From Allomuricauda sp. (GTDB taxonomy: Bacteria > Bacteroidota > Bacteroidia > Flavobacteriales > Flavobacteriaceae), in NCBI RefSeq assembly GCF_028280385.1, contig NZ_JANQLX010000001.1, positions 124,001-188,000 of the forward strand: DNA of 64,000 bases. The letters are read 5' to 3'. The position numbers and the translations under genes were made by a program. Numbering within the stretch: position 1 is the first letter of the stretch; each line of letters begins with the position of its first letter. Shown one piece after another: positions 1 to 64,000 of the stretch. The notes beneath the pieces are model-generated. The model made no database searches and was not told the origin of the DNA. It saw nothing but the letters and a program-made list of their open reading frames with translations.

Positions 1-1
1 G

Positions 2-1348
2 CAACGATTGTTTTCCGAGGAAAATCGATTTATATCCACCTATTTTAACGCCGGATACAACTACAATAAAAAATACCGTCTATCGGGGAGCTACCGATTG
101 GACGATTCCAACCTCTTTGGCGCAGCTCCCGAATATCGCAATATCCCGCTATGGTCTATAGGTGGCGCTTGGGAAATTACCAATGAGGATTTTTTTAATA
201 GCAGCTTTGTAGATCGTTTGGTCTTAAGGGCCACACGAGGAACAGGGGGCAATATAGATAGAAGTACGAGTCCGCTGACCATACTTGAATCGGGTATGAA
301 TTTCAGATACGCTGGCCTTAGGGATGATTATGCCTTTCTGGATACCCCTCCAAATCCAACCTTGCGCTGGGAAAAGACAACCACCTTGAACCTAGGATTG
401 GATTTTAGTCTTTTTGACAATCGATTTTACGGGTCTGTGGAATATTATGACAGATCTAATGACGATTTATTGTCACTTACCGACTTTAACCCCACTTATG
501 GGATAACAAGTGCATTTTATAATGTGGCCTCTATGTCCAACAAAGGTTTGGATGTCAATTTAAATGCCCAGTGGTTTCGGGGTAAATTCAACTGGGTAAG
601 CACGGTGAATTTCAGTTCCAATAAAAACCGGGTAGAGTCCGTTGATTTTGACAATAGTGACTTTAATTCCTACCTATCCGCCGAACCTAGGGTAGGACGA
701 CCCCTTAACCATATCTTTTCCTACAACTGGGCAGGTTTGTCCAACGAAGGGGTGGCCCAGGTTTATGATGGCCAAGGAAACATCATTAATGCCAATGATG
801 ATTACATTTTTGTGCCTGAAGACCTGGTTTATTCCGGGGAAACATCACCTAGGATCTATGGAGGGTTTGTCAATGCCATTACCTATAAAAACTTCAGCTT
901 TTCAAGTACCTTGACGTATAAGTTCGGGCATAAATTTATCAAGTCCTCCAACTCTGGGGGCAATGCAGCGTTCTTAAATTCTACGCCAAACTATTTGCCC
1001 AAGGAGTTTGATGAGCAATGGAGGGAACCGGGGGATGAGAATAGCACGGATGTTCCCTTACTTTTTCTTTCCACGATTAACCAAAGCACTGGCTATTATG
1101 CAGGAGGGAGCCAACAGGTATTGGACGCTTCCCATATTCGTTTAACCCAGTTCAATCTATCCTATAGAATGCCAAAAAGGGCTTTAAAAGGACTTTTTAT
1201 TAAGGATGTACGGTTCGATTTACAAGCCAGGAACCTGGGGGTAATTGTGTTCAATGGCGAGGGCATTGATCCTGAAAACAGCACATACGCCGTTAATTAC
1301 ATACCAAATGTACCTGAGTTTACCTTCACCCTTAATGCTAACTTCTAA
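2..1348 (+). CDS. SusC-like TonB-dependent outer-membrane transporter, C-terminal part
   Basis: The gene is cut by the left window edge; the reading frame is open back to base 2, so the true start lies outside. What is visible is the C-terminal beta-barrel of a SusC/RagA-type receptor: alternating aromatic and polar strands, blocks such as FNAGYNYNKKYRLSGSYR and NLGLDFSLFDNRFYGSVEYY, and a last strand ending in phenylalanine (FTLNANF), usual for outer-membrane proteins. The carboxypeptidase-like domain and plug are not in the window. SusC proteins import oligomers with TonB energy while SusD forms the lid. The SusD gene follows after 13 bases. The downstream thioredoxin and peptidase genes suggest that peptides, not glycans, are carried (inference). 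Confidence 0.93.
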   Translation, partial: QRLFSEENRFISTYFNAGYNYNKKYRLSGSYRLDDSNLFGAAPEYRNIPLWSIGGAWEITNEDFFNSSFVDRLVLRATRGTGGNIDRSTSPLTILESGMNFRYAGLRDDYAFLDTPPNPTLRWEKTTTLNLGLDFSLFDNRFYGSVEYYDRSNDDLLSLTDFNPTYGITSAFYNVASMSNKGLDVNLNAQWFRGKFNWVSTVNFSSNKNRVESVDFDNSDFNSYLSAEPRVGRPLNHIFSYNWAGLSNEGVAQVYDGQGNIINANDDYIFVPEDLVYSGETSPRIYGGFVNAITYKNFSFSSTLTYKFGHKFIKSSNSGGNAAFLNSTPNYLPKEFDEQWREPGDENSTDVPLLFLSTINQSTGYYAGGSQQVLDASHIRLTQFNLSYRMPKRALKGLFIKDVRFDLQARNLGVIVFNGEGIDPENSTYAVNYIPNVPEFTFTLNANF

Positions 1349-1361
1349 AATAGTGACCATC

Positions 1362-2780
1362 ATGAAAAAATATATATATCTCGTTGTTTTATCAGCAGGC
1401 TTTGGTTTGGTTTCTTGTGATAGGGATGAATATTTGGATATTACCCCTTTGGGAAAGATTATCCCTACCACTGTGGCTGATTATAGGTTAATGTTGGATC
1501 AAGTAGATCCCCAAGGAACGGAGGCCAATGGTTTTTTTACCTGTATAGATAATGATACCTACCTCTCCGACGAAATCAAGATTACCGACGACGAGACCAG
1601 AGTCTCGCCAACCAGGTATTCCGAAACAGCTATCAACAATTATCTATGGAAAGACAATTCCGTTCTTTTCCCAGATTCATCGGATGGGGATTGGTCCACA
1701 ATGTACAACCAAATATTTACCAGTAACATTGTAATAAACGGATTGATCAATGCGTCTGGCGATGAATCAGAGAAAGCACAGTTGGATGCCGAGGCAAGAG
1801 TGCACCGGGCCTTTGCATACTTACTTCTGGTAAATTTATACGCCCAGCATTATGACCCAACCACCGCAGCTAGCGATTTGGGAGTGCCCTTACGTGCAGA
1901 CGAACGTTTGGATGGCTCATTGGAAAGGGGTACTGTACAGGAAATCTATGATTTTATCCTCAATGATCTTTCGGAATCGGTTATCGATGCCCTACCCGAT
2001 GTTTCAGAGAAAAAGATAAGACCTTCCAAAGCTTCGGCCTATGCGATCTTGGCAAGAACCCATTTATATATGGGAAATTTTGAAGGGGCATTGGAGGCCG
2101 CCAACCTTTCTTTGGAACTAAATGACCAGGTCATGGATTTGACGACTTTGCCCCCTACGCCTTTTGCTTTCCTATTTCCTGATTTGGTGGATTTCCCGCC
2201 CTATCACGAAAATGTAGAGCTGCTGTTGGCCAAGGGAAGAAACAGTGTAGCTTTTCTTGCGCAAGAACTATCCGACGATTTTGTGGCTTTGTTTGATGTT
2301 GCCAATGACATACGGTACAAGGGAGTTTTCGCGATAGATTTTGTCCCACCATCTGGTATCATAGTGGCTTATGACGGACAGTTGGAACAAGGCCTAAGAT
2401 TGATTGGTCCAACCGTACCGGAAATGATGCTGACCAAGGCAGAGTGTCTAGCACGTAGTGGGGTCATCAATGAAGCCATTGATTTGGTAAATCAACTACG
2501 GACCTATCGTTTGACCAATGTAGTGGCTTTACCGTACCCAGCCACAGCGGCGGAAGCCCTGAATGTGGTAAAGGATGAACGCTCAAGGGAGTTTATCCTA
2601 AAAGGTCACCGTTGGTTCGATGTAAAACGCTACAACGCCTACGACAACGCCAATATAAGTATTACCCATTCCCATAGCGGTGAAACCGTAACATTGTCCC
2701 CAGGAGACAACCGTTGGGCGCGTCCAATTAATCGAAGGCTCAACGAAATGAATCCGGAATTGGAGCTTAATCCACAGTAA
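1362..2780 (+). CDS. SusD/RagB-family lipoprotein
   Basis: This is the surface lid and binding protein of the preceding SusC. The ATG at 1362 gives a lipoprotein signal (MKKYIYLVVLSAGFGLVSC) with the lipobox cysteine at residue 20. The longer frame from 1245 would overlap the susC end and has no signal. At 472 residues it has the usual family length. SusD hallmarks are the early DRDEYLDITPLGK, the TPR-like helix HRAFAYLLLVNLYAQHYD, and the C-terminal RSREFILKGHRWFDVKRYN and ELNPQ end. Ligand type cannot be read from the sequence. A 9-bp hairpin follows in the gap to the first TlpA gene. Confidence 0.93.
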   Translation: MKKYIYLVVLSAGFGLVSCDRDEYLDITPLGKIIPTTVADYRLMLDQVDPQGTEANGFFTCIDNDTYLSDEIKITDDETRVSPTRYSETAINNYLWKDNSVLFPDSSDGDWSTMYNQIFTSNIVINGLINASGDESEKAQLDAEARVHRAFAYLLLVNLYAQHYDPTTAASDLGVPLRADERLDGSLERGTVQEIYDFILNDLSESVIDALPDVSEKKIRPSKASAYAILARTHLYMGNFEGALEAANLSLELNDQVMDLTTLPPTPFAFLFPDLVDFPPYHENVELLLAKGRNSVAFLAQELSDDFVALFDVANDIRYKGVFAIDFVPPSGIIVAYDGQLEQGLRLIGPTVPEMMLTKAECLARSGVINEAIDLVNQLRTYRLTNVVALPYPATAAEALNVVKDERSREFILKGHRWFDVKRYNAYDNANISITHSHSGETVTLSPGDNRWARPINRRLNEMNPELELNPQ

Positions 2781-2797
2781 AAATATTCATCAATAGT

Positions 2798-2823
2798 ACC
2801 CCTGGATGCAAAAGTCTGGGGGT
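2798..2823 (+). terminator. Intercistronic hairpin between susD and tlpA-like gene
   Basis: ACCCCTGGA (2798-2806) can pair with TCTGGGGGT (2815-2823): nine pairs including two G-T wobbles, with an 8-base loop and a short T-rich stretch after it. It could be a partial terminator lowering expression of the enzyme part relative to susCD, or a 3'-end stabiliser. A similar element occupies the same relative place in the other two SusCD loci of this window. Confidence 0.4.
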
Positions 2824-2836
2824 CATTTTCAAATCT

Positions 2837-3898
2837 ATGAAGCCATTTTTTTTAATCATAGCAGCAATATTCGTCCTAACTGGTTGCCAAAGGCAACATG
2901 AGCAACAAGCATTCGTAACAATTTCTGGAAAGGCAAAAAATCAAAACAGTGATTCACTTACGGTTTTTAATCCTACCAGAACCTTTTCAAAAACCATCAA
3001 AGTTGATGAAAAGGGCTTTTTTAAAGACACCCTGAAGGTATTGGAGGAGGACAAAACGTACCTTATTTATGACGGTAGACAAGGGAGTTCGCTGTACCTT
3101 AAGAATGGTTTTGACCTGAAATTGGACTTTGATGGAAAGGCATTGGAAAGCACACTGGTATTCAGCGGAACAGGAGCTCTGGAAAACAATTGTCTAAATG
3201 AATACAATGCCATAAGATCCAAGGAGGTTTCCTTTATGGGCTTGAGCAAAGAAGTTTCCTTGGCCAAGTTGGACAGTACCATTGATGGCCATATATCTTA
3301 TATAAAAAACTTCCCAGACCTCCCCTCTGAATTTGTTATCGAACAAACAGCACTCTTGGAAAAAGAAAGAGCGCAGAAATCGGAATGGCTTAAAAAAGGC
3401 CATATAGATTCTTACGAAACCTATTTCGAAAAATATAATGCCGATAGACCTAAGCATTTGCAGAAGGGCCAACCCTCACCATCCTTTACAAATTACCGAA
3501 ACTTTAATGGAGGGATGACCTCCTTGCAGGATTTAAGGGGCAAATATGTATATATCGATTTGTGGGCAACCTGGTGCAGTCCCTGTAAAAAGGAATTTCC
3601 CTTTTTGGCTGATATTGAAAAAGAATACCATGATAAAAACATTGTCTTTGTGAGTATTTCCCTGGATAGGGAGGCGGATTATGATTATTGGAGGCAGATG
3701 GTAAAGGATAAAAATCTGGTGGGGGTCCAGCTCATAGCAGACAGTGCCTTTCAATCCTCATTTGTAAGAGGATATGGCGGGACCGGGGTGCCAAGATTTA
3801 TACTGCTGGATCCAGAAGGAAGGATTGTTGATTCCAATGCTCCTAGACCTTCATATCGATATCTATTAAAAGACCTTTTTAACAATCTAGATATATAA
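2837..3898 (+). CDS. TlpA-type thiol-disulfide oxidoreductase lipoprotein (copy 1)
   Basis: A 353-residue lipoprotein (lipobox LTGC, Cys17) with an N-terminal beta-rich domain like those in front of many Bacteroidota TlpA proteins (about 25-115), a charged helical linker, and a C-terminal thioredoxin fold (about 212-353). The redox motif is WATWCSPCKKEFP with cysteines 247 and 250, and the cis-proline region is GVPRFILLDPEG. Such proteins act on the periplasmic side as disulfide reductases or exchangers. The location, after a SusCD pair and before two peptidases, suggests that it opens disulfides of imported peptides (inference). It is paralogous to the next gene, sharing the end DSNAPRPSYR. 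Confidence 0.9.
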   Translation: MKPFFLIIAAIFVLTGCQRQHEQQAFVTISGKAKNQNSDSLTVFNPTRTFSKTIKVDEKGFFKDTLKVLEEDKTYLIYDGRQGSSLYLKNGFDLKLDFDGKALESTLVFSGTGALENNCLNEYNAIRSKEVSFMGLSKEVSLAKLDSTIDGHISYIKNFPDLPSEFVIEQTALLEKERAQKSEWLKKGHIDSYETYFEKYNADRPKHLQKGQPSPSFTNYRNFNGGMTSLQDLRGKYVYIDLWATWCSPCKKEFPFLADIEKEYHDKNIVFVSISLDREADYDYWRQMVKDKNLVGVQLIADSAFQSSFVRGYGGTGVPRFILLDPEGRIVDSNAPRPSYRYLLKDLFNNLDI

Positions 3899-3916
3899 TA
3901 ACAAAAAACGAACATC

Positions 3917-5023
3917 ATGAAAATTAAAGTCCTACTATTGGTTACCCTTGTGGTAATCTCAGGTATATCCTGTTCAGATACATCACAGAAAGATTTTGTT
4001 ACGTTTTCGGGTACCATTACAAATCCAGTGAATGACACCTTAAAACTGATATCCTTTAATCGATCGAAAAAGCCAAAATTCATCAAGGTAAATGCCGATG
4101 GTACTTTTAAGGATACCTTAAGCCTTAACGACTCCATGGCAAAGTATATTCCCAATTATGTGGTTGGCCATGGTAAGGAAATATCTTATCTCTATCTAAA
4201 AAATGGTTATGACCTACAAATGACATTAAATCCCGACCAATTTGATGAAACCATTGCCTTCAGTGGAGCAGGCTCGGCCGAAAACAATTACTTGGTGGAA
4301 GGTCTATTGCTCAGGGAAAAGGAGAGGGAGGAAGAAAAGAAAACAGACATCAAATTTTTGGGTCTCCCAAAGGAGGAGTTCGAAAGGGCATTGGAAACTA
4401 AGATTGCAAAAAAAATGGAACGTCTGACCACCACAAATGGTTTGGATTCCCTGTTCTTCAACAAACAAAAGGAGAGCATTGAAAATCTACGGGAAAGTTT
4501 CCGCCTACAATATAAAATAGAAAACAATCTGCTTGGATACCAAGAGTTTAAAAAAAGATTTGGAGGTAAGGTCCCCGACCATTTGAAAGTAGGAAAACCA
4601 TCTCCTGTATTTGAGGATTATGAAAATATTACCAGAGGTACGGTTTCATTGACGGACTTTAAAGGCAAATATGTATATGTTGATATTTGGGCCACGTGGT
4701 GCGGACCCTGTAAAATGGAAATCCCCCATTTAAAAAAAGTGGAAGAGGCATACCACGAAAAAAATATAGCCTTTGTAAGTATTTCGGTGGATAAGGAAAA
4801 GCAAAGAAAAAGCTGGGAAAAAATGGTTGAGGAAAAATCCCTGGGGGGAGTACAACTCTTTGCCGACAAAAGCTTTAAGTCCGACTTTATTAAGAAATAC
4901 CAGGTTCAAGGTATTCCTAGATTTATTTTGATCGACCCCAACGGAAATATCGTTGATTCCAATGCACCCCGTCCGTCATATCGTTTGGCATTTGATGAAA
5001 TGTTGCAAAATGCGGGCATTTAA
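3917..5023 (+). CDS. TlpA-type thiol-disulfide oxidoreductase lipoprotein (copy 2)
   Basis: A 368-residue paralog of the preceding gene. It has a signal with lipobox cysteine 19 (ISGISC), an N-terminal beta domain, a very charged helical middle (LLREKEREEEKKT) and a thioredoxin domain with WATWCGPCKMEIP (cysteines 262 and 265). The CGPC dipeptide is that of classical thioredoxin, whereas copy 1 has CSPC, so the two probably differ in redox potential. The ATG at 3917 follows copy 1 by 18 bases, indicating one transcript. A tandem duplication is the likely origin because both share architecture and the C-terminal VDSNAPRPSYR segment. Confidence 0.9.
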   Translation: MKIKVLLLVTLVVISGISCSDTSQKDFVTFSGTITNPVNDTLKLISFNRSKKPKFIKVNADGTFKDTLSLNDSMAKYIPNYVVGHGKEISYLYLKNGYDLQMTLNPDQFDETIAFSGAGSAENNYLVEGLLLREKEREEEKKTDIKFLGLPKEEFERALETKIAKKMERLTTTNGLDSLFFNKQKESIENLRESFRLQYKIENNLLGYQEFKKRFGGKVPDHLKVGKPSPVFEDYENITRGTVSLTDFKGKYVYVDIWATWCGPCKMEIPHLKKVEEAYHEKNIAFVSISVDKEKQRKSWEKMVEEKSLGGVQLFADKSFKSDFIKKYQVQGIPRFILIDPNGNIVDSNAPRPSYRLAFDEMLQNAGI

Positions 5024-5027
5024 TGGC

Positions 5028-7004
5028 ATGATAAGAAAGCTCGTACCTTTTGTATCTAGTGTGCTGTTGATGCTGGTGGGTTGTGGCCCACAACAGGAAA
5101 GGAAAAACAATTCCTCGGCAATTTCCGGTGTTCCATTGGAAAATATGGATTCTTTGGTTAGACCGGGCGATAATTTTGCTGCCTACGTCAATGGGAATAG
5201 CAGCGTTCCTGAAATAAAGCGGTTCTATCAATTTGCGAGGTCCGTAGGCGATTCCCTTCTGGAGGAGACCATACATGGAAAACCCAATGGTATAGAAGGG
5301 CGAATACTTAAAGATTTTTACCGTTCTCTGGTAGATTTTAAAGCAAGGGATAGCATTGGGCTTCGACCCCTTTTAACCGAGTTTGAAAAGATTGATGCTA
5401 TTCAAGGTTTGGAAGGACTCCTAGGTTATTTTGGGTACGCCAATATCTATGGGTACAATGTCCCGTTACAATTGGATGTTGTGCATAACATCAATCTGGA
5501 ATCCAATATAGTATTGCTTTCAGAAGGGGGATTATCATTGGGAAGACCTTCGCACTATCTTGAAAAGGATGGTGCAAAAGTCAAAGTCAGGGAAGATTAT
5601 TCGCACTACATCCAAACGCTCTTCAAAAAAACAGGGCATGCGTTGACGGAAAATCAGGTTGCCAAAATCATAGGACTCGAGATCCAGTTGGCGCGACTTC
5701 ACATGAACATAGCGGAGCGGGGAAATCCAGAGGGACCAACGTTTTTAGTTCAAGACCACTCGGAAAACATGCTCATTAAAGATTTGGCACTGAACGAGTT
5801 CCTAAAAAAGGCCTCTATTGATGAAACGGCAATAGTGGCTACCTATATGATAGATTATCTGGAACAGTTGGCTACCCTTATTCGGCAAACCGACCTACGA
5901 CTTTGGAAACACTATTTAAAATGGTTGGTAATTTCGTCGGAATCCTCTTTTCTGGACAAGGAATTGTTAATGGCCCACAAGGCCTTTCACAATGATACTG
6001 CCCAGCCGGAAGCGTATGCGAAAGGTTACATCAAAAGCAATTTTAGTGGACTGATTGACAATCTGTTTATAGAAAGATATTGTCCTGACACCGTAAAAAT
6101 AAGAGTGGAACAAATGGTGGACGATTTTATTGATGCCTTTACGGTCAGCATTTCAGAATTGGATTGGATGACAGATACCACTCGTCAAGAGGCCTTGCTG
6201 AAACTGAAAAAACTCAAAAAGATTGTTGGTTATGTAGAAAGTGGCACGGACTATTCGTCGTTGAAGATTGTTCCAAATAAACTATTTGAAAATAGAAGAA
6301 ATCTTAGCAGCTTTAAGTATCAACAAAAACTTGCCTTTTTAGAGCTAAAGGCGCCTATTGTTGGCGGTAAATTCTTGCCCAGGGTTGCCAATGGGTATTA
6401 CCTAACAAATGAAAACCGAATATGGATAGCGGCCATAATGCTTAACCCACCTTATTTTATGAAAGATGCTGATGACGCGGTCAATTACGGTGCCATTGGA
6501 GCGGTAATTGGACATGAATTGGGTCATGGTTTCGATTCCAGGGGCAGCGAATATGATAGTGAAGGTGAAAAACGAAACTGGTGGACGGATAAAGATCGTG
6601 AAGAGTTTGATAGTCGTACCAGTATGTTGGTTGATCAATTCAATGGATATGAAATCAAAGATGGGCACTTTGTTGATGGGACAAAAACATTGGACGAGAA
6701 CATTGCCGATTTAACAGGATTGAATATGGCTGTTAGAGCGTATACACAATCCAAGAACTATCAAGAAAACAATATTCTAGACGGATTTACACCCCTGCAA
6801 CGGCTGTTCATTGGTTATGCGACTATGTACAATAGCGTTCCAAATGATGACTATCACATCAAAAACCGGAATAACAGATACCCTCCCGCGAGATACAGGG
6901 TAAATGGCGTGGTACGAAATATTGATGCTTTTTATAAAGCATTTGAAGTCGCTGAGACAGATTCTCTGTACTTATCTCCAGAAAAGCGGGTAAAAATCTG
7001 GTAA
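5028..7004 (+). CDS. M13-family (neprilysin/PepO-like) zinc metallopeptidase lipoprotein
   Basis: A 658-residue peptidase with the two M13 zinc motifs: HELGH at residues 496-500 inside IGHELGHGFDSRGSEYD, and ENIADLTG with the third ligand Glu557. The C-terminus ends in KIW as in many PepO proteins. M13 enzymes cut short peptides and exclude folded proteins. The ATG at 5028 gives a lipoprotein signal (LLMLVGCGPQ); an ATG at 5010 in the same frame would overlap the TlpA stop and is less likely. One change from the family consensus is HELGH instead of the frequent HEITH. Spacing of 4 bases to the tlpA stop places it in the same operon. Confidence 0.92.
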   Translation: MIRKLVPFVSSVLLMLVGCGPQQERKNNSSAISGVPLENMDSLVRPGDNFAAYVNGNSSVPEIKRFYQFARSVGDSLLEETIHGKPNGIEGRILKDFYRSLVDFKARDSIGLRPLLTEFEKIDAIQGLEGLLGYFGYANIYGYNVPLQLDVVHNINLESNIVLLSEGGLSLGRPSHYLEKDGAKVKVREDYSHYIQTLFKKTGHALTENQVAKIIGLEIQLARLHMNIAERGNPEGPTFLVQDHSENMLIKDLALNEFLKKASIDETAIVATYMIDYLEQLATLIRQTDLRLWKHYLKWLVISSESSFLDKELLMAHKAFHNDTAQPEAYAKGYIKSNFSGLIDNLFIERYCPDTVKIRVEQMVDDFIDAFTVSISELDWMTDTTRQEALLKLKKLKKIVGYVESGTDYSSLKIVPNKLFENRRNLSSFKYQQKLAFLELKAPIVGGKFLPRVANGYYLTNENRIWIAAIMLNPPYFMKDADDAVNYGAIGAVIGHELGHGFDSRGSEYDSEGEKRNWWTDKDREEFDSRTSMLVDQFNGYEIKDGHFVDGTKTLDENIADLTGLNMAVRAYTQSKNYQENNILDGFTPLQRLFIGYATMYNSVPNDDYHIKNRNNRYPPARYRVNGVVRNIDAFYKAFEVAETDSLYLSPEKRVKIW

Positions 7005-7039
7005 ATAAATAATTAAACAAACACTTAAAACGAATCAAA

Positions 7040-9853
7040 ATGTCAAAAAAGGCAATACTGATCATCCTGGTTTTTTTGGAAGTATCCCTATTACAAAATA
7101 GCATAGCCCAAAAATTTGATGACAAGTTTACCAAGATAAAAGAATTGGGAGGTATTGAGGAATACCAATATGAGCCCAATGGAATGAACCTACTTCTGGT
7201 AAGGGACAACAGTGCCCCGGTGGTAACGGTTCAGATTGTATACCGGGTAGGGTCGAGGCATGAGGTAACTGGGAATACAGGTTCAACACACCTGTTGGAG
7301 CACCTGATGTTCAAGGGGACCGAGAAGTTCAATAAGCGCAAAGGCACTTCCATAGATAGTAAGCTGAACAGAATTGGGGCACAAATGAACGCCACTACCT
7401 GGAATGACAGGACCAATTATTACGAAACCATTCCCAGTGACAAAATCGAGGTGGCCTTGGAAATTGAGGCCGACAGGATGCGCAATTCCCTGTTGCTCAA
7501 AGAAGACAAAGAGGCCGAGATGACGGTGGTTAGGAACGAATTCGAAAGAGGTGAGAACAACCCCAATAGTGTTTTGAGCAAGGAGATATGGGCAACGGCC
7601 TACATGGCACATCCATATCACCATTCCACGATCGGTTGGAGGTCAGATATTGAAAAAATGCCCATTGAAGTGCTGCGTAAATTTTACAATACCTATTACT
7701 GGCCTAACAATGCCACCCTGACCATCATTGGGGATTTTGAGAAAGAGACGCTGTTCAAACTGGTAGATAAACATTTCGGAAAGATTACCAGGGCACCACA
7801 TGAAATGCCACAGCCATATACCGAAGAGCCGCCTCAATATGGACCAAGGAAGGTGGTTGTAAAAAAACCGGGTCAATTGGGTGTCATTTCTGTGGCTTTC
7901 AAAATTCCCGGCAGAATGCATCAAGATCTTCCTGCCTTGAAGGTGTTGGGTGAAATTATTGGCTCTGGAACCTCCTCGGTGATCAATACCGAATTCATTG
8001 ATAAAGGTTTGGCGTTTTACGGATATGCCTATACCAGTAATTTCAAGGAAGTGGGTCTTTTTACAATGTCTTTAGGGGTGGATCAAAACTCGGATTTTGA
8101 GGGGATAAACAAAAAAATGCTTGAAACCCTTGAGAAAATAAAGACGGAAGGTGTACAGCAAAAAGATGTAGACCGAATTGTTTCCAAACTCAATGCACAG
8201 ACCATTTTGTCAAGGGATGGTTCCGGGAGCATCGCAAAACAGCTCACCGAGGCGATAGCGGCCGGTGATTGGACAGACTTTGTAAAGGGTTCGGACAGAT
8301 TGAAGTCAGTAACGGCGGAACAAGTGCAGAAAGTGGCCAAAAAATACCTTTTGGAGGACCAAAGCACAACGGGTTATTTCATTCCAAAAACGTCAGGAGC
8401 CAATCCAGTTGGTAGCCAACTGCCTGCCAATTTTACTTCTACGGAATGGGATAAACACTATTATCGCCACCCAGATTATAGAGAAATGCCGGAAAGCTCC
8501 TTTGAAAACCAAAATGTTCATTCTGAAAGTAAACTACAGAGAGAAGCAAGTGATAGAATCAAAGAGGAAACAAAAACTGGGCAATTTGTTAGGGAAACTG
8601 TAGCTGGAATGGATGTTGTGACCGCCAAAACCGGCGCCAAGGATTTTGTTACTGTAGCGGCCAGTTTTCCCATTGGGAGCTATTTCAACTCTGGAGGCAA
8701 CAAGTATGTTCCATTGCTTACAGCCCGCCTTTTAAGCAAAGGGACCACTAAGAAGGACAAGTTCCAATTCTCACAACAACTTGAAAAATTAGGAGTTTCC
8801 ATCAATGTAAATGCAGGAACCCATAAGGTAGATATTGGGTTCAAGTGTTTGGAAAAAGATTTGGAAACCGTTGTATCCCTATTGGCAGAGGAATTGCGGT
8901 ATCCCCTGTTTGACGCTAAGGAGTTGGAAATCCTGAAGCAACAGATTTTAGGGAATATGCAACAGGGAATTTCAGACCCTGCAACGCGAGCCAACATTGC
9001 CTTATCCCAGTTGATTTATCCGGCAGATCATCCCAATTATTCCAAGGATATTGAGGTTTCCATGGAGGATATAAAAAATATCGACACGGTTCAGATTAGA
9101 CAGTTTCATAAAAACTATTTCGGCCCAAAAGGTATGCGCCTTGTTGCTGTAGGTGATGTTGACACCGATGCGCTGCATATTGCATTGAAAAAATCCTTTT
9201 TTGGCTGGAAAGGGGGTATTAATTCGGATGTTGTTTATAGGGAACCCCAAAAAAACAAAGGTGACATGAAGGTAGTATCCATACCTCAGAAACCAAGTGC
9301 TCAATTGCTTATTGGGCAATACACTGGACTTAAAAGGACAGATCCGGACTACCTTCCATTTTTTGTTGGGAATTACACCCTCGGTGGTGGTTTTTCTGGA
9401 AGATTGATGCGAACTGTGCGCGATGAAGATGGACTGACTTATAGTATTGGCACAAAACATACCGGCCATGATTTTGGAGTGGGGGGCAACTGGTCACTGT
9501 CAGCTTCCTTTAGCCCGAAGTTGTTCCAAAAAGGATTGGATGCAACAATGATCCAGCTCAAAAGATGGTGGAAGGATGGAATTACCGAAAAAGAACTCCA
9601 GGATAGGAAGTCCAATCTGACCGGAAAGTTCAAGGTAGGTCTTTCATCGACCACAGGGTTGGCAGGTGCAATACTTACTTTCTTGGAGCGTGGATTGCAA
9701 CCTGATTATGTAAACCAATATCCGAAGGATATTGAGGCAGTGACCTTGGATCAGGTGAATCAAGCCATAAAAAAATACATAGACCTGAACAAGTTGATCG
9801 TGGTAAAATCAGGATCTCTCGATAAAAATGGTGCACCCATGGATCAACAGTGA
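7040..9853 (+). CDS. M16-family (pitrilysin/insulinase) zinc peptidase, two-domain, exported
   Basis: At 937 residues this is a full double-domain M16 protein. It has a signal peptide (MSKKAILIILVFLEVSLLQNSIAQ), an active N-half with inverted zinc motif HLLEH (84-88) and the distal glutamate in VVRNEFERG (Glu167), and an inactive C-half beginning near residue 520 (FVTVAASFPIGSYFNSGGNKYVP). The second half has the usual GGGFSGRLMRTVRDEDGLTYSIG segment seen in M16 C-terminal domains. These clamshell enzymes degrade peptides up to a few kDa in a closed chamber. It follows the M13 gene by 35 bases and ends the operon. The pair M13 plus M16 would reduce imported peptides to oligopeptides in the periplasm (inference). 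Confidence 0.93.
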   Translation: MSKKAILIILVFLEVSLLQNSIAQKFDDKFTKIKELGGIEEYQYEPNGMNLLLVRDNSAPVVTVQIVYRVGSRHEVTGNTGSTHLLEHLMFKGTEKFNKRKGTSIDSKLNRIGAQMNATTWNDRTNYYETIPSDKIEVALEIEADRMRNSLLLKEDKEAEMTVVRNEFERGENNPNSVLSKEIWATAYMAHPYHHSTIGWRSDIEKMPIEVLRKFYNTYYWPNNATLTIIGDFEKETLFKLVDKHFGKITRAPHEMPQPYTEEPPQYGPRKVVVKKPGQLGVISVAFKIPGRMHQDLPALKVLGEIIGSGTSSVINTEFIDKGLAFYGYAYTSNFKEVGLFTMSLGVDQNSDFEGINKKMLETLEKIKTEGVQQKDVDRIVSKLNAQTILSRDGSGSIAKQLTEAIAAGDWTDFVKGSDRLKSVTAEQVQKVAKKYLLEDQSTTGYFIPKTSGANPVGSQLPANFTSTEWDKHYYRHPDYREMPESSFENQNVHSESKLQREASDRIKEETKTGQFVRETVAGMDVVTAKTGAKDFVTVAASFPIGSYFNSGGNKYVPLLTARLLSKGTTKKDKFQFSQQLEKLGVSINVNAGTHKVDIGFKCLEKDLETVVSLLAEELRYPLFDAKELEILKQQILGNMQQGISDPATRANIALSQLIYPADHPNYSKDIEVSMEDIKNIDTVQIRQFHKNYFGPKGMRLVAVGDVDTDALHIALKKSFFGWKGGINSDVVYREPQKNKGDMKVVSIPQKPSAQLLIGQYTGLKRTDPDYLPFFVGNYTLGGGFSGRLMRTVRDEDGLTYSIGTKHTGHDFGVGGNWSLSASFSPKLFQKGLDATMIQLKRWWKDGITEKELQDRKSNLTGKFKVGLSSTTGLAGAILTFLERGLQPDYVNQYPKDIEAVTLDQVNQAIKKYIDLNKLIVVKSGSLDKNGAPMDQQ

Positions 9854-9988
9854 TTTCCCAGAATTCTTTTTTCCAAAAAAGATAGGGTTTTGCAGTTGAC
9901 GTACGTAATAGAAGTGAATATTATTAATAAGGAAGCATAGTTATCAGTTTGTTTTCAGCATTAGTATTATTTGAGTTAGTAGCGTGAT

Positions 9989-10016
9989 AAGGGTCACCTT
10001 TGGTGACCCTTTTATT
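9989..10016 (+). terminator. Rho-independent terminator after the peptidase operon
   Basis: A perfect 10-bp stem, AAGGGTCACC (9989-9998) with GGTGACCCTT (10002-10011), and a TTT loop, followed by a T-rich tail. It lies 136 bases after the M16 stop and 41 bases before dsbD, so it most likely ends the upstream transcript. Confidence 0.65.
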
Positions 10017-10056
10017 AAAACCTATTCCCTTTAATAGATTAATTGATTGTATTGTC

Positions 10057-12063
10057 ATGAAATTAAGGTTCATCGCACTTGTTTGTATACTGCTAGGGTG
10101 TTTGCAAAGCAGGGCCCAAATATATGAACCGGTAAGTTGGTCCACATCCGTGGAACAGCTTTCGGATAAGGAATTTGTGCTTATATCCACCGCCACCATA
10201 GCTTCAGGATGGCATTTATACTCGCAGAACGTCCCGGAAGAAGGTCCATTGCCCACAACATTTTATTATGAAGAAGACAACGAAACCTTTCGTTTGATTG
10301 GAAATACAAATGAAGACGAAGGACATACTGTCCAAGACCCCATCTTTGGCATGCCGATCAAGTATTTTGCGAATAGGGCGGTATTTAAACAAAAGGTAGA
10401 AGTTACTCAAGAAATGGGTTCGATCAACGGTTATGTCGAATTCATGGTCTGTGATGACAATAAGTGCCTTCCTCCCGCCGAGGAAGAGTTGGTATTTCAA
10501 ATTGAGCGGGAATCTAGTAACACCGCGGCCGGACAGGAAGTAAAGATTGAGGTCGCAGCAGATGGTCAGGAGGGTGCTTCCTCCCCACCCAACAAAGAAC
10601 AAAAGGGCCATCGAGGCCTTTGGACTATTTTCTTTATTGCATTTATCTCAGGCTTTGCAGCATTGCTTACTCCTTGTGTGTTTCCCATGATTCCACTTAC
10701 AGTGAGTTTCTTTACCAAGCAGAGCAAAAATAGGACTGCAGGTATTCGAAATGCCATTTTTTATGGGATTTCCATCATAGTGATCTATGTGCTTTTGGGA
10801 ACCGCGGTTACCGCAATTTTTGGGGCCGATTCGCTAAATGCCCTGGCAACCAACGTCTGGTTCAATCTTATTTTCTTTTTGCTCTTGGTGGTCTTTGCAG
10901 TATCCTTTCTTGGTGCTTTTGAGATTACCCTGCCCAGTTCCTGGGCCAACAAGGTAGATGCCCAATCGTACAAACGAGGTGGAATAATTGGAATATTTTT
11001 CATGGCCCTTGCCTTGGCCATCGTGTCCTTTTCTTGCACTGGCCCCATAGTGGGTACCCTTTTGGTAGATGCAGCGTCCAAGGGAGGGATTGCTCCCATC
11101 ATGGGCATGCTTGGCTTCTCTTTGGCCATTGCGCTACCTTTCGGCCTATTCGCAGCATTTCCAGGCTGGCTCAACTCTATACCCAAATCAGGAGGTTGGT
11201 TGAACTCGGTAAAGGTTGTGCTTGGGTTTTTGGAACTGGCCCTTGCTTTTAAATTTCTATCCCAGGCCGATTTGGTCCTTCAATTGCACCTGTTGGAGCG
11301 TGAGGTTTTTATTGCCATTTGGATTGCCATCTTTGGAGCCTTGGCTTTTTACCTGTTTGGAAAAATCCAATTGCCACACGATACACCTTTAAAGCATATC
11401 TCGGTAAGTAGATTGGGAATGGGGCTGCTGACACTTTCCTTCACCTTCTATTTGATACCTGGACTATGGGGAGCACCACTAAATCTAATTAGTGCCTTTC
11501 CTCCACCTTTGGAATATAGTGAATCGCCTTATGGTGTGGGCTACGCTAAAGTAGGTAGTGGTATGGCAGAGCTGTACCATGGACAGCTGCCAGATGGAGG
11601 CCATTTGCTTGCACCCCATGATATTCTTGCTTTCAACGATTATGATAAGGGATTGGCGTATGCCAGGGAAGTGGGGAAACCAATAATGATTGATTTTACA
11701 GGCTGGGCTTGTGTGAATTGCCGAAAAATGGAACAGAATGTATGGCCGGAACCTAAGGTGTTGGATATACTCAAGAACAAGGTGGTGTTGATTTCCCTAT
11801 ATGTGGATGACAAAAGACCTTTGGAAGCTGATGAAATAGTGGAATCAAAACTTAAGCCAGGCAAAAAGTTGAAGTACATCGGACAGAAGTGGAGCGAGTT
11901 ACAGACACTTAAATATGCTGCCAATTCCCAACCTTATTATGTTTTGATGGACCATCGGGAAAACAGTTTGATAGACCCTGTGGCCTACACTCCGGATGTC
12001 AATGAATACTACAAGTGGCTCTCGCAAGGAGTAGCCAACTTCAAAATATCGGCCGTTGAGTGA
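10057..12063 (+). CDS. dsbD: Thiol:disulfide interchange protein DsbD
   Basis: A 668-residue inner-membrane protein that moves electrons from cytoplasmic thioredoxin to periplasmic thiol proteins. The order is: signal ([21 protein letters not shown]), N-terminal DsbD alpha-like domain (about 25-150), a membrane core of about eight helices with the redox cysteine in [14 protein letters not shown] (Cys207) and its partner in FSCTGPIVG, then a thioredoxin-like C-domain with [14 protein letters not shown] (Cys552 and Cys555). The ATG at 10057 is chosen because it starts the signal; the frame is open to 10000 within the terminator hairpin. Its place next to two TlpA genes fits a role as their electron source (inference), though dsbD is also a housekeeping gene. 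A strong terminator follows. Confidence 0.93.
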
Positions 12064-12088
12064 CCAACGGTTGGTTTTGATTGATTGA

Positions 12089-12124
12089 GGTTGCTCCGGC
12101 CATTTGGCCGGAGCAACCATTTTA
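12089..12124 (+). terminator. Strong rho-independent terminator after dsbD
   Basis: A perfect 14-bp GC-rich stem (GGTTGCTCCGGCCA, 12089-12102, with its complement at 12105-12118), a two-base loop, then ATTTT. It follows the dsbD stop by 25 bases. The next gene is on the opposite strand, and the roughly 190 bases in between hold nothing else recognisable. Confidence 0.8.
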
Positions 12125-12310
12125 AAGCTAATTGATCCACAATAAAGGAACGAAACAGCAACGCTTGCCTAGAAGGGTATTTTGAAACAATTAGGAAGAA
12201 TGCCATGGATACTGCATCCTGTTTATTGTCTGTTGGAGGCTCCAAAAAACTCATCAATGTAAGCTGGATAGCCAGTGGAAAGAAAGTAATAGGCCAGTGG
12301 TTTTTATTTC

Positions 12311-13030
12311 CTAATACTCATAAGCATCCGATTTCCACTTGGAAAATTCTTTTTGCATGTTTTCGGAAGTAAGCGGGTAAAGACCAATAATGCCTTCACC
12401 ACCTTTAACCTTGTCCATAACAAATTTTTCATATTGGGTCATTTGAAGGCATTCCAATGCAACTTCTTCTGCCAGGTGTTTGGGTACCACCATAACGCCA
12501 TCATCATCACCAATGATAAAGTCGCCCGGAAATACAGCTACATCCCCACAGCCAATGGGTTCATTAATGGCAATGGCTTGGTGCAAGGTTAAATTGGTGG
12601 GAGCCGATGGACTACAGTGAAAGGCTGGGAAATCCAGTTCGGCAATTTCAGCAGAATCCCGAAAGCCACCATCGGTTACGATACCAGCAGCGCCACGCTT
12701 CATCAGTCTTGTTACCAATATGGAACCTGCAGAGGCTGCCCGCGCATCTTTTCTGCTGTCAATCACCAAGACATGGTCCACGGGACATTTTTCAATGGCA
12801 ACCCGTTGCAGATGTTCAGGATTTTTAAATACATCAATGGGATTCAAATCTTCACGGGCGGGGATATATCTCAAGGTGTAGGCTAATCCAACCATGGTGG
12901 CTTTTCCTCTTTTAAGAGGCTCTACTCCTTGGATAAATTGATTTTTCAAGCCCATTTTAAACAGACAGGTCGCAATGGTGGCAGTGCTCACCTTTCTGAA
13001 TTTATCGATTAATGCTAATGTGTTATCCAT
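12311..13030 (-). CDS. RraA-family protein (HMG/CHA aldolase-like)
   Basis: A 239-residue RraA-fold protein with the phosphohistidine-like swivel domain core: AGIVTDGGFRDSAEI, in which Arg124 and Asp125 match the pyruvate- and metal-binding pair of HMG/CHA aldolases, and PGDFIIGDDDGVMVVP. The family includes RNase E inhibitors and class II pyruvate aldolases, and the retained RD pair favours an enzyme. The usual GELL segment is AGSILV here. The ATG at 13030 is preferred to the longer frame from 13102, which would run through the promoter box. It diverges from the tandem PL7 gene across a GntR-type operator, so it probably belongs to the alginate regulon. A role in cleaving a keto-sugar acid is a guess. 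Confidence 0.8.
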   Translation of the reverse strand: MDNTLALIDKFRKVSTATIATCLFKMGLKNQFIQGVEPLKRGKATMVGLAYTLRYIPAREDLNPIDVFKNPEHLQRVAIEKCPVDHVLVIDSRKDARAASAGSILVTRLMKRGAAGIVTDGGFRDSAEIAELDFPAFHCSPSAPTNLTLHQAIAINEPIGCGDVAVFPGDFIIGDDDGVMVVPKHLAEEVALECLQMTQYEKFVMDKVKGGEGIIGLYPLTSENMQKEFSKWKSDAYEY

Positions 13031-13091
13031 GATTTTTAATGTCTTAGAAATGTAATACGGTATTTTTTCACCTAATTTTTTGGTTATATGA

Positions 13092-13099
13092 CAAATATA
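13092..13099 (-). promoter_or_regulatory. Putative -7 box for the RraA-family gene
   Basis: Read on the minus strand these bases are TATATTTG, a full match to the Bacteroidota TAnnTTTG box. The -33 region would fall inside the palindromic operator at 13107-13134. Transcription would start near 13085, about 55 bases before the ATG at 13030. Confidence 0.5.
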
Positions 13100-13101
13100 C
13101 A

Positions 13102-13109
13102 TATATTTG
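13102..13109 (+). promoter_or_regulatory. Putative -7 box for the tandem PL7 gene
   Basis: TATATTTG matches TAnnTTTG and overlaps the first bases of the operator at 13107. A bound repressor would therefore cover the promoter. The predicted leader to the ATG at 13287 is about 170 bases. Confidence 0.5.
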
Positions 13110-13134
13110 GTAAACCAATCTGGTTAACCAATTT
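13107..13134. promoter_or_regulatory. GntR/FCD-type double-palindrome operator, copy 1
   Basis: TTGGTAAACCAA is followed after two bases by the perfect palindrome TGGTTAACCA and ATTT. The same 28-bp pattern occurs at 15799 and 24739, always in front of an alginate-related transcription unit, including the GntR gene itself. Here it sits between two divergent TATATTTG boxes. A lone GGTTAACC half lies further down at 13207-13214. Confidence 0.75.
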
Positions 13135-13286
13135 AAATCAAATTGTATTTATGGCGCACATGTGCTACTTTCCAAAGGGATTGCGTCAACCTATAACGGC
13201 TGTTTAGGTTAACCTGGATTATAAGTATTGCCAAGAAAAGTTTATCAACATAGTAATGCCATTTAATACAGAACATATCTAGGACC

Positions 13287-15341
13287 ATGAGCCTCAAATT
13301 TTTATCACACAGTGTTACCTTCTATATTTTTAGTATAAGCTGCATATTACTTTTTAGCAATTGTGCGGAAAACAAAAAGCGAAAGCCCGATGGTCGTTTC
13401 GAAAATGAAATGGCAGGGAATTTTGCCAGCGATGTTATACCATTCTTCCAACATTGGAATTTAATCCTAGGCGATGGTTCCAACGTGGGACGGGCCATTA
13501 AATACGAGCATAAGAACTTCTTCTATACAGAAAAGGACAGCACAGGTGGTTGGGTAGTATTTAAATCGCCCAATGCCGGGAACACGCATGGCACTTCCAA
13601 CAACACAAGAACCGAACTGGCCCAACTAAAAAAATGGACTCCCATGACGGAGGCCAAGATGGATGCCACCCTTAAGGTTATGAATGTATCTACCACCGGG
13701 GATGCCCGTGTGGCGGCAACCCACTCGGTTGTGGTGGGCCAAATCCACAGCGCGGATGGACATGAAAACGAGCCTTTAAAGATATTTTACAAAAAATTCC
13801 CGAGCCACTCCAAGGGTTCCGTTTTTTGGAATTATGAAATCAACACTTCTGGGGATGACAATTCCAAGAGATGGGATTATTCCCATCCAGTTTGGGGTTA
13901 TGATTTCTCGGTAGCGGCAACGGATGAAAATTCTTATCCCCCTGAACCTGCAGACGGAATCCAATTGGGTGAGGAATTCAGCTATGCAATAGAAGTAAAA
14001 GAAGGTATGATGTATCTCAAGTTTACAAGCGAGGGTCATGAGACCAAAACATTTACCAAAAATCTAATTGCATCCGAGTATTCCGAAAAGAACAACATTC
14101 CCGAGCAAGTACAAAGTTTATTTGTGCCAGTGGGACAGGATGGAGTAGAACGTGCACATGCATACTCGGGCGAAGGACTTTTTTTCAAACTTGGATGTTA
14201 TAATCAAACCAATGGAAAAGATCCAAAGGTTAATAAGGTGTGGTGTTCCGGAGCGGAAACCCATGACGGCGACCTTCAAAAGCAATATGCCGATGGAAAT
14301 TTTGCCGAAGTGTGGTTTAGGTCGGCCAATATCGAGATCAGCGATGATGCCATTTCCAATGCGGGGTATTTTGAAGCCAATGACGGGTTAAGTCAGAAAG
14401 TCGTTTACCCTCACGAGGTCATCCCATTTATGGACAAGTTCAGAATATTGACAGGCGACGGAACTTCGGTGGAGGATATTACCAAGTTTGAGGACAAGGA
14501 TTTTTTCTATACGGTGATTGATGGTACAAGGCGCTGGGTGGTCTATAAAACTCCAAATTCGGGAGTAACCTCGAAAAACTCCAGTAACACAAGAACCGAA
14601 TTACACGAGAAAAGGGAATGGACACCAGAAGAAGGGGGCAACTTGACCGGTACCTGCAAGGTGATGCAGGTCTCCACTTCAGGGGATGCCAGGGTAGCTG
14701 CTTCCTATGCAACAGTGGTTGGCCAAATCCATGGTGGGGAAGGGCATGAAAATGAACCCCTTAAAATCTTTTACAAAAAATTCCCAGGCCATGACAAAGG
14801 CTCCGTGTTTTGGAATTATGAAATTAATACGGCCGGAGATGACAATTCCAAACGATGGGATTTTTCCACCGCGGTTTGGGGGTACGATATGTCAGTTATT
14901 GGAACAACCAAAACAGACTACCCAAATGAACCCGAGGACGGAATAACATTGGGGGAGGAATTTAGCTATGAGGTAAATGTATATGATGGTATCATGTATC
15001 TCACTTTTCAAAGTGAGGGCCACGAAACAAAGACCTTCACCAAGAATCTCATCGCTTCCGAGTATGTAAATAAATCTGACCTACCCGAACAAGTAAAAAA
15101 GTTGTTCGTTCCGATTGGACAGGATGGCACGGAACGAAAAACCGCCTATAAAGGGGAACTGGGATATTTTAAACAAGGAGCCTATAACCAAACAAACGGG
15201 AAAAGCCCCGAAACCAACATGGTTTGGTGTGCGGGTGCGGAAACCTACGGGGGAGATATAGCCAAACAGTATGAGAACGGTTGCTACACCGAAGTGTGGT
15301 TCCGGGATGCTAGCGTTGGCCCAGGCAAACCACCTGAGTAA
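13287..15341 (+). CDS. Tandem two-module PL7-type alginate lyase lipoprotein
   Basis: A 684-residue lipoprotein (LLFSNC, Cys26) made of two similar modules, about 45-352 and 375-680. Each has the PL7 set: NTRTEL (Arg108; Arg436), QIH (152-154; 480-482) and a late tyrosine block, FFKLGCYNQTNGK in the first and YFKQGAYNQTNGK in the second. PL7 enzymes cleave alginate by beta-elimination using the histidine and tyrosine. Both modules retain these residues, so both may be active. The shared segments GHENEPLKIFYKKFP and WNYEIN prove an internal duplication. The fold start HWNLILGDGSN differs from the HWKVTLP of the other two PL7 proteins here, so it belongs to another subfamily. The last residues (VGPGKPPE) suggest a short proline-rich tail. 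Expression is probably controlled by the operator at 13107. Confidence 0.85.
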   Translation: MSLKFLSHSVTFYIFSISCILLFSNCAENKKRKPDGRFENEMAGNFASDVIPFFQHWNLILGDGSNVGRAIKYEHKNFFYTEKDSTGGWVVFKSPNAGNTHGTSNNTRTELAQLKKWTPMTEAKMDATLKVMNVSTTGDARVAATHSVVVGQIHSADGHENEPLKIFYKKFPSHSKGSVFWNYEINTSGDDNSKRWDYSHPVWGYDFSVAATDENSYPPEPADGIQLGEEFSYAIEVKEGMMYLKFTSEGHETKTFTKNLIASEYSEKNNIPEQVQSLFVPVGQDGVERAHAYSGEGLFFKLGCYNQTNGKDPKVNKVWCSGAETHDGDLQKQYADGNFAEVWFRSANIEISDDAISNAGYFEANDGLSQKVVYPHEVIPFMDKFRILTGDGTSVEDITKFEDKDFFYTVIDGTRRWVVYKTPNSGVTSKNSSNTRTELHEKREWTPEEGGNLTGTCKVMQVSTSGDARVAASYATVVGQIHGGEGHENEPLKIFYKKFPGHDKGSVFWNYEINTAGDDNSKRWDFSTAVWGYDMSVIGTTKTDYPNEPEDGITLGEEFSYEVNVYDGIMYLTFQSEGHETKTFTKNLIASEYVNKSDLPEQVKKLFVPIGQDGTERKTAYKGELGYFKQGAYNQTNGKSPETNMVWCAGAETYGGDIAKQYENGCYTEVWFRDASVGPGKPPE

Positions 15342-15400
15342 AGCAGATAGCAGTAAGTTGGTAAAAGAACATTTTTATAATTATTCAAGCGCAATTTTAT

Positions 15401-15748
15401 ATGAAAACATTTGGAGCAAGTAAGGAGTTCATAAAGGGAGAAGACCTTGATTGGGAGGTTGTTGGCGAAGGACTGAAAAGAAAAATCATGGGGTACGATG
15501 ACAAAATTATGTTGGTGAAAGTGCACTTCGAAGTAGGTGCCGTTGGACAAATGCACGAACATTACCATTCCCAGGTAACTTATGTGGAAAGTGGAAGTTT
15601 TGATGTTACCATTGATGGCAATACACAAACCTTACAAGGCGGCGACTCTTTTTACATTCCACCCCATGCGATGCATGGCGCCGTATGCACGGAAGCAGGA
15701 GTTTTGATAGACGTTTTTAGCCCAATAAGAGAGGATTTCATGGGCTAA
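15401..15748 (+). CDS. kdgF: KdgF, cupin that linearises unsaturated uronates
   Basis: A 115-residue single-domain cupin without a signal. The metal set is His52, His54 (HEH), Gln58 and His92 (PPHAMHG). Asp104 and Arg110 (IDVFSPIR) match the catalytic pair known in KdgF. KdgF turns the 4,5-unsaturated monouronate released by alginate or pectin lyases into the linear DEH form. It follows the tandem PL7 gene by 59 bases and is presumably in the same transcript. Its presence supports the alginate assignment of the cluster. Confidence 0.92.
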   Translation: MKTFGASKEFIKGEDLDWEVVGEGLKRKIMGYDDKIMLVKVHFEVGAVGQMHEHYHSQVTYVESGSFDVTIDGNTQTLQGGDSFYIPPHAMHGAVCTEAGVLIDVFSPIREDFMG

Positions 15749-15793
15749 AAGTGTTAAAATCAAGAATTTACTTTTTTTAACGAAAAAATAACA

Positions 15794-15826
15794 TATATTT
15801 GGTAAACCAAATTGGTTAACCAGTTT
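15794..15826 (+). promoter_or_regulatory. Promoter box and GntR-type operator, copy 2, before alginate susC
   Basis: TATATTTG (15794-15801) overlaps the double palindrome TTGGTAAACCAA-AT-TGGTTAACCA (15799-15822) followed by GTTT. It differs from copy 1 in only three of 28 bases, and the upstream ACATATAT is also shared. The arrangement fits repression by occlusion of the -7 box. The resulting leader would be about 285 bases. Confidence 0.7.
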
Positions 15827-15872
15827 GGAATACCAATAAAAACAACACTATATGAAAACATAGCAGAATAAA

Positions 15873-15900
15873 AAAAGGATAGGTGCACGCCTATCCTTTT
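15873..15900 (+). terminator. Hairpin in the predicted leader of alginate susC
   Basis: AAAAGGATAGG (15873-15883) pairs perfectly with CCTATCCTTTT (15890-15900) around a TGCACG loop. It has A-rich and T-rich flanks, so it could terminate in both directions. If the promoter at 15794 is right, it lies about 65 bases into the susC leader and may attenuate; otherwise it ends the kdgF transcript. Confidence 0.55.
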
Positions 15901-16093
15901 AAAGATATCACTTCTTTGGAGGGAAGTAATACATAACAAATACACTTTACAGTTACTTGTCAACACAAAACTACGGAATTCATTTGATTTAAGGAGATCA
16001 GTGGTGGTTGACGGTAAGCGAGGGCAACAATCACAATGCACATGTGAATTGAAATTTACTAATCAACATGAATTACTGAAACTAACTACACAA

Positions 16094-19000
16094 ATGAATT
16101 TTAAATCGAAACTATTATTGATTGCGATATTGCTTGTCGGTATCCAATCATTTGCCCAGGACACTTTTACTGTTTCTGGAATTGTTCAAGACGCGGATAA
16201 CGTCCCTATTCCCGGAGTAAACGTAATCGTACTAAACACCACCCGCGGTACCCAAACCGATTTTGATGGAAACTATTCACTTTCAGTTTCCAATAATGAG
16301 GTACTGCAATTTTCGTATATCGGGTACGCTACGCAAACTGTGATAATATCCGGACAGGCCGCAATAAACATTACACTTCAAGAAGACACAAGCGAGTTGG
16401 ATGAAGTGGTGGTGGTGGGGTATGGTACCCAGAAAAAATCAACCTTGACAGGCTCCATTTCCAAGGTGGTCAATGAAAACCTGGACCAAATTGCCGTTTC
16501 AAGGGTGGATGATGCCCTTATTGGGCAGGTTTCTGGAGTCAATATTCAGGCTACCAATGCCGAAGCAGGGGGAGCTCCCACCATAACCATTAGGGGTTTT
16601 GGTTCAATTACCGCCGATTCCGGACCCGCATTGGTAGTGGACGGAATCGTGGTTAGCTCTGAATTTTTGGCCAATATAGATATGAACGATGTAGAATCGT
16701 TTGAAGTCTTAAAAGATGCAGCCTCAGCAGCTATTTACGGTAGTGAGGGGTCAAACGGGGTTATTATGATTACCACGAAGAGTGGAAAAGCAGGTAAGAC
16801 CCAATTTAGCTATCAAACGTACATAGGCTTTAAAGAAGCCCATGGTAGTGATGATTACAGGAAGAGTGTTGCAGATTGGGCCAGAATTGAGCAAGCTGCT
16901 ACTGGGACACTTTCAGGAGAAACATTGTACGCTCAGGATCTTGTTAGAATTACCGGAATTGACAGAGACTGGCAAGATGTATTTTTTGACGGAGGAAACG
17001 TCACAAGCCATTCTTTTTCTGCTAGGGGAGGTTCTGAGAACACCAAGTTCAGTGCATCTTTAAGATCCCTTAATGATGAGGGAGTTGTGATTACGGATGA
17101 CTACACGGCCTACATCGCAAATGTAAAGCTGGATACCAAATTGACAGATAAATTAAGATTTGGGCTTAGAGCCTCTCCATCCTTCACGGAGCAAAGAAGA
17201 TTGCCCACATCAATACATAATCCTACACGTCAATCACCATGGTTGCCTATTTATCACACAGAGGAAACTCTTGAATTTATAAATAGGGGTAATTATCCCG
17301 ATGTAGGTGTTGGGGATTACTTCTTTGAAAACCATTTGGAAAACAGGGATTATGATAATGATGGCAATACGGAGAGACCTCGTACATCAGGAGATTCCAA
17401 TCCATATGCACAATATGTGGAGAGAGAGCACTACGAGGATAATACAAAGTTGTTCGGCTCCACATACTTTAGTTACGAAATCTTGGATGGACTTACCGCA
17501 AAAACATCTCTGGGGATTACCTTAGAACAAAGAACCCGAAGAAGATGGGACGGAACAAAACATCATGCAGCCGGTAATAGCAGAGCGCAATATAATTTAC
17601 AGAATAGATTCCGTACGAGACTGATTTCGGATAATACGCTAAACTATAGCAAAACATTTGGTGACCATGACCTCAATTTACTTGCGGGGATGACCATCCA
17701 GCAAAGAAAATCCGAGGAGAGCATAACCACCGGTAATGGATATTCCAATGATTTACTTAAAAACTTGCAGGGTGCAACAGCAATTGCCAGTTATTCCGAA
17801 GTAAATACGGAATTGAGAAAAGTGGGATATTTTGCCAGGGTAAATTATGCCTACAAGGACAAATACTTGTTCAATGCCTCCTTTAGACGTGATGGTAGCT
17901 CCGTTTTTGGTGTAAATTCAAAATATGGAAATTTCCCGGCGGTCTCCGTCGGCTGGAATGCAGCCAGGGAGGATTTCCTTAGCAGTAGCGATGTGGTTTC
18001 TAACCTAAAGTTCAGGGCCAGCTATGGTTTAACAGGAGCGGAGAACTTTAATGTGGGAGATCAAACGGTGAACGTATGGCCTTACTTGGCCTTGTTACAG
18101 AATTCCAACGCCATTGTGGACGGGAGCGTTGCCGCAGGGGTTTCCCCACTCAATATTGCCAATGCGTTGTTGCAATGGGAAGCTTCCGAGGAACTTACTG
18201 TTGGTTTGGACTATGGTTTTTTCAATAATAGGATATCTGGTTCTTTGGACTACTACCAGAGAAACAGTGATGAATTGCTGTTGAACAATCCGGTTTCGTA
18301 CATCACAGGTTTCAACAATGGAATCGTGAACTTGGGAGAGGTCCAAAACAAGGGTTGGGAACTTGAGCTTAGAACCAGGAATATTATAAGCGAGAAATTT
18401 AGATGGAACTCTACCTTGATCGCTTCCACCAACCAAAATGAGCTTTTAAGTTTTGGTGATTCCAACAATGCGTTGATTGAGGATACCTATGGAAGAAACT
18501 CCCAATGGATCAATAGAATAGGGGAGCCCATATCGTCATTCTGGGGATATGTGGTTGATACCGATGTTTATGACGACACCCAGTTTAGAACTACCTATGT
18601 TGATAATCCATGGAACCGAATCAATGGCCAGGCAGACGATACCATCGTAAAGGACCTTAACGGGGATGGTATCATTACAGAGGAGGACAAGACCATTTTA
18701 GGTGACCCATATCCAGATTTGTTATGGAGTTTCACGAATGACTTTCAATTGGGAGCCTTCGATTTTTCCTTTCAACTCCAGGGAAGCCTTGGAGCACAGG
18801 TAAACAATATTGGGGACCAATATTTCTACAATTGGTTTGGGAACAGAACACGTAGTGGAGGTGAGTTGCAGGCAGTGGCCGATGGTCTTGTGCCCCATAC
18901 ATCCTTTATCCAAGAAAAAGTACTTACAAGTGAAGTAATAGCAAGCGCAGATTACTTTTCGTTGCGGAATGTCAACATCGGATACAATTTTTCCGATGAT

Positions 19001-19195
19001 ATACTATCCAAATTGGGCTTGAGCGATTTAAGAATCTATGTTACAGGTCAGAATCTGATTTATGTCACTGCGGATGACTATCACGGTTTTAATCCAGAAC
19101 ACGATGACAATGGCAACCCCAGGGCCTATGGCTCCCAAAGGGCGGGAACACCAATTTTCAGAACCATGACCTTAGGTCTGAACATTGATTTTTAA
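16094..19195 (+). CDS. SusC-like TonB-dependent transporter of the alginate locus
   Basis: A 1033-residue outer-membrane transporter. The order is signal peptide (MNFKSKLLLIAILLVGIQSFAQ), carboxypeptidase-regulatory-like domain (VSGIVQDADNVPIPGVNV, GTQTDFDGNYSL), TonB box region DEVVVVGYGTQKKS, plug with VDGIVV and IYGSEGSNGVIMITTKSG, and a beta-barrel ending in TLGLNIDF. It imports oligosaccharides released by the surface lyases. The ATG at 16094 is chosen because it begins the signal; the frame is open to 16001. Adjacent SusD, surface protein and PL7 genes make alginate oligomers the likely cargo. Confidence 0.95.
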   Translation: MNFKSKLLLIAILLVGIQSFAQDTFTVSGIVQDADNVPIPGVNVIVLNTTRGTQTDFDGNYSLSVSNNEVLQFSYIGYATQTVIISGQAAINITLQEDTSELDEVVVVGYGTQKKSTLTGSISKVVNENLDQIAVSRVDDALIGQVSGVNIQATNAEAGGAPTITIRGFGSITADSGPALVVDGIVVSSEFLANIDMNDVESFEVLKDAASAAIYGSEGSNGVIMITTKSGKAGKTQFSYQTYIGFKEAHGSDDYRKSVADWARIEQAATGTLSGETLYAQDLVRITGIDRDWQDVFFDGGNVTSHSFSARGGSENTKFSASLRSLNDEGVVITDDYTAYIANVKLDTKLTDKLRFGLRASPSFTEQRRLPTSIHNPTRQSPWLPIYHTEETLEFINRGNYPDVGVGDYFFENHLENRDYDNDGNTERPRTSGDSNPYAQYVEREHYEDNTKLFGSTYFSYEILDGLTAKTSLGITLEQRTRRRWDGTKHHAAGNSRAQYNLQNRFRTRLISDNTLNYSKTFGDHDLNLLAGMTIQQRKSEESITTGNGYSNDLLKNLQGATAIASYSEVNTELRKVGYFARVNYAYKDKYLFNASFRRDGSSVFGVNSKYGNFPAVSVGWNAAREDFLSSSDVVSNLKFRASYGLTGAENFNVGDQTVNVWPYLALLQNSNAIVDGSVAAGVSPLNIANALLQWEASEELTVGLDYGFFNNRISGSLDYYQRNSDELLLNNPVSYITGFNNGIVNLGEVQNKGWELELRTRNIISEKFRWNSTLIASTNQNELLSFGDSNNALIEDTYGRNSQWINRIGEPISSFWGYVVDTDVYDDTQFRTTYVDNPWNRINGQADDTIVKDLNGDGIITEEDKTILGDPYPDLLWSFTNDFQLGAFDFSFQLQGSLGAQVNNIGDQYFYNWFGNRTRSGGELQAVADGLVPHTSFIQEKVLTSEVIASADYFSLRNVNIGYNFSDDILSKLGLSDLRIYVTGQNLIYVTADDYHGFNPEHDDNGNPRAYGSQRAGTPIFRTMTLGLNIDF

Positions 19196-19212
19196 TTACT
19201 AAAAAACAAACT

Positions 19213-20661
19213 ATGAAACATATAAAATATTTAGTCTTCGCCATCACTGGATTTGTGCTTACGTCTTGTAGTGATGAGTTTTTGAACCCGTTGCCGGACA
19301 CCTCGGTTGCAGTGGATGCATTTTTCCAATCGGATGAAGATGTGTTGGCTGGGGTTATTGGAATTTACGATGCCCTTCAAGGGGTCAATGAGAATACCGT
19401 GACCAATATTGGCAATGCAAATAGAGGAGTGCAATTTGAGCACCTTCTTACCGAACACAGAACGGACAATACAAGGAACGCTACCCTTGAGGGCTCCAAG
19501 TCCGATTTCCATAGATATGTGGTGAATGCCAACAATGTAGAATCGGAAGACTATTACGCTTCAATGTACGAGGTGATTTTCAGAGCCAATAACATCTTGA
19601 ACTTTATTGATATTGCAGATGCTTCCAATAGGGCAAGGTATACGGCAGAAGCCAAGTTTTTAAGGGCTTACGCCTATTTTAAACTGGTAAGACTTTACAG
19701 TGATGTACCCTTGGTCACCGAAGTGGTGGGGCCAACAGATGAGGAGGCTCTTTTTACTAGGATCCCCGAGGAGCAGATTTATGCCCAAATTGTGGCCGAT
19801 CTGCAAGAAGCAGTGGATGTATTGGACAATTCTTACAAATCAAGGGCTTCAAGAGCTTCGGCCCAAGCCTTGTTGGCTAAGGTGTACTTGACCCAACCAA
19901 GTCCCAACTATACGGGGGCAGAGCAATTGTGCGAAGCTATCATAGGCAGCGGGGAATTTGCGTTGGAGCCCAATTTTTACGATGTATTTTATTCAGAATT
20001 GAACGATGAGATCATTTTCGCTATTCAATATGAATCGGGAAATGCGCTGGAAAGCCAAAGTTTTTCATCTGAATTTACCTCTGCCATTCGTGCTGGTCGC
20101 GAAGACGGTCAGAATATTGTCAATGACAATTTGATTACCGATTTCGTCGCCTTTGGAGGAAATAGGACCGCAGTTTCGTATACCACTGTCAATGGATCTA
20201 ATGAAGTGGCCAAGTTTTTCCCTGATGGATTTGACTCCACGGCGGAACCCGACCCTTATGGACCCAATGCGCGTAATGCAGGTAACGATTATATAGCCAT
20301 ACGTTACGCAGATGTCCTTTTAATGCATGTTGAAGCGGCCATTGGTTCTGGCACCAGTACCACAGACCCAGGTGCCTTGACCTCTTTTCAAATGGTAAGG
20401 GACAGAGCTTTTCCTGAAACGGCCCCTAACAGTGTTTCAAGCATTTCAAAAGATGAATTGCTCATAGAAAGACGTGTGGAGCTGGCATTTGAGAACCAGC
20501 GTTGGTTCGATTTACTGAGATTCGGTGTGGCGGACGAAGTGCTGACGGCACATGCTGCCGAAATGGGATACATCTACAATTCCAGGGCTTTACTATTACC
20601 CATCCCGGCTAGGGAAATAAACATAAGTAGAGGTCGGTTGACACAAAATCCTGGCTATTAA
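19213..20661 (+). CDS. SusD-like lipoprotein of the alginate locus
   Basis: A 482-residue SusD/RagB protein with lipobox TSC (MKHIKYLVFAITGFVLTSC, Cys19). Hallmarks are DEFLNPLPDTSV, the helix AEAKFLRAYAYFKLVRLYSDVPLV, RYADVLLMHVEAAI, ELLIERRVELAFENQRWFDLLRFG and the C-terminal RLTQNPGY. It starts 18 bases after susC. It should bind alginate oligosaccharides at the cell surface and close the SusC barrel. Confidence 0.95.
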   Translation: MKHIKYLVFAITGFVLTSCSDEFLNPLPDTSVAVDAFFQSDEDVLAGVIGIYDALQGVNENTVTNIGNANRGVQFEHLLTEHRTDNTRNATLEGSKSDFHRYVVNANNVESEDYYASMYEVIFRANNILNFIDIADASNRARYTAEAKFLRAYAYFKLVRLYSDVPLVTEVVGPTDEEALFTRIPEEQIYAQIVADLQEAVDVLDNSYKSRASRASAQALLAKVYLTQPSPNYTGAEQLCEAIIGSGEFALEPNFYDVFYSELNDEIIFAIQYESGNALESQSFSSEFTSAIRAGREDGQNIVNDNLITDFVAFGGNRTAVSYTTVNGSNEVAKFFPDGFDSTAEPDPYGPNARNAGNDYIAIRYADVLLMHVEAAIGSGTSTTDPGALTSFQMVRDRAFPETAPNSVSSISKDELLIERRVELAFENQRWFDLLRFGVADEVLTAHAAEMGYIYNSRALLLPIPAREINISRGRLTQNPGY

Positions 20662-20678
20662 TTTTTATTCAAAAGACA

Positions 20679-22640
20679 ATGAGATATAAAGTAAAAACAT
20701 TCAATAGGACCAGACTACTGCTCTTGGTTTTGGTCACGGCAAGTTTTATGGTCAGCTGCGTTGGGGAAGATTTATTTCGCGATGAACTACCAGATGCGAA
20801 CTCCAAGGCGGACACAATATTCCCAGAGGCAAATTTTGCCTATGCATCCTCTTCGGATGATTTTAGGACCATCAGGTTCAACAACCTCTCGTCAGAGGCA
20901 ACAACCTTCGCATGGGATTTCGGAGGGGGTAATACTTCTTCCGAACAAGATCCAACATTCACCTTTGAAGATGGAGAAGGGGCATATCCAGTAACACTGA
21001 CAGCAAGTGATGCTAATGGCGAAACAGGTTCCATCACCATTGATGTGGTTGTGGTGGAAGGTCCTTTCCAACCTATTATTTTAGAAGCAGGTTTTGAAGA
21101 TGACACCTTGCCCGATGGCGGTGGTGACGGTAGGGACTCGTGGAGAAACAGTGATTTGGGTGGTGTCATCCAGATTACAGGAAGCCCGGTCACATTTGGC
21201 GACCAAGGGGCAAAACTACCAGTACCTGCAGCGGATCGTATCGGATATCAGGAAATTACCGTTGAACCAGATACCAACTATGACCTAAGTTTTTGGTACA
21301 CCATGTTGAGTGGTTCTTCAGACCCTTCGCTTACTGTAGCAATTTTGGGAGTTACTGAAACCGGTCCATACGAATCTTTTGAAGAAGCATTGGATGGTGT
21401 TATCGCATCGGTTACGGTAAATGATGATGAGGACCCGGATACCTATGTGCAGCAGAAACTTTCATTTAGTTCAGGTATGAACAACACTGTGGCAATATTT
21501 TTCTACAATGGGGATGTTGAAGCCCGACTTGATGACTTTACAATCGAGGTTGGGGTTCCTGGGGCAGTGCCACCATCAGTAGGGTTTACTTCCAATCAGA
21601 GCACCAGTGATTATTTGGAGTACACGTTTACCAATTCATCCACGAATGCTGCAAGTTACCTATGGGATTTTGGTGATGGAAATACATCAACGGAAGAATC
21701 CCCAACACATGTTTATGCAACCGCGGCGGAATACACCGTAACGCTTACCGCTACCGGAGAAACCAATTTATCCAATAGCCTGAGCCAGACCATTGATATC
21801 CAAGCTCCGGTTACAGCTGATTTTACATTTGAGGTAGACCCCATGGACTATAGGACATATTCATTTACAGATACCTCTGTGGATGCGGTAATGCTATTGT
21901 GGGAGTTTGGTGATGGTTTCCAATTTACAGGGCAGAATCCATCTCACACCTATGCAGAAGATGGAATTTACGAAGTCACCCTTACCGCATACAGTGTTAC
22001 GGGTGCTACAGATGTTGCCTCCGAGCAAGTAGTGGTTTCCGACGGGTTCGTTGTTCAGGTTCTCAATGGGACCTTTGATGAATTTACCGTTAATACTGGC
22101 GATAACGCTGACGCTTGGGACATGACCCCAAATAGTACCGTTGTGGATAATGATGGAAATACCGTACCTAGTCCGTACGATCCACTATGGGACAATGGGG
22201 CCTTGGATTCATGGTTGGAGACCTTCTACGGAGATGGTAGTGAGCAAGCAGGTTCCACAAGTGATGGAAACAATGGTACCAGGGGAGGTAAACTTGATGA
22301 AGCTGGAAGGCGATTGTATCAAGTTGTCACTGTTCAAGCGGGTGAAACATACACCTTTTCCATTGATGCCAGGACCACGGCTGCAGGGATCACCTCGGAA
22401 GTATTCATACTCAACACCCAAATAGCGGATGAAACAGGTATAAATGCTTCGACATCGGATCCGGCTATAGATGCCTATTATGCCATACCGAATATTTTTG
22501 ATACCGATGGGGATGCCTATGCAACCTACACATTTGATTTTACACCTTCCACCAATGAGATAGTCATTTATGTACGAAATGTTGACGTAATTGATGGCTC
22601 GGCGGAAGCTTTCTTTGACAACATTGAAATTACAAATTAA
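20679..22640 (+). CDS. PKD-domain surface glycan-binding lipoprotein
   Basis: A 653-residue lipoprotein (SFMVSC) in the SusE/F position. Three PKD-type modules are visible by their W-D/E-F-G-(D/G)-G cores: TFAWDFGGGNTSSEQDP (about 48-125), YLWDFGDGNTSTEESPTHVY (about 300-370) and LLWEFGDGFQFTGQNPSHTY (about 380-450). Between the first and second, and after the third, lie beta-sandwich segments resembling carbohydrate-binding modules (VEPDTNYDLSFWYTM, VQAGETYTFSIDARTT). No catalytic motif is seen. The role is probably to hold alginate at the surface. It starts 18 bases after susD, and an 11-bp hairpin follows. Confidence 0.85.
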   Translation: MRYKVKTFNRTRLLLLVLVTASFMVSCVGEDLFRDELPDANSKADTIFPEANFAYASSSDDFRTIRFNNLSSEATTFAWDFGGGNTSSEQDPTFTFEDGEGAYPVTLTASDANGETGSITIDVVVVEGPFQPIILEAGFEDDTLPDGGGDGRDSWRNSDLGGVIQITGSPVTFGDQGAKLPVPAADRIGYQEITVEPDTNYDLSFWYTMLSGSSDPSLTVAILGVTETGPYESFEEALDGVIASVTVNDDEDPDTYVQQKLSFSSGMNNTVAIFFYNGDVEARLDDFTIEVGVPGAVPPSVGFTSNQSTSDYLEYTFTNSSTNAASYLWDFGDGNTSTEESPTHVYATAAEYTVTLTATGETNLSNSLSQTIDIQAPVTADFTFEVDPMDYRTYSFTDTSVDAVMLLWEFGDGFQFTGQNPSHTYAEDGIYEVTLTAYSVTGATDVASEQVVVSDGFVVQVLNGTFDEFTVNTGDNADAWDMTPNSTVVDNDGNTVPSPYDPLWDNGALDSWLETFYGDGSEQAGSTSDGNNGTRGGKLDEAGRRLYQVVTVQAGETYTFSIDARTTAAGITSEVFILNTQIADETGINASTSDPAIDAYYAIPNIFDTDGDAYATYTFDFTPSTNEIVIYVRNVDVIDGSAEAFFDNIEITN

Positions 22641-22667
22641 TAGAGGCTAACCATTGTTTTAAACTAA

Positions 22668-22701
22668 GACCATCCGGACTTTAAACGCTGTCTGGATGGT
22701 C
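22668..22701 (+). terminator. Intercistronic hairpin between surface protein and PL7 genes
   Basis: GACCATCCGGA (22668-22678) pairs with TCTGGATGGTC (22691-22701): 11 pairs with one wobble and a 12-base loop, followed by ATTAAAAAG. It lacks a good T tract, so partial termination or RNA stabilisation is more likely than full termination. Confidence 0.5.
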
Positions 22702-22762
22702 ATTAAAAAGCGGAAAAAGGAAAATGAGTGGACATCCAATGCTAGATTCAACAATACATATC

Positions 22763-23677
22763 ATGAAAGTCTCGAGGAAGAAATTACTGGTACTTTGTTT
22801 GATGGCCCTTGTGACTGTTGGTACCACAGCCCAAAACAAAGAGGGCGTTGTGGCGCAATCGGATACGAAGCTTGAAAAGAGAAAACAAAAAAGGAAAAAA
22901 CGGGTAAAATTACCCGAAATCGATTTGACCCATTGGAAAGTTACCATCCCAGAAGGCAAAGGAAAAGGTGGTGCCATAAGCGTGGAACCGCCGGAGATTT
23001 TGGATTATGCCCATAATGAAACCTTAAAGCCTTTTATGTACAATGATTCCACTACAGGTGCTCTGGTATTTTACGCATTTCCCACATCTGCCACAACTGC
23101 CAACACCAAGTACTCAAGATCAGAGTTAAGGGAACAAATGGTACCTGGGGATGACAATGTAAACTGGACTTTTTCAGAGGGTGGCACCCTCAAGGCCAAA
23201 CTGGCCATGGATGAGGTATCCAGGGACAAAAATGGGAAATATCACAAGGTGATCATTGCACAAATACATGGCAGGTTGACCAACGAGCAAAAGGAATTGA
23301 TTGGGCAAAAAGACAACAATGCACCGCCAATCTTGAAAATATATTGGCAAAATGGAAAAATAAGGGTGAAGACCAAAGAACTTGTAAATCCAGGAGTGTC
23401 TCCAAAGGGTATTCTATATAAGGAGGCATGGAAAGATGATAAGGGAAGGAACTTTGAGGAAGAAGTAGGTTTTGGAAAATTCACTTTGGAGGTAAAGGTG
23501 TCAGATGGAAAAATGGTTGTTTCGCTAAACAAAAACGAGTTCTTCGTGTACGATGGCCCAAGTATAAAGCGCTGGGGCATCTTTGAAAACTACTTTAAGG
23601 CAGGGAATTACTTTCAGTCTAGGGATGAAGGCGCATTTGCCAAGGTCAAGTTTTATGAATTATCCGTAACGCATTAA
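22763..23677 (+). CDS. PL7 alginate lyase, secreted (copy A)
   Basis: A 304-residue single-module PL7 enzyme. The signal is MKVSRKKLLVLCLMALVTVGTTAQ from the ATG at 22763, preferred to 22724 because it starts the signal. Family motifs are DLTHWKVTIPEG, RSELRE (119-124), QIHG (167-170) and YFKAGNYFQ (277-285), which carry the catalytic His and Tyr. QIH often indicates activity on mannuronate-containing bonds, but specificity is not certain. A strikingly basic linker (KLEKRKQKRKKRVK, 36-49) could bind the polyanion. The next gene, another PL7, starts two bases after its stop. Confidence 0.93.
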   Translation: MKVSRKKLLVLCLMALVTVGTTAQNKEGVVAQSDTKLEKRKQKRKKRVKLPEIDLTHWKVTIPEGKGKGGAISVEPPEILDYAHNETLKPFMYNDSTTGALVFYAFPTSATTANTKYSRSELREQMVPGDDNVNWTFSEGGTLKAKLAMDEVSRDKNGKYHKVIIAQIHGRLTNEQKELIGQKDNNAPPILKIYWQNGKIRVKTKELVNPGVSPKGILYKEAWKDDKGRNFEEEVGFGKFTLEVKVSDGKMVVSLNKNEFFVYDGPSIKRWGIFENYFKAGNYFQSRDEGAFAKVKFYELSVTH

Positions 23678-23679
23678 AT

Positions 23680-24615
23680 ATGGGACCAACAATGGGCAAG
23701 ACACATAGTATCGGATTACCTCTTCTAGTGTTCATAGGGTTTCTGCTGTTCAACTGTGAGTCATCATCTGAGGCTGTTGGAGAAAGCATCCAAACAGGGG
23801 ATGATGCTCCAGAAGAGATAGTTGATGATACGGTTTCAGAAGATGGCGAGCAGGATTATTTACTTCCGGAAATCGATTTAAACCACTGGAAGGTCACCTT
23901 GCCCATTGGTAGACCGGATGAAGTAAAACCACCAGAAATACTGGATTATGCCACAAATGAATCACTACTTCCGTATATGTTCAATGATTCCACGGATGGC
24001 TCATTGGTTTTTTACACTTTTCCAGGGTCGTCCACTCCCAATTCCAGTTATTCTAGAACTGAGTTAAGGGAGCAAATGGTACCGGGAAGCAACAACACCA
24101 ATTGGACATTTGCCCAAGGGGGCAGGATGGCCGGGACACTGTCAGTTCCTTTTATTTCCAAGGACGGTGAAGGCAATTCATATCGGACAATAATCATGCA
24201 GATTCACGGTAGATTGACCAATGAACAACGTGATTTGATAGGGGAGGATGATAACAACGCTCCGCCTGTTCTCAAGATTTATTGGAACGACGGTAAAATA
24301 AGGGTGCACACAAAAAAATTAAAGAACCTAAATGTGTCTTATGAGGAGCTGTTGCATACTGCTGCCTGGGAGGATGATGAACCCTATTCGTTTCCGGATG
24401 CGGTGGGAACAGAAAAGTTTTCCTTGGAGGTAATAGCCAGCGAAGGTCGTATAGAGGTGATTCTAAACGGTGAACATTCATTTGTTCAAGAAAATGAACA
24501 CTTGGAAAAATGGGGGGTGTTCGAAAATTATTTCAAGGCGGGCAATTATTTAATAAGCAGGGATGAGGGCACATCGGCAACGGTAAAATATTATGAGTTA
24601 GAGGTTGAACATTGA
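23680..24615 (+). CDS. PL7 alginate lyase lipoprotein (copy B)
   Basis: A 311-residue PL7 paralog of the preceding protein, anchored as a lipoprotein (GFLLFNC, Cys26) after a long acidic spacer (DDAPEEIVDDTVSEDGEQD), in contrast to the basic spacer of copy A. Motifs are DLNHWKVTLPIG, RTELRE (126-131), QIHG (174-177) and YFKAGNYLISRDEG. A second ATG at 23692 would shorten it by four residues. The pair probably divides work: one anchored and one soluble or released enzyme with related specificity. It is the last gene before a 13-bp hairpin. Confidence 0.93.
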   Translation: MGPTMGKTHSIGLPLLVFIGFLLFNCESSSEAVGESIQTGDDAPEEIVDDTVSEDGEQDYLLPEIDLNHWKVTLPIGRPDEVKPPEILDYATNESLLPYMFNDSTDGSLVFYTFPGSSTPNSSYSRTELREQMVPGSNNTNWTFAQGGRMAGTLSVPFISKDGEGNSYRTIIMQIHGRLTNEQRDLIGEDDNNAPPVLKIYWNDGKIRVHTKKLKNLNVSYEELLHTAAWEDDEPYSFPDAVGTEKFSLEVIASEGRIEVILNGEHSFVQENEHLEKWGVFENYFKAGNYLISRDEGTSATVKYYELEVEH

Positions 24616-24631
24616 GTTAGTTAAGTTTGGA

Positions 24632-24662
24632 AACTATTGGCCAATTTATTTGGCCAATAGTT
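24632..24662 (+). terminator. Hairpin after the PL7 genes
   Basis: A perfect 13-bp inverted repeat, AACTATTGGCCAA (24632-24644) and its complement (24650-24662), with a 5-base loop. It lies 16 bases after the lyase stop. There is no T tract after it, so the terminator call is moderate. Confidence 0.55.
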
Positions 24663-24738
24663 AAAAAAACGGCCTGTATATTAGTCAGTTGGCAATAGTA
24701 ATGATAATGTTTTCCTGATTAGGGCAAATTGATTAAAT

Positions 24739-24766
24739 TTAACAAACCAATCTGGTTAACCAATTT
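24739..24766. promoter_or_regulatory. GntR-type operator, copy 3, before the regulator gene
   Basis: TTAACAAACCAA, two bases, TGGTTAACCA and ATTT. From base 5 onward it equals copy 1 except for one base (C for T). It ends 15 bases before the ATG of the GntR/FCD gene, indicating autoregulation. Confidence 0.75.
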
Positions 24767-24781
24767 TAATTGAGATAATTT

Positions 24782-25483
24782 ATGAGAGTTGACATTCTTA
24801 CAAAAAGCGAAAACAGGGAGGTACAAAAGGAGATAATTTCCAAGTTGCGCGATTTGATAAATTATAAAAATCTTGAGCCTGGCGACAAATTGCCCTCGGA
24901 AAGAATGCTTTCGGAAAAATTTGGTGTCAGTAGAAGCAATGTTAGGGAGGTAATACAAAAACTCGAGTTTTTTGGCATTCTAAAATCCAGGCCCCAAAGT
25001 GGAACCTTTATTGCTGATATTGGTCAAATTGCAATGAGCGGGATGATGGCCGATATTTTAAGATTGGAAGACCCGGATTTTAAATCTTTGGTGGAAACCC
25101 GGATTCTGTTGGAACTTAAAACGGTCCGTTTGGCATCTTTAAGACGGACTGATGAGGATTTGGCCAAAATGCGCCAAGCCTTGGATGCCTACAAGGAAAA
25201 GGTATTGAACGGGCAAGACGCGGTGCAGGAAGACTTATTGTTTCATTTGGCCATAGCACAAGCCAGTAAGAACAGCACCATGAACACTTTTATGTTGATC
25301 ATCACCCCGGAGATCATCACAAATTTTGAAAAGTACCACGTGTGCGATGCCGACCTTTCGTTTAAGGGAATCCAAGAGCATGAAGATATTTATGAGGCAA
25401 TCAAGGAACAAGATCCTAAAAAGGCCAAGGAAAAAATGAAAACCCATTTTAAGATCTTGTATCAGTATTGCTATAACATTTAA
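24782..25483 (+). CDS. GntR-family (FadR/FCD) transcriptional regulator
   Basis: A 233-residue regulator with an N-terminal winged helix (LEPGDKLPSERMLSEKFGVSRSNVREVIQKLEFFGILKSRPQSGTFI, about 31-78, quoted by its two halves PSERMLSEKFGVSR and VREVIQKLEFFGIL) and a helical FCD ligand domain (about 95-230) with ETRILLELKTVRLA, DLLFHLAIAQAS and HEDIYEAIKEQD. FCD regulators of hexuronate pathways are usually repressors released by a sugar acid. The 28-bp operator directly upstream, repeated at two other alginate promoters, makes this the likely local repressor. The effector is probably a DEH- or KDG-like acid (inference). Confidence 0.92.
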   Translation: MRVDILTKSENREVQKEIISKLRDLINYKNLEPGDKLPSERMLSEKFGVSRSNVREVIQKLEFFGILKSRPQSGTFIADIGQIAMSGMMADILRLEDPDFKSLVETRILLELKTVRLASLRRTDEDLAKMRQALDAYKEKVLNGQDAVQEDLLFHLAIAQASKNSTMNTFMLIITPEIITNFEKYHVCDADLSFKGIQEHEDIYEAIKEQDPKKAKEKMKTHFKILYQYCYNI

Positions 25484-25702
25484 AGTTTAAAAAAGGCAAA
25501 GCAAAATTGCACGCTTTTGTTTTACCTATTGAAATATTTGGAGGGAAGAAAAACAGGACAACTTTGATATCGGTACCTACTGCCCTGTAGGGCTAATATC
25601 AGGATTGGTTTTCGCAAATGATTGTTAAAAGGCTGGTTTTCAGTTAGGGAATCAACTGTGTGCTTGCGGAACCTTTGGCAATCTTCCTTAAAACTTAAAG
25701 AG

Positions 25703-26980
25703 ATGAAATTAAAAGGCTTACGATGGTGGGTGATTGCATTGATTTGCATTGCCACGGTTATCAATTACATAGATAGAACCGCATTTGGGGTCATGTGGCC
25801 CGAGATGGGCAAGGATTTGGGCATGGATGAGGCAGATTATGCGGTCATGTTGAACGTTTTCATGATCACATATGCGCTGGGCAAGTTTTTATCGGGTAAA
25901 CTCTACGATAAAATTGGTACTAGGTTAGGTTTTGTTTTTTCAATTGCCCTTTGGTCCGCAGCTGCCATACTCCATGCCTTTGCCAGAGGATTACTTTCCC
26001 TATCGGTGGTAAGGGCAATGCTTGGTCTTGGAGAAGCAGGTAATTGGCCAGGAGCAGTAAAGAGCAATGGTGAGTGGCATCCTATTAGGGAACGTGCCAT
26101 AGCCCAAGGGATATTTAATGCGGGGGCCTCATTGGGAAGTGTCATCGCCCCGGCACTAATTGCCTTTTTGTATGCCCAATTTGGCTGGCGAACCACCTTC
26201 ATTATTCTGGGTCTGGTTGGTTTTATCTGGATATTTCCCTGGTTGATCATCAACAAGGCAAAACCGGAAAAACACCCGTGGATTACCGAAGAAGAAAGAA
26301 ACATGATTCTATCTGACCGAATTGTTCCGGTAGATGGAACCCAAAAGGAAAAAGGATCTTCCCTATCAAAAATTCTAAGCTACAGGGAGTCCTGGGGAGT
26401 ATTGGTTTCCCGTTTTTTTATTGAACCTATATGGTGGTTGTTTGTAGGGTGGATGCCCTTGTATCTGAACTCCAAATTTGGGTTTAGCATTGAAGAAATA
26501 GGATCCACAATTTGGATTTCCTACCTCGGAGGTATGGCCGGAAGTATTTTGGGAGGGTGGTTCTGTGGTAAAATGATGGAAAAGCACTCCGTGGACTATT
26601 CCAGAAAGCTATCCATTCTAATAGGTGGAATACTAATTTTTCTGGGACTCATGGGCATTATATTCTTTGTGAAGGGAAATAACCCCATGACGTTCATTTA
26701 CATCGTGGCGATAGTATTGTTTGGATTTCAGTTTGCCATTGGAAACATCCAAACACTTTCCAGCGACTTGCTCAAGGGGCCATCTGTTGGCACATTGGCA
26801 GGACTCGCAGGTACGATAGCCGCAGTTTCTGTAATTATCATGAACTGGCTTATTCCAAAAATCACCACGGTCTCGTACACCCCGGCATTTATAATAATAG
26901 CTGTACTGGCTCCACTGGCAGTACTGTCAATTTACATACTAATAAGAAAAATAAAACCTGTCGAAGTCGATTCGATATAA
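25703..26980 (+). CDS. MFS transporter, hexuronate (ExuT/ACS) type
   Basis: A 425-residue, 12-helix major-facilitator protein. The N-terminus WWVIALICIATVINYIDRTAFGVMWP and the motif GLGEAGNWPGAVKSNGEWHP are typical of the anion:cation symporter family that carries hexuronates and glucarate. The start at 25703 gives a normal MFS N-terminus; the frame is open to 25622. It stands between the GntR gene and two SDR genes, so its likely cargo is the unsaturated uronate or DEH made in the periplasm. Confidence 0.9.
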   Translation: MKLKGLRWWVIALICIATVINYIDRTAFGVMWPEMGKDLGMDEADYAVMLNVFMITYALGKFLSGKLYDKIGTRLGFVFSIALWSAAAILHAFARGLLSLSVVRAMLGLGEAGNWPGAVKSNGEWHPIRERAIAQGIFNAGASLGSVIAPALIAFLYAQFGWRTTFIILGLVGFIWIFPWLIINKAKPEKHPWITEEERNMILSDRIVPVDGTQKEKGSSLSKILSYRESWGVLVSRFFIEPIWWLFVGWMPLYLNSKFGFSIEEIGSTIWISYLGGMAGSILGGWFCGKMMEKHSVDYSRKLSILIGGILIFLGLMGIIFFVKGNNPMTFIYIVAIVLFGFQFAIGNIQTLSSDLLKGPSVGTLAGLAGTIAAVSVIIMNWLIPKITTVSYTPAFIIIAVLAPLAVLSIYILIRKIKPVEVDSI

Positions 26981-27005
26981 AGAACATCAAATAAAAAGAC
27001 AACAA

Positions 27006-27767
27006 ATGATTTCAAAAGGAAAAGTAGCCGTAGTAACAGGAGCAACCGGAGGTATTGGCTTTCAGGTTGCCAAAAGACTCGGATTGGATGGATACACAGT
27101 GATCTTGAACGGTATTGAGGACGAGGCCGGTGCCCAAAGGGTACAGGAACTATCAGCAGAGGGCATAAGGGCGGAATACCTCGGGTTTGACGTTACAAAT
27201 GAGGAAGCGGTCAATAAAAACATCCGGCATATTGGAGAAAAATACGGGAAAATAGATGTCTTGATAAACAATGCAGGCGGGCTTGGGGGCAGAGCTAGAT
27301 TTGAGGAAATGACCACTGAATTTTACAGAGGGGTCATGGCACTGAACCTTGATTCCACCTTTTTTGTTTCACGAGCGGCCATACCATACCTTAAAAAAGG
27401 AGAAAACCCTTCCATTATCAACTACACTTCCATTGCCGGATGGAACGCTGGTGGACCAGGGGCAGGAATCTATGGAACCTCAAAAGCAGCGGTGCACGCT
27501 ATAACAAGGGCATTGGCAAAAGATCTAGCCGAGTATGGTATTCGGGTAAATGCTGTATCGCCTGGCACCATTGATACCCCTTTTCACACACAGATAAAAT
27601 CCACGAAACCTGAGGTGTTTGCTTCTTGGAAAAACAATATTCTACTTGGAAGATTGGGGCAACCCGAAGAAGTAGCATCCGTAATTTCATTCCTAGTGGG
27701 TGATGATGCGGCATTTCTTACTGCTGAAACTATTCAAGTAGGTGGTGGACAAGGATTGGGAATATAA
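27006..27767 (+). CDS. SDR oxidoreductase, likely DEH reductase (copy 1)
   Basis: A 253-residue classical short-chain dehydrogenase: cofactor loop TGATGGIG (11-18), NNAG (88-91), catalytic Ser142, Tyr156 and Lys160 (IYGTSKAA), and the C-terminal ETIQVGGGQGLGI. In alginate clusters an SDR reduces DEH to KDG with NAD(P)H, and the position here fits. Cofactor preference is not clear from the segment after strand 2 (VILNGIEDEAG). It follows the MFS gene by 25 bases. Confidence 0.87.
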   Translation: MISKGKVAVVTGATGGIGFQVAKRLGLDGYTVILNGIEDEAGAQRVQELSAEGIRAEYLGFDVTNEEAVNKNIRHIGEKYGKIDVLINNAGGLGGRARFEEMTTEFYRGVMALNLDSTFFVSRAAIPYLKKGENPSIINYTSIAGWNAGGPGAGIYGTSKAAVHAITRALAKDLAEYGIRVNAVSPGTIDTPFHTQIKSTKPEVFASWKNNILLGRLGQPEEVASVISFLVGDDAAFLTAETIQVGGGQGLGI

Positions 27768-27774
27768 GTTGGAA

Positions 27775-28530
27775 ATGATGAAACTGGAGGGAAAAATAGC
27801 GTTGGTCACGGGAGGTTCAAGAGACATTGGACGTGCCATTTCCGTAAGACTGGCCCAAGAAGGGGCCAAGGTAATTGTGAATTATTTCAATTCCGAGGCC
27901 GGAGCCAGGGAAACCGTAGAAGAGATTCAATCCTTGGGACAGGAAGCTATTGCCGTTAGAGCCGATGTGTCAAGCCTGAAGGAAATCGAATATCTAAAAG
28001 AGAAGGTGGTTGAAAAATTTGGCGATAAAATTGATATTCTCGTAAACAATGCAGGTGGACTTTTTGCTCGAAAAACGCTTGGAGAGTTTGACGAGGGTTT
28101 TTACGATTTGGTCATGGGTGTCAATTTTAAATCCACCGTTTTTGTTTGTCAGGCCTTTGAACCATTGATGGATAGCGGGAGTTCCATAATCAACCTTTCT
28201 TCCCAGGCGGCACGGGATGGCGGCGGTGGTGGCTCCGCGTTGTATAGTTCGTCCAAGGGAGCAGTAAGTACATTTACCAGGGCAATGGCAAAAGAACTTG
28301 GCCCAAAAGGTATCCGTGTCAACGCCATTTGTCCCGGATTGATCGGCACAAAATTCCATGACGATTTTACCAAAGACGAAGTCCGTTCAAAAGTTGCTGC
28401 CGGTACGCCACTGCGTAGGGAAGGATCAGCAAAGGAAGTCGCGGATTTGGTAGCCTATTTGGCTTCGGATGAGGCTGCATTTATTACTGGAAACAATATT
28501 GACATAAACGGGGGCTTGGCCTTTAGCTAA
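27775..28530 (+). CDS. SDR oxidoreductase (copy 2)
   Basis: A 251-residue classical SDR: TGGSRDIG (12-19), NNAG (91-94), catalytic Ser143, Tyr157 and Lys161 (LYSSSKGA), and C-terminal NIDINGGLAFS. The ATG at 27775 (or 27778) is eight bases after the first SDR stop; the longer frame from 27742 overlaps it and is unlikely. Sequence blocks such as the two NNAGG and the VNAxxPGxIxTxFH pattern show that it is a divergent paralog. It may be a second DEH reductase with other cofactor choice, or act on a different keto acid. Confidence 0.85.
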   Translation: MMKLEGKIALVTGGSRDIGRAISVRLAQEGAKVIVNYFNSEAGARETVEEIQSLGQEAIAVRADVSSLKEIEYLKEKVVEKFGDKIDILVNNAGGLFARKTLGEFDEGFYDLVMGVNFKSTVFVCQAFEPLMDSGSSIINLSSQAARDGGGGGSALYSSSKGAVSTFTRAMAKELGPKGIRVNAICPGLIGTKFHDDFTKDEVRSKVAAGTPLRREGSAKEVADLVAYLASDEAAFITGNNIDINGGLAFS

Positions 28531-28532
28531 AA

Positions 28533-29816
28533 GTGTTGGAAGGGAATAGGACCATAAAGGACAATTCCATACTCAAAAAAATACTTGGGCTGATTTTGAG
28601 CTTTGGTCCTGGAATTTTTGCCATTGGCTATACTATTGGTACCGGCAGTGTAACTTCCATGATTGTTGCCGGGAGCACCTTCGGAATGCAATTGCTTTGG
28701 GTTTTGTTGCTAAGCGCTTTCTTTTCAGGAGCATTGATTTATGTGTTTGGCAATTACACCTTGATAACAGGGGAAACAGCCTTATTTGCTTTTAAAAAAC
28801 ATCTGAAATGGGGAAAGGCAATGTCCATATTGATCATCCTTGGAATTGCCTTGGGCCAATGGAATTCCCTTATGGGGATTATGGGCATTTCCTCAAATAT
28901 CATTTATGAAATTATAGCCATTTATGTTCCGCAAGTCATAGGGCACAAGTACGAAACCGTACTGATTATCTCCATTCTGGTCACCGGTGTTTTTTACGCC
29001 TTGTTGCTAGTGGGTAAATACACTTTTTTCGAGAAAATTCTGGTGATCTTTGTTTCATTGATGGGGCTTTCTTTTTTACTGTCACTTTTTTTGGTGTACC
29101 CATTGCCAAAAGATGTATTGCAGGGGTTGATACCAACAGTTCCAGAGGTGCCAAATGGTAAAATGCTGGTGGCGGCATTTGTGGGAACCACCATGGCAGC
29201 GGCAACATTTTTATCGCGTCCCCTTTTTGTGAAGGGCAAGGGCTGGAATAGTAACCATAGGCAGAAACAGAAAAAAGATGCAATTGTAGCTGCAATTTTG
29301 GTTTTTGTAATCAGTGGTTCAATTATGGCCGTGGCAACAGGAGCGCTTTATTATGGGGAACGTCCCGTTAGTCAGGTATTGGATATGGTGAACACATTGG
29401 AGCCTGTGGCCGGGAAGTTTGCCCTTACCCTGTTCTTTTTCGGAACCTTGAGTGCGGGTCTCTCATCGATATTTCCAATATTATTGATAGTACCAATTTT
29501 AATTGCAGATTTTCAATCAGGCCAATTGGATACCAGCTCCCAACAATTTAAAATCATTACCGCATTTGCATGTTTGTTTGCATTGATTGTTCCGGTATTT
29601 GGGTCAAATCCAATAGAGATGCAAATCCTTTCGCAGGTTTTCAATGTTTTTGTTTTGCCGTTGGTCATCATCGGTATCCTTTTTCTTATCAATAATCGAA
29701 AACTTATGAAAGGTCATAAAACTTCCAACCCACTTCAAATTGTATTGTTATTGTCATTGATTTTTGCATGTATCATATCATATCAGGGCATTAAATCGCT
29801 TATTGGGTATTTTTGA
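28533..29816 (+). CDS. Nramp-related membrane transporter lacking metal-site motifs
   Basis: A 427-residue protein with about eleven hydrophobic helices. The first helix, LSFGPGIFAIGYTIGTGSVT, has the GPG start and the trailing STFGMQLLW of the Nramp fold. The canonical metal motif DPGN in helix 1 is replaced by the IGTGS segment, and the MPHN of helix 6 is absent where TTMAAATFLSRPLF is found. It is therefore unlikely to be a normal Mn/Fe importer. It begins two bases after the second SDR and may carry an organic acid, another cation, or serve an unknown step in alginate use. ATG at 28533 is absent; the codon there is TTG, and the next in-frame ATG lies at 28659 within the first helices, so the TTG is retained with reserve. 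Confidence 0.72.
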   Translation: MLEGNRTIKDNSILKKILGLILSFGPGIFAIGYTIGTGSVTSMIVAGSTFGMQLLWVLLLSAFFSGALIYVFGNYTLITGETALFAFKKHLKWGKAMSILIILGIALGQWNSLMGIMGISSNIIYEIIAIYVPQVIGHKYETVLIISILVTGVFYALLLVGKYTFFEKILVIFVSLMGLSFLLSLFLVYPLPKDVLQGLIPTVPEVPNGKMLVAAFVGTTMAAATFLSRPLFVKGKGWNSNHRQKQKKDAIVAAILVFVISGSIMAVATGALYYGERPVSQVLDMVNTLEPVAGKFALTLFFFGTLSAGLSSIFPILLIVPILIADFQSGQLDTSSQQFKIITAFACLFALIVPVFGSNPIEMQILSQVFNVFVLPLVIIGILFLINNRKLMKGHKTSNPLQIVLLLSLIFACIISYQGIKSLIGYF

Positions 29817-29899
29817 AATGGCAAATGGAAAATTTGAAAATGAAAAACAACTGTGGTTAAAAAATTTCAAATTATTCCTGACCATATCTCCGGCCAGTG

Positions 29900-29950
29900 G
29901 GGCTTGAATTCTGGGTCATTATCAATCAAGGCCCAATACTTCTTTTTTTT
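29900..29950 (+). terminator. Possible terminator of the alginate operon
   Basis: GGGCTTGA (29900-29907) pairs with TCAAG-CCC (29926-29934, one bulged G), and a run of eight T lies at 29943-29950. The loop is long (18 bases) and the T run is not adjacent, so the call is weak. Confidence 0.35.
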
Positions 29951-30161
29951 GAATTTAACTCATCTCCCCGGAGTGTTTTTTTGATTGAGTGCCAAGCTAA
30001 AGATCATATTGATTGAAGGAACTTGCTTTTATAGTATGATTCATGACTTTCTTGGTTATCCGTATTAAAATATCAAGGATAATTTATTTTGACCCGCTTT
30101 TAAATTCGAAATGCTCAAATTTTTAAATCACTTTATGTCAATTAGATAAAATGGGCCAGAA

Positions 30162-30182
30162 TTTTCGAAAAATCTACGTAAA
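30162..30182. promoter_or_regulatory. Composite LacI-type operator before the second susC
   Basis: The palindrome TTTTCGAAAA (30162-30171) is followed five bases later by CGTAAA. The same 21-bp layout, 18 bases identical, occurs before xylulokinase at 56628-56648. The CG centres are 11 bp apart in both places. Another TTTTCGTAAA lies at 30197-30206. Confidence 0.6.
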
Positions 30183-30209
30183 CGGTTAAGTTAAATTTTC
30201 GTAAATAAA

Positions 30210-30256
30210 ACTTAAAGCTTTTAAGTCATTGAAAATCAATTAATTGAACTTAAAAG
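30210..30256. repeat. Alternating ACTTAAA inverted repeats
   Basis: ACTTAAA (30210-30216), its complement in CTTTTAAGT (30218-30226) and ACTTAAAAG (30248-30256). The middle copy can pair with either the first (7 bp) or the last (9 bp), giving two exclusive hairpins, or the copies may be binding sites. Confidence 0.4.
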
Positions 30257-30339
30257 TATCTTCTCCTTGAAATTGGCTCTATCATCACCAATTCTGACCC
30301 AACGCTGTTAAAAAAGTCAGTTTTCAGTGCTCCATAAAA

Positions 30340-30347
30340 TAGTTTTG
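30340..30347 (+). promoter_or_regulatory. Putative -7 box of the second susC
   Basis: TAGTTTTG is a full match to TAnnTTTG. Transcription would begin near 30354, which is after the TTG at 30350 and supports the ATG at 30425 as the start of susC. No clear -33 TTG was found. Confidence 0.4.
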
Positions 30348-30424
30348 ACTTGAAGATTCAGCGGTATTTGGACGCACAAAATACTTCTAACTCAACTCAA
30401 TTACTAACTAAATACTCGAAACTC

Positions 30425-33400
30425 ATGAGTACAAACTATGTTGTTCTTTTTTTCATGCTTCTACTCGCGGGAATGGGATTTGATGCCAATGCGCAGACCA
30501 TTACCGGAAATGTCTCGGACAGCGCCGGTCCCTTGGGGGGGGCAACTGTTGTTGAACAGGGGACGACCAATGGAACCCAAACAGATTTTGATGGAAATTT
30601 TACGATAACCATTTCTGATGCCAACGCTACTTTGGTATTCAGTTATATCGGTTATAATTCACAAACCGTTGCGCTAAACGGTAATACCAACGTCAATGTG
30701 GTTTTGACCGAAAGTGCCGAAACCTTGGATGAGGTGGTGGTACTCGGATACGGCCAAACCCAAAACAAACGACTGGTTACAACCGCAGTGGCAACGGTTA
30801 AAGCTGCCCAAATCAGGGAGTTGCCCATATCCCAGGCCGAGGCGGCCCTACAGGGCACCGTACCGGGAGTGGTGGTTCAACAAAACTCTGGTTCTCCGGG
30901 TTCCCCACAAACCGTTCGGGTGCGTGGAATAGGAACCTTGAACAATTCCAATCCACTGTACATCGTGGATGGAATCCAGGTTCCCAATCTAGGATTTCTG
31001 AATCCCAACGATATTGTTTCCCAGACCGTTCTTAAGGACGCCGCTTCCACGGCCATCTATGGATCACGAGGAGGCAACGGTGTAATTCTGGTGGAAACAC
31101 TGAAAGGCTCAAAACGTGCCATGAAACCGGAAATAAATATTAGAACTTCTTACGGTATCCAAAGTCTGGCCAACAAACCGGAATTGATGAACCGCGACCA
31201 ATATGTGCAATACTACAACGAAGGTGTGGCGGCGGTTGGTACACCGGCGGCTGGTTTTCGTGGAGCCTTTACTGATGCTGAGCGGGCCTTGCTACCCGAT
31301 ACGGATTGGTATGATGTACTATTTGATGATGCTCCGGTTCAGAACTATTATGGTTCCATAGTTGGAGGGTCGGAAAGTATCTCTTACTCCGCTTCCGGCG
31401 GTTATTTTGGTCAAGAAGGAATTTTGGGAGGCGAAGGGAAGGCCGAATTTAAAAGAAGAAATATTCGGGCCTCGTTGAGTGCGGATATTACCGATCGTAT
31501 CTCCTTCAGCGCTTCGGCCCAATATCAAAACCAGGACCGATTTGTGATTCCGCAGAACACAGGTGCGGCCGGAGTTGGTATCAGTAGTTTTATCAACGCC
31601 CTGCCTGCTATTTATGAACCCTTTGATGAGGATGGAAACTTTGCAAATCCTTTTTTGAACAATGGCGTTCCAACGGCCAACGGAGTTCCTTTGAATAGCC
31701 TTGGTGCAGTTCAGAATCCATTGTTTTCAATTGCGGCAACCAACAACCAGATAACCCAAAATGCAACAAATTTGAATGTTTCCCTGGATTATGATGTGTT
31801 GGACGACCTTACATTGCGGGGCTGGTACGGATCATTCCACAACTCCATTTTTAATAGAACTTTTACACCGTTGATTCAGCAACCCACCCAGGAGTATGAT
31901 ACTTCTACAGGGGTCTCTTATTCAGAGGTAAAGAGCACAGCCGAAAACAGGCAATGGGGAGGTACTGCAAAATACTCCTTTGACGAACTGTCCGGCACCA
32001 ACCACAATCTGAGCGCCTTGGTGGGCTACGAACTGGTAAAGAACAACTTTTTTGGTGGGGATTTGATCAATGATACCGGCGCTTTCTTTACCAACGATTT
32101 TGGTAGGGTAAATTTCGCATTGTCGGACAACATTACAGATGCCACGGTTACCCCAGGGGTGACCATCCAAAGATTCTTAGAATCTTTCTTTGGAAAAGTG
32201 GATTATAACTACAAGGAAAAATACTTGTTCAGTGCCGTTTTGAGAAGGGACAAATCCTCGAGCTTCGGTTCTGACAATAGAGTGGGGTGGTTCCCTGCTG
32301 TATCAGGGGGATGGGTAATTTCAGAGGAAGACTTCTTGAACAATTCAAACACCATTGACCTTCTTAAACTGCGTGCCGGCTGGGGAATTAGTGGAAATGA
32401 CCAATCCCTGGGCCCATTTGATTATTTGGCACAATTGACCACCCAAGCAGGCTATGCCGGGCAACCTGGTATTGCCCAAATCAGCTTGGCCAATCCGGCC
32501 TTGGGATGGGAAGAACTGACACAGTTCAATGTAGGTCTTGACATCAACGCCTTCAACAACAAATTAGGGGTTACCATTGATTACTATATCAAGGAAACCT
32601 CGGATATCCTTTTGGCCGCGACCACTCCTTTGACTTCTGGACTTAACCCCGCTTCGGAAAACACAGGAACCATAGAAAACAAAGGTTTCGAAATTTTGCT
32701 GTCCTATCGCGAAAGCTACGATAGCGGTTTTGGTTGGAATGTAGGTGCCAATCTTGGTTTTAACGATAATGAAGTGACCAGTCTAGGAGAAACTTCCTTT
32801 ATTAACAGTGCACAAATTCAACCTCAGTTCAACGACTTTGCCTCCCGATCTAGTGTTGGGAATGCAGTTGCCAGTTTTTACGGTTTCGTTGTGGAGGGTA
32901 GGGATGCCAATGGCAATCTAATTTTCGCAGATTTGGATGGAAGTGGAAACAACCAATTGGTTCCGGACAGTGGGGATAAAGCCATCATTGGAGACCCCAA
33001 TCCCGATGCCACTGTTGGTTTTAATCTGGGCTTGAATTACAAAGGCTTTGACTTTTCCGCATTCATGTCGGGAACTATAGGAAACGACATTTTGGATGCA
33101 ACCATCCGTTATGATGCCCTTGGCACAAACAGACCAGCATCTTATGTAACGGAACCCGGGGCACCTAGAAATGTTGTGGTGAGTACAGCAGGAAACGGAG
33201 AGAACCTAATCTCTGATTTCCATATAAAGGATGGCTCTTACCTAAAGCTCAAAAATGTAACGGTGGGCTATAACCTCCCTGATAGCGTGCTGGAAACCTT
33301 GGGGATGAAGGGACTTAGATTGTTTGTTTCGGGCCAAAACCTATTCGTAATAACCCAATACCCTGGTATTGATCCAGAAATTGGCCAGAACAATGTGAAC

Positions 33401-33481
33401 ACTTCCTTGAATATAGGTATCGATCAAGGATTCTTTCCGCAACCACGTCAGATTCTTCTAGGCGCCAGTATAAACTTTTAA
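30425..33481 (+). CDS. SusC-like TonB-dependent transporter of the xylan-type locus
   Basis: A 1018-residue outer-membrane transporter. It has a signal (MSTNYVVLFFMLLLAGMGFDANAQ), a carboxypeptidase-like domain (ITGNVSDSAGPLGGATV, GTQTDFDGNFTI), a TonB-box region LDEVVVLGYGQTQNKR, a plug (IRGIG-type VRVRGIGTLNNSNPLYIVDG) and a barrel ending in LLGASINF. The frame is open upstream to a TTG at 30350, but the promoter box and signal favour the ATG at 30425. It heads a PUL with GH16, GH43, GH26 and a beta-helix enzyme, so imported oligosaccharides probably contain xylose. Confidence 0.94.
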   Translation: MSTNYVVLFFMLLLAGMGFDANAQTITGNVSDSAGPLGGATVVEQGTTNGTQTDFDGNFTITISDANATLVFSYIGYNSQTVALNGNTNVNVVLTESAETLDEVVVLGYGQTQNKRLVTTAVATVKAAQIRELPISQAEAALQGTVPGVVVQQNSGSPGSPQTVRVRGIGTLNNSNPLYIVDGIQVPNLGFLNPNDIVSQTVLKDAASTAIYGSRGGNGVILVETLKGSKRAMKPEINIRTSYGIQSLANKPELMNRDQYVQYYNEGVAAVGTPAAGFRGAFTDAERALLPDTDWYDVLFDDAPVQNYYGSIVGGSESISYSASGGYFGQEGILGGEGKAEFKRRNIRASLSADITDRISFSASAQYQNQDRFVIPQNTGAAGVGISSFINALPAIYEPFDEDGNFANPFLNNGVPTANGVPLNSLGAVQNPLFSIAATNNQITQNATNLNVSLDYDVLDDLTLRGWYGSFHNSIFNRTFTPLIQQPTQEYDTSTGVSYSEVKSTAENRQWGGTAKYSFDELSGTNHNLSALVGYELVKNNFFGGDLINDTGAFFTNDFGRVNFALSDNITDATVTPGVTIQRFLESFFGKVDYNYKEKYLFSAVLRRDKSSSFGSDNRVGWFPAVSGGWVISEEDFLNNSNTIDLLKLRAGWGISGNDQSLGPFDYLAQLTTQAGYAGQPGIAQISLANPALGWEELTQFNVGLDINAFNNKLGVTIDYYIKETSDILLAATTPLTSGLNPASENTGTIENKGFEILLSYRESYDSGFGWNVGANLGFNDNEVTSLGETSFINSAQIQPQFNDFASRSSVGNAVASFYGFVVEGRDANGNLIFADLDGSGNNQLVPDSGDKAIIGDPNPDATVGFNLGLNYKGFDFSAFMSGTIGNDILDATIRYDALGTNRPASYVTEPGAPRNVVVSTAGNGENLISDFHIKDGSYLKLKNVTVGYNLPDSVLETLGMKGLRLFVSGQNLFVITQYPGIDPEIGQNNVNTSLNIGIDQGFFPQPRQILLGASINF

Positions 33482-33493
33482 TAAGCTCTGAAA

Positions 33494-35050
33494 ATGAAAG
33501 ACATAAATAAAACAATTCAGAAAATAATAAATACGTTGGCAATTGTGCTCTTGATATTGGGTACATCCTGCAGCGATATAGAGGACCTTCAACCTGCAAC
33601 ATCCATCTCTGTAGATACGGCTTTTGAAACGGAAAATGCGGTAATCTCAAGTCTAAATGCCGCTTATGATCCCTTACAATGGCAGCAGATTTTAGGAAAT
33701 CAGACCTTTCCCCTGATGTCCCAAGGGACTAGGGCAGATGATTGTCATTCGCAGTCCGCAAGTTTCTGGGCCATAGGTGCCCAATGGGACCAGTTTAGCA
33801 CCATCATTCCTTCCCTACCCGCAGTGGCCTCATTGTGGGCCAAATGGTACAGGGGGGTATCCCGCGCCAATTTCACCATTGAGTTGGCATCCAATTTTGA
33901 TAACTATGACACGCCCGGTCTGCAAGACCAAATTGTGGGAGAAGCCAGGTTTTTAAGAGGACTATATTATTTTGAATTGGTCAAACTTTGGGGTGGTGTG
34001 CCTCTGTTCGAGGAGGCGGTCACCTCAACGGACCAAGAGATATTTAAACCTAGGGCCTCAGCAGCGGAAGTATATGCTTTTATAGAAGCGGATTTACAGG
34101 CCGCGGCGGCAATCCTGCCTATAAAAGGTTCGGAAAGGGTTCAAGGTTCCGCTACCTCAGGAGCCGCTCTGGGCTTGTTGACCAAAGTATATCTATACCA
34201 AGAAAAATGGTCGGAAGCTGTAAATGCAGCAGAACAAGTAATGGCTCAAGGGGTTTATAGCTTGGAATCCGATTTTAGAAACAACTTTTTACAAACGACG
34301 GAATTTGGTCCTGAGTCCCTTTTTGAAATCAATTACCAAGATGGACTTTCCGCAACCGGACCGGGTGTGAACCAAGAAGGTTCTGCCATGTGGAGATGGT
34401 CGTTCCCATTTCTTTCAGGAACCTATCCTTCCTTTAATAACTTCATTCCGCGGCAGGATTTGGTGGACTTCTTTGATGATAGTGATCAACGGAAGGCAGC
34501 CACCTTTCTTTTGCCGGGCCAGGTATTGAACTCCCCTGGATTGGCAGCGCTGAACTTTGACCCGGTACCGGACAACTTTGGCTATGCCATTGGCGTAAAT
34601 ACAGGTGCCAAAAAGTACTTTTTGACCTTTGAAGAGGTGCAGGTGCTATTAGGACCTCCCAGTTCCCCACTCAATGAGAAGGTGCTTCGCTATGCAGATG
34701 TATTGTTGATGCATGCTGAAGCTTCCATCATGGGAGGTGGTGGAGACGGTGCTTCCTCTTTCCAACAAGTGCTGGACCGTGCCTATGGCCCCGGAAATGC
34801 AGCGGCACCTGCCTATACGGTTCAAGGAGTCCGCGATGAGCGAAGAAGGGAGCTGGCCACAGAAGGCTGGAACCGATTTACAGATTTGGTACGATGGGAT
34901 GCAGTTGATGGTGGGGGTGTTATTGCACCTGCTTTGGCTGCTGTTGGAAAAACGGATTTTTCCGCACCAAGGGACTTGTTGCTGCCCATTCCCCAACAAG
35001 AAATAGACACCTATCCAGCCGGGATGTTGGAGCAAAACCCTGGCTACTAA
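33494..35050 (+). CDS. SusD-like lipoprotein of the xylan-type locus
   Basis: A 518-residue SusD/RagB protein with lipobox TSC (LLILGTSC). Hallmarks are DIEDLQPATSISVDTAF, GEARFLRGLYYFELVKLWGGVPLFEE, RYADVLLMHAEASI, ERRRELATEGWNRFTDLVRW and the end MLEQNPGY. It starts 12 bases after susC. It should capture oligosaccharides on the surface and cap the SusC channel. Confidence 0.94.
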   Translation: MKDINKTIQKIINTLAIVLLILGTSCSDIEDLQPATSISVDTAFETENAVISSLNAAYDPLQWQQILGNQTFPLMSQGTRADDCHSQSASFWAIGAQWDQFSTIIPSLPAVASLWAKWYRGVSRANFTIELASNFDNYDTPGLQDQIVGEARFLRGLYYFELVKLWGGVPLFEEAVTSTDQEIFKPRASAAEVYAFIEADLQAAAAILPIKGSERVQGSATSGAALGLLTKVYLYQEKWSEAVNAAEQVMAQGVYSLESDFRNNFLQTTEFGPESLFEINYQDGLSATGPGVNQEGSAMWRWSFPFLSGTYPSFNNFIPRQDLVDFFDDSDQRKAATFLLPGQVLNSPGLAALNFDPVPDNFGYAIGVNTGAKKYFLTFEEVQVLLGPPSSPLNEKVLRYADVLLMHAEASIMGGGGDGASSFQQVLDRAYGPGNAAAPAYTVQGVRDERRRELATEGWNRFTDLVRWDAVDGGGVIAPALAAVGKTDFSAPRDLLLPIPQQEIDTYPAGMLEQNPGY

Positions 35051-35066
35051 TCCAAAAAATAGAACA

Positions 35067-36530
35067 ATGAAAAAAGTATACGGAATAAGAAAATCATCGC
35101 TTAGAATTGCGACTTTGACAATGGTCCTGGGATTTTTTGGAATGGTAGTTTCATGCGATGAGGAGAAGTATTTTGAGCAATTGAATTCAGTTATTGCTTC
35201 GTACAATGATGGTATCCAAAACTTGGATGAAGAAGGAATCGATTGTGGCGGTGGAAGTGGAGTCGTTTGTCCCTCTTGTACCGATGGCATTCAAAATCAA
35301 GGAGAAGAGGGAATCGATTGTGGTGGTCCATGCGAAATGTGTGTACCTACCCCACGCGCCGATGTTTTGGCCGGAGGTTCCCTTCCTTACTATTACACCT
35401 TTGAAGCCAATGACCCTGATTCAGGGAGAAACTTGGTTCCCTTGGCCCAAGCTAGTCAAGGGGTAACCTTCAACCTTGGCGCAGCGGACCCAGCTGGGAG
35501 TGACGAATTGGTAGGTTACATTTTAAGACCTCAGAATGGCCCATTCGGTGGATTTGAGGATTTTAAGTTTCAACCGCAAAGCACACCGATAGATTTTTCT
35601 ACCTACAACAAATTCACATTGGATGTCTACATTCCATCCAGCAACGATTTTTCTGGTAACCTTCAGCCCTTGGTGGAAGTGGTATTGCATGATAATGTGG
35701 ATGGCAATTTCTGGCAACGCTGGACCATTCTCCCGATAACGGTAGATCCTGCAGACTTTGATTCCTGGGTTACCTTGCGCTTTGATGGCACTGCTGCCAC
35801 AGCAGTATCCGCCGATGCCGGGGTTCCACTCGTGGACAATACCACCTATGATAACATTACATTGCGATTTGGTGGTAGCGCTCATACCGAACAAGGAGAG
35901 TTTTATATCAAGGATTTTAAGCCTACTACAAGTTTTATCGCTCCGGGAACACCGCGGGCGGATGCACTCGCTGGTTCCGGCCTTCCGGTGTACTATACTT
36001 TTGAAACTGGTGATGCGGACTCAGGAACCAACCTGATTCCGAATGATACCCCATCCCAAGGTGTTGTACCGGAATACAGGGTGGCAGACCCTGCGGGGAG
36101 CGATGCTGCGGTTACCTTGATCAACAGACCGGAAAATGGGCCTTTTGGAGGCTTTGAGGACTTTAAGTTTCAACCACAAGCTGAAACCATTGACTTTTCG
36201 GTGTACCATAAGTTTTATCTCGATGTTTACATTCCATCCACCAATGACTTTTCTGGACTCTTAGATCCAGTGGTGGAGTTAATACTGCACGACAATGTTG
36301 ATGGGAATTTCTGGCAAAGATGGACCGTGCTTACCGCAACGGTGGATCCAGCGGACTTTGATTCGTGGGTTACCCTTGAGTTTGATGGAACAAATGCAAC
36401 TTCGGCAGCAGATGGCACCACATTATTGATGAACAATACGACCTATGATAATTATACCCTTAGGTTTGGTGGTTCTGGTCATCCAGAGGCTGGACAGTTT
36501 TACGTGAAGGATTTTATTCCATTTGAATAA
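35067..36530 (+). CDS. Surface lipoprotein with two DCGG motifs and a duplicated beta domain
   Basis: A 487-residue lipoprotein (VVSC, Cys30) in the position of a surface glycan-binding protein. After the anchor come two cysteine-rich repeats, DGIQNLDEEGIDCGG (48-62) and DGIQNQGEEGIDCGG (73-87), then two similar domains of about 190 residues starting at PRADVLAGGSLPYYYTFE (97) and PRADALAGSGLPVYYTFE (about 295). Shared blocks are NGPFGGFEDFKFQPQ and HDNVDGNFWQRWT. They look like carbohydrate-binding beta-sandwiches, and no catalytic motif is seen. The duplication suggests avidity for a polymer. It starts 16 bases after susD. Confidence 0.8.
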   Translation: MKKVYGIRKSSLRIATLTMVLGFFGMVVSCDEEKYFEQLNSVIASYNDGIQNLDEEGIDCGGGSGVVCPSCTDGIQNQGEEGIDCGGPCEMCVPTPRADVLAGGSLPYYYTFEANDPDSGRNLVPLAQASQGVTFNLGAADPAGSDELVGYILRPQNGPFGGFEDFKFQPQSTPIDFSTYNKFTLDVYIPSSNDFSGNLQPLVEVVLHDNVDGNFWQRWTILPITVDPADFDSWVTLRFDGTAATAVSADAGVPLVDNTTYDNITLRFGGSAHTEQGEFYIKDFKPTTSFIAPGTPRADALAGSGLPVYYTFETGDADSGTNLIPNDTPSQGVVPEYRVADPAGSDAAVTLINRPENGPFGGFEDFKFQPQAETIDFSVYHKFYLDVYIPSTNDFSGLLDPVVELILHDNVDGNFWQRWTVLTATVDPADFDSWVTLEFDGTNATSAADGTTLLMNNTTYDNYTLRFGGSGHPEAGQFYVKDFIPFE

Positions 36531-36568
36531 AAACAGGATAGTTAAATAATTTCTGAATATCGGTTCTT

Positions 36569-36599
36569 GTGGGGGAGATGTAATCATACGCTCCCCTAC
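36569..36599 (+). terminator. Intercistronic hairpin between surface protein and GH16
   Basis: GTGGGGGAG (36569-36577) pairs with CTCCCCTAC (36591-36599): nine pairs, one of them a wobble, with a 13-base loop. No T tract follows. It lies 38 bases after the lipoprotein stop and 20 bases before the GH16 ATG. Confidence 0.45.
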
Positions 36600-36619
36600 T
36601 TGTACTAAAATTGTCTATA

Positions 36620-37627
36620 ATGCCGCTTAGTTTCAAGTATTTGGTTTTTATTTCGGCTTCAATTTTGATGCTGGTCTTGGCATGTTCATCCAATAGCGGT
36701 GACATGGACCCCTTAACGGACGATGACCCCACACCACAGGCCAGTTGTTCTGACGGAATTAGAAATGGGGATGAGGAAGGTGTTGACTGTGGAGGTTCCA
36801 ATTGCGCAGATTGCCCAACCACTTTGGTCATTCCCGACTCAGGCTACACCACACCAGAATCGTATGTAGGCTATAGTTTGGTTTGGTCCGATGAATTTGA
36901 CGGTGACAGTTTGGATACCGGTAAATGGGACTATCATTTGGGAACAGGATGCCCAAATCTATGTGGGTGGGGCAACAATGAGCTCCAGGCTTTTACGGAT
37001 AGATCCCAGAACCTATACTTTGCCGAGGGGAACTTGGTCATGGAAGCCCGTAGGGAGTTTATTTTCGGAAAGGAATATTCCTCAGCGAGGATCCATACCG
37101 ATGATTTGTTCGAATTTCAATATGGTAGGGTGGATATTCGTGCCAGTATGCCCTCCGCGGCCGGAACCTGGGTGGCGCTTTTTATGCTCAATAAAGAATA
37201 CACCATTGAAGACCCTGGTGCCTATTGGCCCAGTGGGGGCGAAATTGACATCATGGAATATCTGGGGGAGGACAGAAACGATATTTTGGGAACAGGGCAT
37301 TACGGAATCAATTTTCCGGCCAATCACCGGTTCAATTCGGTGCATTTTAGCGCTTTGGACGGCGACCCATTTGACGAGGTATATTATGTTTTTTCCATAA
37401 TTTGGGAAGAAGATAAGATTACCTGGTTGGTCAATGATGTTGAATATCACACCATGACTCCGGAAACCACCCAGGCCAATGGACAACCATATCCGTTTAA
37501 TGATCAATTTTATTTTGTTTTCGCTTTGTCCGTTGGGGGCAATCTACCTAATGTAAACCCTATACCATCCAATTTCCCTACCAATTTATTGGTGGACTAT
37601 GTACGGGTTTTTAAACCGAATGAATAA
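36620..37627 (+). CDS. GH16-family endo-beta-glycanase lipoprotein
   Basis: A 335-residue lipoprotein (VLAC, Cys22). One cysteine-rich motif, DGIRNGDEEGVDCGG (45-59), matches those in the preceding protein. The GH16 domain runs from about 85 to the end with LVWSDEFDGDSLDTGKW, GWGNNELQAFT and the catalytic GGEIDIMEYLG (Glu208, Asp210, Glu213). This is the beta-bulge type site of laminarinase-like GH16 enzymes, which cut beta-1,3 or mixed beta-1,3/1,4 glucans. Where laminarinases usually have a WPAIWM segment, this protein has AAGTWVALFMLNKEY, so specificity may differ. The ATG at 36620 is preferred to the TTG at 36611. Confidence 0.9.
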   Translation: MPLSFKYLVFISASILMLVLACSSNSGDMDPLTDDDPTPQASCSDGIRNGDEEGVDCGGSNCADCPTTLVIPDSGYTTPESYVGYSLVWSDEFDGDSLDTGKWDYHLGTGCPNLCGWGNNELQAFTDRSQNLYFAEGNLVMEARREFIFGKEYSSARIHTDDLFEFQYGRVDIRASMPSAAGTWVALFMLNKEYTIEDPGAYWPSGGEIDIMEYLGEDRNDILGTGHYGINFPANHRFNSVHFSALDGDPFDEVYYVFSIIWEEDKITWLVNDVEYHTMTPETTQANGQPYPFNDQFYFVFALSVGGNLPNVNPIPSNFPTNLLVDYVRVFKPNE

Positions 37628-37645
37628 AAAACTAACCTCCTGAAG

Positions 37646-39199
37646 ATGAACAGCACTTCAAAAAAAACATGGTTTATCGCCTTCGTGGTCTCATTGGGAG
37701 GTTTCCTATATGGTTTTGACGCAGCCATCATTTCTGGGGTCATGAACTATGTTACCCCTGAATTTGACTTAAGTACCCAAGAGCAGGGGTGGGTTCCCAG
37801 TTCGCCCTTATTTGCCGCTATGTTTGCTATGCTGGTCTCGGGTAGGGCCAGTGATGTTCTAGGCAGGAAAAAAATGTTGCTCATCATCGCATTTACCTAT
37901 GCGCTGTCAGCCTTGCTATCAGCTTATGCCACTGGTTTTCATATGCTCTGGATAGCCAGGATGATTGGAGGGGTCGCTTTTGGCGCAGCCTTGGTGATAG
38001 CACCAGTTTATATAGCTGAGGTTTCCACGGCAGAAGCACGGGGAAAGTTGGTCTCCATCCAACAATTAAATATTGTACTTGGATTTTTTGCGGCCTTTCT
38101 AAGCAATTATTACATCAATAATGCCTTTACATCCGGGGCTTCTTCCTTTTTGACCATAACCAATGTGTGGCGGTTCATGCTTGCAGTGGAACTGATACCT
38201 GCGGTACTGTACTTTATACTGCTGTTCTTTGTGCCCAAAAGTCCAAGATGGCTCTTCATCAAGGAAAGGGACAAGGAAGCAGAAAATGTCTTGGCCTCCA
38301 TTCATGGCCGGGAGAAAGCCTCAAAGTTAGCTTCCCACATAATCAAAAGTCTATCAGGAGCCAGAAAAAATAATGATAGAATCCGTTTAAAGGATTTGTT
38401 CAAAAAATCATTGCGTTATGTGATGGGAGTCGGAATCGGCTTGGCCATTTTGCAGCAGGTCACGGGTATCAATGCCGTCTACTATTACGCGACTTCCATT
38501 TTCAAACAGACAGGAATTGGGACCGACGCAGCTTTTGCATCCGGTATTTTACTTAGTCTTACCACCGTTCTCTTTACGTTCGTTGCCATCTTTTTGATTG
38601 ATAAAATGGGTAGAAGACCCTTGCTTTTGATAGGAGTAGGGGGGATTGCGCTGAGTATGATATTGTGCGGCTATGGATTTCAAAATGCTACATATTCTTT
38701 AGAAGCAACCACTATGGCCAACTTGGAGCCAGCTTTGCAGGATAAACTAGGTTCATTTACGTCAGAAGTTTTTGACGATGATGTGAGTTTTAAAAGGGAG
38801 ATGATTGCCATACTGGGATCTCAGGAATATGCTTCAAATGAAGGAGCGATTCTGGAGGCTGCCACCCATATGAATTCCACTTTGGTTTTGGTGGGCATCC
38901 TTGGATTTATTGCCTGTTTTGCCTTTTCCTTAGGTCCAGTGATGTGGGTCATGCTTTCCGAACTTTTTCCTAATCGTTATCGAGGTTTGGCCATAGGCTT
39001 TGTTGGATTCCTAAATGGACTGTCCAGTTGGTTGGTGACCCAGATTTTTCCCTGGGAACTGGCAAATTGGGGGAATGCGGTCACTTTTTATATCTATGGC
39101 GTAATCGCCCTCATCGGATTCTTTGCTTTTCTAAAAACACTTCCGGAGACCAAGGGAAAATCGCTTGAAGAACTTGAAAAAGATTTAATCAAACAATGA
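37646..39199 (+). CDS. Sugar MFS symporter (sugar-porter family, xylose/H+ type)
   Basis: A 517-residue, 12-helix sugar porter with GGFLYGFDAAIISGV in helix 1, GRKK after helix 2, PKSPRWL before the central loop, QQVTGINAVYYYATSIF in helix 7, GRRPLL and a final PETKGKSLEE. An extra segment of about 65 residues (ATYSLEATT to ILEAATHMNST) sits between helices 9 and 10, as in several Bacteroidota xylose/galactose symporters. It should bring monosaccharides or short oligomers into the cytoplasm for the next gene, whose ATG overlaps its stop by 4 bases (ATGA). Confidence 0.92.
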   Translation: MNSTSKKTWFIAFVVSLGGFLYGFDAAIISGVMNYVTPEFDLSTQEQGWVPSSPLFAAMFAMLVSGRASDVLGRKKMLLIIAFTYALSALLSAYATGFHMLWIARMIGGVAFGAALVIAPVYIAEVSTAEARGKLVSIQQLNIVLGFFAAFLSNYYINNAFTSGASSFLTITNVWRFMLAVELIPAVLYFILLFFVPKSPRWLFIKERDKEAENVLASIHGREKASKLASHIIKSLSGARKNNDRIRLKDLFKKSLRYVMGVGIGLAILQQVTGINAVYYYATSIFKQTGIGTDAAFASGILLSLTTVLFTFVAIFLIDKMGRRPLLLIGVGGIALSMILCGYGFQNATYSLEATTMANLEPALQDKLGSFTSEVFDDDVSFKREMIAILGSQEYASNEGAILEAATHMNSTLVLVGILGFIACFAFSLGPVMWVMLSELFPNRYRGLAIGFVGFLNGLSSWLVTQIFPWELANWGNAVTFYIYGVIALIGFFAFLKTLPETKGKSLEELEKDLIKQ

Positions 39200-40794
39200 A
39201 TTATATTCAAAATCCAATACTACGGGGATTTAACCCCGATCCATCCATTTGCCGGGTGGGCGACGATTATTTTATCGCCACCTCAACATTTGAATGGTTT
39301 CCTGGGGTACAGATACACCATTCCAAGGATTTGAAAAATTGGAAACTGATTGCAAGGCCCCTCAATAGAACCTCCCAGTTACATATGAAGGGCATTCCAG
39401 ATTCCTGTGGTGTTTGGGCACCCTGTCTAACTTATGACAAGGGCACATTCTACTTGGTCTACACCAATGTAAAGTCCTTTGACGGGGTTTGGAAGGACAC
39501 CCCCAACTATATGGTCACCACCACCGACATTTATGGTGACTGGAGCGAGCCTATTTATTTGTCCTCAAGGGGTTTTGACGGTTCCCTTTTTCACGATGGG
39601 GCCAAAAAATGGTATGTGAGCATGTTAGTGGACCACAGAAACGGAAGGTTTTTTGGGGGCATTGAGATGCAAGAATACGACCCCATCCAAAAGCAACTGG
39701 TGGGTGATGTCCACTATCTAACAGAAGGGACGGATTTGGGACTCACTGAAGGCCCCCATCTTTATAAACGGGATGGGTATTACTATATCGTATTGGCGGA
39801 AGGAGGTACGGAATATGGCCATGCCATGAGCATTGGTCGAAGTTCCTCCATTTTTGGACCTTATGAATTTCACCCCAAACATCCCTTTATTTCAGCTGCT
39901 GAAAGCGAGGACAACGCACTCCAGAAATCGGGTCATGGCGATTTGGTGGAAACCCAAAATGGGGATTGGTATGCTGTTTTTCTTGTAGGCCGACCATTGA
40001 GTCCAAGAGGAAATTGCACCTTAGGTCGGGAAACCGCTATTGAAGAGGTTATTTGGAAAGATGGTTGGCCTTGGCTCAAAGGAGGCGGACGTGTTCCCAG
40101 GGAGAGAATTCCCCAGCCAAATTTACCGGAGTATACATTTTCCCATAACGGCAGTATTGTCAATTTCGATGTTAATGCCATCCCCATTGAGTTCCAGTCA
40201 CTTCGGATTCCCATGACCGAGGATTGGTGCAGCTTAACGGCACGAAAGGGCTACTTGAGATTATATGGAAAGGAATCCCTGACTTCCCTTCACCAACAAA
40301 GTCTCTTGGCCAGAAGAATCCAAGACTTTCATGTGGTGGCAACAACCGAGGTGGAGTTCCAGCCCCAAAATCTGCACCATATGGCCGGGTTGGTGTTTTA
40401 TTACAATGCAGGACATTATCACTATGTATGCATCACCTCCAATTCAGATGGTTCCAAAAAGATGCTGAACGTCATTTCTTCCGATAACTACAAAATGAGC
40501 TTTCAAGAAGAACTTGCCGATATCACAGGTTTGGAGGCAGTTACCCTAAAAGGTGAAATGAATAGGGATGAGCTTCAATTTTCCTATAGCCCAGATGGTA
40601 AGAGTTTCAGTACGATTGGCAATACACTAGATGCCAGTATTCTATCCGATGATCACGTACGTGATGGAAGAAGTCGTTACCGACCTGCATTTACAGGAAG
40701 TTTTGTGGGAATCTGCTGCCAGGATTTAGCCATGAATGTTCATCATGCGGATTTTAAATGGTTCGATTATAAAGAAATCAAAAAACAATCATGA
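39196..40794 (+). CDS. GH43 beta-xylosidase-type glycosidase, cytoplasmic
   Basis: A 532-residue GH43 protein without a signal. The catalytic triad is visible: Asp15 in GFNPDPSICR (base), Asp128 in GFDGSLFHDG (pKa modulator) and Glu185 in TEGPHLYKRDGYYY (acid). The C-terminal half (about 320-530) is a beta-sandwich of the DUF1349/concanavalin type (MAGLVFYYNAGHYHYVCI) that in XynB3-like enzymes closes the active site. It most likely removes xylose from oligosaccharides after uptake. It is translationally coupled on both sides by 4-base overlaps. Confidence 0.93.
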   Translation: MNYIQNPILRGFNPDPSICRVGDDYFIATSTFEWFPGVQIHHSKDLKNWKLIARPLNRTSQLHMKGIPDSCGVWAPCLTYDKGTFYLVYTNVKSFDGVWKDTPNYMVTTTDIYGDWSEPIYLSSRGFDGSLFHDGAKKWYVSMLVDHRNGRFFGGIEMQEYDPIQKQLVGDVHYLTEGTDLGLTEGPHLYKRDGYYYIVLAEGGTEYGHAMSIGRSSSIFGPYEFHPKHPFISAAESEDNALQKSGHGDLVETQNGDWYAVFLVGRPLSPRGNCTLGRETAIEEVIWKDGWPWLKGGGRVPRERIPQPNLPEYTFSHNGSIVNFDVNAIPIEFQSLRIPMTEDWCSLTARKGYLRLYGKESLTSLHQQSLLARRIQDFHVVATTEVEFQPQNLHHMAGLVFYYNAGHYHYVCITSNSDGSKKMLNVISSDNYKMSFQEELADITGLEAVTLKGEMNRDELQFSYSPDGKSFSTIGNTLDASILSDDHVRDGRSRYRPAFTGSFVGICCQDLAMNVHHADFKWFDYKEIKKQS

Positions 40795-42686
40795 TCCATC
40801 AAATAACAAATAAGGTACTATACAGCTTGATTTCCATCATTATGGGTAGCATGGTGTTCCAGGCCCAGGGCCAGAAATCGTCCCAGGAATTTGACTGGGA
40901 CGGATACGGTGAATGGAAAAATAAAACCGAATATTCCAAGACCTATGTGGTAGACCAAAAACATCCCAATGCCTCCGATTCCAATGAGGGCAGTAGGGCA
41001 ATGCCATTCCTCACAATCAACAAGGCGGCTTCTGTGGTAAATGCAGGGGAAAGGGTTCTGGTCTATGGCGGGGTGTATAGAGAAACCATCAATCCGTTGC
41101 AAGGAGGCACCTCCAATTCCAATATGATTTCCTACGAAGTGGCTCCCGGTGAAAAGGTAGTGGTAAAAGGATCAAGGATTTTGGAAGCAGAATGGAAACA
41201 AAACAAGGTGTATACCGATGTGTTGGCAGACCCATCGCTACAATACACGTGGTCCAGAAGGATTTGGGTGACCACAGTTCCGGACAACTTTTTTGATTCC
41301 GATTACCAACCCTTCAAATTGCCGAATATCTTGCCCGAAGAACACGCATTGATGCCTTGGGCAAACTTGGTCAAGGAAATAGCTCCGTACACTTCCAGGC
41401 GATCATTGGTCTTTCAAAATGGAAAACGAATGACCCAATTAGAGGATTACGGTGATCTTGCCAAATTCCCCGGTTCCTTTTGGGTGGATGTGGATGGAAA
41501 AACATTGCACGTACATGGTTTTGATGGCAAAAACCCCAACACATCCTTAATAGAGATAGCCACCAAAAAACACTTGTTCAAACCCATTAAAGTAGGCTTA
41601 AATTACATTCAACTACGCGGGTTTACTTTTGAACATTGTGCCAATGGCTTTTTGCGCACCAGTACCGGTGCCGTGACGGCTTTGGGTGGACATCATTGGA
41701 TTATTGAAGACAATACCATACGGCAAATTAATTCTTCAGGATTGGAATTTGGCTATTTGGCCTACGAGGCTAATGACCCCAACCCTGAAAATGTGGAGAG
41801 GGACCGAAAAGATAGCCAGGGCTTTATGATCGTGCGCAATAATCATATACATGATTGTGGAACAGCAGGGATTCGGAGCTTTGTGGTAACGGATGGCCGT
41901 ATTAATAACAACCATATACATGATATTGGTTGGCAGGATGCTGAAAATTATTGGGAATGCTCAGGGATTAAAATGTTGGTCACCCACCGCACTTTGGTAA
42001 AGGGGAACCACATCCATAACATTCAAGGCGGAAATGGGATCTGGTTGGATTGGGACATTCGCTATTCCCGGGCCACCCAAAACATAATCCATGATGTACA
42101 GAACATTCAAGGGGGTATTTTCGTGGAAGCCAGTCATTATCCCAATCTGGTGGACAATAATTTTGTTTGGAACATTGACGGCAATGGAATTTATGCCAAC
42201 GATACCGATTACCTAATGGTATATCACAATCTGGTGGCCAACGTAAGTGGAAATGCAGTACATGCCATCGTGCAAACCGATCGCTACCAAAATGGAAGGA
42301 AACTTACTTCAGAAGAGAACCGGGTCTACAACAATATTTTTATTAACACAAAACCATTCCGGTTTAGTTCAGACAGTAATAGGGCAGATCATAATCTGTA
42401 CATCAGTAGTACAGAACCCAATTTTATTGACCCTGCAAATTTTGGAACCGACAAACTGGATGAAAACAGCATATTTAGCAGGATTGCCTTGGAATTTAAT
42501 CGTGATTCCCAATTCTTGTTTTGGGACCCTGCCAAAACCCCAGTTAAAGTTCCAGCGTTAAAGGAGGTTTCCCTGGACTTCCATAACAATCCAAGAAACG
42601 GGGAGACCTTACCGGGACCTTTTGAAAAATTCCATTCACAGGGAATTAGCTTAAACGAAAATCAATCACAAAAAATAAATCCATGA
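40791..42686 (+). CDS. Right-handed beta-helix protein, GH120-like putative beta-xylosidase
   Basis: A 631-residue exported protein (signal MIHQITNKVLYSLISIIMGSMVFQAQGQ). After KTYVVDQKHPNASDSNEGS, a start common to beta-helix hydrolases, it has repeated helix coils (NNHIHDCGTAGIRSF, NNNHIHDIG, KGNHIHNIQGGNGIW). The segment NGIWLDWD (Asp420, Asp422) followed by GGIFVEASHYPNLVDNN (Glu446) resembles the nucleophile and acid/base segments of GH120 beta-xylosidases as remembered. The distance is 24-26 residues. GH43 before it and GH26 after it, both overlapping by 4 bases, fit a xylan role. A PL6/PL-type beta-helix lyase is the alternative, but the typical lysine/arginine pair was not seen. Confidence 0.65.
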   Translation: MIHQITNKVLYSLISIIMGSMVFQAQGQKSSQEFDWDGYGEWKNKTEYSKTYVVDQKHPNASDSNEGSRAMPFLTINKAASVVNAGERVLVYGGVYRETINPLQGGTSNSNMISYEVAPGEKVVVKGSRILEAEWKQNKVYTDVLADPSLQYTWSRRIWVTTVPDNFFDSDYQPFKLPNILPEEHALMPWANLVKEIAPYTSRRSLVFQNGKRMTQLEDYGDLAKFPGSFWVDVDGKTLHVHGFDGKNPNTSLIEIATKKHLFKPIKVGLNYIQLRGFTFEHCANGFLRTSTGAVTALGGHHWIIEDNTIRQINSSGLEFGYLAYEANDPNPENVERDRKDSQGFMIVRNNHIHDCGTAGIRSFVVTDGRINNNHIHDIGWQDAENYWECSGIKMLVTHRTLVKGNHIHNIQGGNGIWLDWDIRYSRATQNIIHDVQNIQGGIFVEASHYPNLVDNNFVWNIDGNGIYANDTDYLMVYHNLVANVSGNAVHAIVQTDRYQNGRKLTSEENRVYNNIFINTKPFRFSSDSNRADHNLYISSTEPNFIDPANFGTDKLDENSIFSRIALEFNRDSQFLFWDPAKTPVKVPALKEVSLDFHNNPRNGETLPGPFEKFHSQGISLNENQSQKINP

Positions 42687-43810
42687 AAAAGGTAATCCTA
42701 TTGATCCTCGCCATTTTGGCATTTGGATGCAAGCAACAGTCAGCAGAGCAAAGTACTGCAGAGTCCGCCATAGAAGCGGTCCCAAAAAGAAAATTGGCAA
42801 AATTTGAACCTCAGGACGGGGAAGTTCTACTGTTCGTAGGGCAGGAATTGGAAGCTGTGGGAGGTTTGGAGGAATACAACGAAGGCTACCTTGATTATTT
42901 TGATAGACCTGCTGGTTGGACCACCTACTCCAACATCAATCCTGGTGAGACATCATTTGGGAGAACACAAGAAGGGCTGGATGGTCTTTTTGAAACCCAC
43001 GATTGGGGTGATAACGACTACAATGCCACCTTGCAGCACAATAGCCCCCAATATGAAATTATGGCCATGGCCATTGGGCTTCAATTTGTGAATCATGAGG
43101 AAAAAGTGGCGGATGGAACCCATGATGAATACATTAACAAGTTGGCCGATTTTCTATTGTCGCTTGGCAAAAGGCCCGTATTTCTAAGAATTGCCTACGA
43201 ATTTGATGGGGACCCTTGGAATCATTACGACCGTGAAGCCACCATCAAGGCCTATAAACGAATTGTGGATATGTTGAGGGCAAAGGGAGTGGAAAACACA
43301 GCTTATGTTTGGCAGTCCACTGGATTTATTTCCGGTCAGGAGCATTTGGAGGGCTGGTATCCTGGGGACGACTACGTGGATTGGTGCGGTGTTTCTTTTT
43401 TTAACAGATGGAAGGAAATTGAAATGTTCGAGTTTGCCCGTAAGAAGGGGAAACCTGTTTTTATTGCTGAAGCCACGCCCACAATTTCCGATTATGGGGG
43501 TAAATTATATGGACTCACCAAGGAAACCCAACTCGGAGACCCGGTTCAGGCAGAAGAAGCATGGCAAAAGTGGTTCATTCCATTTTTTAAGGCCATAGAT
43601 GACAATCCGGATGTGGTGAAGGCAGTACACTATATCAATTGTCATTGGGACTCCCATCCCATGTGGGTCAACAACCCAACATTTAAAGGAATAGACGCTC
43701 GGTTACATTTAAACGATTCCATTAGTTCAAGATGGAAGAAAATTACCTCCCAGCCAAAATATATTAAGTCATCACCGGACTTATACGACAAGCTATACAA
43801 TAACAACTAA
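42683..43810 (+). CDS. GH26-family endo-glycanase lipoprotein, beta-1,3-xylanase-like
   Basis: A 375-residue lipoprotein (AFGC, Cys16). The GH26 fold shows VFLRIAYEFDGDPWNHY with acid/base Glu173 and KPVFIAEATP with nucleophile Glu263. The substrate-side context RIAYEFD differs from the RPxHExxG of beta-mannanases and resembles marine beta-1,3-xylanases of this family (knowledge of the family; not verified by search). It should act at the surface on the polymer and feed SusCD. The ATG overlaps the preceding stop by 4 bases. Mannanase or mixed-linkage xylanase remain alternatives. Confidence 0.8.
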   Translation: MKKVILLILAILAFGCKQQSAEQSTAESAIEAVPKRKLAKFEPQDGEVLLFVGQELEAVGGLEEYNEGYLDYFDRPAGWTTYSNINPGETSFGRTQEGLDGLFETHDWGDNDYNATLQHNSPQYEIMAMAIGLQFVNHEEKVADGTHDEYINKLADFLLSLGKRPVFLRIAYEFDGDPWNHYDREATIKAYKRIVDMLRAKGVENTAYVWQSTGFISGQEHLEGWYPGDDYVDWCGVSFFNRWKEIEMFEFARKKGKPVFIAEATPTISDYGGKLYGLTKETQLGDPVQAEEAWQKWFIPFFKAIDDNPDVVKAVHYINCHWDSHPMWVNNPTFKGIDARLHLNDSISSRWKKITSQPKYIKSSPDLYDKLYNNN

Positions 43811-43811
43811 A

Positions 43812-44522
43812 ATGAGTTCCATGGATATGCAACAATTGGCCGAACAATTTTGGGAAGAAGGGTATATCGTGCTCGAAAACTTTTTTGGGCATGCATTGAT
43901 GGACGAGTACAACCAATTGATTCTAAAACATTATGGGGTCAATCCAGATTGGGAACATACGGATGAGTTTATCTCCAAGTCCGCGGTTGAAGTGATTCCA
44001 TGGTTCCCCTACCGCGAGAACAAACCCTATTTTGACGGAATAGATAAAAACAAAAAATTCAATGAAATCACAGATGCCATTCTTAAGGATGGATGGCAAA
44101 ACCTATACTGTATGATGATGTTTTCCAAAGCTGGGTCCAAGGGGCAGGCATGGCATCAAGATTGCCCGCCAGAGAATCCAAGGAAATTTAATCTCAACAG
44201 GTTGGTGTACACCCATGATATTACGGATGACACGGGTGGTGAAATTGTAGTGATGCCCCAAGCCCATAAAGCTGGGGTTCTTCCCGTTGGGAACCCCCAT
44301 GATGATTTAGAGGGCCAATTGGTATTTCAACCTAAAAAAGGCACGGTGATTTTTTTGCACGGTCACTGTTTCCATAAAGTGATGCCAGTGAAAAAAGATA
44401 GGATATCGTCCAATTTCAGGGCGGTTCCGTTGGGCACACCGGAAAATATAACCGATATATGTGTGTATCGGAACATGCGCTACCGGTTTTCTACGTCAGA
44501 GGTTGTTGAGGAGCGAAGCTAA
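43812..44522 (+). CDS. Phytanoyl-CoA dioxygenase (PhyH) family Fe(II)/2-oxoglutarate enzyme
   Basis: A 236-residue cytoplasmic protein with the facial triad of 2-oxoglutarate oxygenases: His115 and Asp117 in AWHQDCPP, and a distal His (185 or 188) in FLHGHCFHKV. Arg203 (SSNFRAV) is the likely 2-oxoglutarate anchor. The family hydroxylates or demethylates small molecules. It follows GH26 by one base and precedes an oxidoreductase, so the PUL may handle a modified sugar, for instance a methylated one (inference). Substrate cannot be read from the sequence. Confidence 0.82.
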   Translation: MSSMDMQQLAEQFWEEGYIVLENFFGHALMDEYNQLILKHYGVNPDWEHTDEFISKSAVEVIPWFPYRENKPYFDGIDKNKKFNEITDAILKDGWQNLYCMMMFSKAGSKGQAWHQDCPPENPRKFNLNRLVYTHDITDDTGGEIVVMPQAHKAGVLPVGNPHDDLEGQLVFQPKKGTVIFLHGHCFHKVMPVKKDRISSNFRAVPLGTPENITDICVYRNMRYRFSTSEVVEERS

Positions 44523-44530
44523 TTCTGGCC

Positions 44531-45517
44531 ATGAAGCATAAAATACGTTGGGGAATTGTGGGTTTGGGGAGAATCGCCAAACTATTTGCGGAAGACCTTA
44601 AGTTGGTACAAGGGGCAGAACTGGTGGCCGTGGCCTCTAAGAGCAAGGAAAGAGCTCAGGATTTTGCCCATGAATTTGGAGTAGAAAACTGCTATGATAA
44701 TTATGATAGCCTATTTAAGGATGATCAAGTGGATGTGGTATACGTGGCTACACTGCACCATACCCATGCACCCATAAGCATTGCGGCCATGAACTATGGC
44801 AAGCATGTACTTTGCGAGAAACCCGTTGCCATAAATGCCTTGGAAGCGCAGAAAATGGTAGAAGCTTCCAAGACGAACAAGGTATTTTTTATGGAGGCAT
44901 TTTGGACCCGGTTCAATCCATCCATTCGGAAAATCAAGGAATTGGTAGACAGTGGGGAACTGGGTAGATTGAGGTATATCAATGCGGAGTTTACGTTCTA
45001 TAAATTGGACGATGATGTACAGGCGCGCTCATTGAACGTGGACCTTGCGGGAGGTTCCCTGTTGGATATGGGGGTTTATCCCATTTTTTTGTCCTATCTT
45101 ATGTTGGGAAAGCCCCAGGAACTAGTGGCAAAATCAAAATTTTTCGATACGGGGGCGGAAATTCAGACTTCCATGATTTTTGATTACCCCAACGCCCAGG
45201 CGCTACTATATAGTGGTTTTGCCAACAATACAGATATGAAGGCCAAAATTGGCGGAGAGGAAGGTGAAATTTTTATCCATCCCAATTGGCATGAAACCCA
45301 AGGGTTCACCTTGGTTAAGGATGGGTGGAGTAAAGACTATGGATTGCCTACTATTGGAAAGGGATTTACACATGAGATCATGGAATGTCATACATGCATT
45401 TCACAAGGATTTTCCGAGAGCAAAATATGGAGTCATTCAGATTTATTATCACTCATGCAGCTCGTGGATTCCGTTAGGGAATCAGCTGGAATAAGATTTC
45501 CGTTCGAGCAAAATTGA
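44531..45517 (+). CDS. Gfo/Idh/MocA-family oxidoreductase (dihydrodiol/xylose dehydrogenase-like)
   Basis: A 328-residue NAD(P)-dependent sugar oxidoreductase: Rossmann loop GIVGLGRIAKLFAEDL, the family motif CEKPVAIN with the catalytic-site lysine, and MEAFWTRFNPSIRKIKELVDSGELG. The last segment is typical of the dimeric dihydrodiol dehydrogenase/D-xylose 1-dehydrogenase branch. In a xylose-linked cluster, oxidation of a pentose to its lactone is a sensible guess, and an SMP-30 lactonase is encoded 9 kb downstream. It lies 8 bases after the PhyH gene. Confidence 0.87.
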   Translation: MKHKIRWGIVGLGRIAKLFAEDLKLVQGAELVAVASKSKERAQDFAHEFGVENCYDNYDSLFKDDQVDVVYVATLHHTHAPISIAAMNYGKHVLCEKPVAINALEAQKMVEASKTNKVFFMEAFWTRFNPSIRKIKELVDSGELGRLRYINAEFTFYKLDDDVQARSLNVDLAGGSLLDMGVYPIFLSYLMLGKPQELVAKSKFFDTGAEIQTSMIFDYPNAQALLYSGFANNTDMKAKIGGEEGEIFIHPNWHETQGFTLVKDGWSKDYGLPTIGKGFTHEIMECHTCISQGFSESKIWSHSDLLSLMQLVDSVRESAGIRFPFEQN

Positions 45518-45521
45518 CGAC

Positions 45522-46544
45522 ATGTCCAAACTCACTTTAAAAGAAATAGCATCCTATTTTAGTGTATCCATTGCCACGGTTTCAAAGGCATTGAAGGACA
45601 GCCATGAGATAAGCACGGAGCTCAAGGACAAAATCAGGTTGTATGCCAAGGAAAATCATTACAGGCCCAATAAACTGGCGCTAAACCTTTTTAATAACAG
45701 CACCAAGACCATTGGCGTGGTTATCCCCAATATCTTGAACTACTTTTTTGTCCAAGTGCTCTACGGGATTGAAAAGGTGGCCAATGAAAAAGGATATAGC
45801 ATCATTACCTGTATCACCAATCAATCCTTGGAAAAGGAAACCAAAACCCTGGAATTACTGGGAGCCGGTTCAGTGGATGGTGTTATTATTTCCTCCGCAG
45901 CGGAAGAATCCCAATTGGAAGAACATGCGGAACATCTCAAGGAATTATCAGAAAACCAGATACCACTGGTGATGTTTGACAGGGTAACCGATTTAGTGGA
46001 ATGCGATAAGGTCATTGTGGATGACTTTGAGGCAGGGTACAAGGCCACAAAATTTTTTCTGGATACGGGCTGCAAAACCATTGCCATTGTCACGCCCATT
46101 GTGGACTCCGTTATAAGCCGACTTCGTATTGAAGGATACAAAAAGGCGCTACTGGAAAACGATTTGGAATATGACCCCCGTTTAGTGGTGGCCACGGATG
46201 ACAAGGAAGATTTGGACCTTACCCTGTCGCTTCTGCTCAATTACAGGAAAATTGAGGGCATTATGGTTCTCGATGAAATTACTGCGGTGAAGGTAATGAG
46301 CATTGTGAAATCCAGAGGGTACCATGTGCCCAATGATGTGTCCATTATTGGCTTTACCAATGGGGAACTTTCCAAGTATGTTACACCATCCATGACCATG
46401 GTGAGTCAGCATGGAAAATATATTGGGGAAACGGTTTCCCAAATTTTGATTGATCGCATTGAAAATGACAAATCGGACCGGGCATTTGAAACCAAAGTGG
46501 TAAAAACAAGTCTGGTGGTGCGAGATTCCACTATTAAGCTTTAA
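45522..46544 (+). CDS. LacI-family transcriptional regulator (xylan locus)
   Basis: A 340-residue LacI/GalR regulator. It has a helix-turn-helix LTLKEIASYFSVSIATVSKAL, hinge region HYRPNKLALNLF, and a periplasmic-binding-like effector domain (KTIGVVIPNILNYFF; IIGFTNGELSKYVTP). It is closely similar throughout to the regulator at 61291, sharing blocks such as DDFEAGYK and VSQHG, and the recognition helix differs little. It starts four bases after the oxidoreductase stop and closes the operon. It probably controls the TTTTCGAAAA-type site before susC. Confidence 0.92.
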   Translation: MSKLTLKEIASYFSVSIATVSKALKDSHEISTELKDKIRLYAKENHYRPNKLALNLFNNSTKTIGVVIPNILNYFFVQVLYGIEKVANEKGYSIITCITNQSLEKETKTLELLGAGSVDGVIISSAAEESQLEEHAEHLKELSENQIPLVMFDRVTDLVECDKVIVDDFEAGYKATKFFLDTGCKTIAIVTPIVDSVISRLRIEGYKKALLENDLEYDPRLVVATDDKEDLDLTLSLLLNYRKIEGIMVLDEITAVKVMSIVKSRGYHVPNDVSIIGFTNGELSKYVTPSMTMVSQHGKYIGETVSQILIDRIENDKSDRAFETKVVKTSLVVRDSTIKL

Positions 46545-46687
46545 GTATTCAATATGTTAATGAAGAATTGGAGCACTTTCCCATTGGCACCCAGTGATTC
46601 CGACGGGTGCTAGTACCAAAATCAGACCGATAAATCCACAGGTCGGTGCACTTTTTCAGTTTATTTGCGATACAAAGGTTATTAGGT

Positions 46688-47230
46688 ATGGGACAACTAT
46701 TATTGTTATTAGGTTTTTTATTCTTTATTGTTCCTGGGTCGCCCATTATGGCTCAGGAGAATGACTTTATTAAGGAATATCTGGAGCGATTTGAAAACTC
46801 CAGAAAGTATCTTCTGGAAGTGGCAGATGCAATGCCTGAGGAAACCTATGGTTTTAAGGCCACCCCAGAGGCTTTGAGTTTTGCCGAGCATTTAATGCAC
46901 ATCGGTTATGCAATGGATTGGCATACGCAATCGCTATTGGGCGGAAGGGCATCCAGGGATTGGAATACGGATACAAGGTACAAAGTGGGCCATAAGACCA
47001 AAAAGGACATGATCAAGGTAATTGACAGCACATTTCAAGAAACTATTGATTTTATCGCGCAATTTGACCCGAATCAATTTAAAGAGGAGCTGGATTATTT
47101 TGGCTTGACCAGAACCAAGCGACAGATTTTTTTATTGCTTGCGGATCATATTTCGCATCATCGGGGGCAAATTCTTGTATATCTAAGATTGAATGGAATT
47201 GTACCATCTAGATACGTTCTTTTTCAATAG
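46688..47230 (+). CDS. DinB-like four-helix protein, exported
   Basis: A 180-residue protein with a signal (MGQLLLLLGFLFFIVPGSPIMAQ) and a DinB/YfiT-type helix bundle. Putative metal ligands are His in FAEHLMHIG and the pair in DHISHHRGQILVYLRLNG. Most DinB proteins are cytoplasmic, and an exported one is frequent in Bacteroidota but of unknown function. The frame is open to a GTG at 46646; the ATG at 46688 starts the signal. It is not linked to the LacI gene by close spacing (143 bases), and the gap has only a 6-bp weak stem. Confidence 0.8.
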   Translation: MGQLLLLLGFLFFIVPGSPIMAQENDFIKEYLERFENSRKYLLEVADAMPEETYGFKATPEALSFAEHLMHIGYAMDWHTQSLLGGRASRDWNTDTRYKVGHKTKKDMIKVIDSTFQETIDFIAQFDPNQFKEELDYFGLTRTKRQIFLLLADHISHHRGQILVYLRLNGIVPSRYVLFQ

Positions 47231-47318
47231 GCTATACCGCATATCCCACTAGGCTAAAGAGGCAAGGTAATTTCAGCCATGGATTGATTATCTTTAAAGA
47301 CACTTAAATCCAAAGAAA

Positions 47319-48155
47319 ATGAAAAACATCATAGCCTTATTCCTTGTTGCTGGTTTGGTGGGCTTGGCATCCTGCAAATCCAAAACGGAAAGTAATACCG
47401 AATCCAAAAAGGTTGCAGAGGAACTGCCCATAAAGGTGAAAGGGGAAGAGGTGGCCTATGCTACGGACTCCACCAACTTAAAGGGATATATTGCTTATAA
47501 CAAAAATGCCAAGGAAAAGTGCCCAGGTATACTGATTGTACATGAATGGTGGGGACATAACAATTATGTGCGCCAACGTGCTGATATGTTGGCGGAACTT
47601 GGTTATACCGCAATTGCTGTTGATATGTACGGCGACGGAAAGCTTGCAGAACATCCAGATGATGCAGGAAAGTTTGCCAGAACCGTAATGACCAATCTTC
47701 CAGAAGCCACTGCCCGTTTTAATGCGGCAATGGAATTATTGAAATCCCACGCTTCTGTGGATAGTGAAAAAATTGGGGCCATAGGATATTGTTTTGGAGG
47801 TAGCGTGGTCTTGACCATGGCCAACTCTGGTGCAGATTTGGATGCTGTGGCGGCTTTTCATAGTGGGGTTCGACTTCCAGTGATGCCTAACGATAAGCTT
47901 AAGGCAAAAGTGCTGGTTTGTAATGGGGCGGACGATCCATTTATTAGTCCTGAATCCGTAACAGCGTTTAAAAGCGCATTGGATTCAATCAATGCGGATT
48001 ATAAGTATTTTTCGTATCCAGGGGTAAAGCATAGTTTTACCAGTAAAGAAGCTGATGCCAACGGGGAAAAGTTCAATATGCCTTTAGCCTATGATGCCGA
48101 TGCTGACGAGAAATCTTGGGCTAGTTTACAACAGTTGTTTTCAGAAGCTTTTTAA
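47319..48155 (+). CDS. Dienelactone-hydrolase-family lipoprotein
   Basis: A 278-residue alpha/beta hydrolase anchored as a lipoprotein (GLASC, Cys19). DLH features are VHEWWGHNNYVRQRADMLAELGY, nucleophile Cys158 in GYCFGG, Asp in GADDPF and His in VKHSFTSKEAD. Such enzymes open lactones or cleave esters, and the natural substrate of the periplasmic Bacteroidota type is unknown. It is monocistronic and converges with the two-component genes. Confidence 0.88.
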   Translation: MKNIIALFLVAGLVGLASCKSKTESNTESKKVAEELPIKVKGEEVAYATDSTNLKGYIAYNKNAKEKCPGILIVHEWWGHNNYVRQRADMLAELGYTAIAVDMYGDGKLAEHPDDAGKFARTVMTNLPEATARFNAAMELLKSHASVDSEKIGAIGYCFGGSVVLTMANSGADLDAVAAFHSGVRLPVMPNDKLKAKVLVCNGADDPFISPESVTAFKSALDSINADYKYFSYPGVKHSFTSKEADANGEKFNMPLAYDADADEKSWASLQQLFSEAF

Positions 48156-48193
48156 GCCTTAAAGGATTGGAAAAGCAGATTCCCCGGCACTGG

Positions 48194-48874
48194 TTAACAA
48201 ATTAGTTTGTAGCCGTAACCGCGCACATTGACAATCTGTATGTTGGGGTCTTTTTTCAATTTTTTTCTGAGCTTGGTGATGAATACATCCATGCTTCGTG
48301 CATTGAAAAAATCGTCGTCACCCCATAAGGTTTTTAAGATGTAGGAGCGATCAAGAATATGGTTCTTTTTTTGAACCAGGTGAAAAAGCAACTGTGACTC
48401 GCGATTGGTGAGCATGGTTTCTTGACCTTCAAAAACCAACAACTGTTTTACGCTGTTAAAATGGAACTTTCCAATGGCAACATCCTCTAAATGTTGCTGC
48501 ATGGATATGCGGTTCAGCAAGGCGTTTATCCGAACAATGAGCTCTTCCATGCTAAAGGGTTTTTTCAAATAATCGTTACCACCATGTTCAAATCCTTCGA
48601 TAACATCCTTGGTCTGGGATTTGGCCGTAAGAAAAATTATGGGAATAAAAGGATTTTCCATCCGTATTTCCTGAGCCAGGCTAAAGCCATCTTTTTTCGG
48701 CATCATCACATCCAGAACCAACAGATCGGGACTGTTTTGCCGGTAGGCGGTCAGGGCCTTCTGTCCATCTTCACAAAAAATGACCTCAAAATTCCGGGTT
48801 TCCAGGCTTTCCTTAATGATCATGCCCAAAGCGGCCTCATCCTCGGCCAGTACTATTTTGATAGGAGAGGTCAT
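48194..48874 (-). CDS. OmpR-family response regulator
   Basis: A 226-residue response regulator. The receiver domain (1-120) has the acidic pocket EDE (11-13), phospho-acceptor Asp55 in LLVLDVMMP, and LTAKSQ. The C-terminal winged helix (about 135-226) has LTNRESQLLFHLVQKKNHILDR and the end VNVRGYGYKLIC. It follows its kinase with a 4-base overlap on the minus strand. It resembles the RprY-like regulators of Bacteroidota. Likely targets are the 10-bp direct repeats at 50385-50414. Confidence 0.94.
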   Translation of the reverse strand: MTSPIKIVLAEDEAALGMIIKESLETRNFEVIFCEDGQKALTAYRQNSPDLLVLDVMMPKKDGFSLAQEIRMENPFIPIIFLTAKSQTKDVIEGFEHGGNDYLKKPFSMEELIVRINALLNRISMQQHLEDVAIGKFHFNSVKQLLVFEGQETMLTNRESQLLFHLVQKKNHILDRSYILKTLWGDDDFFNARSMDVFITKLRKKLKKDPNIQIVNVRGYGYKLIC

Positions 48875-50391
48875 AACAAGATCTTAAATATGGTGTTCGT
48901 TTTATCCGGGATCAATTGAAGGGTGCCCCCGTGCTTTTCTATGATTTTATTTGAGTAAAACAATCCAATACCGAATCCTTTTACATCGTGTTGGTTGCCC
49001 TTTGGGATTCGGTAGAACTTCTCAAAAATCCGATCTCGTTGTGCCGGTGGGATATTTCCTCCGTTGTCCACTACGGTAATCTCTATTCGGTCGATCAGGG
49101 AATTTAAGTTTACCTGGATATGATCACCGCCATATTTGATGGCATTATCAATAAGATTGGCCACGGCATTCTCAAAATGGAAAGGATCTACATGAACCTC
49201 AAGGTCCGCAATGTTGGTGCTGAAAAACAACTCTTTGTCCGTTGTTATCATCTTGTATTTTTCAACCAACTGGGACAGCATTTTTGTAAGTTGGGTGGGC
49301 TCCTTGTTTATGATGAGCTTGTCATTGTCCAAGGTGGCCGTTTCCAGCAGCTTTTCCACCATTTGATGGAGTTTTTGCAATTGCTGATTGGATATATCCA
49401 GATATTTTTCGGTTTTGGCCTTGTCGTTCTTTTGGTTGAAATTCCGGATGCCCTCTATCGCAGTGCCCACAGTGGCAATGGGCGTTTTGAATTCATGGGT
49501 GATATTACTAATAAGGTCGTTCTTGATTTCTGATAATTGCTTCTGTTTGGTAATAATGTGCAGGAGGTACAGCAGACAGAAAACAATGGCCATGGACAAG
49601 GCAAATGAAAGCAATATTCCTGTTAAGCTTCGCTTAAGGATGACCATGGTTGGATTGGAAAAATACAGTAGTAACTTCTGTGAATCCGCCAAATAGGTGG
49701 ATTTTGATTGGGTCTTGAGCTTGTATTTTTTGGGGATATCCTGTGCACCTCCAATCACCAGGGAATCATCCTCCAGATGGGCCAGTTTATAATCTATGAC
49801 AATGTCCTTCCGCCCTAGTTCGTGCACCAACAATTTATCCAATTCCTTAAAATTGATATTATCATTCGTAGCCGCAATGATTAATTTATTGGCCAATACG
49901 CGTATTTCGCCAATAGTATCCCTCATTTTTTGTCTGAGCAGGCGCAACGGATTTATGGCAAGGGAATCCCTATCGAACTGGTGTACGGAGATGGATATAT
50001 TCGGTTCATTTTTCTGGGTCCAAATTCGCTGTTCGGCGACCATGGAATCCAATTTTAGTTTTATGCGTGTGGAATCTTTTCCCAGGGCTTTCCACAAAAT
50101 TCCATTACGTTTTGGTCTGTTTTTGGGATTCACCTTCCCGAACAAGGCAAAAAAGTCGGTTTTTTTGGCCAAACCGGCATAATAGGCCTCCACACTGTTG
50201 TCCAGACTGATCTGTACTTCATTGATCAATCGTTGTTTATTGGCATTGTAGTTCTGCACATTCCAATACACCTGAATGCCAATAGTTACAAAGATTGTCA
50301 GACCAATGAGATAAACTAGGCTCTTATGTTTTTTGAATTCCACCACCTCTAAATTAGCGGTTTGTTTTTGGAATTTATTTTCGCTTAACAC
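48871..50391 (-). CDS. Sensor histidine kinase
   Basis: Up to 506 residues: first membrane helix about 24-44 (SLVYLIGLTIFVTIGIQVYW), a periplasmic sensor of about 200 residues, second helix about 255-280, H-box SNITHEFKTPIATVG (His299), N-box NLIDNAIKYGG, and G-boxes DNGGNIPP and KGFGIGLFYSNKIIEKHGG. There is no ATG near the N-terminus; the first codon is GTG at 50391, which lies inside the direct-repeat operator. Two GTG codons at 50346 and 50343 would place the start clear of it and still keep helix 1. The kinase gene precedes the regulator, the reverse of the commonest order. Confidence 0.9.
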   Translation of the reverse strand: MLSENKFQKQTANLEVVEFKKHKSLVYLIGLTIFVTIGIQVYWNVQNYNANKQRLINEVQISLDNSVEAYYAGLAKKTDFFALFGKVNPKNRPKRNGILWKALGKDSTRIKLKLDSMVAEQRIWTQKNEPNISISVHQFDRDSLAINPLRLLRQKMRDTIGEIRVLANKLIIAATNDNINFKELDKLLVHELGRKDIVIDYKLAHLEDDSLVIGGAQDIPKKYKLKTQSKSTYLADSQKLLLYFSNPTMVILKRSLTGILLSFALSMAIVFCLLYLLHIITKQKQLSEIKNDLISNITHEFKTPIATVGTAIEGIRNFNQKNDKAKTEKYLDISNQQLQKLHQMVEKLLETATLDNDKLIINKEPTQLTKMLSQLVEKYKMITTDKELFFSTNIADLEVHVDPFHFENAVANLIDNAIKYGGDHIQVNLNSLIDRIEITVVDNGGNIPPAQRDRIFEKFYRIPKGNQHDVKGFGIGLFYSNKIIEKHGGTLQLIPDKTNTIFKILL

Positions 50392-50414
50392 TAGTTAACA
50401 CTGGTTAACGGTAT
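50385..50414. repeat. Three 10-bp direct repeats, likely response-regulator binding sites
   Basis: TTAACACTAG (50385-50394), TTAACACTGG (50395-50404) and TTAACGGTAT (50405-50414) are head to tail with exact 10-bp spacing, one helical turn, as expected for an OmpR-type protein binding as a row of monomers. They lie between the divergent kinase and GLPGLI genes. Confidence 0.65.
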
Positions 50415-50468
50415 TATCAGGGGAAGGAGTCCAACTTTGTGGAAAATGTTGAACGCAAAACCAATAAT

Positions 50469-51395
50469 ATGAAAAGCAAGCAGCAGATTCTTTCCATCCT
50501 AACATTTATGCTACTCATCAGTCCTGGATTTGCCCAGGATTTCCAGGGAAAGGCCACTTACTTCAGTAAAACTACTGTGGATTTGAACTTGGATGGGAGA
50601 CAGATTTCAGAGGCCCAAAAACAAAGGATCAAGGAACGGGTAAAGAACTTTTCTGAGCAGACCTATGAATTGACCTTTGATAAGACGACTTCCCTATATG
50701 AGCAAGAAGAGAAGTTGGAAGCCCCTTCTGCCTCCCAGGATCGCGCTCGTGGAGGGTTCAGAATGTTTGCTGCAGGGGCGGATGGTAAATACTATAAAAA
50801 TGTACAGGATCAACAATATCTAAATCAAATAGAATTATTTGGCAAACAGTTTCTGATCAAGGACAGTCTTAATCAATGGGAATGGGAATTGGGTTCGGAA
50901 ACCAAGAAAATTGGCAACTACACCTGTTATAAGGCAACTGCGGTTACACAACCCGATTCAACTTCCTTTGAGCGCCTGAGGCGAATGGCGCGTAGGGGAA
51001 GGGGAAGACAGGGGCAACAACAAGAAAGGGATTCGACCTCCACCGCTAAGGATAGCACACGGAACAATGTCCTTTTTGCGGGTTTTGGAGAACCCCAGGA
51101 AATCACCATCACCGCCTGGTACACCCCTGAGATTCCAATTAGCCAAGGACCGGGGCCTTATTGGGGATTGCCCGGACTCATTTTGGAAGTAAACAATGGC
51201 AGGACAGCCCTCCTATGTAGTAAAATTGTTTTGAATACAGCGGATAAAGAGGAAATAAAAGCACCTTCCAAGGGAAAGGAAGTAACCCAGGCCGAATATG
51301 ACGAGATTCTTCAGAAAAAGATGGAGGAAATGTCGGAGCGCTTTCGAGCCGGGAACAGACGTGGCGGTGGTAATGCAATAAGAATAAGAGGCTAG
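50469..51395 (+). CDS. GLPGLI-family exported protein
   Basis: A 308-residue protein with a signal (MKSKQQILSILTFMLLISPGFAQ) and the family signature in GPYWGLPGLILEVNNGRTAL. Other features are a low-complexity RRMARRGRGRQGQQQERDSTST segment and a basic, glycine-rich C-terminus (AGNRRGGGNAIRIRG). GLPGLI proteins have no established function and are usually next to a TonB-type receptor, as here. The ATG at 50469 begins the signal; the GTG at 50439 is less likely. Expression is probably governed by the repeats 55 bases upstream. Confidence 0.9.
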   Translation: MKSKQQILSILTFMLLISPGFAQDFQGKATYFSKTTVDLNLDGRQISEAQKQRIKERVKNFSEQTYELTFDKTTSLYEQEEKLEAPSASQDRARGGFRMFAAGADGKYYKNVQDQQYLNQIELFGKQFLIKDSLNQWEWELGSETKKIGNYTCYKATAVTQPDSTSFERLRRMARRGRGRQGQQQERDSTSTAKDSTRNNVLFAGFGEPQEITITAWYTPEIPISQGPGPYWGLPGLILEVNNGRTALLCSKIVLNTADKEEIKAPSKGKEVTQAEYDEILQKKMEEMSERFRAGNRRGGGNAIRIRG

Positions 51396-51398
51396 GGG

Positions 51399-54086
51399 AT
51401 GAAAAACTACAAATTTGGGATTTGTGCCATCTTGATGGTGTTGGGATGCTATGCCCAGGCCCAAAAAGTCAGGGTAAGCGGAATTGTAAAGGATAGTTTG
51501 GGAAATCCGCTTGAAGTGGCCAATGTGGTGGCGCAAAACCCAGAGACCCAAAAATTGGATGGTTTTGGCATAACCAATCCCGAAGGTTTTTACAAAATTA
51601 ACGTCAAGGCCAACACCAAATATGTTCTTAAGGTGAGCTATTTGGGTTTTAAGGCCCGTGAAATTCCATTGAACACGGAAGAAAGGGATATTACCCTGGA
51701 TATTACTTTATTTGAACAACCGGAAAGTTTGGAAGAAGTGGAAGTGGTCTATGAAATTCCCATTACCATCCAAGGTGATACCATAGTCTATAATACAAAT
51801 TCATTTGTTTCAGGCACGGAGAAAAAACTTGCCGATGTTCTGGAAAAACTTCCGGGCATAGAAGTGAATGACGATGGGGAAATTGAAGTAGAGGGCAAAC
51901 AGGTAACCAAGGTAATGGTGGAAGGGGAGGATTTCTTTGATGGAGATTCCAAATTGGCCTCCAAAAACATTCCTGCCAATGCACTGGACAAGGTGGAAGT
52001 ACTGCGCAACTATAGTGAAGTGTCCCAACTAAGGGGAGTGACCAACAACCAGGACAATGTAGCCTTGAACATTAAGCTAAAAGAAGGGAAAAAGAAATTT
52101 TGGTTTGGTGAAATTACCGGAGGTTCAGGTGCGGATGGCCGTTATGTGGCCCATCCTAAATTGTTCTATTACAGCCCGGAATACAGTATCAATATTCTTA
52201 CGGACCTCAATAATATTGGCGATTTGCCCTATACGGCACGTGACCTGCGCAATTTTACCGGTGGTTTGCGCGGTGCCACCAGACAAAACAACGGAACACT
52301 GTTTAATACAGGTTCCACAAATCTTGGGTTGAGCACATTGCAAAACAATAGGGCGAAGGAAATAACCTCTAGGTTCGGAGCCCTTAATTTTAGTTATAAA
52401 CCTTCAGAAGCATGGCGTTTTAGTGGCTTTGGCATCTATTCCTATAACAACAGCCTTATGGAAACCAATGCTACGCGGACCTTTATCACTAGCAATCAAC
52501 AAGAAGCTACGGTGACCGGTACGGACCAGGTATCCCAATTGGGCCTAATAAAATTTGAAACCCATTTCAATCCTTCGGCCAACTTGCAATGGAACTACGA
52601 TACCTTTATTAAACTTTCAGATGAAGAAGAGGCGGTGAATGTACTATCGGTAGCTGATGTTACGGACAATATCGAGGAAAATAAACGGCAAAAACCAACG
52701 AACATCACCCAGAATTCAAACTTGTACTATACATTGAACAAGGACCACATTTTTGCCCTGGAACTGCAGTTGGTCCATACCGATGAGGATCCCTTTTACA
52801 ATGCCATTAGGGAAGAACAGCCATTTTTGAACATCATCCCCTTTGATGATACCCAGAGTAATTTCAATATTGGTCAGGAGCAACGTGTGTTGACCAACCG
52901 CTTGGATGCCAAATTGGATTATTTTTGGGTCACAGGGCCTAAAAGTAACCTGAACTTTACGTTGGGAACCATTTGGAGCAGCCAGAATTTTAATTCGAGC
53001 ATCTTTCAAATCCTGGATAACCAATCCAGCTTGGGTTTTGCCGAGGATGAACTCAACAATAGGGTAGGCTATGATTTTTCAGATACCTTTTTGGGCGTTC
53101 ATTACAAAATAATTGCCGGTAAGTTTACATTTAATCCCGGATTTGCAATGCACAATTATACCGCTACCAATTCCCAATTGGGAACGGAAGTAAGGGATGA
53201 ACTCTTTAATATAGTGCCCAATGTGTTCGTGAACCTTCAATTGAAGCAATCTGAAAGTATTCGGCTGAACTATAGTGTACGACGTAACTTTTCTGACATC
53301 AACCGATTTGCCCAGGGCTATGTGTTCAGTAACTACAATTCCCTGTACCAAGGAAACCGGGATTTGGAAAGTGCCTTATACCATGATGTTTCGGTGAATT
53401 TCTTCAGCTTTAATATGTTCGACCAGCAAAATATATTTGCCAATGCCGCTTATAGTAAAAGAATAGATGCCTTTAAGAGCAGCACGGATATTGGAGGAAT
53501 CAACCAGGCCAACACTACGATCAATTCCAATTTGGAAGATGAAACTTTTAGCGTATCTGGAAACTTCCAACGGACTTTTGGAAAGATCAAGGTCAGTACC
53601 CGGGCCAGTCTAAACTATTCCAATACCAATAACATTGTAAATGATGCTCCCAGAAATTCCACCTCGCTGGCGCAAAACTATACAGCATCGGTAGGGAGCA
53701 GTTTTGTGGACGCCCCAAATTTGGAACTGGGGTATCGCTATACCATTAATGATTATAATAATGGGGGAACAGAATCCACATTTTTTACGGATCGCCCATT
53801 TGCACGATTTGATATGGCGTTTTGGAAAGGTTTTATCCTGCTGGCAGATTACGATTTCTATTTTTACCGCGATCAGCTGCGAACTGTGGAAAACAAATTT
53901 GGTTTTTTAAATGCCAGCCTATCCTACCAAAAAAGCGATAGCAAATGGGAGTACAGCGTGAATGCTACAAATTTGACCAACAACCAAGTGCTGAATAGGG
54001 ATACTTTCAATGATTTGTTCTTTAGGACTTCGTCTTATGTGGTGCAACCAAGATATATTGTCCTAAAGGTAAAGTATGACCTTTAA
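51399..54086 (+). CDS. TonB-dependent-receptor-like outer-membrane protein (OMP beta-barrel type)
   Basis: An 895-residue outer-membrane protein with signal MKNYKFGICAILMVLGCYAQAQ, a carboxypeptidase-like domain (VSGIVKDSLGNPLEVANV, about 23-110), a plug-like domain (LADVLEKLPGIEVNDDGEIEVEGKQ is the core, with VLEKLPGIEV typical of this group; VMVEGEDFFDGDS), and a large beta-barrel. It lacks the usual SusC plug ending and no SusD gene follows, so it is not a glycan SusC. It begins three bases after the GLPGLI stop and the two form one unit. Peptide or metal-complex handling is possible but not shown. Confidence 0.88.
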   Translation: MKNYKFGICAILMVLGCYAQAQKVRVSGIVKDSLGNPLEVANVVAQNPETQKLDGFGITNPEGFYKINVKANTKYVLKVSYLGFKAREIPLNTEERDITLDITLFEQPESLEEVEVVYEIPITIQGDTIVYNTNSFVSGTEKKLADVLEKLPGIEVNDDGEIEVEGKQVTKVMVEGEDFFDGDSKLASKNIPANALDKVEVLRNYSEVSQLRGVTNNQDNVALNIKLKEGKKKFWFGEITGGSGADGRYVAHPKLFYYSPEYSINILTDLNNIGDLPYTARDLRNFTGGLRGATRQNNGTLFNTGSTNLGLSTLQNNRAKEITSRFGALNFSYKPSEAWRFSGFGIYSYNNSLMETNATRTFITSNQQEATVTGTDQVSQLGLIKFETHFNPSANLQWNYDTFIKLSDEEEAVNVLSVADVTDNIEENKRQKPTNITQNSNLYYTLNKDHIFALELQLVHTDEDPFYNAIREEQPFLNIIPFDDTQSNFNIGQEQRVLTNRLDAKLDYFWVTGPKSNLNFTLGTIWSSQNFNSSIFQILDNQSSLGFAEDELNNRVGYDFSDTFLGVHYKIIAGKFTFNPGFAMHNYTATNSQLGTEVRDELFNIVPNVFVNLQLKQSESIRLNYSVRRNFSDINRFAQGYVFSNYNSLYQGNRDLESALYHDVSVNFFSFNMFDQQNIFANAAYSKRIDAFKSSTDIGGINQANTTINSNLEDETFSVSGNFQRTFGKIKVSTRASLNYSNTNNIVNDAPRNSTSLAQNYTASVGSSFVDAPNLELGYRYTINDYNNGGTESTFFTDRPFARFDMAFWKGFILLADYDFYFYRDQLRTVENKFGFLNASLSYQKSDSKWEYSVNATNLTNNQVLNRDTFNDLFFRTSSYVVQPRYIVLKVKYDL

Positions 54087-54293
54087 TGGATGAAAATGTC
54101 CGTTCGCAAACATCATTTCTAAAGCTATTTGATAAAACTTTTAACCCCTTAAAATGTATTTTGGACAAAGCTGCAATTGCGGAAAGGGATATCTGAAGAC
54201 TTACTGACACTATCATTCTATCACATAATTGCCCTATGGAGTTACCACAATGATGCTTATATTTCTGGGATTTAACTTTTAAAGGGGTAGCTT

Positions 54294-55313
54294 ATGATTT
54301 TCAATAAACACTTTGTTGGATTGCTAGTGATGACATTTTCAATAATGTCGTGCATTCCAAAACAAGAAAAAAACATCAAAGCGGATGCATTTGTGGAAAT
54401 CCTTGATGATGAAGCGTTGGAAATCATCAGCCAGGATACTGCAGTTGAAATTTTGGGTGGGGGATATATCTGGTCTGAAGGCCCTGTATGGGTGGAAAAT
54501 GGAAAATTTCTTTTGTTTTCCGATATACCAAATAACAAAGTCCATAAGATTGATTCCGTAGGAAACGTCTCGGTTTATTTAAATCCGGCGGGGTACACCG
54601 GAACCACACTGCGAGGAGGTGAAAAAGGTTCCAATGCACTTATGTTGGATCCTAATGGCAAACTAGTGCTTATGCAACATGGAGATAGGCGGGTAGCTCG
54701 GATGAATGCTGAACTCAACCAGCCAAAACCAGAGTATACCACCATTGTTGATGGATACTTGGACAGAAGATTGAACAGTCCCAATGATGGGGTGTTCGAT
54801 AAACAAGGAAACCTCTACTTTACCGACCCACCTTACGGACTGGAAAATAGGGAGAACGATGCGGCCAAGGAAATTCCCTATCAAGGGGTGTACTTTGTGG
54901 GCGGTGACGGCCCTGCTGTTCTCCTGGATAGTACGGTGACCAAACCCAACGGCATACGCTTGTCCCCTGATGAGTCCAAATTGTATTTGGCGGTCTCTGA
55001 CCCCAAACATGCGGTCTGGTACCAATATGATGTAACTGCCCCAGGAGAGCTTCAAAACAAAAAAATCTTCTATGATGCCACTTCCCTGATCGGGAAGGAA
55101 GGAGAGCAAGGACTTCCAGACGGATTGAAAGTTAACAGTAGCGGTTATGTTTTCGCCACAGGACCTGGCGGAGTTTGGATTTTTAATCCACAAGCAAAAC
55201 CCATTGCCAAAATTCGGACTGGGGAGGCGACCTCCAATTGCGCATTTTCCTCAGACGAAAAACGCTTGTTCATCACTGCGGATGACTGGGTTTTGGCCGT
55301 GGACTTACGATAG
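54294..55313 (+). CDS. SMP-30/gluconolactonase-family lipoprotein
   Basis: A 339-residue six-bladed beta-propeller lipoprotein (FSIMSC, Cys20). Metal and substrate residues typical of the family are Glu in WSEGPVW, Asn in RRLNSPNDGVFD, Asn in TKPNGIRLSPDE and Asp in GLPDGLKVNSSG. The family hydrolyses sugar lactones, and this one acts on the periplasmic side. A TATATTTC sequence 36 bases upstream resembles a -7 box. Together with the Gfo/Idh/MocA gene it could form an oxidative sugar route, although the different compartments argue against direct coupling. Confidence 0.9.
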   Translation: MIFNKHFVGLLVMTFSIMSCIPKQEKNIKADAFVEILDDEALEIISQDTAVEILGGGYIWSEGPVWVENGKFLLFSDIPNNKVHKIDSVGNVSVYLNPAGYTGTTLRGGEKGSNALMLDPNGKLVLMQHGDRRVARMNAELNQPKPEYTTIVDGYLDRRLNSPNDGVFDKQGNLYFTDPPYGLENRENDAAKEIPYQGVYFVGGDGPAVLLDSTVTKPNGIRLSPDESKLYLAVSDPKHAVWYQYDVTAPGELQNKKIFYDATSLIGKEGEQGLPDGLKVNSSGYVFATGPGGVWIFNPQAKPIAKIRTGEATSNCAFSSDEKRLFITADDWVLAVDLR

Positions 55314-55374
55314 ATTTCCCTTGCGCTGAACCATTGTGCTAACTCCACTGCGGATAGCTTAAAGAAGCTACTGT

Positions 55375-56478
55375 TTACATCACAATATCATTCTTCCATT
55401 GATGTGGAGGTGGAATATCGGTGTCGTCAATAAGTTGTCGGATATCGATTTCTATGCCGCGACTTAAATCGGTAATAGGCACATCGTTTGGCCCTCCCTC
55501 AAAGGGATTCTCCGTATTCTCGCCTATGGCTTCCATGGTATGGAATACCCAAGCGATCAGCGCACTAAATGGGATGGAAAACCACACAAAGTGCCTGCCG
55601 ATAAAGAGCTGCAGGTTTTGGGTAACTTCAAAATAGGCTGGACTCTTGTGCAGGTCATCAATGATCCTGTCACCAATGTTTTCAAAGCCTTCCATTATTC
55701 CAAAAGGGACCAATAGGATAAACACCCAAACAAACACATAATTGAGGGTGGCAAACTGCCTGGGATATGGAAAATTTTTGATGCGTTCGCTTTTTCCTTG
55801 TAGGGTATAGAGCTCGGTGAGCATGGACATCATTTCCATGTGCCTAAAATCTTCAATAAGTCCATCGCGCATCAATTCCCCCAAACGTTTGGATTGAATG
55901 CCCAACAATTGGGATGCCTGGTTACCTTTGGCAAATATTTCATCCTGTTCTTCCTTCGATATATAATCGGAAATAACCCCTTCAATAGGAACGGTATCTT
56001 CCAAAACGGTATACTGGGAAGCCCTAAATTCGCTGTTGGATTTCTGGTTTTTTAAATGGGTTTCCCATGGTTTGTCCTTTCGCAATTGATAGCGTAAAGC
56101 GGTGAGCCAAGCAACATGCCTGTGCACCAATTCCCTCTTTATCCGTTTTAAATCAGCTTCAGTCTCATTGCCCTTGGCATGTTTAAGGGTGATGAAATCC
56201 TTCACCATTATGGTCCATGAACGTGAAGTATTCACAATTCCGCCCCAAATTTTTCGAGCTTCCCATAGCCGGTCATAGGATGCATTGTTCTTAAAACTGA
56301 CTATGAAGGCAACGGCCGTACCCAATACACCCAAGGGCAGCCATGGCACATGAAGCCATTTCCATCGCATAATCTCGAAAAGGAAAACGGGTACCGTCGC
56401 TAAAATGAGAAATAAAAAAATGTGCCGTCTGGTCCAACGAATGACCCCTTTTACAGGAAAGATTCTTCTTGTGTACAT
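55375..56478 (-). CDS. Bestrophin-family anion channel
   Basis: A 367-residue membrane protein of the bestrophin/UPF0187 family. The signature is FIVSFKNNASYDRLWEARKIWGGIVNTSRSW, split here as SFKNNASYDRLWEAR and IVNTSRSW. There are about four hydrophobic segments and a C-terminal RGIEIDIRQLIDDTDIPPP. Bacterial homologs form pentameric chloride or cation channels. It converges with SMP-30 and diverges from xylulokinase. Nothing ties it to sugar use except position. Confidence 0.9.
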   Translation of the reverse strand: MYTRRIFPVKGVIRWTRRHIFLFLILATVPVFLFEIMRWKWLHVPWLPLGVLGTAVAFIVSFKNNASYDRLWEARKIWGGIVNTSRSWTIMVKDFITLKHAKGNETEADLKRIKRELVHRHVAWLTALRYQLRKDKPWETHLKNQKSNSEFRASQYTVLEDTVPIEGVISDYISKEEQDEIFAKGNQASQLLGIQSKRLGELMRDGLIEDFRHMEMMSMLTELYTLQGKSERIKNFPYPRQFATLNYVFVWVFILLVPFGIMEGFENIGDRIIDDLHKSPAYFEVTQNLQLFIGRHFVWFSIPFSALIAWVFHTMEAIGENTENPFEGGPNDVPITDLSRGIEIDIRQLIDDTDIPPPHQWKNDIVM

Positions 56479-56619
56479 AAGTTTAGTTTGATCAGTGGAA
56501 TTACGCCCCTACAAAATAGCAATTTTAACACGATAAAGGAACTCTTTCCAAATGAGGGTCCTTTTAGGTAGAATAGAAGCATATTCCATTATTTGTTATG
56601 ATAGTTTTGCGTGAATTTG

Positions 56620-56648
56620 CGAAAGCGTTTTCGAAAACTTTTCGTAAA
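56620..56648. promoter_or_regulatory. Composite LacI-type operator before the xylose operon
   Basis: GTTTTCGAAAAC (56627-56638), a 12-bp perfect palindrome, is followed by TTTTCGTAAA (56639-56648), and a TGCGAAAG element lies before it. CG centres are at 56620, 56632 and 56643, about one helical turn apart. The element matches the one before the second susC in 18 of 21 bases. Confidence 0.65.
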
Positions 56649-56650
56649 AA

Positions 56651-56670
56651 ATAGATTACATGTAATCTAT
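56651..56670. promoter_or_regulatory. Perfect 20-bp palindrome upstream of xylB
   Basis: ATAGATTACA followed directly by its exact reverse complement. It lies two bases after the composite operator. Such perfect symmetry suggests a dimeric regulator site, distinct from the LacI element; the protein is unknown. Confidence 0.55.
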
Positions 56671-56672
56671 TG

Positions 56673-56697
56673 ATATTCAATATATTAAATTGAATAT
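56673..56697. repeat. 9-bp inverted repeat upstream of xylB
   Basis: ATATTCAAT (56673-56681) and ATTGAATAT (56689-56697) separated by 7 bases. It may be a further operator; AT-rich chance symmetry cannot be excluded. Confidence 0.4.
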
Positions 56698-56778
56698 GTT
56701 ATCTTGGAATTGCATGATATGAAAACATTTTAGAACAGTTTCAAGACCAAAAATCCATGTTTTGGCAATTCCAATGAT

Positions 56779-56786
56779 TACATTTG
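56779..56786 (+). promoter_or_regulatory. Putative -7 box of the xylose operon
   Basis: TACATTTG fully matches TAnnTTTG, with TTTGG 15 bases earlier, shorter than the usual spacing. Transcription would start near 56793, 16 bases before the ATG. Confidence 0.45.
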
Positions 56787-56808
56787 AGTAGCACCAAAAA
56801 AACCTTGT

Positions 56809-58293
56809 ATGTATTATTTGGGAATCGATTTGGGAAGTTCCTCGGTTAAAATTGCACTCGTTGAGCAATCCACAGGCAAGAATGTGGTTGTGGTACAGCA
56901 ACCGGAAGAAGAGATGGGTATGTATGCGGCCCAAAAGGGATGGGCCGAACAGGACCCGAAAGATTGGTGGGAACATATTTGTATTGGAATCCAACGTATC
57001 AAAAAGAGCCATCAAATAAACGGGGATGAAATCAAGGGTATTGGTATTTCATACCAAATGCATGGTTTGGTTGTGGCGGATGAACATGGGGTTCCGTTAA
57101 GACCTTCCATCATCTGGTGCGATAGCAGGGCGGTTGAAATTGGAAACAAGGCCTATGCTGACATCGGTACGGAAAAATGTGATGAACACCTCCTTAATTC
57201 CCCTGCCAATTTTACGGCGTCCAAACTACGATGGGTTAAGGACAACGAACCGGACATCTTTGCCAAGACCTTTAAGTTTATGCTGCCGGGGGATTATATC
57301 GCGTATCGCTTCTCCGGTAAAATGACCACGACTATATCTGGTTTGTCCGAGGGAATTTTTTGGGACTTCAAGACCGATAAACTTGCCAAGGATATTATGG
57401 ATTATCATAGTTTTTCGGAAGATATGGTCCCAGAATTGGTGGAGACTTTCGGAATTCAGGGTACCGTTTCAGCTTTGGGTTCCAAGGAAAGTGGAATTTC
57501 CGAAGGAACCCCAATATTGTACCGTGCGGGGGACCAGCCCAACAATGCCCTTTCGTTGAATGTGTTCCAGCCTGGAGAGGTTGCGGCCACTGGTGGCACC
57601 TCTGGGGTGGTCTATGCAATTACCGATAACCTTTCGGTCAAGGAAAGTTCGCGGGTGAACAATTTTGCCCATGTCAATTATCAGCAAGGGGGGGCAAAAA
57701 ATATAGGCAAATTGCTGTGTATCAATGGCGCTGGTATCCAATATAGATGGTTACTGAATAATTTGGATGTGGGTTCTTATGACGAGATGAACCGTTTGGC
57801 GAACGAAGTTGAAATTGGTGCTGATGGGGTCTGTGTAATTCCCTTTGGAAATGGCGCGGAGCGTATGTTGCTAAATCAAGATATTGGAACAAGAATCGTT
57901 AACCTGAATCTCAACAGACATTCCAAGGCGCATATTTGCCGAGCGGCCCTGGAAGGAATTGCATTCTCTTTTGTATATGGAATGGAAATCATGAAGTCTG
58001 ACGGGATTGAGGCCCAAGTGATACGGGCGGGCAATGATAACCTATTTCGTTCCGAAATATTTGCCAATACCATTGCTACCTTGATCCAACAGGAAATTGA
58101 AATTTATAATACTACCGGGGCGGTAGGAGCCGCACGGGCATGTGCAATCCCCGCCAAAGGTCAACAGTTTTTTTCTGATTTTATGAAGAACGACCACGTA
58201 ATGACCTTTATGCCCCTAAAAGATAGAGAGCCCTATGAAGGGGCGTACAACAACTGGAAAAAAGAATTGGAACTAATAAAAAACAACGCATAA
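56809..58293 (+). CDS. xylB: Xylulokinase
   Basis: A 494-residue FGGY-family sugar kinase with the N-terminal ATP loop [23 protein letters not shown], substrate segment IIWCDSRA, catalytic Asp in [15 protein letters not shown] and the GATGGTSGV-type [11 protein letters not shown]. Xylulokinase phosphorylates xylulose made by the next gene's product. The QMHG motif and linkage to xylose isomerase favour xylulose over other pentuloses. It heads an operon xylB-xylA-symporter-lacI with gaps of 1, 8 and 45 bases. Confidence 0.95.
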
Positions 58294-58294
58294 A

Positions 58295-59620
58295 ATGGCT
58301 TTAATAGGAGACAAGGAATACTTCAAAGGAATAGGAGAAATCAAATTCGAAGGTAGGGAATCGGACAATCCGATGGCCTTTAAATTTTACAACCCGGACC
58401 AAGTGGTGGCCGGCAAAACCATGCGGGAGCATTTTAAGTTTGCCATGGCCTACTGGCATACCCTTTGTGGCGTGGGTGGGGACCCATTTGGGCCTGGTAC
58501 CAAAAACTTTCCATGGGCGGTCTCCAGTGATCCCATTCAGGCGGCCAAGGATAAAGCGGATGCAGCTTTTGAGTTTGTCACCAAAATGGGATTTGGGTAC
58601 TACTGCTTTCACGATTTTGATTTGGTGGCTGAGGCAGATACACTGGTTGAATCGGAAAAAAGGGTACAACAAACTGTGGCCTATTTAAAGGAAAAACAAG
58701 ACGCCTCTGGGGTCAAATTATTGTGGGGAACCGCCAATTGCTTCTCCAATCCGAGGTATATGAACGGAGCTGCTTCCAACCCAAATTTTGATGTGGTGGC
58801 CCAGGCAGGTGCTCAGGTTAAAATCGCCTTGGACGCCACCATCGCTTTGGATGGGGAGAATTATGTTTTTTGGGGAGGTCGCGAAGGATATATGTCTTTG
58901 CTGAACACCAATATGAAATTGGAACAGGATAATATTGGTCGTTTCTTGAATATGGCCAAGGATTATGCCAGGAGCCAAGGGTTTAAGGGTACCTTCTTTA
59001 TAGAGCCCAAGCCCATGGAACCCACCAAACACCAATACGATTTCGATTGTGCAACGTCTATCAATTCCATTAGGGAGTATGGTTTACAGGACGATTTTAA
59101 GCTAAATATTGAGGTAAACCATGCCACCCTGGCGCAACACACTTTTCAACATGAGTTGCAAGTGGCCGCCAATGCTGGAATGTTGGGTAGTATTGATGCC
59201 AATAGGGGGGATTATCAGAATGGCTGGGATACGGACCAGTTCCCGAACAATGTGCTCGAAACAGCAGAAGCCATGTTGGTTTTCCTTCAATCGGGAGGAT
59301 TGCAAGGCGGAGGTGTCAATTTCGATGCCAAGACCAGAAGAAACTCCACAGACTTGGAGGATATCTTCCTAGCCCATATTGGGGGAGCAGATACGTTTGC
59401 CAGGGCTTTGTTAGTTGCTGATGAGGTACTTAGCAAGTCAAAATATCCAACTTTGTTGGACAACAGATATGCCTCCTTTAAATCTGGAAAAGGAGCGGAT
59501 TTTGTAGACGGAAAACTGTCCTTGACTGATTTGTTCGAATACGCCAAAGGTCAAGGAGAACCTGAGCAAATCAGCGGAAAACAGGAACTGTTTGAAAATA
59601 TAGTAAGCCAATACTCTTAG
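58295..59620 (+). CDS. xylA: Xylose isomerase
   Basis: A 441-residue class II xylose isomerase, the long form common in Bacteroidota. Motifs are [10 protein letters not shown] (His106, Asp109), [28 protein letters not shown] with the metal-binding glutamate and lysine pair, and [16 protein letters not shown]. It converts D-xylose to D-xylulose using two divalent metals. It begins one base after xylB. The first ATG context is good and the N-terminus ([20 protein letters not shown]) matches the family. Confidence 0.97.
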
Positions 59621-59628
59621 AACTAGCT

Positions 59629-61245
59629 ATGGAGTCAATATTGGAAACAGCGGATTGGTGGGTTCTGGGAGCATATTTGGCAGCCCTTATTGCGGTTGCC
59701 GTCTGGGTGGTCCTACAGAAAAATAAAAACACTGAGGATTACTTTCTAGCTGGAAGAAATGTAGGTTGGTTTGTTATCGGTGCCTCCATCTTTGCATCTA
59801 ATATTGGCTCCGAACATGTAGTGGGGTTGGCGGGTACTGGAGCTGAATCCGGCATGCCCATGGCGCACTATGAGTTACATGCTTGGATAGTTCTTTTATT
59901 GGGATGGCTCTTTCTGCCTTTCTATTTTAGGAGCAAGGCCTTTACCATGCCCGAATTTTTGGAAAAGAGGTTTGATAGCCGATCTCGTTGGTTTCTTTCT
60001 GTTTTTTCCTTGGTGGGTTATGTGATCACTAAAGTGTCCGTGACCATCTATGCCGGAGGTATAGTGGTATCAGAACTATTGGGGATTGAGTTTTGGTATG
60101 GGGCCATAGGAATTGTGCTGTTTACGGGTGCTTATACCATTATTGGTGGTATGAAGGCGGTGATTTACACGGAAACCTTGCAAACGGTAATCCTTATCGC
60201 TGGGTCCATTGTGATTACCTATTTGGGATTGGAGCAAGTGGGCGGATGGGAAGAATTGAGACTGGCCGCAGGAAGTGAGCATTTTAATATGTGGAGGCCC
60301 ATTTCAGATCCAGATTTTCCATGGACCGGAATGTTGATAGGCGGAACCATTGTTGGGGTTTGGTACTGGTGTACGGACCAATATATTGTACAACGGACCT
60401 TGGCTGCCAACAACATAAAAATTGGAAGAAGGGGAGCCATATTTGGGGCTTACTTAAAATTGTTGCCCATTTTTATTTTCCTTATTCCTGGAATTATTGC
60501 TTTTGCCCTGGCACAGCAGGGGGTGCTCACCTATGAAAAGAGTGATGAGGTGTTTCCCGTATTGGTGAAGACGTTGCTTCCTGTAGGTCTTAAGGGACTG
60601 GTTGCAGGGGGACTTATGGCGGCACTGATGAGTTCCTTGGCTTCGGTATTCAACTCCTGTTCCACAATTTTTACCATTGATATTTACAAGAAATTGATGC
60701 CATTGACCCCTGAGAAGAAGCTTTTGCGCATCGGAAAGATAGCCACATCCATCGTGGTCGTATTGGGAATTATTTGGATACCAATTATGGATAAGATCGG
60801 GGGTGGGGTGCTCTATCAATATCTCCAGAGTGTACAATCGTATATAGCCCCACCCATAACAGCAGTGTTCCTTTTAGGTATCCTTTGGAAACGTGTAAAC
60901 TCAAAAGCTGCCATTGTAACTTTGTTTAGTGGACTTGTCGTTGCAGCCTTGCGTATTTTGGCTGAAATTTACCAAACTGACCTTTCTGGGGCATTGCTAT
61001 CGTTTGCCACCATAAATTTTGCCCATATGGCGATTTTTATGTTTGTGTTTTCAGCCATGCTGTGCATAGGGGTAAGTTTAGCGACCAATCCTCCCAATTA
61101 TGCGGCCATTAGTGGCTTATCATTGGGAACACTCACAGAGGAGGACCGTAGATTGAACCGAGAAAGTATAAGCGTACTGGATATCGTATTGTCCGTCATC
61201 TTGATATTGGTGGTCATTTCAGTGCTCTCCTACTTTGTGGGCTAA
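59629..61245 (+). CDS. Sodium/solute symporter (SSS/SLC5 family), probable xylose symporter
   Basis: A 538-residue membrane protein with about 14 helices of the LeuT-like SSS fold: YFLAGRNVGWFVIGASIFASNIGSEHVVGLAGTG in helices 1-2 (Na-binding region, with GSEHVVG typical of sugar carriers), YTIIGGMKAVIYTETLQT, WYWCTDQYIVQRTLAA, and MSSLASVFNSCSTIFTIDIY (the SxxNS(C) Na2 site). Position after xylA points to sodium-driven uptake of xylose. It is the second candidate xylose carrier in this window. Confidence 0.92.
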   Translation: MESILETADWWVLGAYLAALIAVAVWVVLQKNKNTEDYFLAGRNVGWFVIGASIFASNIGSEHVVGLAGTGAESGMPMAHYELHAWIVLLLGWLFLPFYFRSKAFTMPEFLEKRFDSRSRWFLSVFSLVGYVITKVSVTIYAGGIVVSELLGIEFWYGAIGIVLFTGAYTIIGGMKAVIYTETLQTVILIAGSIVITYLGLEQVGGWEELRLAAGSEHFNMWRPISDPDFPWTGMLIGGTIVGVWYWCTDQYIVQRTLAANNIKIGRRGAIFGAYLKLLPIFIFLIPGIIAFALAQQGVLTYEKSDEVFPVLVKTLLPVGLKGLVAGGLMAALMSSLASVFNSCSTIFTIDIYKKLMPLTPEKKLLRIGKIATSIVVVLGIIWIPIMDKIGGGVLYQYLQSVQSYIAPPITAVFLLGILWKRVNSKAAIVTLFSGLVVAALRILAEIYQTDLSGALLSFATINFAHMAIFMFVFSAMLCIGVSLATNPPNYAAISGLSLGTLTEEDRRLNRESISVLDIVLSVILILVVISVLSYFVG

Positions 61246-61290
61246 ATGAAAAAAATAGATGGTGTTGTAAGAACTGAATAGGACTGAAGT

Positions 61291-62331
61291 ATGAAAAAGA
61301 TAACCTTAAAAGATATGGCAACCAACTTTGGGGTATCTATATCCACGGTTTCCAAGGCCATCAATGATAGTCATGAAATAAGTCGAGATCTTAAAATCAA
61401 AATTCAAAAATTCGCCAAGGAAAACCATTATCGGCCTAATCATGTTGCCTTGAGCCTCCTGAAAAAAAGCACCAAGACCATAGGGGTGATCGTACCCAAT
61501 ATCCTCAATTACTTCTTTACCCAGGTGTTTTATGGCATCGAAAAAACAGCAAATGCCAGGGGATACAACATTATCAGTTGCATCTCAGATGAATCTTATT
61601 CCAAAGAAAAACAAACGGTAAATCTCCTGAGCACGGGCACCGTTGATGGTATTATACTTTCGCTGTCTGAGGAAACACAGGGGAAAGGGGATGTTAATCA
61701 CCTAATGGGACTACAAGACACCCAGATTCCCATGGTTATGTTCGATCGCGTATCGGACAAAGTGGATTGTGACAAGGTGGTCGTGGACGACTTTGAGGCA
61801 GGGTATAAGACCACCCTCCACTTATTAAAGACCGGCTGCCAAAAAATAGCAATCGTTTCTGCCATTTATAACTCCAGTGTGGGCAAACTACGCGTTGATG
61901 GGTATAAAAAAGCATTAGAGGAAAACAATTTGGACTTTAACGAAAAGCTTATCGTGAAAGTGGGCAAAAATGATGATTTGGAATTATTGATCTCCTTATT
62001 GGTCGCAGACACTGAAGTGGATGCCATAATCGCCCTGGATGAAATGACGGCGGTGGACAGTCTGAACATTCTAAAATCGAAGGGAATACAGGTACCTGGT
62101 CAAATTTCAATTGTTGGGTTTACCAATGGTAGATTGTCCAAATATGTGTCCCCGGCCTTGACCATGGTAAGCCAACATGGGCAGTACATAGGTGAGTTGG
62201 CAGCTAATATCATGATCGATAGAATTGAGTACGACGGCGATATGCCCTATACCACCAAGCTTGTCAAAACAACCTTGATTGAGCGTGATTCCACCAAAAG
62301 CGCCAGATCTAAGATTTCAGAGTACCCGTAG
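61291..62331 (+). CDS. LacI-family transcriptional regulator (xylose operon)
   Basis: A 346-residue LacI/GalR regulator, close paralog of the one at 45522. Helix-turn-helix ITLKDMATNFGVSISTVSKAI, hinge KENHYRPNHVALSLL, effector domain with KTIGVIVPNILNYFFTQVFYG and FTNGRLSKYVSPALTMVSQHG. It has a C-terminal extension (SARSKISEYP) absent from the paralog. It is last in the xyl operon, 45 bases after the symporter, and probably binds the composite operator at 56620. Xylose or xylulose is the probable effector. Confidence 0.93.
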   Translation: MKKITLKDMATNFGVSISTVSKAINDSHEISRDLKIKIQKFAKENHYRPNHVALSLLKKSTKTIGVIVPNILNYFFTQVFYGIEKTANARGYNIISCISDESYSKEKQTVNLLSTGTVDGIILSLSEETQGKGDVNHLMGLQDTQIPMVMFDRVSDKVDCDKVVVDDFEAGYKTTLHLLKTGCQKIAIVSAIYNSSVGKLRVDGYKKALEENNLDFNEKLIVKVGKNDDLELLISLLVADTEVDAIIALDEMTAVDSLNILKSKGIQVPGQISIVGFTNGRLSKYVSPALTMVSQHGQYIGELAANIMIDRIEYDGDMPYTTKLVKTTLIERDSTKSARSKISEYP

Positions 62332-62353
62332 CAACTTGTTCCAAGTTGCTTTC
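62330..62353 (+). terminator. Terminator of the xylose operon
   Basis: AGCAACTTG (62330-62338) and CAAGTTGCT (62342-62350) form a perfect 9-bp stem with a TTC loop and a TT tail. The left arm overlaps the lacI stop codon. Confidence 0.65.
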
Positions 62354-62448
62354 AAACCTGCAAGGGGGTTAACTTATAATTATATCTCCGGGATTGGATT
62401 TGTAGTTAGGTATTTTTTTTATTCCTTCGTTGCTTCAAAAATTCAATT

Positions 62449-62970
62449 ATGACCTTATTTGTGGACATGGATGAGGTGATTGCCGACACCTATTTGGCAC
62501 ATTTGGAACTGTACAATGAAAAGTTTGGGGCCGACCTCCAGTTGGAACATTGTGCTGGAAAGGAAGCTTGGGAATGTGTTGCCCCTGAGCACAGGGAGCA
62601 TGTAAAGAACCATGCCCGTCAAGTAGGATTCTTCAAAGATTTAAAGGTCATTGGAAACAGTCAGGAGGTATTAGCGGAATTGGACAAGAAATACGAAGTG
62701 TATATTGCTTCTGCGGCCATGCAGTTTCCAAATTCCCTCAAGGAAAAATCCGATTGGCTGGATGAGTTTTTCCCCTTTATTCCATGGCAGCGAAGAATAT
62801 TATGTGGCCATAAATTTGTGCTTAAGGGAGATATTTTGATTGATGACCGGGCGTACAATCTGGAAACCTTTGATGGTCGCAGCATGATGTTCACTTCCCC
62901 CCACAACATAAATACCAACGGATTTGAAAGGGTAAATTCCTGGCTGGAAATCGCCGATAAACTTTTGTAA
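62449..62970 (+). CDS. 5'(3')-deoxyribonucleotidase-like HAD protein (NT5C type)
   Basis: A 173-residue HAD-fold phosphatase. Motif 1 is FVDMDEVIAD with the nucleophile and acid aspartates; motif 2 is the serine in YIASAAM; motif 3/4 are the lysine in LKEKSDW and DDRAYNLE (LIDDRAYN). This matches the NT5C family that removes phosphate from pyrimidine deoxynucleotides. It is probably a housekeeping gene, separate from the xyl operon by a terminator. Confidence 0.87.
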   Translation: MTLFVDMDEVIADTYLAHLELYNEKFGADLQLEHCAGKEAWECVAPEHREHVKNHARQVGFFKDLKVIGNSQEVLAELDKKYEVYIASAAMQFPNSLKEKSDWLDEFFPFIPWQRRILCGHKFVLKGDILIDDRAYNLETFDGRSMMFTSPHNINTNGFERVNSWLEIADKLL

Positions 62971-62978
62971 ATTGGGGA

Positions 62979-63707
62979 ATGCTTAATCCTCAATCTTATT
63001 TGCGATTGTTTTTGTTGTTCGGCCTTTTGTTTTGGCAGTCCTGTTCGGCCCAAACGCAATTGGTGGAAGACCAAATAGCCACTGTAACTCGGGAAAATCT
63101 TCGATATTATCTTTATTACCCCAGCGAATATGACACCCAACAGGATAGGGAGTTTGGCTTGCTTTTGTTTTTGCACGGAGGTGGAGAGTCTGGGGGAAAT
63201 TTGGAAGAAATCAAGGAAAATGGCCCTCCTAAACTATTGGTGGAAGGAAAGCAATTTCCTTTTTTGGTCTTGGCACCGCAAAATCCGCATAAAAGACGAT
63301 GGTGGAATACCCAGGCGGTTAAGCAACTTTTGGACTCCGTAGTGGCCCAAAACAGGATAGACCCAGACAAAGTATACATCTCTGGACTCAGTAGGGGAGG
63401 CAGCGCAGCTTGGGAAATGGCCACCCAATATCCAGATACTTTTGCTGCTATGGCCGTAATCTGTGGAATGGCCCCCTTGCCCTACGCCCATTGGATTAGA
63501 AAGGATATGCCCATTTGGGTTTTTCATGGCGATCGGGATAAGGTCATTTCCGTGGAAGAATCGGATAAGATGGTGGCCAAACTGAAACAGATGAAATACA
63601 ATGTAAAATACACTAGATACAAGGATGTGGGACACGATTCATGGACCCGGGCCTATACCACAGATTCCTTGTATATCTGGCTCAACAATCAAAAACGAAC
63701 CCAATGA
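62979..63707 (+). CDS. Exported alpha/beta hydrolase (phospholipase/carboxylesterase-like)
   Basis: A 242-residue hydrolase with an N-terminal signal that may be a lipoprotein signal (LLFWQSC, Cys22). It has the oxyanion segment FLHGGGESG, the nucleophile elbow GLSRGG (Ser138), Asp187 in HGDRDKVI and His219 in VGHDSW. It resembles predicted peptidase/esterase proteins that in other Bacteroidota remove acyl groups from polysaccharides, but that role is not shown here. It lies eight bases after the HAD gene, and the next ATG overlaps its stop by 4 bases. Confidence 0.87.
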   Translation: MLNPQSYLRLFLLFGLLFWQSCSAQTQLVEDQIATVTRENLRYYLYYPSEYDTQQDREFGLLLFLHGGGESGGNLEEIKENGPPKLLVEGKQFPFLVLAPQNPHKRRWWNTQAVKQLLDSVVAQNRIDPDKVYISGLSRGGSAAWEMATQYPDTFAAMAVICGMAPLPYAHWIRKDMPIWVFHGDRDKVISVEESDKMVAKLKQMKYNVKYTRYKDVGHDSWTRAYTTDSLYIWLNNQKRTQ

Positions 63708-64000
63708 AACAACTTTTTTGGTGCATTCTAATTGTACTGGTTTCCTGCAAACAAGACCATAAAAAAAAGACAGAACCAACCACTGAGTTACCGGTTAAGG
63801 ATAGCGTTGTAATAAAGGAGCCACAGGGTGCGCCAATACAAAAACTTCGGAGTTTTGAAGGTTTGGCGGACACCACTTTTGTACGGTTGGAGGATTTTAG
63901 CAAAGACTTTGCTTACGATATGCGCTATGCGACCGAAAACAATTTTCTTAAGGCCAAAGTGTACGATTGTGCAGAATGCTATACACGTGCAAAAACGGCC
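63704..64000 (+). CDS. D-alanyl-D-alanine dipeptidase-like (VanX, M15D) lipoprotein, partial
   Basis: The gene is cut by the right edge after 99 codons. The start is a lipoprotein signal (MKQLFWCILIVLVSC). The segment FAYDMRYATENNFLKAKVYD followed by AECYTRAKTA is characteristic of the N-terminus of VanX/DdpX-type dipeptidases. The zinc ligands lie beyond the window. The enzyme would release D-alanine from peptidoglycan dipeptides. Confidence 0.82.
   Translation, partial: MKQLFWCILIVLVSCKQDHKKKTEPTTELPVKDSVVIKEPQGAPIQKLRSFEGLADTTFVRLEDFSKDFAYDMRYATENNFLKAKVYDCAECYTRAKTA

Follow-up and report, generated by a model that had tools for sequence, protein, structure and literature searches.

We interpret an operon in a Flagellimonas/Allomuricauda-type flavobacterium as a probable polysaccharide utilization locus whose substrate is beta-1,3-linked xylan from algae, most likely siphonous green ones. 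We put the probability of this reading at roughly 70%. As a substrate class, algal xylan containing beta-1,3 linkages, which the initial annotation had proposed instead of ordinary beta-1,4-xylan, is well supported, also over mannan or over laminarin by itself, because the GH26 protein resembles a beta-1,3-xylanase in both its sequence and its predicted structure, and because the genome has no match to GH10 or GH11. Two other observations support the same class: in relatives, the GH26 gene set is joined to xylose genes, and an operator is shared between the two sets and is conserved. Also, the best matches of the GH43 and GH120 proteins are xylosidases. By sequence alone, pure beta-1,3-xylan and mixed-linkage xylan are not separable as substrates.

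Gene content of the operon

The operon comprises 11 genes on the + strand, at 30425-46544 of the window (the whole 64,000-nucleotide stretch that we analyzed). It is compact, with intergenic gaps of -4 to 18 bp, except for 80-92 bp upstream of GH16, depending on which start codon is used. The first gene encodes a SusC-type TonB-dependent transporter (30425-33481; TIGR04056, 801 bits); this start is from the initial annotation, and the list of open reading frames has a TTG start at 30350. Next are a SusD-type glycan-binding lipoprotein (33494-35050; PF14322 and PF07980), a surface glycan-binding lipoprotein (SGBP) whose two beta-sandwich repeats were recognized by repeat comparison and a fold model (35067-36530), and a laminarinase-type GH16 lipoprotein with an EIDIME active site (36611-37627 if it starts at TTG 36611, or alternatively from an ATG at about 36620; PF00722). 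These are followed by a XylE-like MFS sugar symporter (37646-39199; PF00083), which scores 302.8 bits against the XylE model NF007484, below the cut-off of 608. Then come a GH43 beta-xylosidase with a GH43_C2 domain (39196-40794), a GH120-type beta-helix xylosidase (40791-42686), and a GH26 lipoprotein that is a predicted endo-xylanase on beta-1,3-linked xylan (42683-43810). The last three genes encode a PhyH-family Fe(II)/2-oxoglutarate oxygenase (43812-44522; PF05721), a sugar dehydrogenase-like member of the Gfo/Idh/MocA family (44531-45517; PF01408), and LacI-family regulator 1 (45522-46544; PF00356 and PF13377).

The initial annotation listed SusCD, a duplicated surface protein, GH16, a symporter, GH43, a beta-helix protein, and GH26, and we found all of them where it had placed them. 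Its gene list did not include PhyH, Gfo/Idh, or LacI, the last of which was implied by the phrase "paralogous regulator." No GH3 is present among the 11 genes, and the genome contains a single GH26. For GH10 and GH11, which the initial annotation had also noted as absent, a genome-wide search for these two xylanase families gave no match at E = 0.001. A side check found no GH53 in this genome.

The predicted xylan-degrading enzymes

By sequence (phmmer), GH26 ranks 2ddx, a beta-1,3-xylanase from Vibrio, ahead of AlXyn26A and a lichenase (E = 8.4e-39, 5.1e-21, and 7.6e-8, respectively). Its best sequence match in the PDB is this xylanase; the initial annotation had described its active site as beta-1,3-xylanase-like. 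When the predicted structure was compared using Foldseek, 2ddx was again first and AlXyn26A second. E173 and E263 are retained in all 39 full-length relatives in the alignment. GH26 is 32.4% identical to a 279-residue fragment of Xyl4 and, in this comparison with Xyl4, falls below the threshold of a published screen, which is >35% identity to Xyn26A or Xyn26B from Vibrio; Xyn26B is 95.6% similar to Xyl4 (PMC12125979). In a phylogenetic tree, GH26 groups with neither Xyl4 nor AlXyn26A, and both of these references are partial and lie on long branches. Given this grouping and identities of 32.4% and 35.3% (to AlXyn26A), the endo-specificity of GH26 is a prediction. A search of plasmids with GH26 gave eight weak partial matches.

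We think it rather unlikely that the locus instead targets red-algal xylan with mixed beta-1,3/1,4 linkages, with GH26 acting like a mixed-linkage xylanase (MLXase) and GH43 and GH120 removing beta-1,4- and beta-1,3-linked xylose. MLXases are characterized by an active site in the form of a tunnel and by cutting beta-1,4 bonds that follow a beta-1,3 linkage. The mixed-linkage reading would fit with the second-place fold match to AlXyn26A and the 35.3% identity to a fragment of it (235 aligned positions), with the ability of MLXases to cut beta-1,3 oligosaccharides as well (PMC12706835), and with the names of the PDB matches of GH43, which are beta-1,4-xylosidases. However, the phmmer E-value to Xyl4 is about 18 orders of magnitude better, and the front end of the locus appears to be made for beta-1,3 chains.

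The two candidate xylosidases have the expected catalytic residues. For GH43 (1yrz, E = 1.2e-172 in the PDB), D15, D128, and E185 are retained in 35 of 35 relatives when catalytic residues are aligned; an earlier exact-string motif check recovered just 13 of the 35. Its xylosidase function is predicted from sequence, and no signal peptide was seen by eye. The GH120 protein was assigned by its best PDB match (3vst, E = 1.2e-40), which agrees with the initial annotation; the profile libraries that we searched do not contain a GH120 model. It has the beta-helix, and D420 and E446 align with what we take to be the catalytic pair of XylC. Both residues are retained in four of four relatives by residue alignment (a string check missed some of these), and the protein is probably exported.

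A beta-1,3-glucan-type front end

The two repeats of the SGBP are 69.1% identical over 191 aligned residues, which bears out the claim that this surface protein is duplicated. No Pfam family matched it. Its best single-domain fold match (rank 13 overall) is the laminarin-binding module CBM X584 (8qx6, TMt = 0.71); because a PDB search with a profile of the SGBP gave nothing at E = 0.01, this likeness rests on a predicted model of moderate confidence (pLDDT 69.6). A literature search found no paper that combined X584 with laminarin. GH16 is most similar in sequence to the laminarinases 3azx and 4dfs in the PDB, and its catalytic E, D, and E are retained in nine of nine relatives. With its laminarin-CBM-like repeats, the front end is of the beta-1,3-glucan type and is among the least familiar parts of the locus. 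The initial annotation did not mention this character.

The SGBP and GH16 could serve plain beta-1,3-glucan. Taken further, SusCD, the SGBP, and GH16 might be a system for laminarin or another beta-1,3-glucan that shares an operon with a xylooligosaccharide set by chance, as the laminarinase matches and the X584-like repeat would allow. We consider this improbable: the genes form a single operon with short gaps, susC and xylB share an operator type, GH16 and the SGBP recur near this GH26 in 9 of 41 relative loci, and the genome has two further GH16 genes elsewhere.

A xylose operon and a shared operator

The initial annotation reported a xylose operon about 10 kb further on, with a paralogous regulator and a shared operator. 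We found the operon at 56809-62331, 10 kb downstream of the GH26 operon and also on the + strand. It encodes xylulokinase (XylB, 56809-58293; PF00370, with TIGR01312 as the best NCBIfam model at 306.3 bits, below the cut-off of 380.25), xylose isomerase (XylA, 58295-59620; TIGR02630 at 653.3 bits, above the cut-off of 533.25, with no Pfam match), an SSF sodium/solute symporter (59629-61245; PF00474 and TIGR00813), and LacI-family regulator 2 (61291-62331; PF00532 and PF00356). The two regulators are indeed paralogous: they are 57.4% identical overall and 63.3% identical over the first 60 residues.

The operator was first read by eye in printed promoters and then tested with a 32-bp matrix built from the xylB promoters of four other species, without the window. 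In a scan of the 64-kb window, the best site was upstream of xylB (56617-56648, + strand, 32.6 bits), and, once both strands of that site are counted as one, the second-best distinct place was upstream of susC (30174-30205, + strand, 15.5 bits; CTACGTAAACGGTTAAGTTAAATTTTCGTAAA). For the xylB region, the best of 2,000 resamples reached 18.3 bits. For the region upstream of susC, 12 of 2,000 order-1 Markov resamples reached 15.5 bits, so taken alone, this site is modest. Sites were also found upstream of susC in all four relatives that were fetched for this test. Another relative, L042, with a more distant SusC (49% identical), had no operator upstream of susC (5.6 bits only). A simple LacI core pattern, AANCGNTT, was dropped, as it had 6 matches in 78 upstream stretches versus 6.7 expected.

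Among the 12 xylB upstream stretches that we inspected, 7 have the site (the window, L009, L012, L014, L032, L034, and L036). The other five are L006, L007, L008 (identical in sequence to L068), and L031, where xylB lies inside an operon, and L020, from the Cyclobacteriaceae. L012 and L014 have a spacing that is shorter by one base and were therefore not used to build the matrix, which still recovers them (24.0 and 26.9 bits). Across the 2,725,624 positions of the relative loci, 28 matches reached 15.5 bits or more; by their coordinates, 21 of these are upstream of xylB or susC (including some training sites or one genome counted twice) and 7 are elsewhere. Overall, these sites support the shared operator, which would delimit a small xylan-xylose regulon.

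Related loci

We named 41 relative loci. Since their flanks extend at most 10 kb, the counts are lower bounds: at least 36 encode the MFS symporter, 35 GH43, 30 LacI, 28 Gfo, 27 PhyH, and 22 XylA. In seven of the loci (L006, L007, L008, L009, L012, L014, and L031), XylB, XylA, MFS, GH43, GH26, PhyH, Gfo, and LacI are encoded in a single same-strand run. In L007, this run is preceded by SusD, the SGBP, and GH16, and in L009, it includes GH120, which is found in just four of the loci. Among cultured Flagellimonas, F. hymeniacidonis and F. algicola are examples that have the operon.

By sequence and by fold, GH26 is closer to xylanases than to mannanases. Many characterized members of GH26 are mannanases. 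A Muricauda strain is reported to have a mannan locus (PMC9860051), yet it is very improbable that this is a beta-mannan locus with GH26 as a mannanase: mannanase 4zxo is far behind the xylanases by sequence (E = 4e-4), mannanases rank 11th and below by fold, the neighbors are xylosidases, and the relatives carry xylose genes.

Of the 41 loci, 14 encode a protein that is GH158-like in the one member that was compared to the PDB. The member from L013 did not match a GH158 model in NCBIfam, and its scores for beta-glucuronidase and beta-galactosidase were weak and under the cut-off. Papers that combine GH158, xylan, and GH26 appear to be unrelated.

PhyH and Gfo form a conserved pair. H115, D117, H183, H185, H188, and R197 of PhyH are invariant across 29 aligned sequences (including the window's own), so the HxD...H motif is present; the metal site of this family would lie among H115, D117, H183, H185, and H188. 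The sole PDB match of PhyH is at chance level (E = 0.63), and the best match of Gfo/Idh is dihydrodiol dehydrogenase (2o48). The pair probably modifies some sugar in the cytoplasm. We found no paper that joins phytanoyl-CoA dioxygenase, polysaccharide utilization, and xylan. The pair is among the least familiar parts of the locus and points to an added oxidation step that is conserved among relatives.

Proposed mechanism

The sequence itself shows the genes and the order in which they lie, the operator that both operons share and that recurs in relatives, and the merged operons of some relatives. From these, we infer the localization of the proteins, the substrate and its linkage, which LacI binds the operator, and the direction of regulation. 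At the cell surface, the two-repeat lipoprotein and SusD would hold the triple-helical beta-1,3 chain, while the GH26 lipoprotein would cut it at xylosyl stretches and the GH16 lipoprotein would cut beta-1,3-glucosyl stretches or an accompanying beta-1,3-glucan. The pieces would be imported via SusC and trimmed by GH120 in the periplasm. Short oligosaccharides or xylose would then enter the cytoplasm via the MFS symporter, GH43 would release xylose, and XylA and XylB would convert it to xylulose 5-phosphate. The two LacI proteins may act on one operator type, upstream of susC and xylB, and therefore both operons would respond together, with xylose or a xylooligosaccharide as the probable signal.

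The added parts point to a glucose-containing xylan. More tentatively, the locus may belong to a beta-1,3-glucoxylan family, in which a beta-1,3-glucanase (GH16 in our locus, and GH158-like in Aquimarina, Tenacibaculum, and Tamlana) would work alongside a third, uncharacterized clade of GH26 xylanases. The glucanase would cut at glucose residues, which at certain subsites impede beta-1,3-xylanases. In this reading, PhyH and Gfo would form an oxidative branch off the xylan pathway and might act on a modified sugar, such as one carrying an O-methyl group. However, Xyl4 itself cleaves next to glucose (PMC13351767), and a 2019 review termed green-algal 1,3-xylans apparent homoxylans (PMC6419167), so a glucanase would be less needed. 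Loci that pair a beta-1,3-xylanase with either of two unrelated families of beta-1,3-glucanases are a direct source of candidate enzymes.

Comparison with known systems

The initial annotation suggested that this set could define a distinct xylan system. In that form, this is not supported: beta-1,3-xylan loci with GH26, GH43, SusCD, XylA, and XylB, and with LacI and MFS as variable parts, were published in 2025 (PMC12125979). That article describes strain EA2 and lists 47 strains, of which 38 are Bacteroidota, including Flavobacteriaceae. In common with our locus are GH26, the GH43 xylosidase, MFS, XylA, and XylB, as well as SusC/D in the Bacteroidota and LacI among the regulators listed. In contrast, its main text does not mention GH16, GH120, GH158, phytanoyl, or oxidoreductase, whereas our locus has GH16, GH120, PhyH, and Gfo. 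Vibrio instead relies on ABC import and on XylRA, whose DNA-binding domain is of the AraC type.

Among individual enzymes, the mixed-linkage xylanase AlXyn26A (7xjr) shares the GH26 fold and the aligned catalytic pair, but our GH26 is about 35% identical to its fragment and is separate in the tree. Similarly, XylC (3vst) shares the beta-helix and the positions of the catalytic Asp and Glu, but our GH120 is distant in sequence, and its xylosidase role is predicted. A known SusC/SusD system with GH16_3 or GH158, varying between species, also has SusC, SusD, and a sequence-divergent second SGBP. Our locus has xylan enzymes instead of GH3, and LacI instead of that system's hybrid two-component regulator. 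Overall, the locus is a variant of the beta-1,3-xylan systems that have already been described, with added parts that are less familiar.

Gene content and substrate of the locus

The PUL proposed by the initial annotation is real: eleven genes fill 30425-46544, all on the plus strand and separated by -4 to 18 bp, except for 80-92 bp ahead of the GH16 gene (the range is set by the choice of GH16 start codon). Pfam and NCBIfam recovered the families that had been named (SusC, SusD, GH16, an MFS sugar transporter, GH43 with a C2 domain, a beta-helix protein, and GH26) along with three that had not: a PhyH oxygenase, a Gfo/Idh/MocA oxidoreductase, and a LacI regulator. The host, of the Flagellimonas/Allomuricauda group, has a genome of 4.12 Mb. 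Judging by eye from the N-termini, the surface protein SGBP, GH16, and GH26 look like lipoproteins, the GH120-like beta-helix protein looks exported, and GH43, PhyH, and Gfo look cytoplasmic.

Among solved structures, the top sequence match of the GH26 protein is Xyl4, the beta-1,3-xylanase of Vibrio AX-4 (2ddx, E 8.4e-39), the mixed-linkage xylanase AlXyn26A (5.1e-21) comes second, with a lichenase (7.6e-8) and then a Bacteroides mannanase (4e-4) below it; Foldseek gave the same ranking for a model with a mean pLDDT of 83.4. The residues aligned to the catalytic pair, E173 and E263, are present in all 39 of the full-length relatives, a count that leaves out L035 and L040, where the gene is in pieces. 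(In each of these two loci, GH26 is split over two separate open frames, so the gene looks interrupted.) The enzyme is 32.4% identical to the Xyl4 fragment and 35.3% identical to the AlXyn26A fragment, and in a tree it belongs to a well-supported group separate from both, which are partial sequences on long branches. Because of these identities and the separate grouping, the GH26 sequence does not discriminate between beta-1,3 and mixed linkage; we judge the original idea of a beta-1,3- or mixed-linkage xylan to be sound. The genome contains just this one GH26 match and no match to GH10 or GH11, which upholds the reported absence of those families.

For the beta-helix protein, the match is to the GH120 xylosidase XylC (3vst, E 1.2e-40), and in the alignment D420 and E446 occupy the positions of the catalytic Asp and Glu of XylC. 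GH43 is nearest to beta-xylosidases (1yrz, E 1.2e-172). A known beta-1,3-xylosidase, from Vibrio XY-214, belongs to GH43 subfamily 11 (PMC7142710).

The GH26 proteins of L050-L054 are 46-50% identical to the window's and make up its sister clade; the fetched stretches around them showed no xylose, MFS, or GH43 genes of the PUL kind. L029 encodes a large protein with two GH26-like domains (16128-20177, minus strand), and similar proteins occur in L010, L013, L016, L017, L024, L028, and L041. These proteins have 1085-1420 residues, the L029 protein (the one scanned) has a type IX secretion tail at its end, and they probably serve Aquimarina as its main secreted xylanases.

Related loci and the link to xylose genes

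A pattern scan of a species-genome collection with the GH26 protein identified 41 other loci (68-89% identity). L020 and L033 are from Cyclobacteriaceae, and the remainder come from genera or bins whose titles place them in Flavobacteriaceae. Within at most 10 kb on each side of GH26, the neighbors were MFS (36/41), GH43 (35/41), LacI (30/41), Gfo (28/41), PhyH (27/41), XylA (22/41), SGBP (10/41), GH16 (9/41), and GH120 (4/41). In L023 and L035, none of MFS, GH43, XylA, or XylB was found within these flanks. Seven loci (L006, L007, L008, L009, L012, L014, and L031) have XylB, XylA, MFS, GH43, GH26, PhyH, Gfo, and LacI in a one-strand run. The order in L009 is XylB-XylA-SSF-MFS-GH43-GH120-GH26-PhyH-aldose epimerase-Gfo-LacI; L012 is the same without GH120, and L007 reads SusD-SGBP-GH16-XylB-XylA-MFS-GH43-GH26-PhyH-Gfo-LacI.

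In an even draw of 249 genomes from the family, including the window's own, 8 genomes carried GH26 of the window's clade (72% identity or more) and 6 carried PhyH; five genomes had both, adjacent to each other (Fisher p 4e-8). The draw overlaps with the 41 loci: seven of the stretches fetched from the drawn genomes are identical to L005, L006, L008, L009, L015, L025, and L039, so this draw is not separate evidence on gene order. Ten of the 71 genomes of the genus carry a GH26 match with an E-value of 1e-100 or lower; one of these is G253, whose sole match belongs to a 49% clade.

The window's own xylose operon (xylB, xylA, an SSF symporter, and a second LacI; 56809-62331) contains no GH26, unlike the xylB-xylA-SSF-LacI operons of three Flagellimonas-type genomes (L032, L034, and L036), which hold their own GH26 ahead of LacI.

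The initial annotation also proposed an operator shared between this operon and the PUL. Putative sites upstream of xylB and susC in the window, and upstream of susC in four relatives, support this. A site matching TTACGAAAACCTTTTCGAAAANTTTTCGTAA is common to the xylB promoters of six species, in which xylB is first in its operon or behind an unrelated gene. A 32-bp matrix built from four of the six, with the window excluded, gave its top score in the 64-kb window, 32.6 bits, to position 56617, which lies upstream of xylB. The opposite strand of that site aside, the next was at 30174 (15.5 bits), 219-251 bp upstream of susC. In four relatives whose susC upstream region was scanned, the best site per stretch was some 210-275 bp upstream of the gene and could be on either strand, with 15.8 to 23.9 bits. 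An unrelated SusCD region from one of these relatives (L079) had no site above 11.6 bits, and there was no site upstream of the more distant SusC of L042 (5.6 bits). When the upstream region of the window's susC was resampled 2000 times under an order-1 Markov model, 12 resamples equalled or passed the score of its site; for the xylB upstream region, 0 of 2000 exceeded 18.3 bits. Between the two LacI proteins, identity is 57.4% overall and 63.3% over the first 60 residues. A perfect 20-bp palindrome, ATAGATTACATGTAATCTAT, lies directly after the xylB operator site (56651-56670), and a stem similar to the operator core, GGGAAACGGTTTCCC, lies within the end of the first lacI (46423-46442).

A beta-1,3-glucan-like front end

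The front end of the PUL looks like a beta-1,3-glucan system. SGBP (35067-36530) has no family in Pfam or NCBIfam and consists of two repeats with 69.1% identity over 191 residues. Using a model of moderate quality, the top single-domain fold match of the repeat was the laminarin-binding CBM X584 (8qx6, TMt 0.71, 21% identity) at rank 13, below longer multi-domain chains that were led by reelin repeats and included the tandem CBM22 of a xylanase. GH16 is laminarinase-type, with laminarinases as its nearest relatives. (The genome has two further GH16 genes about 18 kb apart on contig C9; one is close to genes for an MFS transporter and a propeller-type regulator, and its counterpart sits next to GH20.)

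In 14 of the 41 loci, PhyH is followed by a protein of 440-453 residues. The one compared, from L013, matches GH158 structures (9oro, E 1.2e-71; 6pal, 5.8e-61), and the remaining 13 are 63-82% identical to it. At least one of GH16 and this GH158-like protein is found in 22 of the 41 loci, and both are found in L011 only. Bacteroides beta(1,3)-glucan loci similarly vary in their endo-glucanases, with GH16_3, GH158, or both (PMC7157763).

We infer that pairing a beta-1,3-xylanase with a beta-1,3-glucanase in one locus fits a glucose-containing, Caulerpa-type glucoxylan. Reported glucose in Caulerpa beta-1,3-xylan ranges from undetectable to about 10%, depending on the species, and enzyme products place glucose within the chain in C. 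lentillifera (PMC13351767). Alternatively, GH16 may act on a separate glucan. Xyl4 accepts glucose at several subsites and cleaves next to it (PMC13351767), and breakdown of a glucoxylan may therefore not require a glucanase.

PhyH and Gfo

H115, D117, and the distal histidines of PhyH are kept in 29 aligned rows, as would be expected if PhyH is an active oxygenase of the Fe(II)/2-oxoglutarate type. Gfo is also present in 26 of the 27 loci with PhyH, and their adjacency is not constant. Conceivable reactions are the oxidative O-demethylation of a sugar or, for Gfo, xylose oxidation. A distant PhyH (61% identity) lies in L049 at 9310-10011 (minus strand), next to a protein of 278 residues whose N-terminus resembles a signal peptide; no GH26, GH43, MFS, or xylose genes were found in that stretch.

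Comparison with known systems

As those loci are described in its main text, the window's locus is of the same kind as the beta-1,3-xylan loci of PMC12125979. Thus, what had been suggested as a distinct xylan system is instead a variant of a recently described one. It differs in that its GH26 is from a separate clade, GH16 and GH120 are present, the xylose operon is separate with a shared operator, and there is a PhyH-Gfo pair. The main text of that paper does not mention GH16, GH120, GH158, phytanoyl, or oxidoreductase, and its supplementary tables may list such genes. Overall, this locus adds to the described system a possible, testable glucoxylan reading and one conserved gene pair, PhyH-Gfo.
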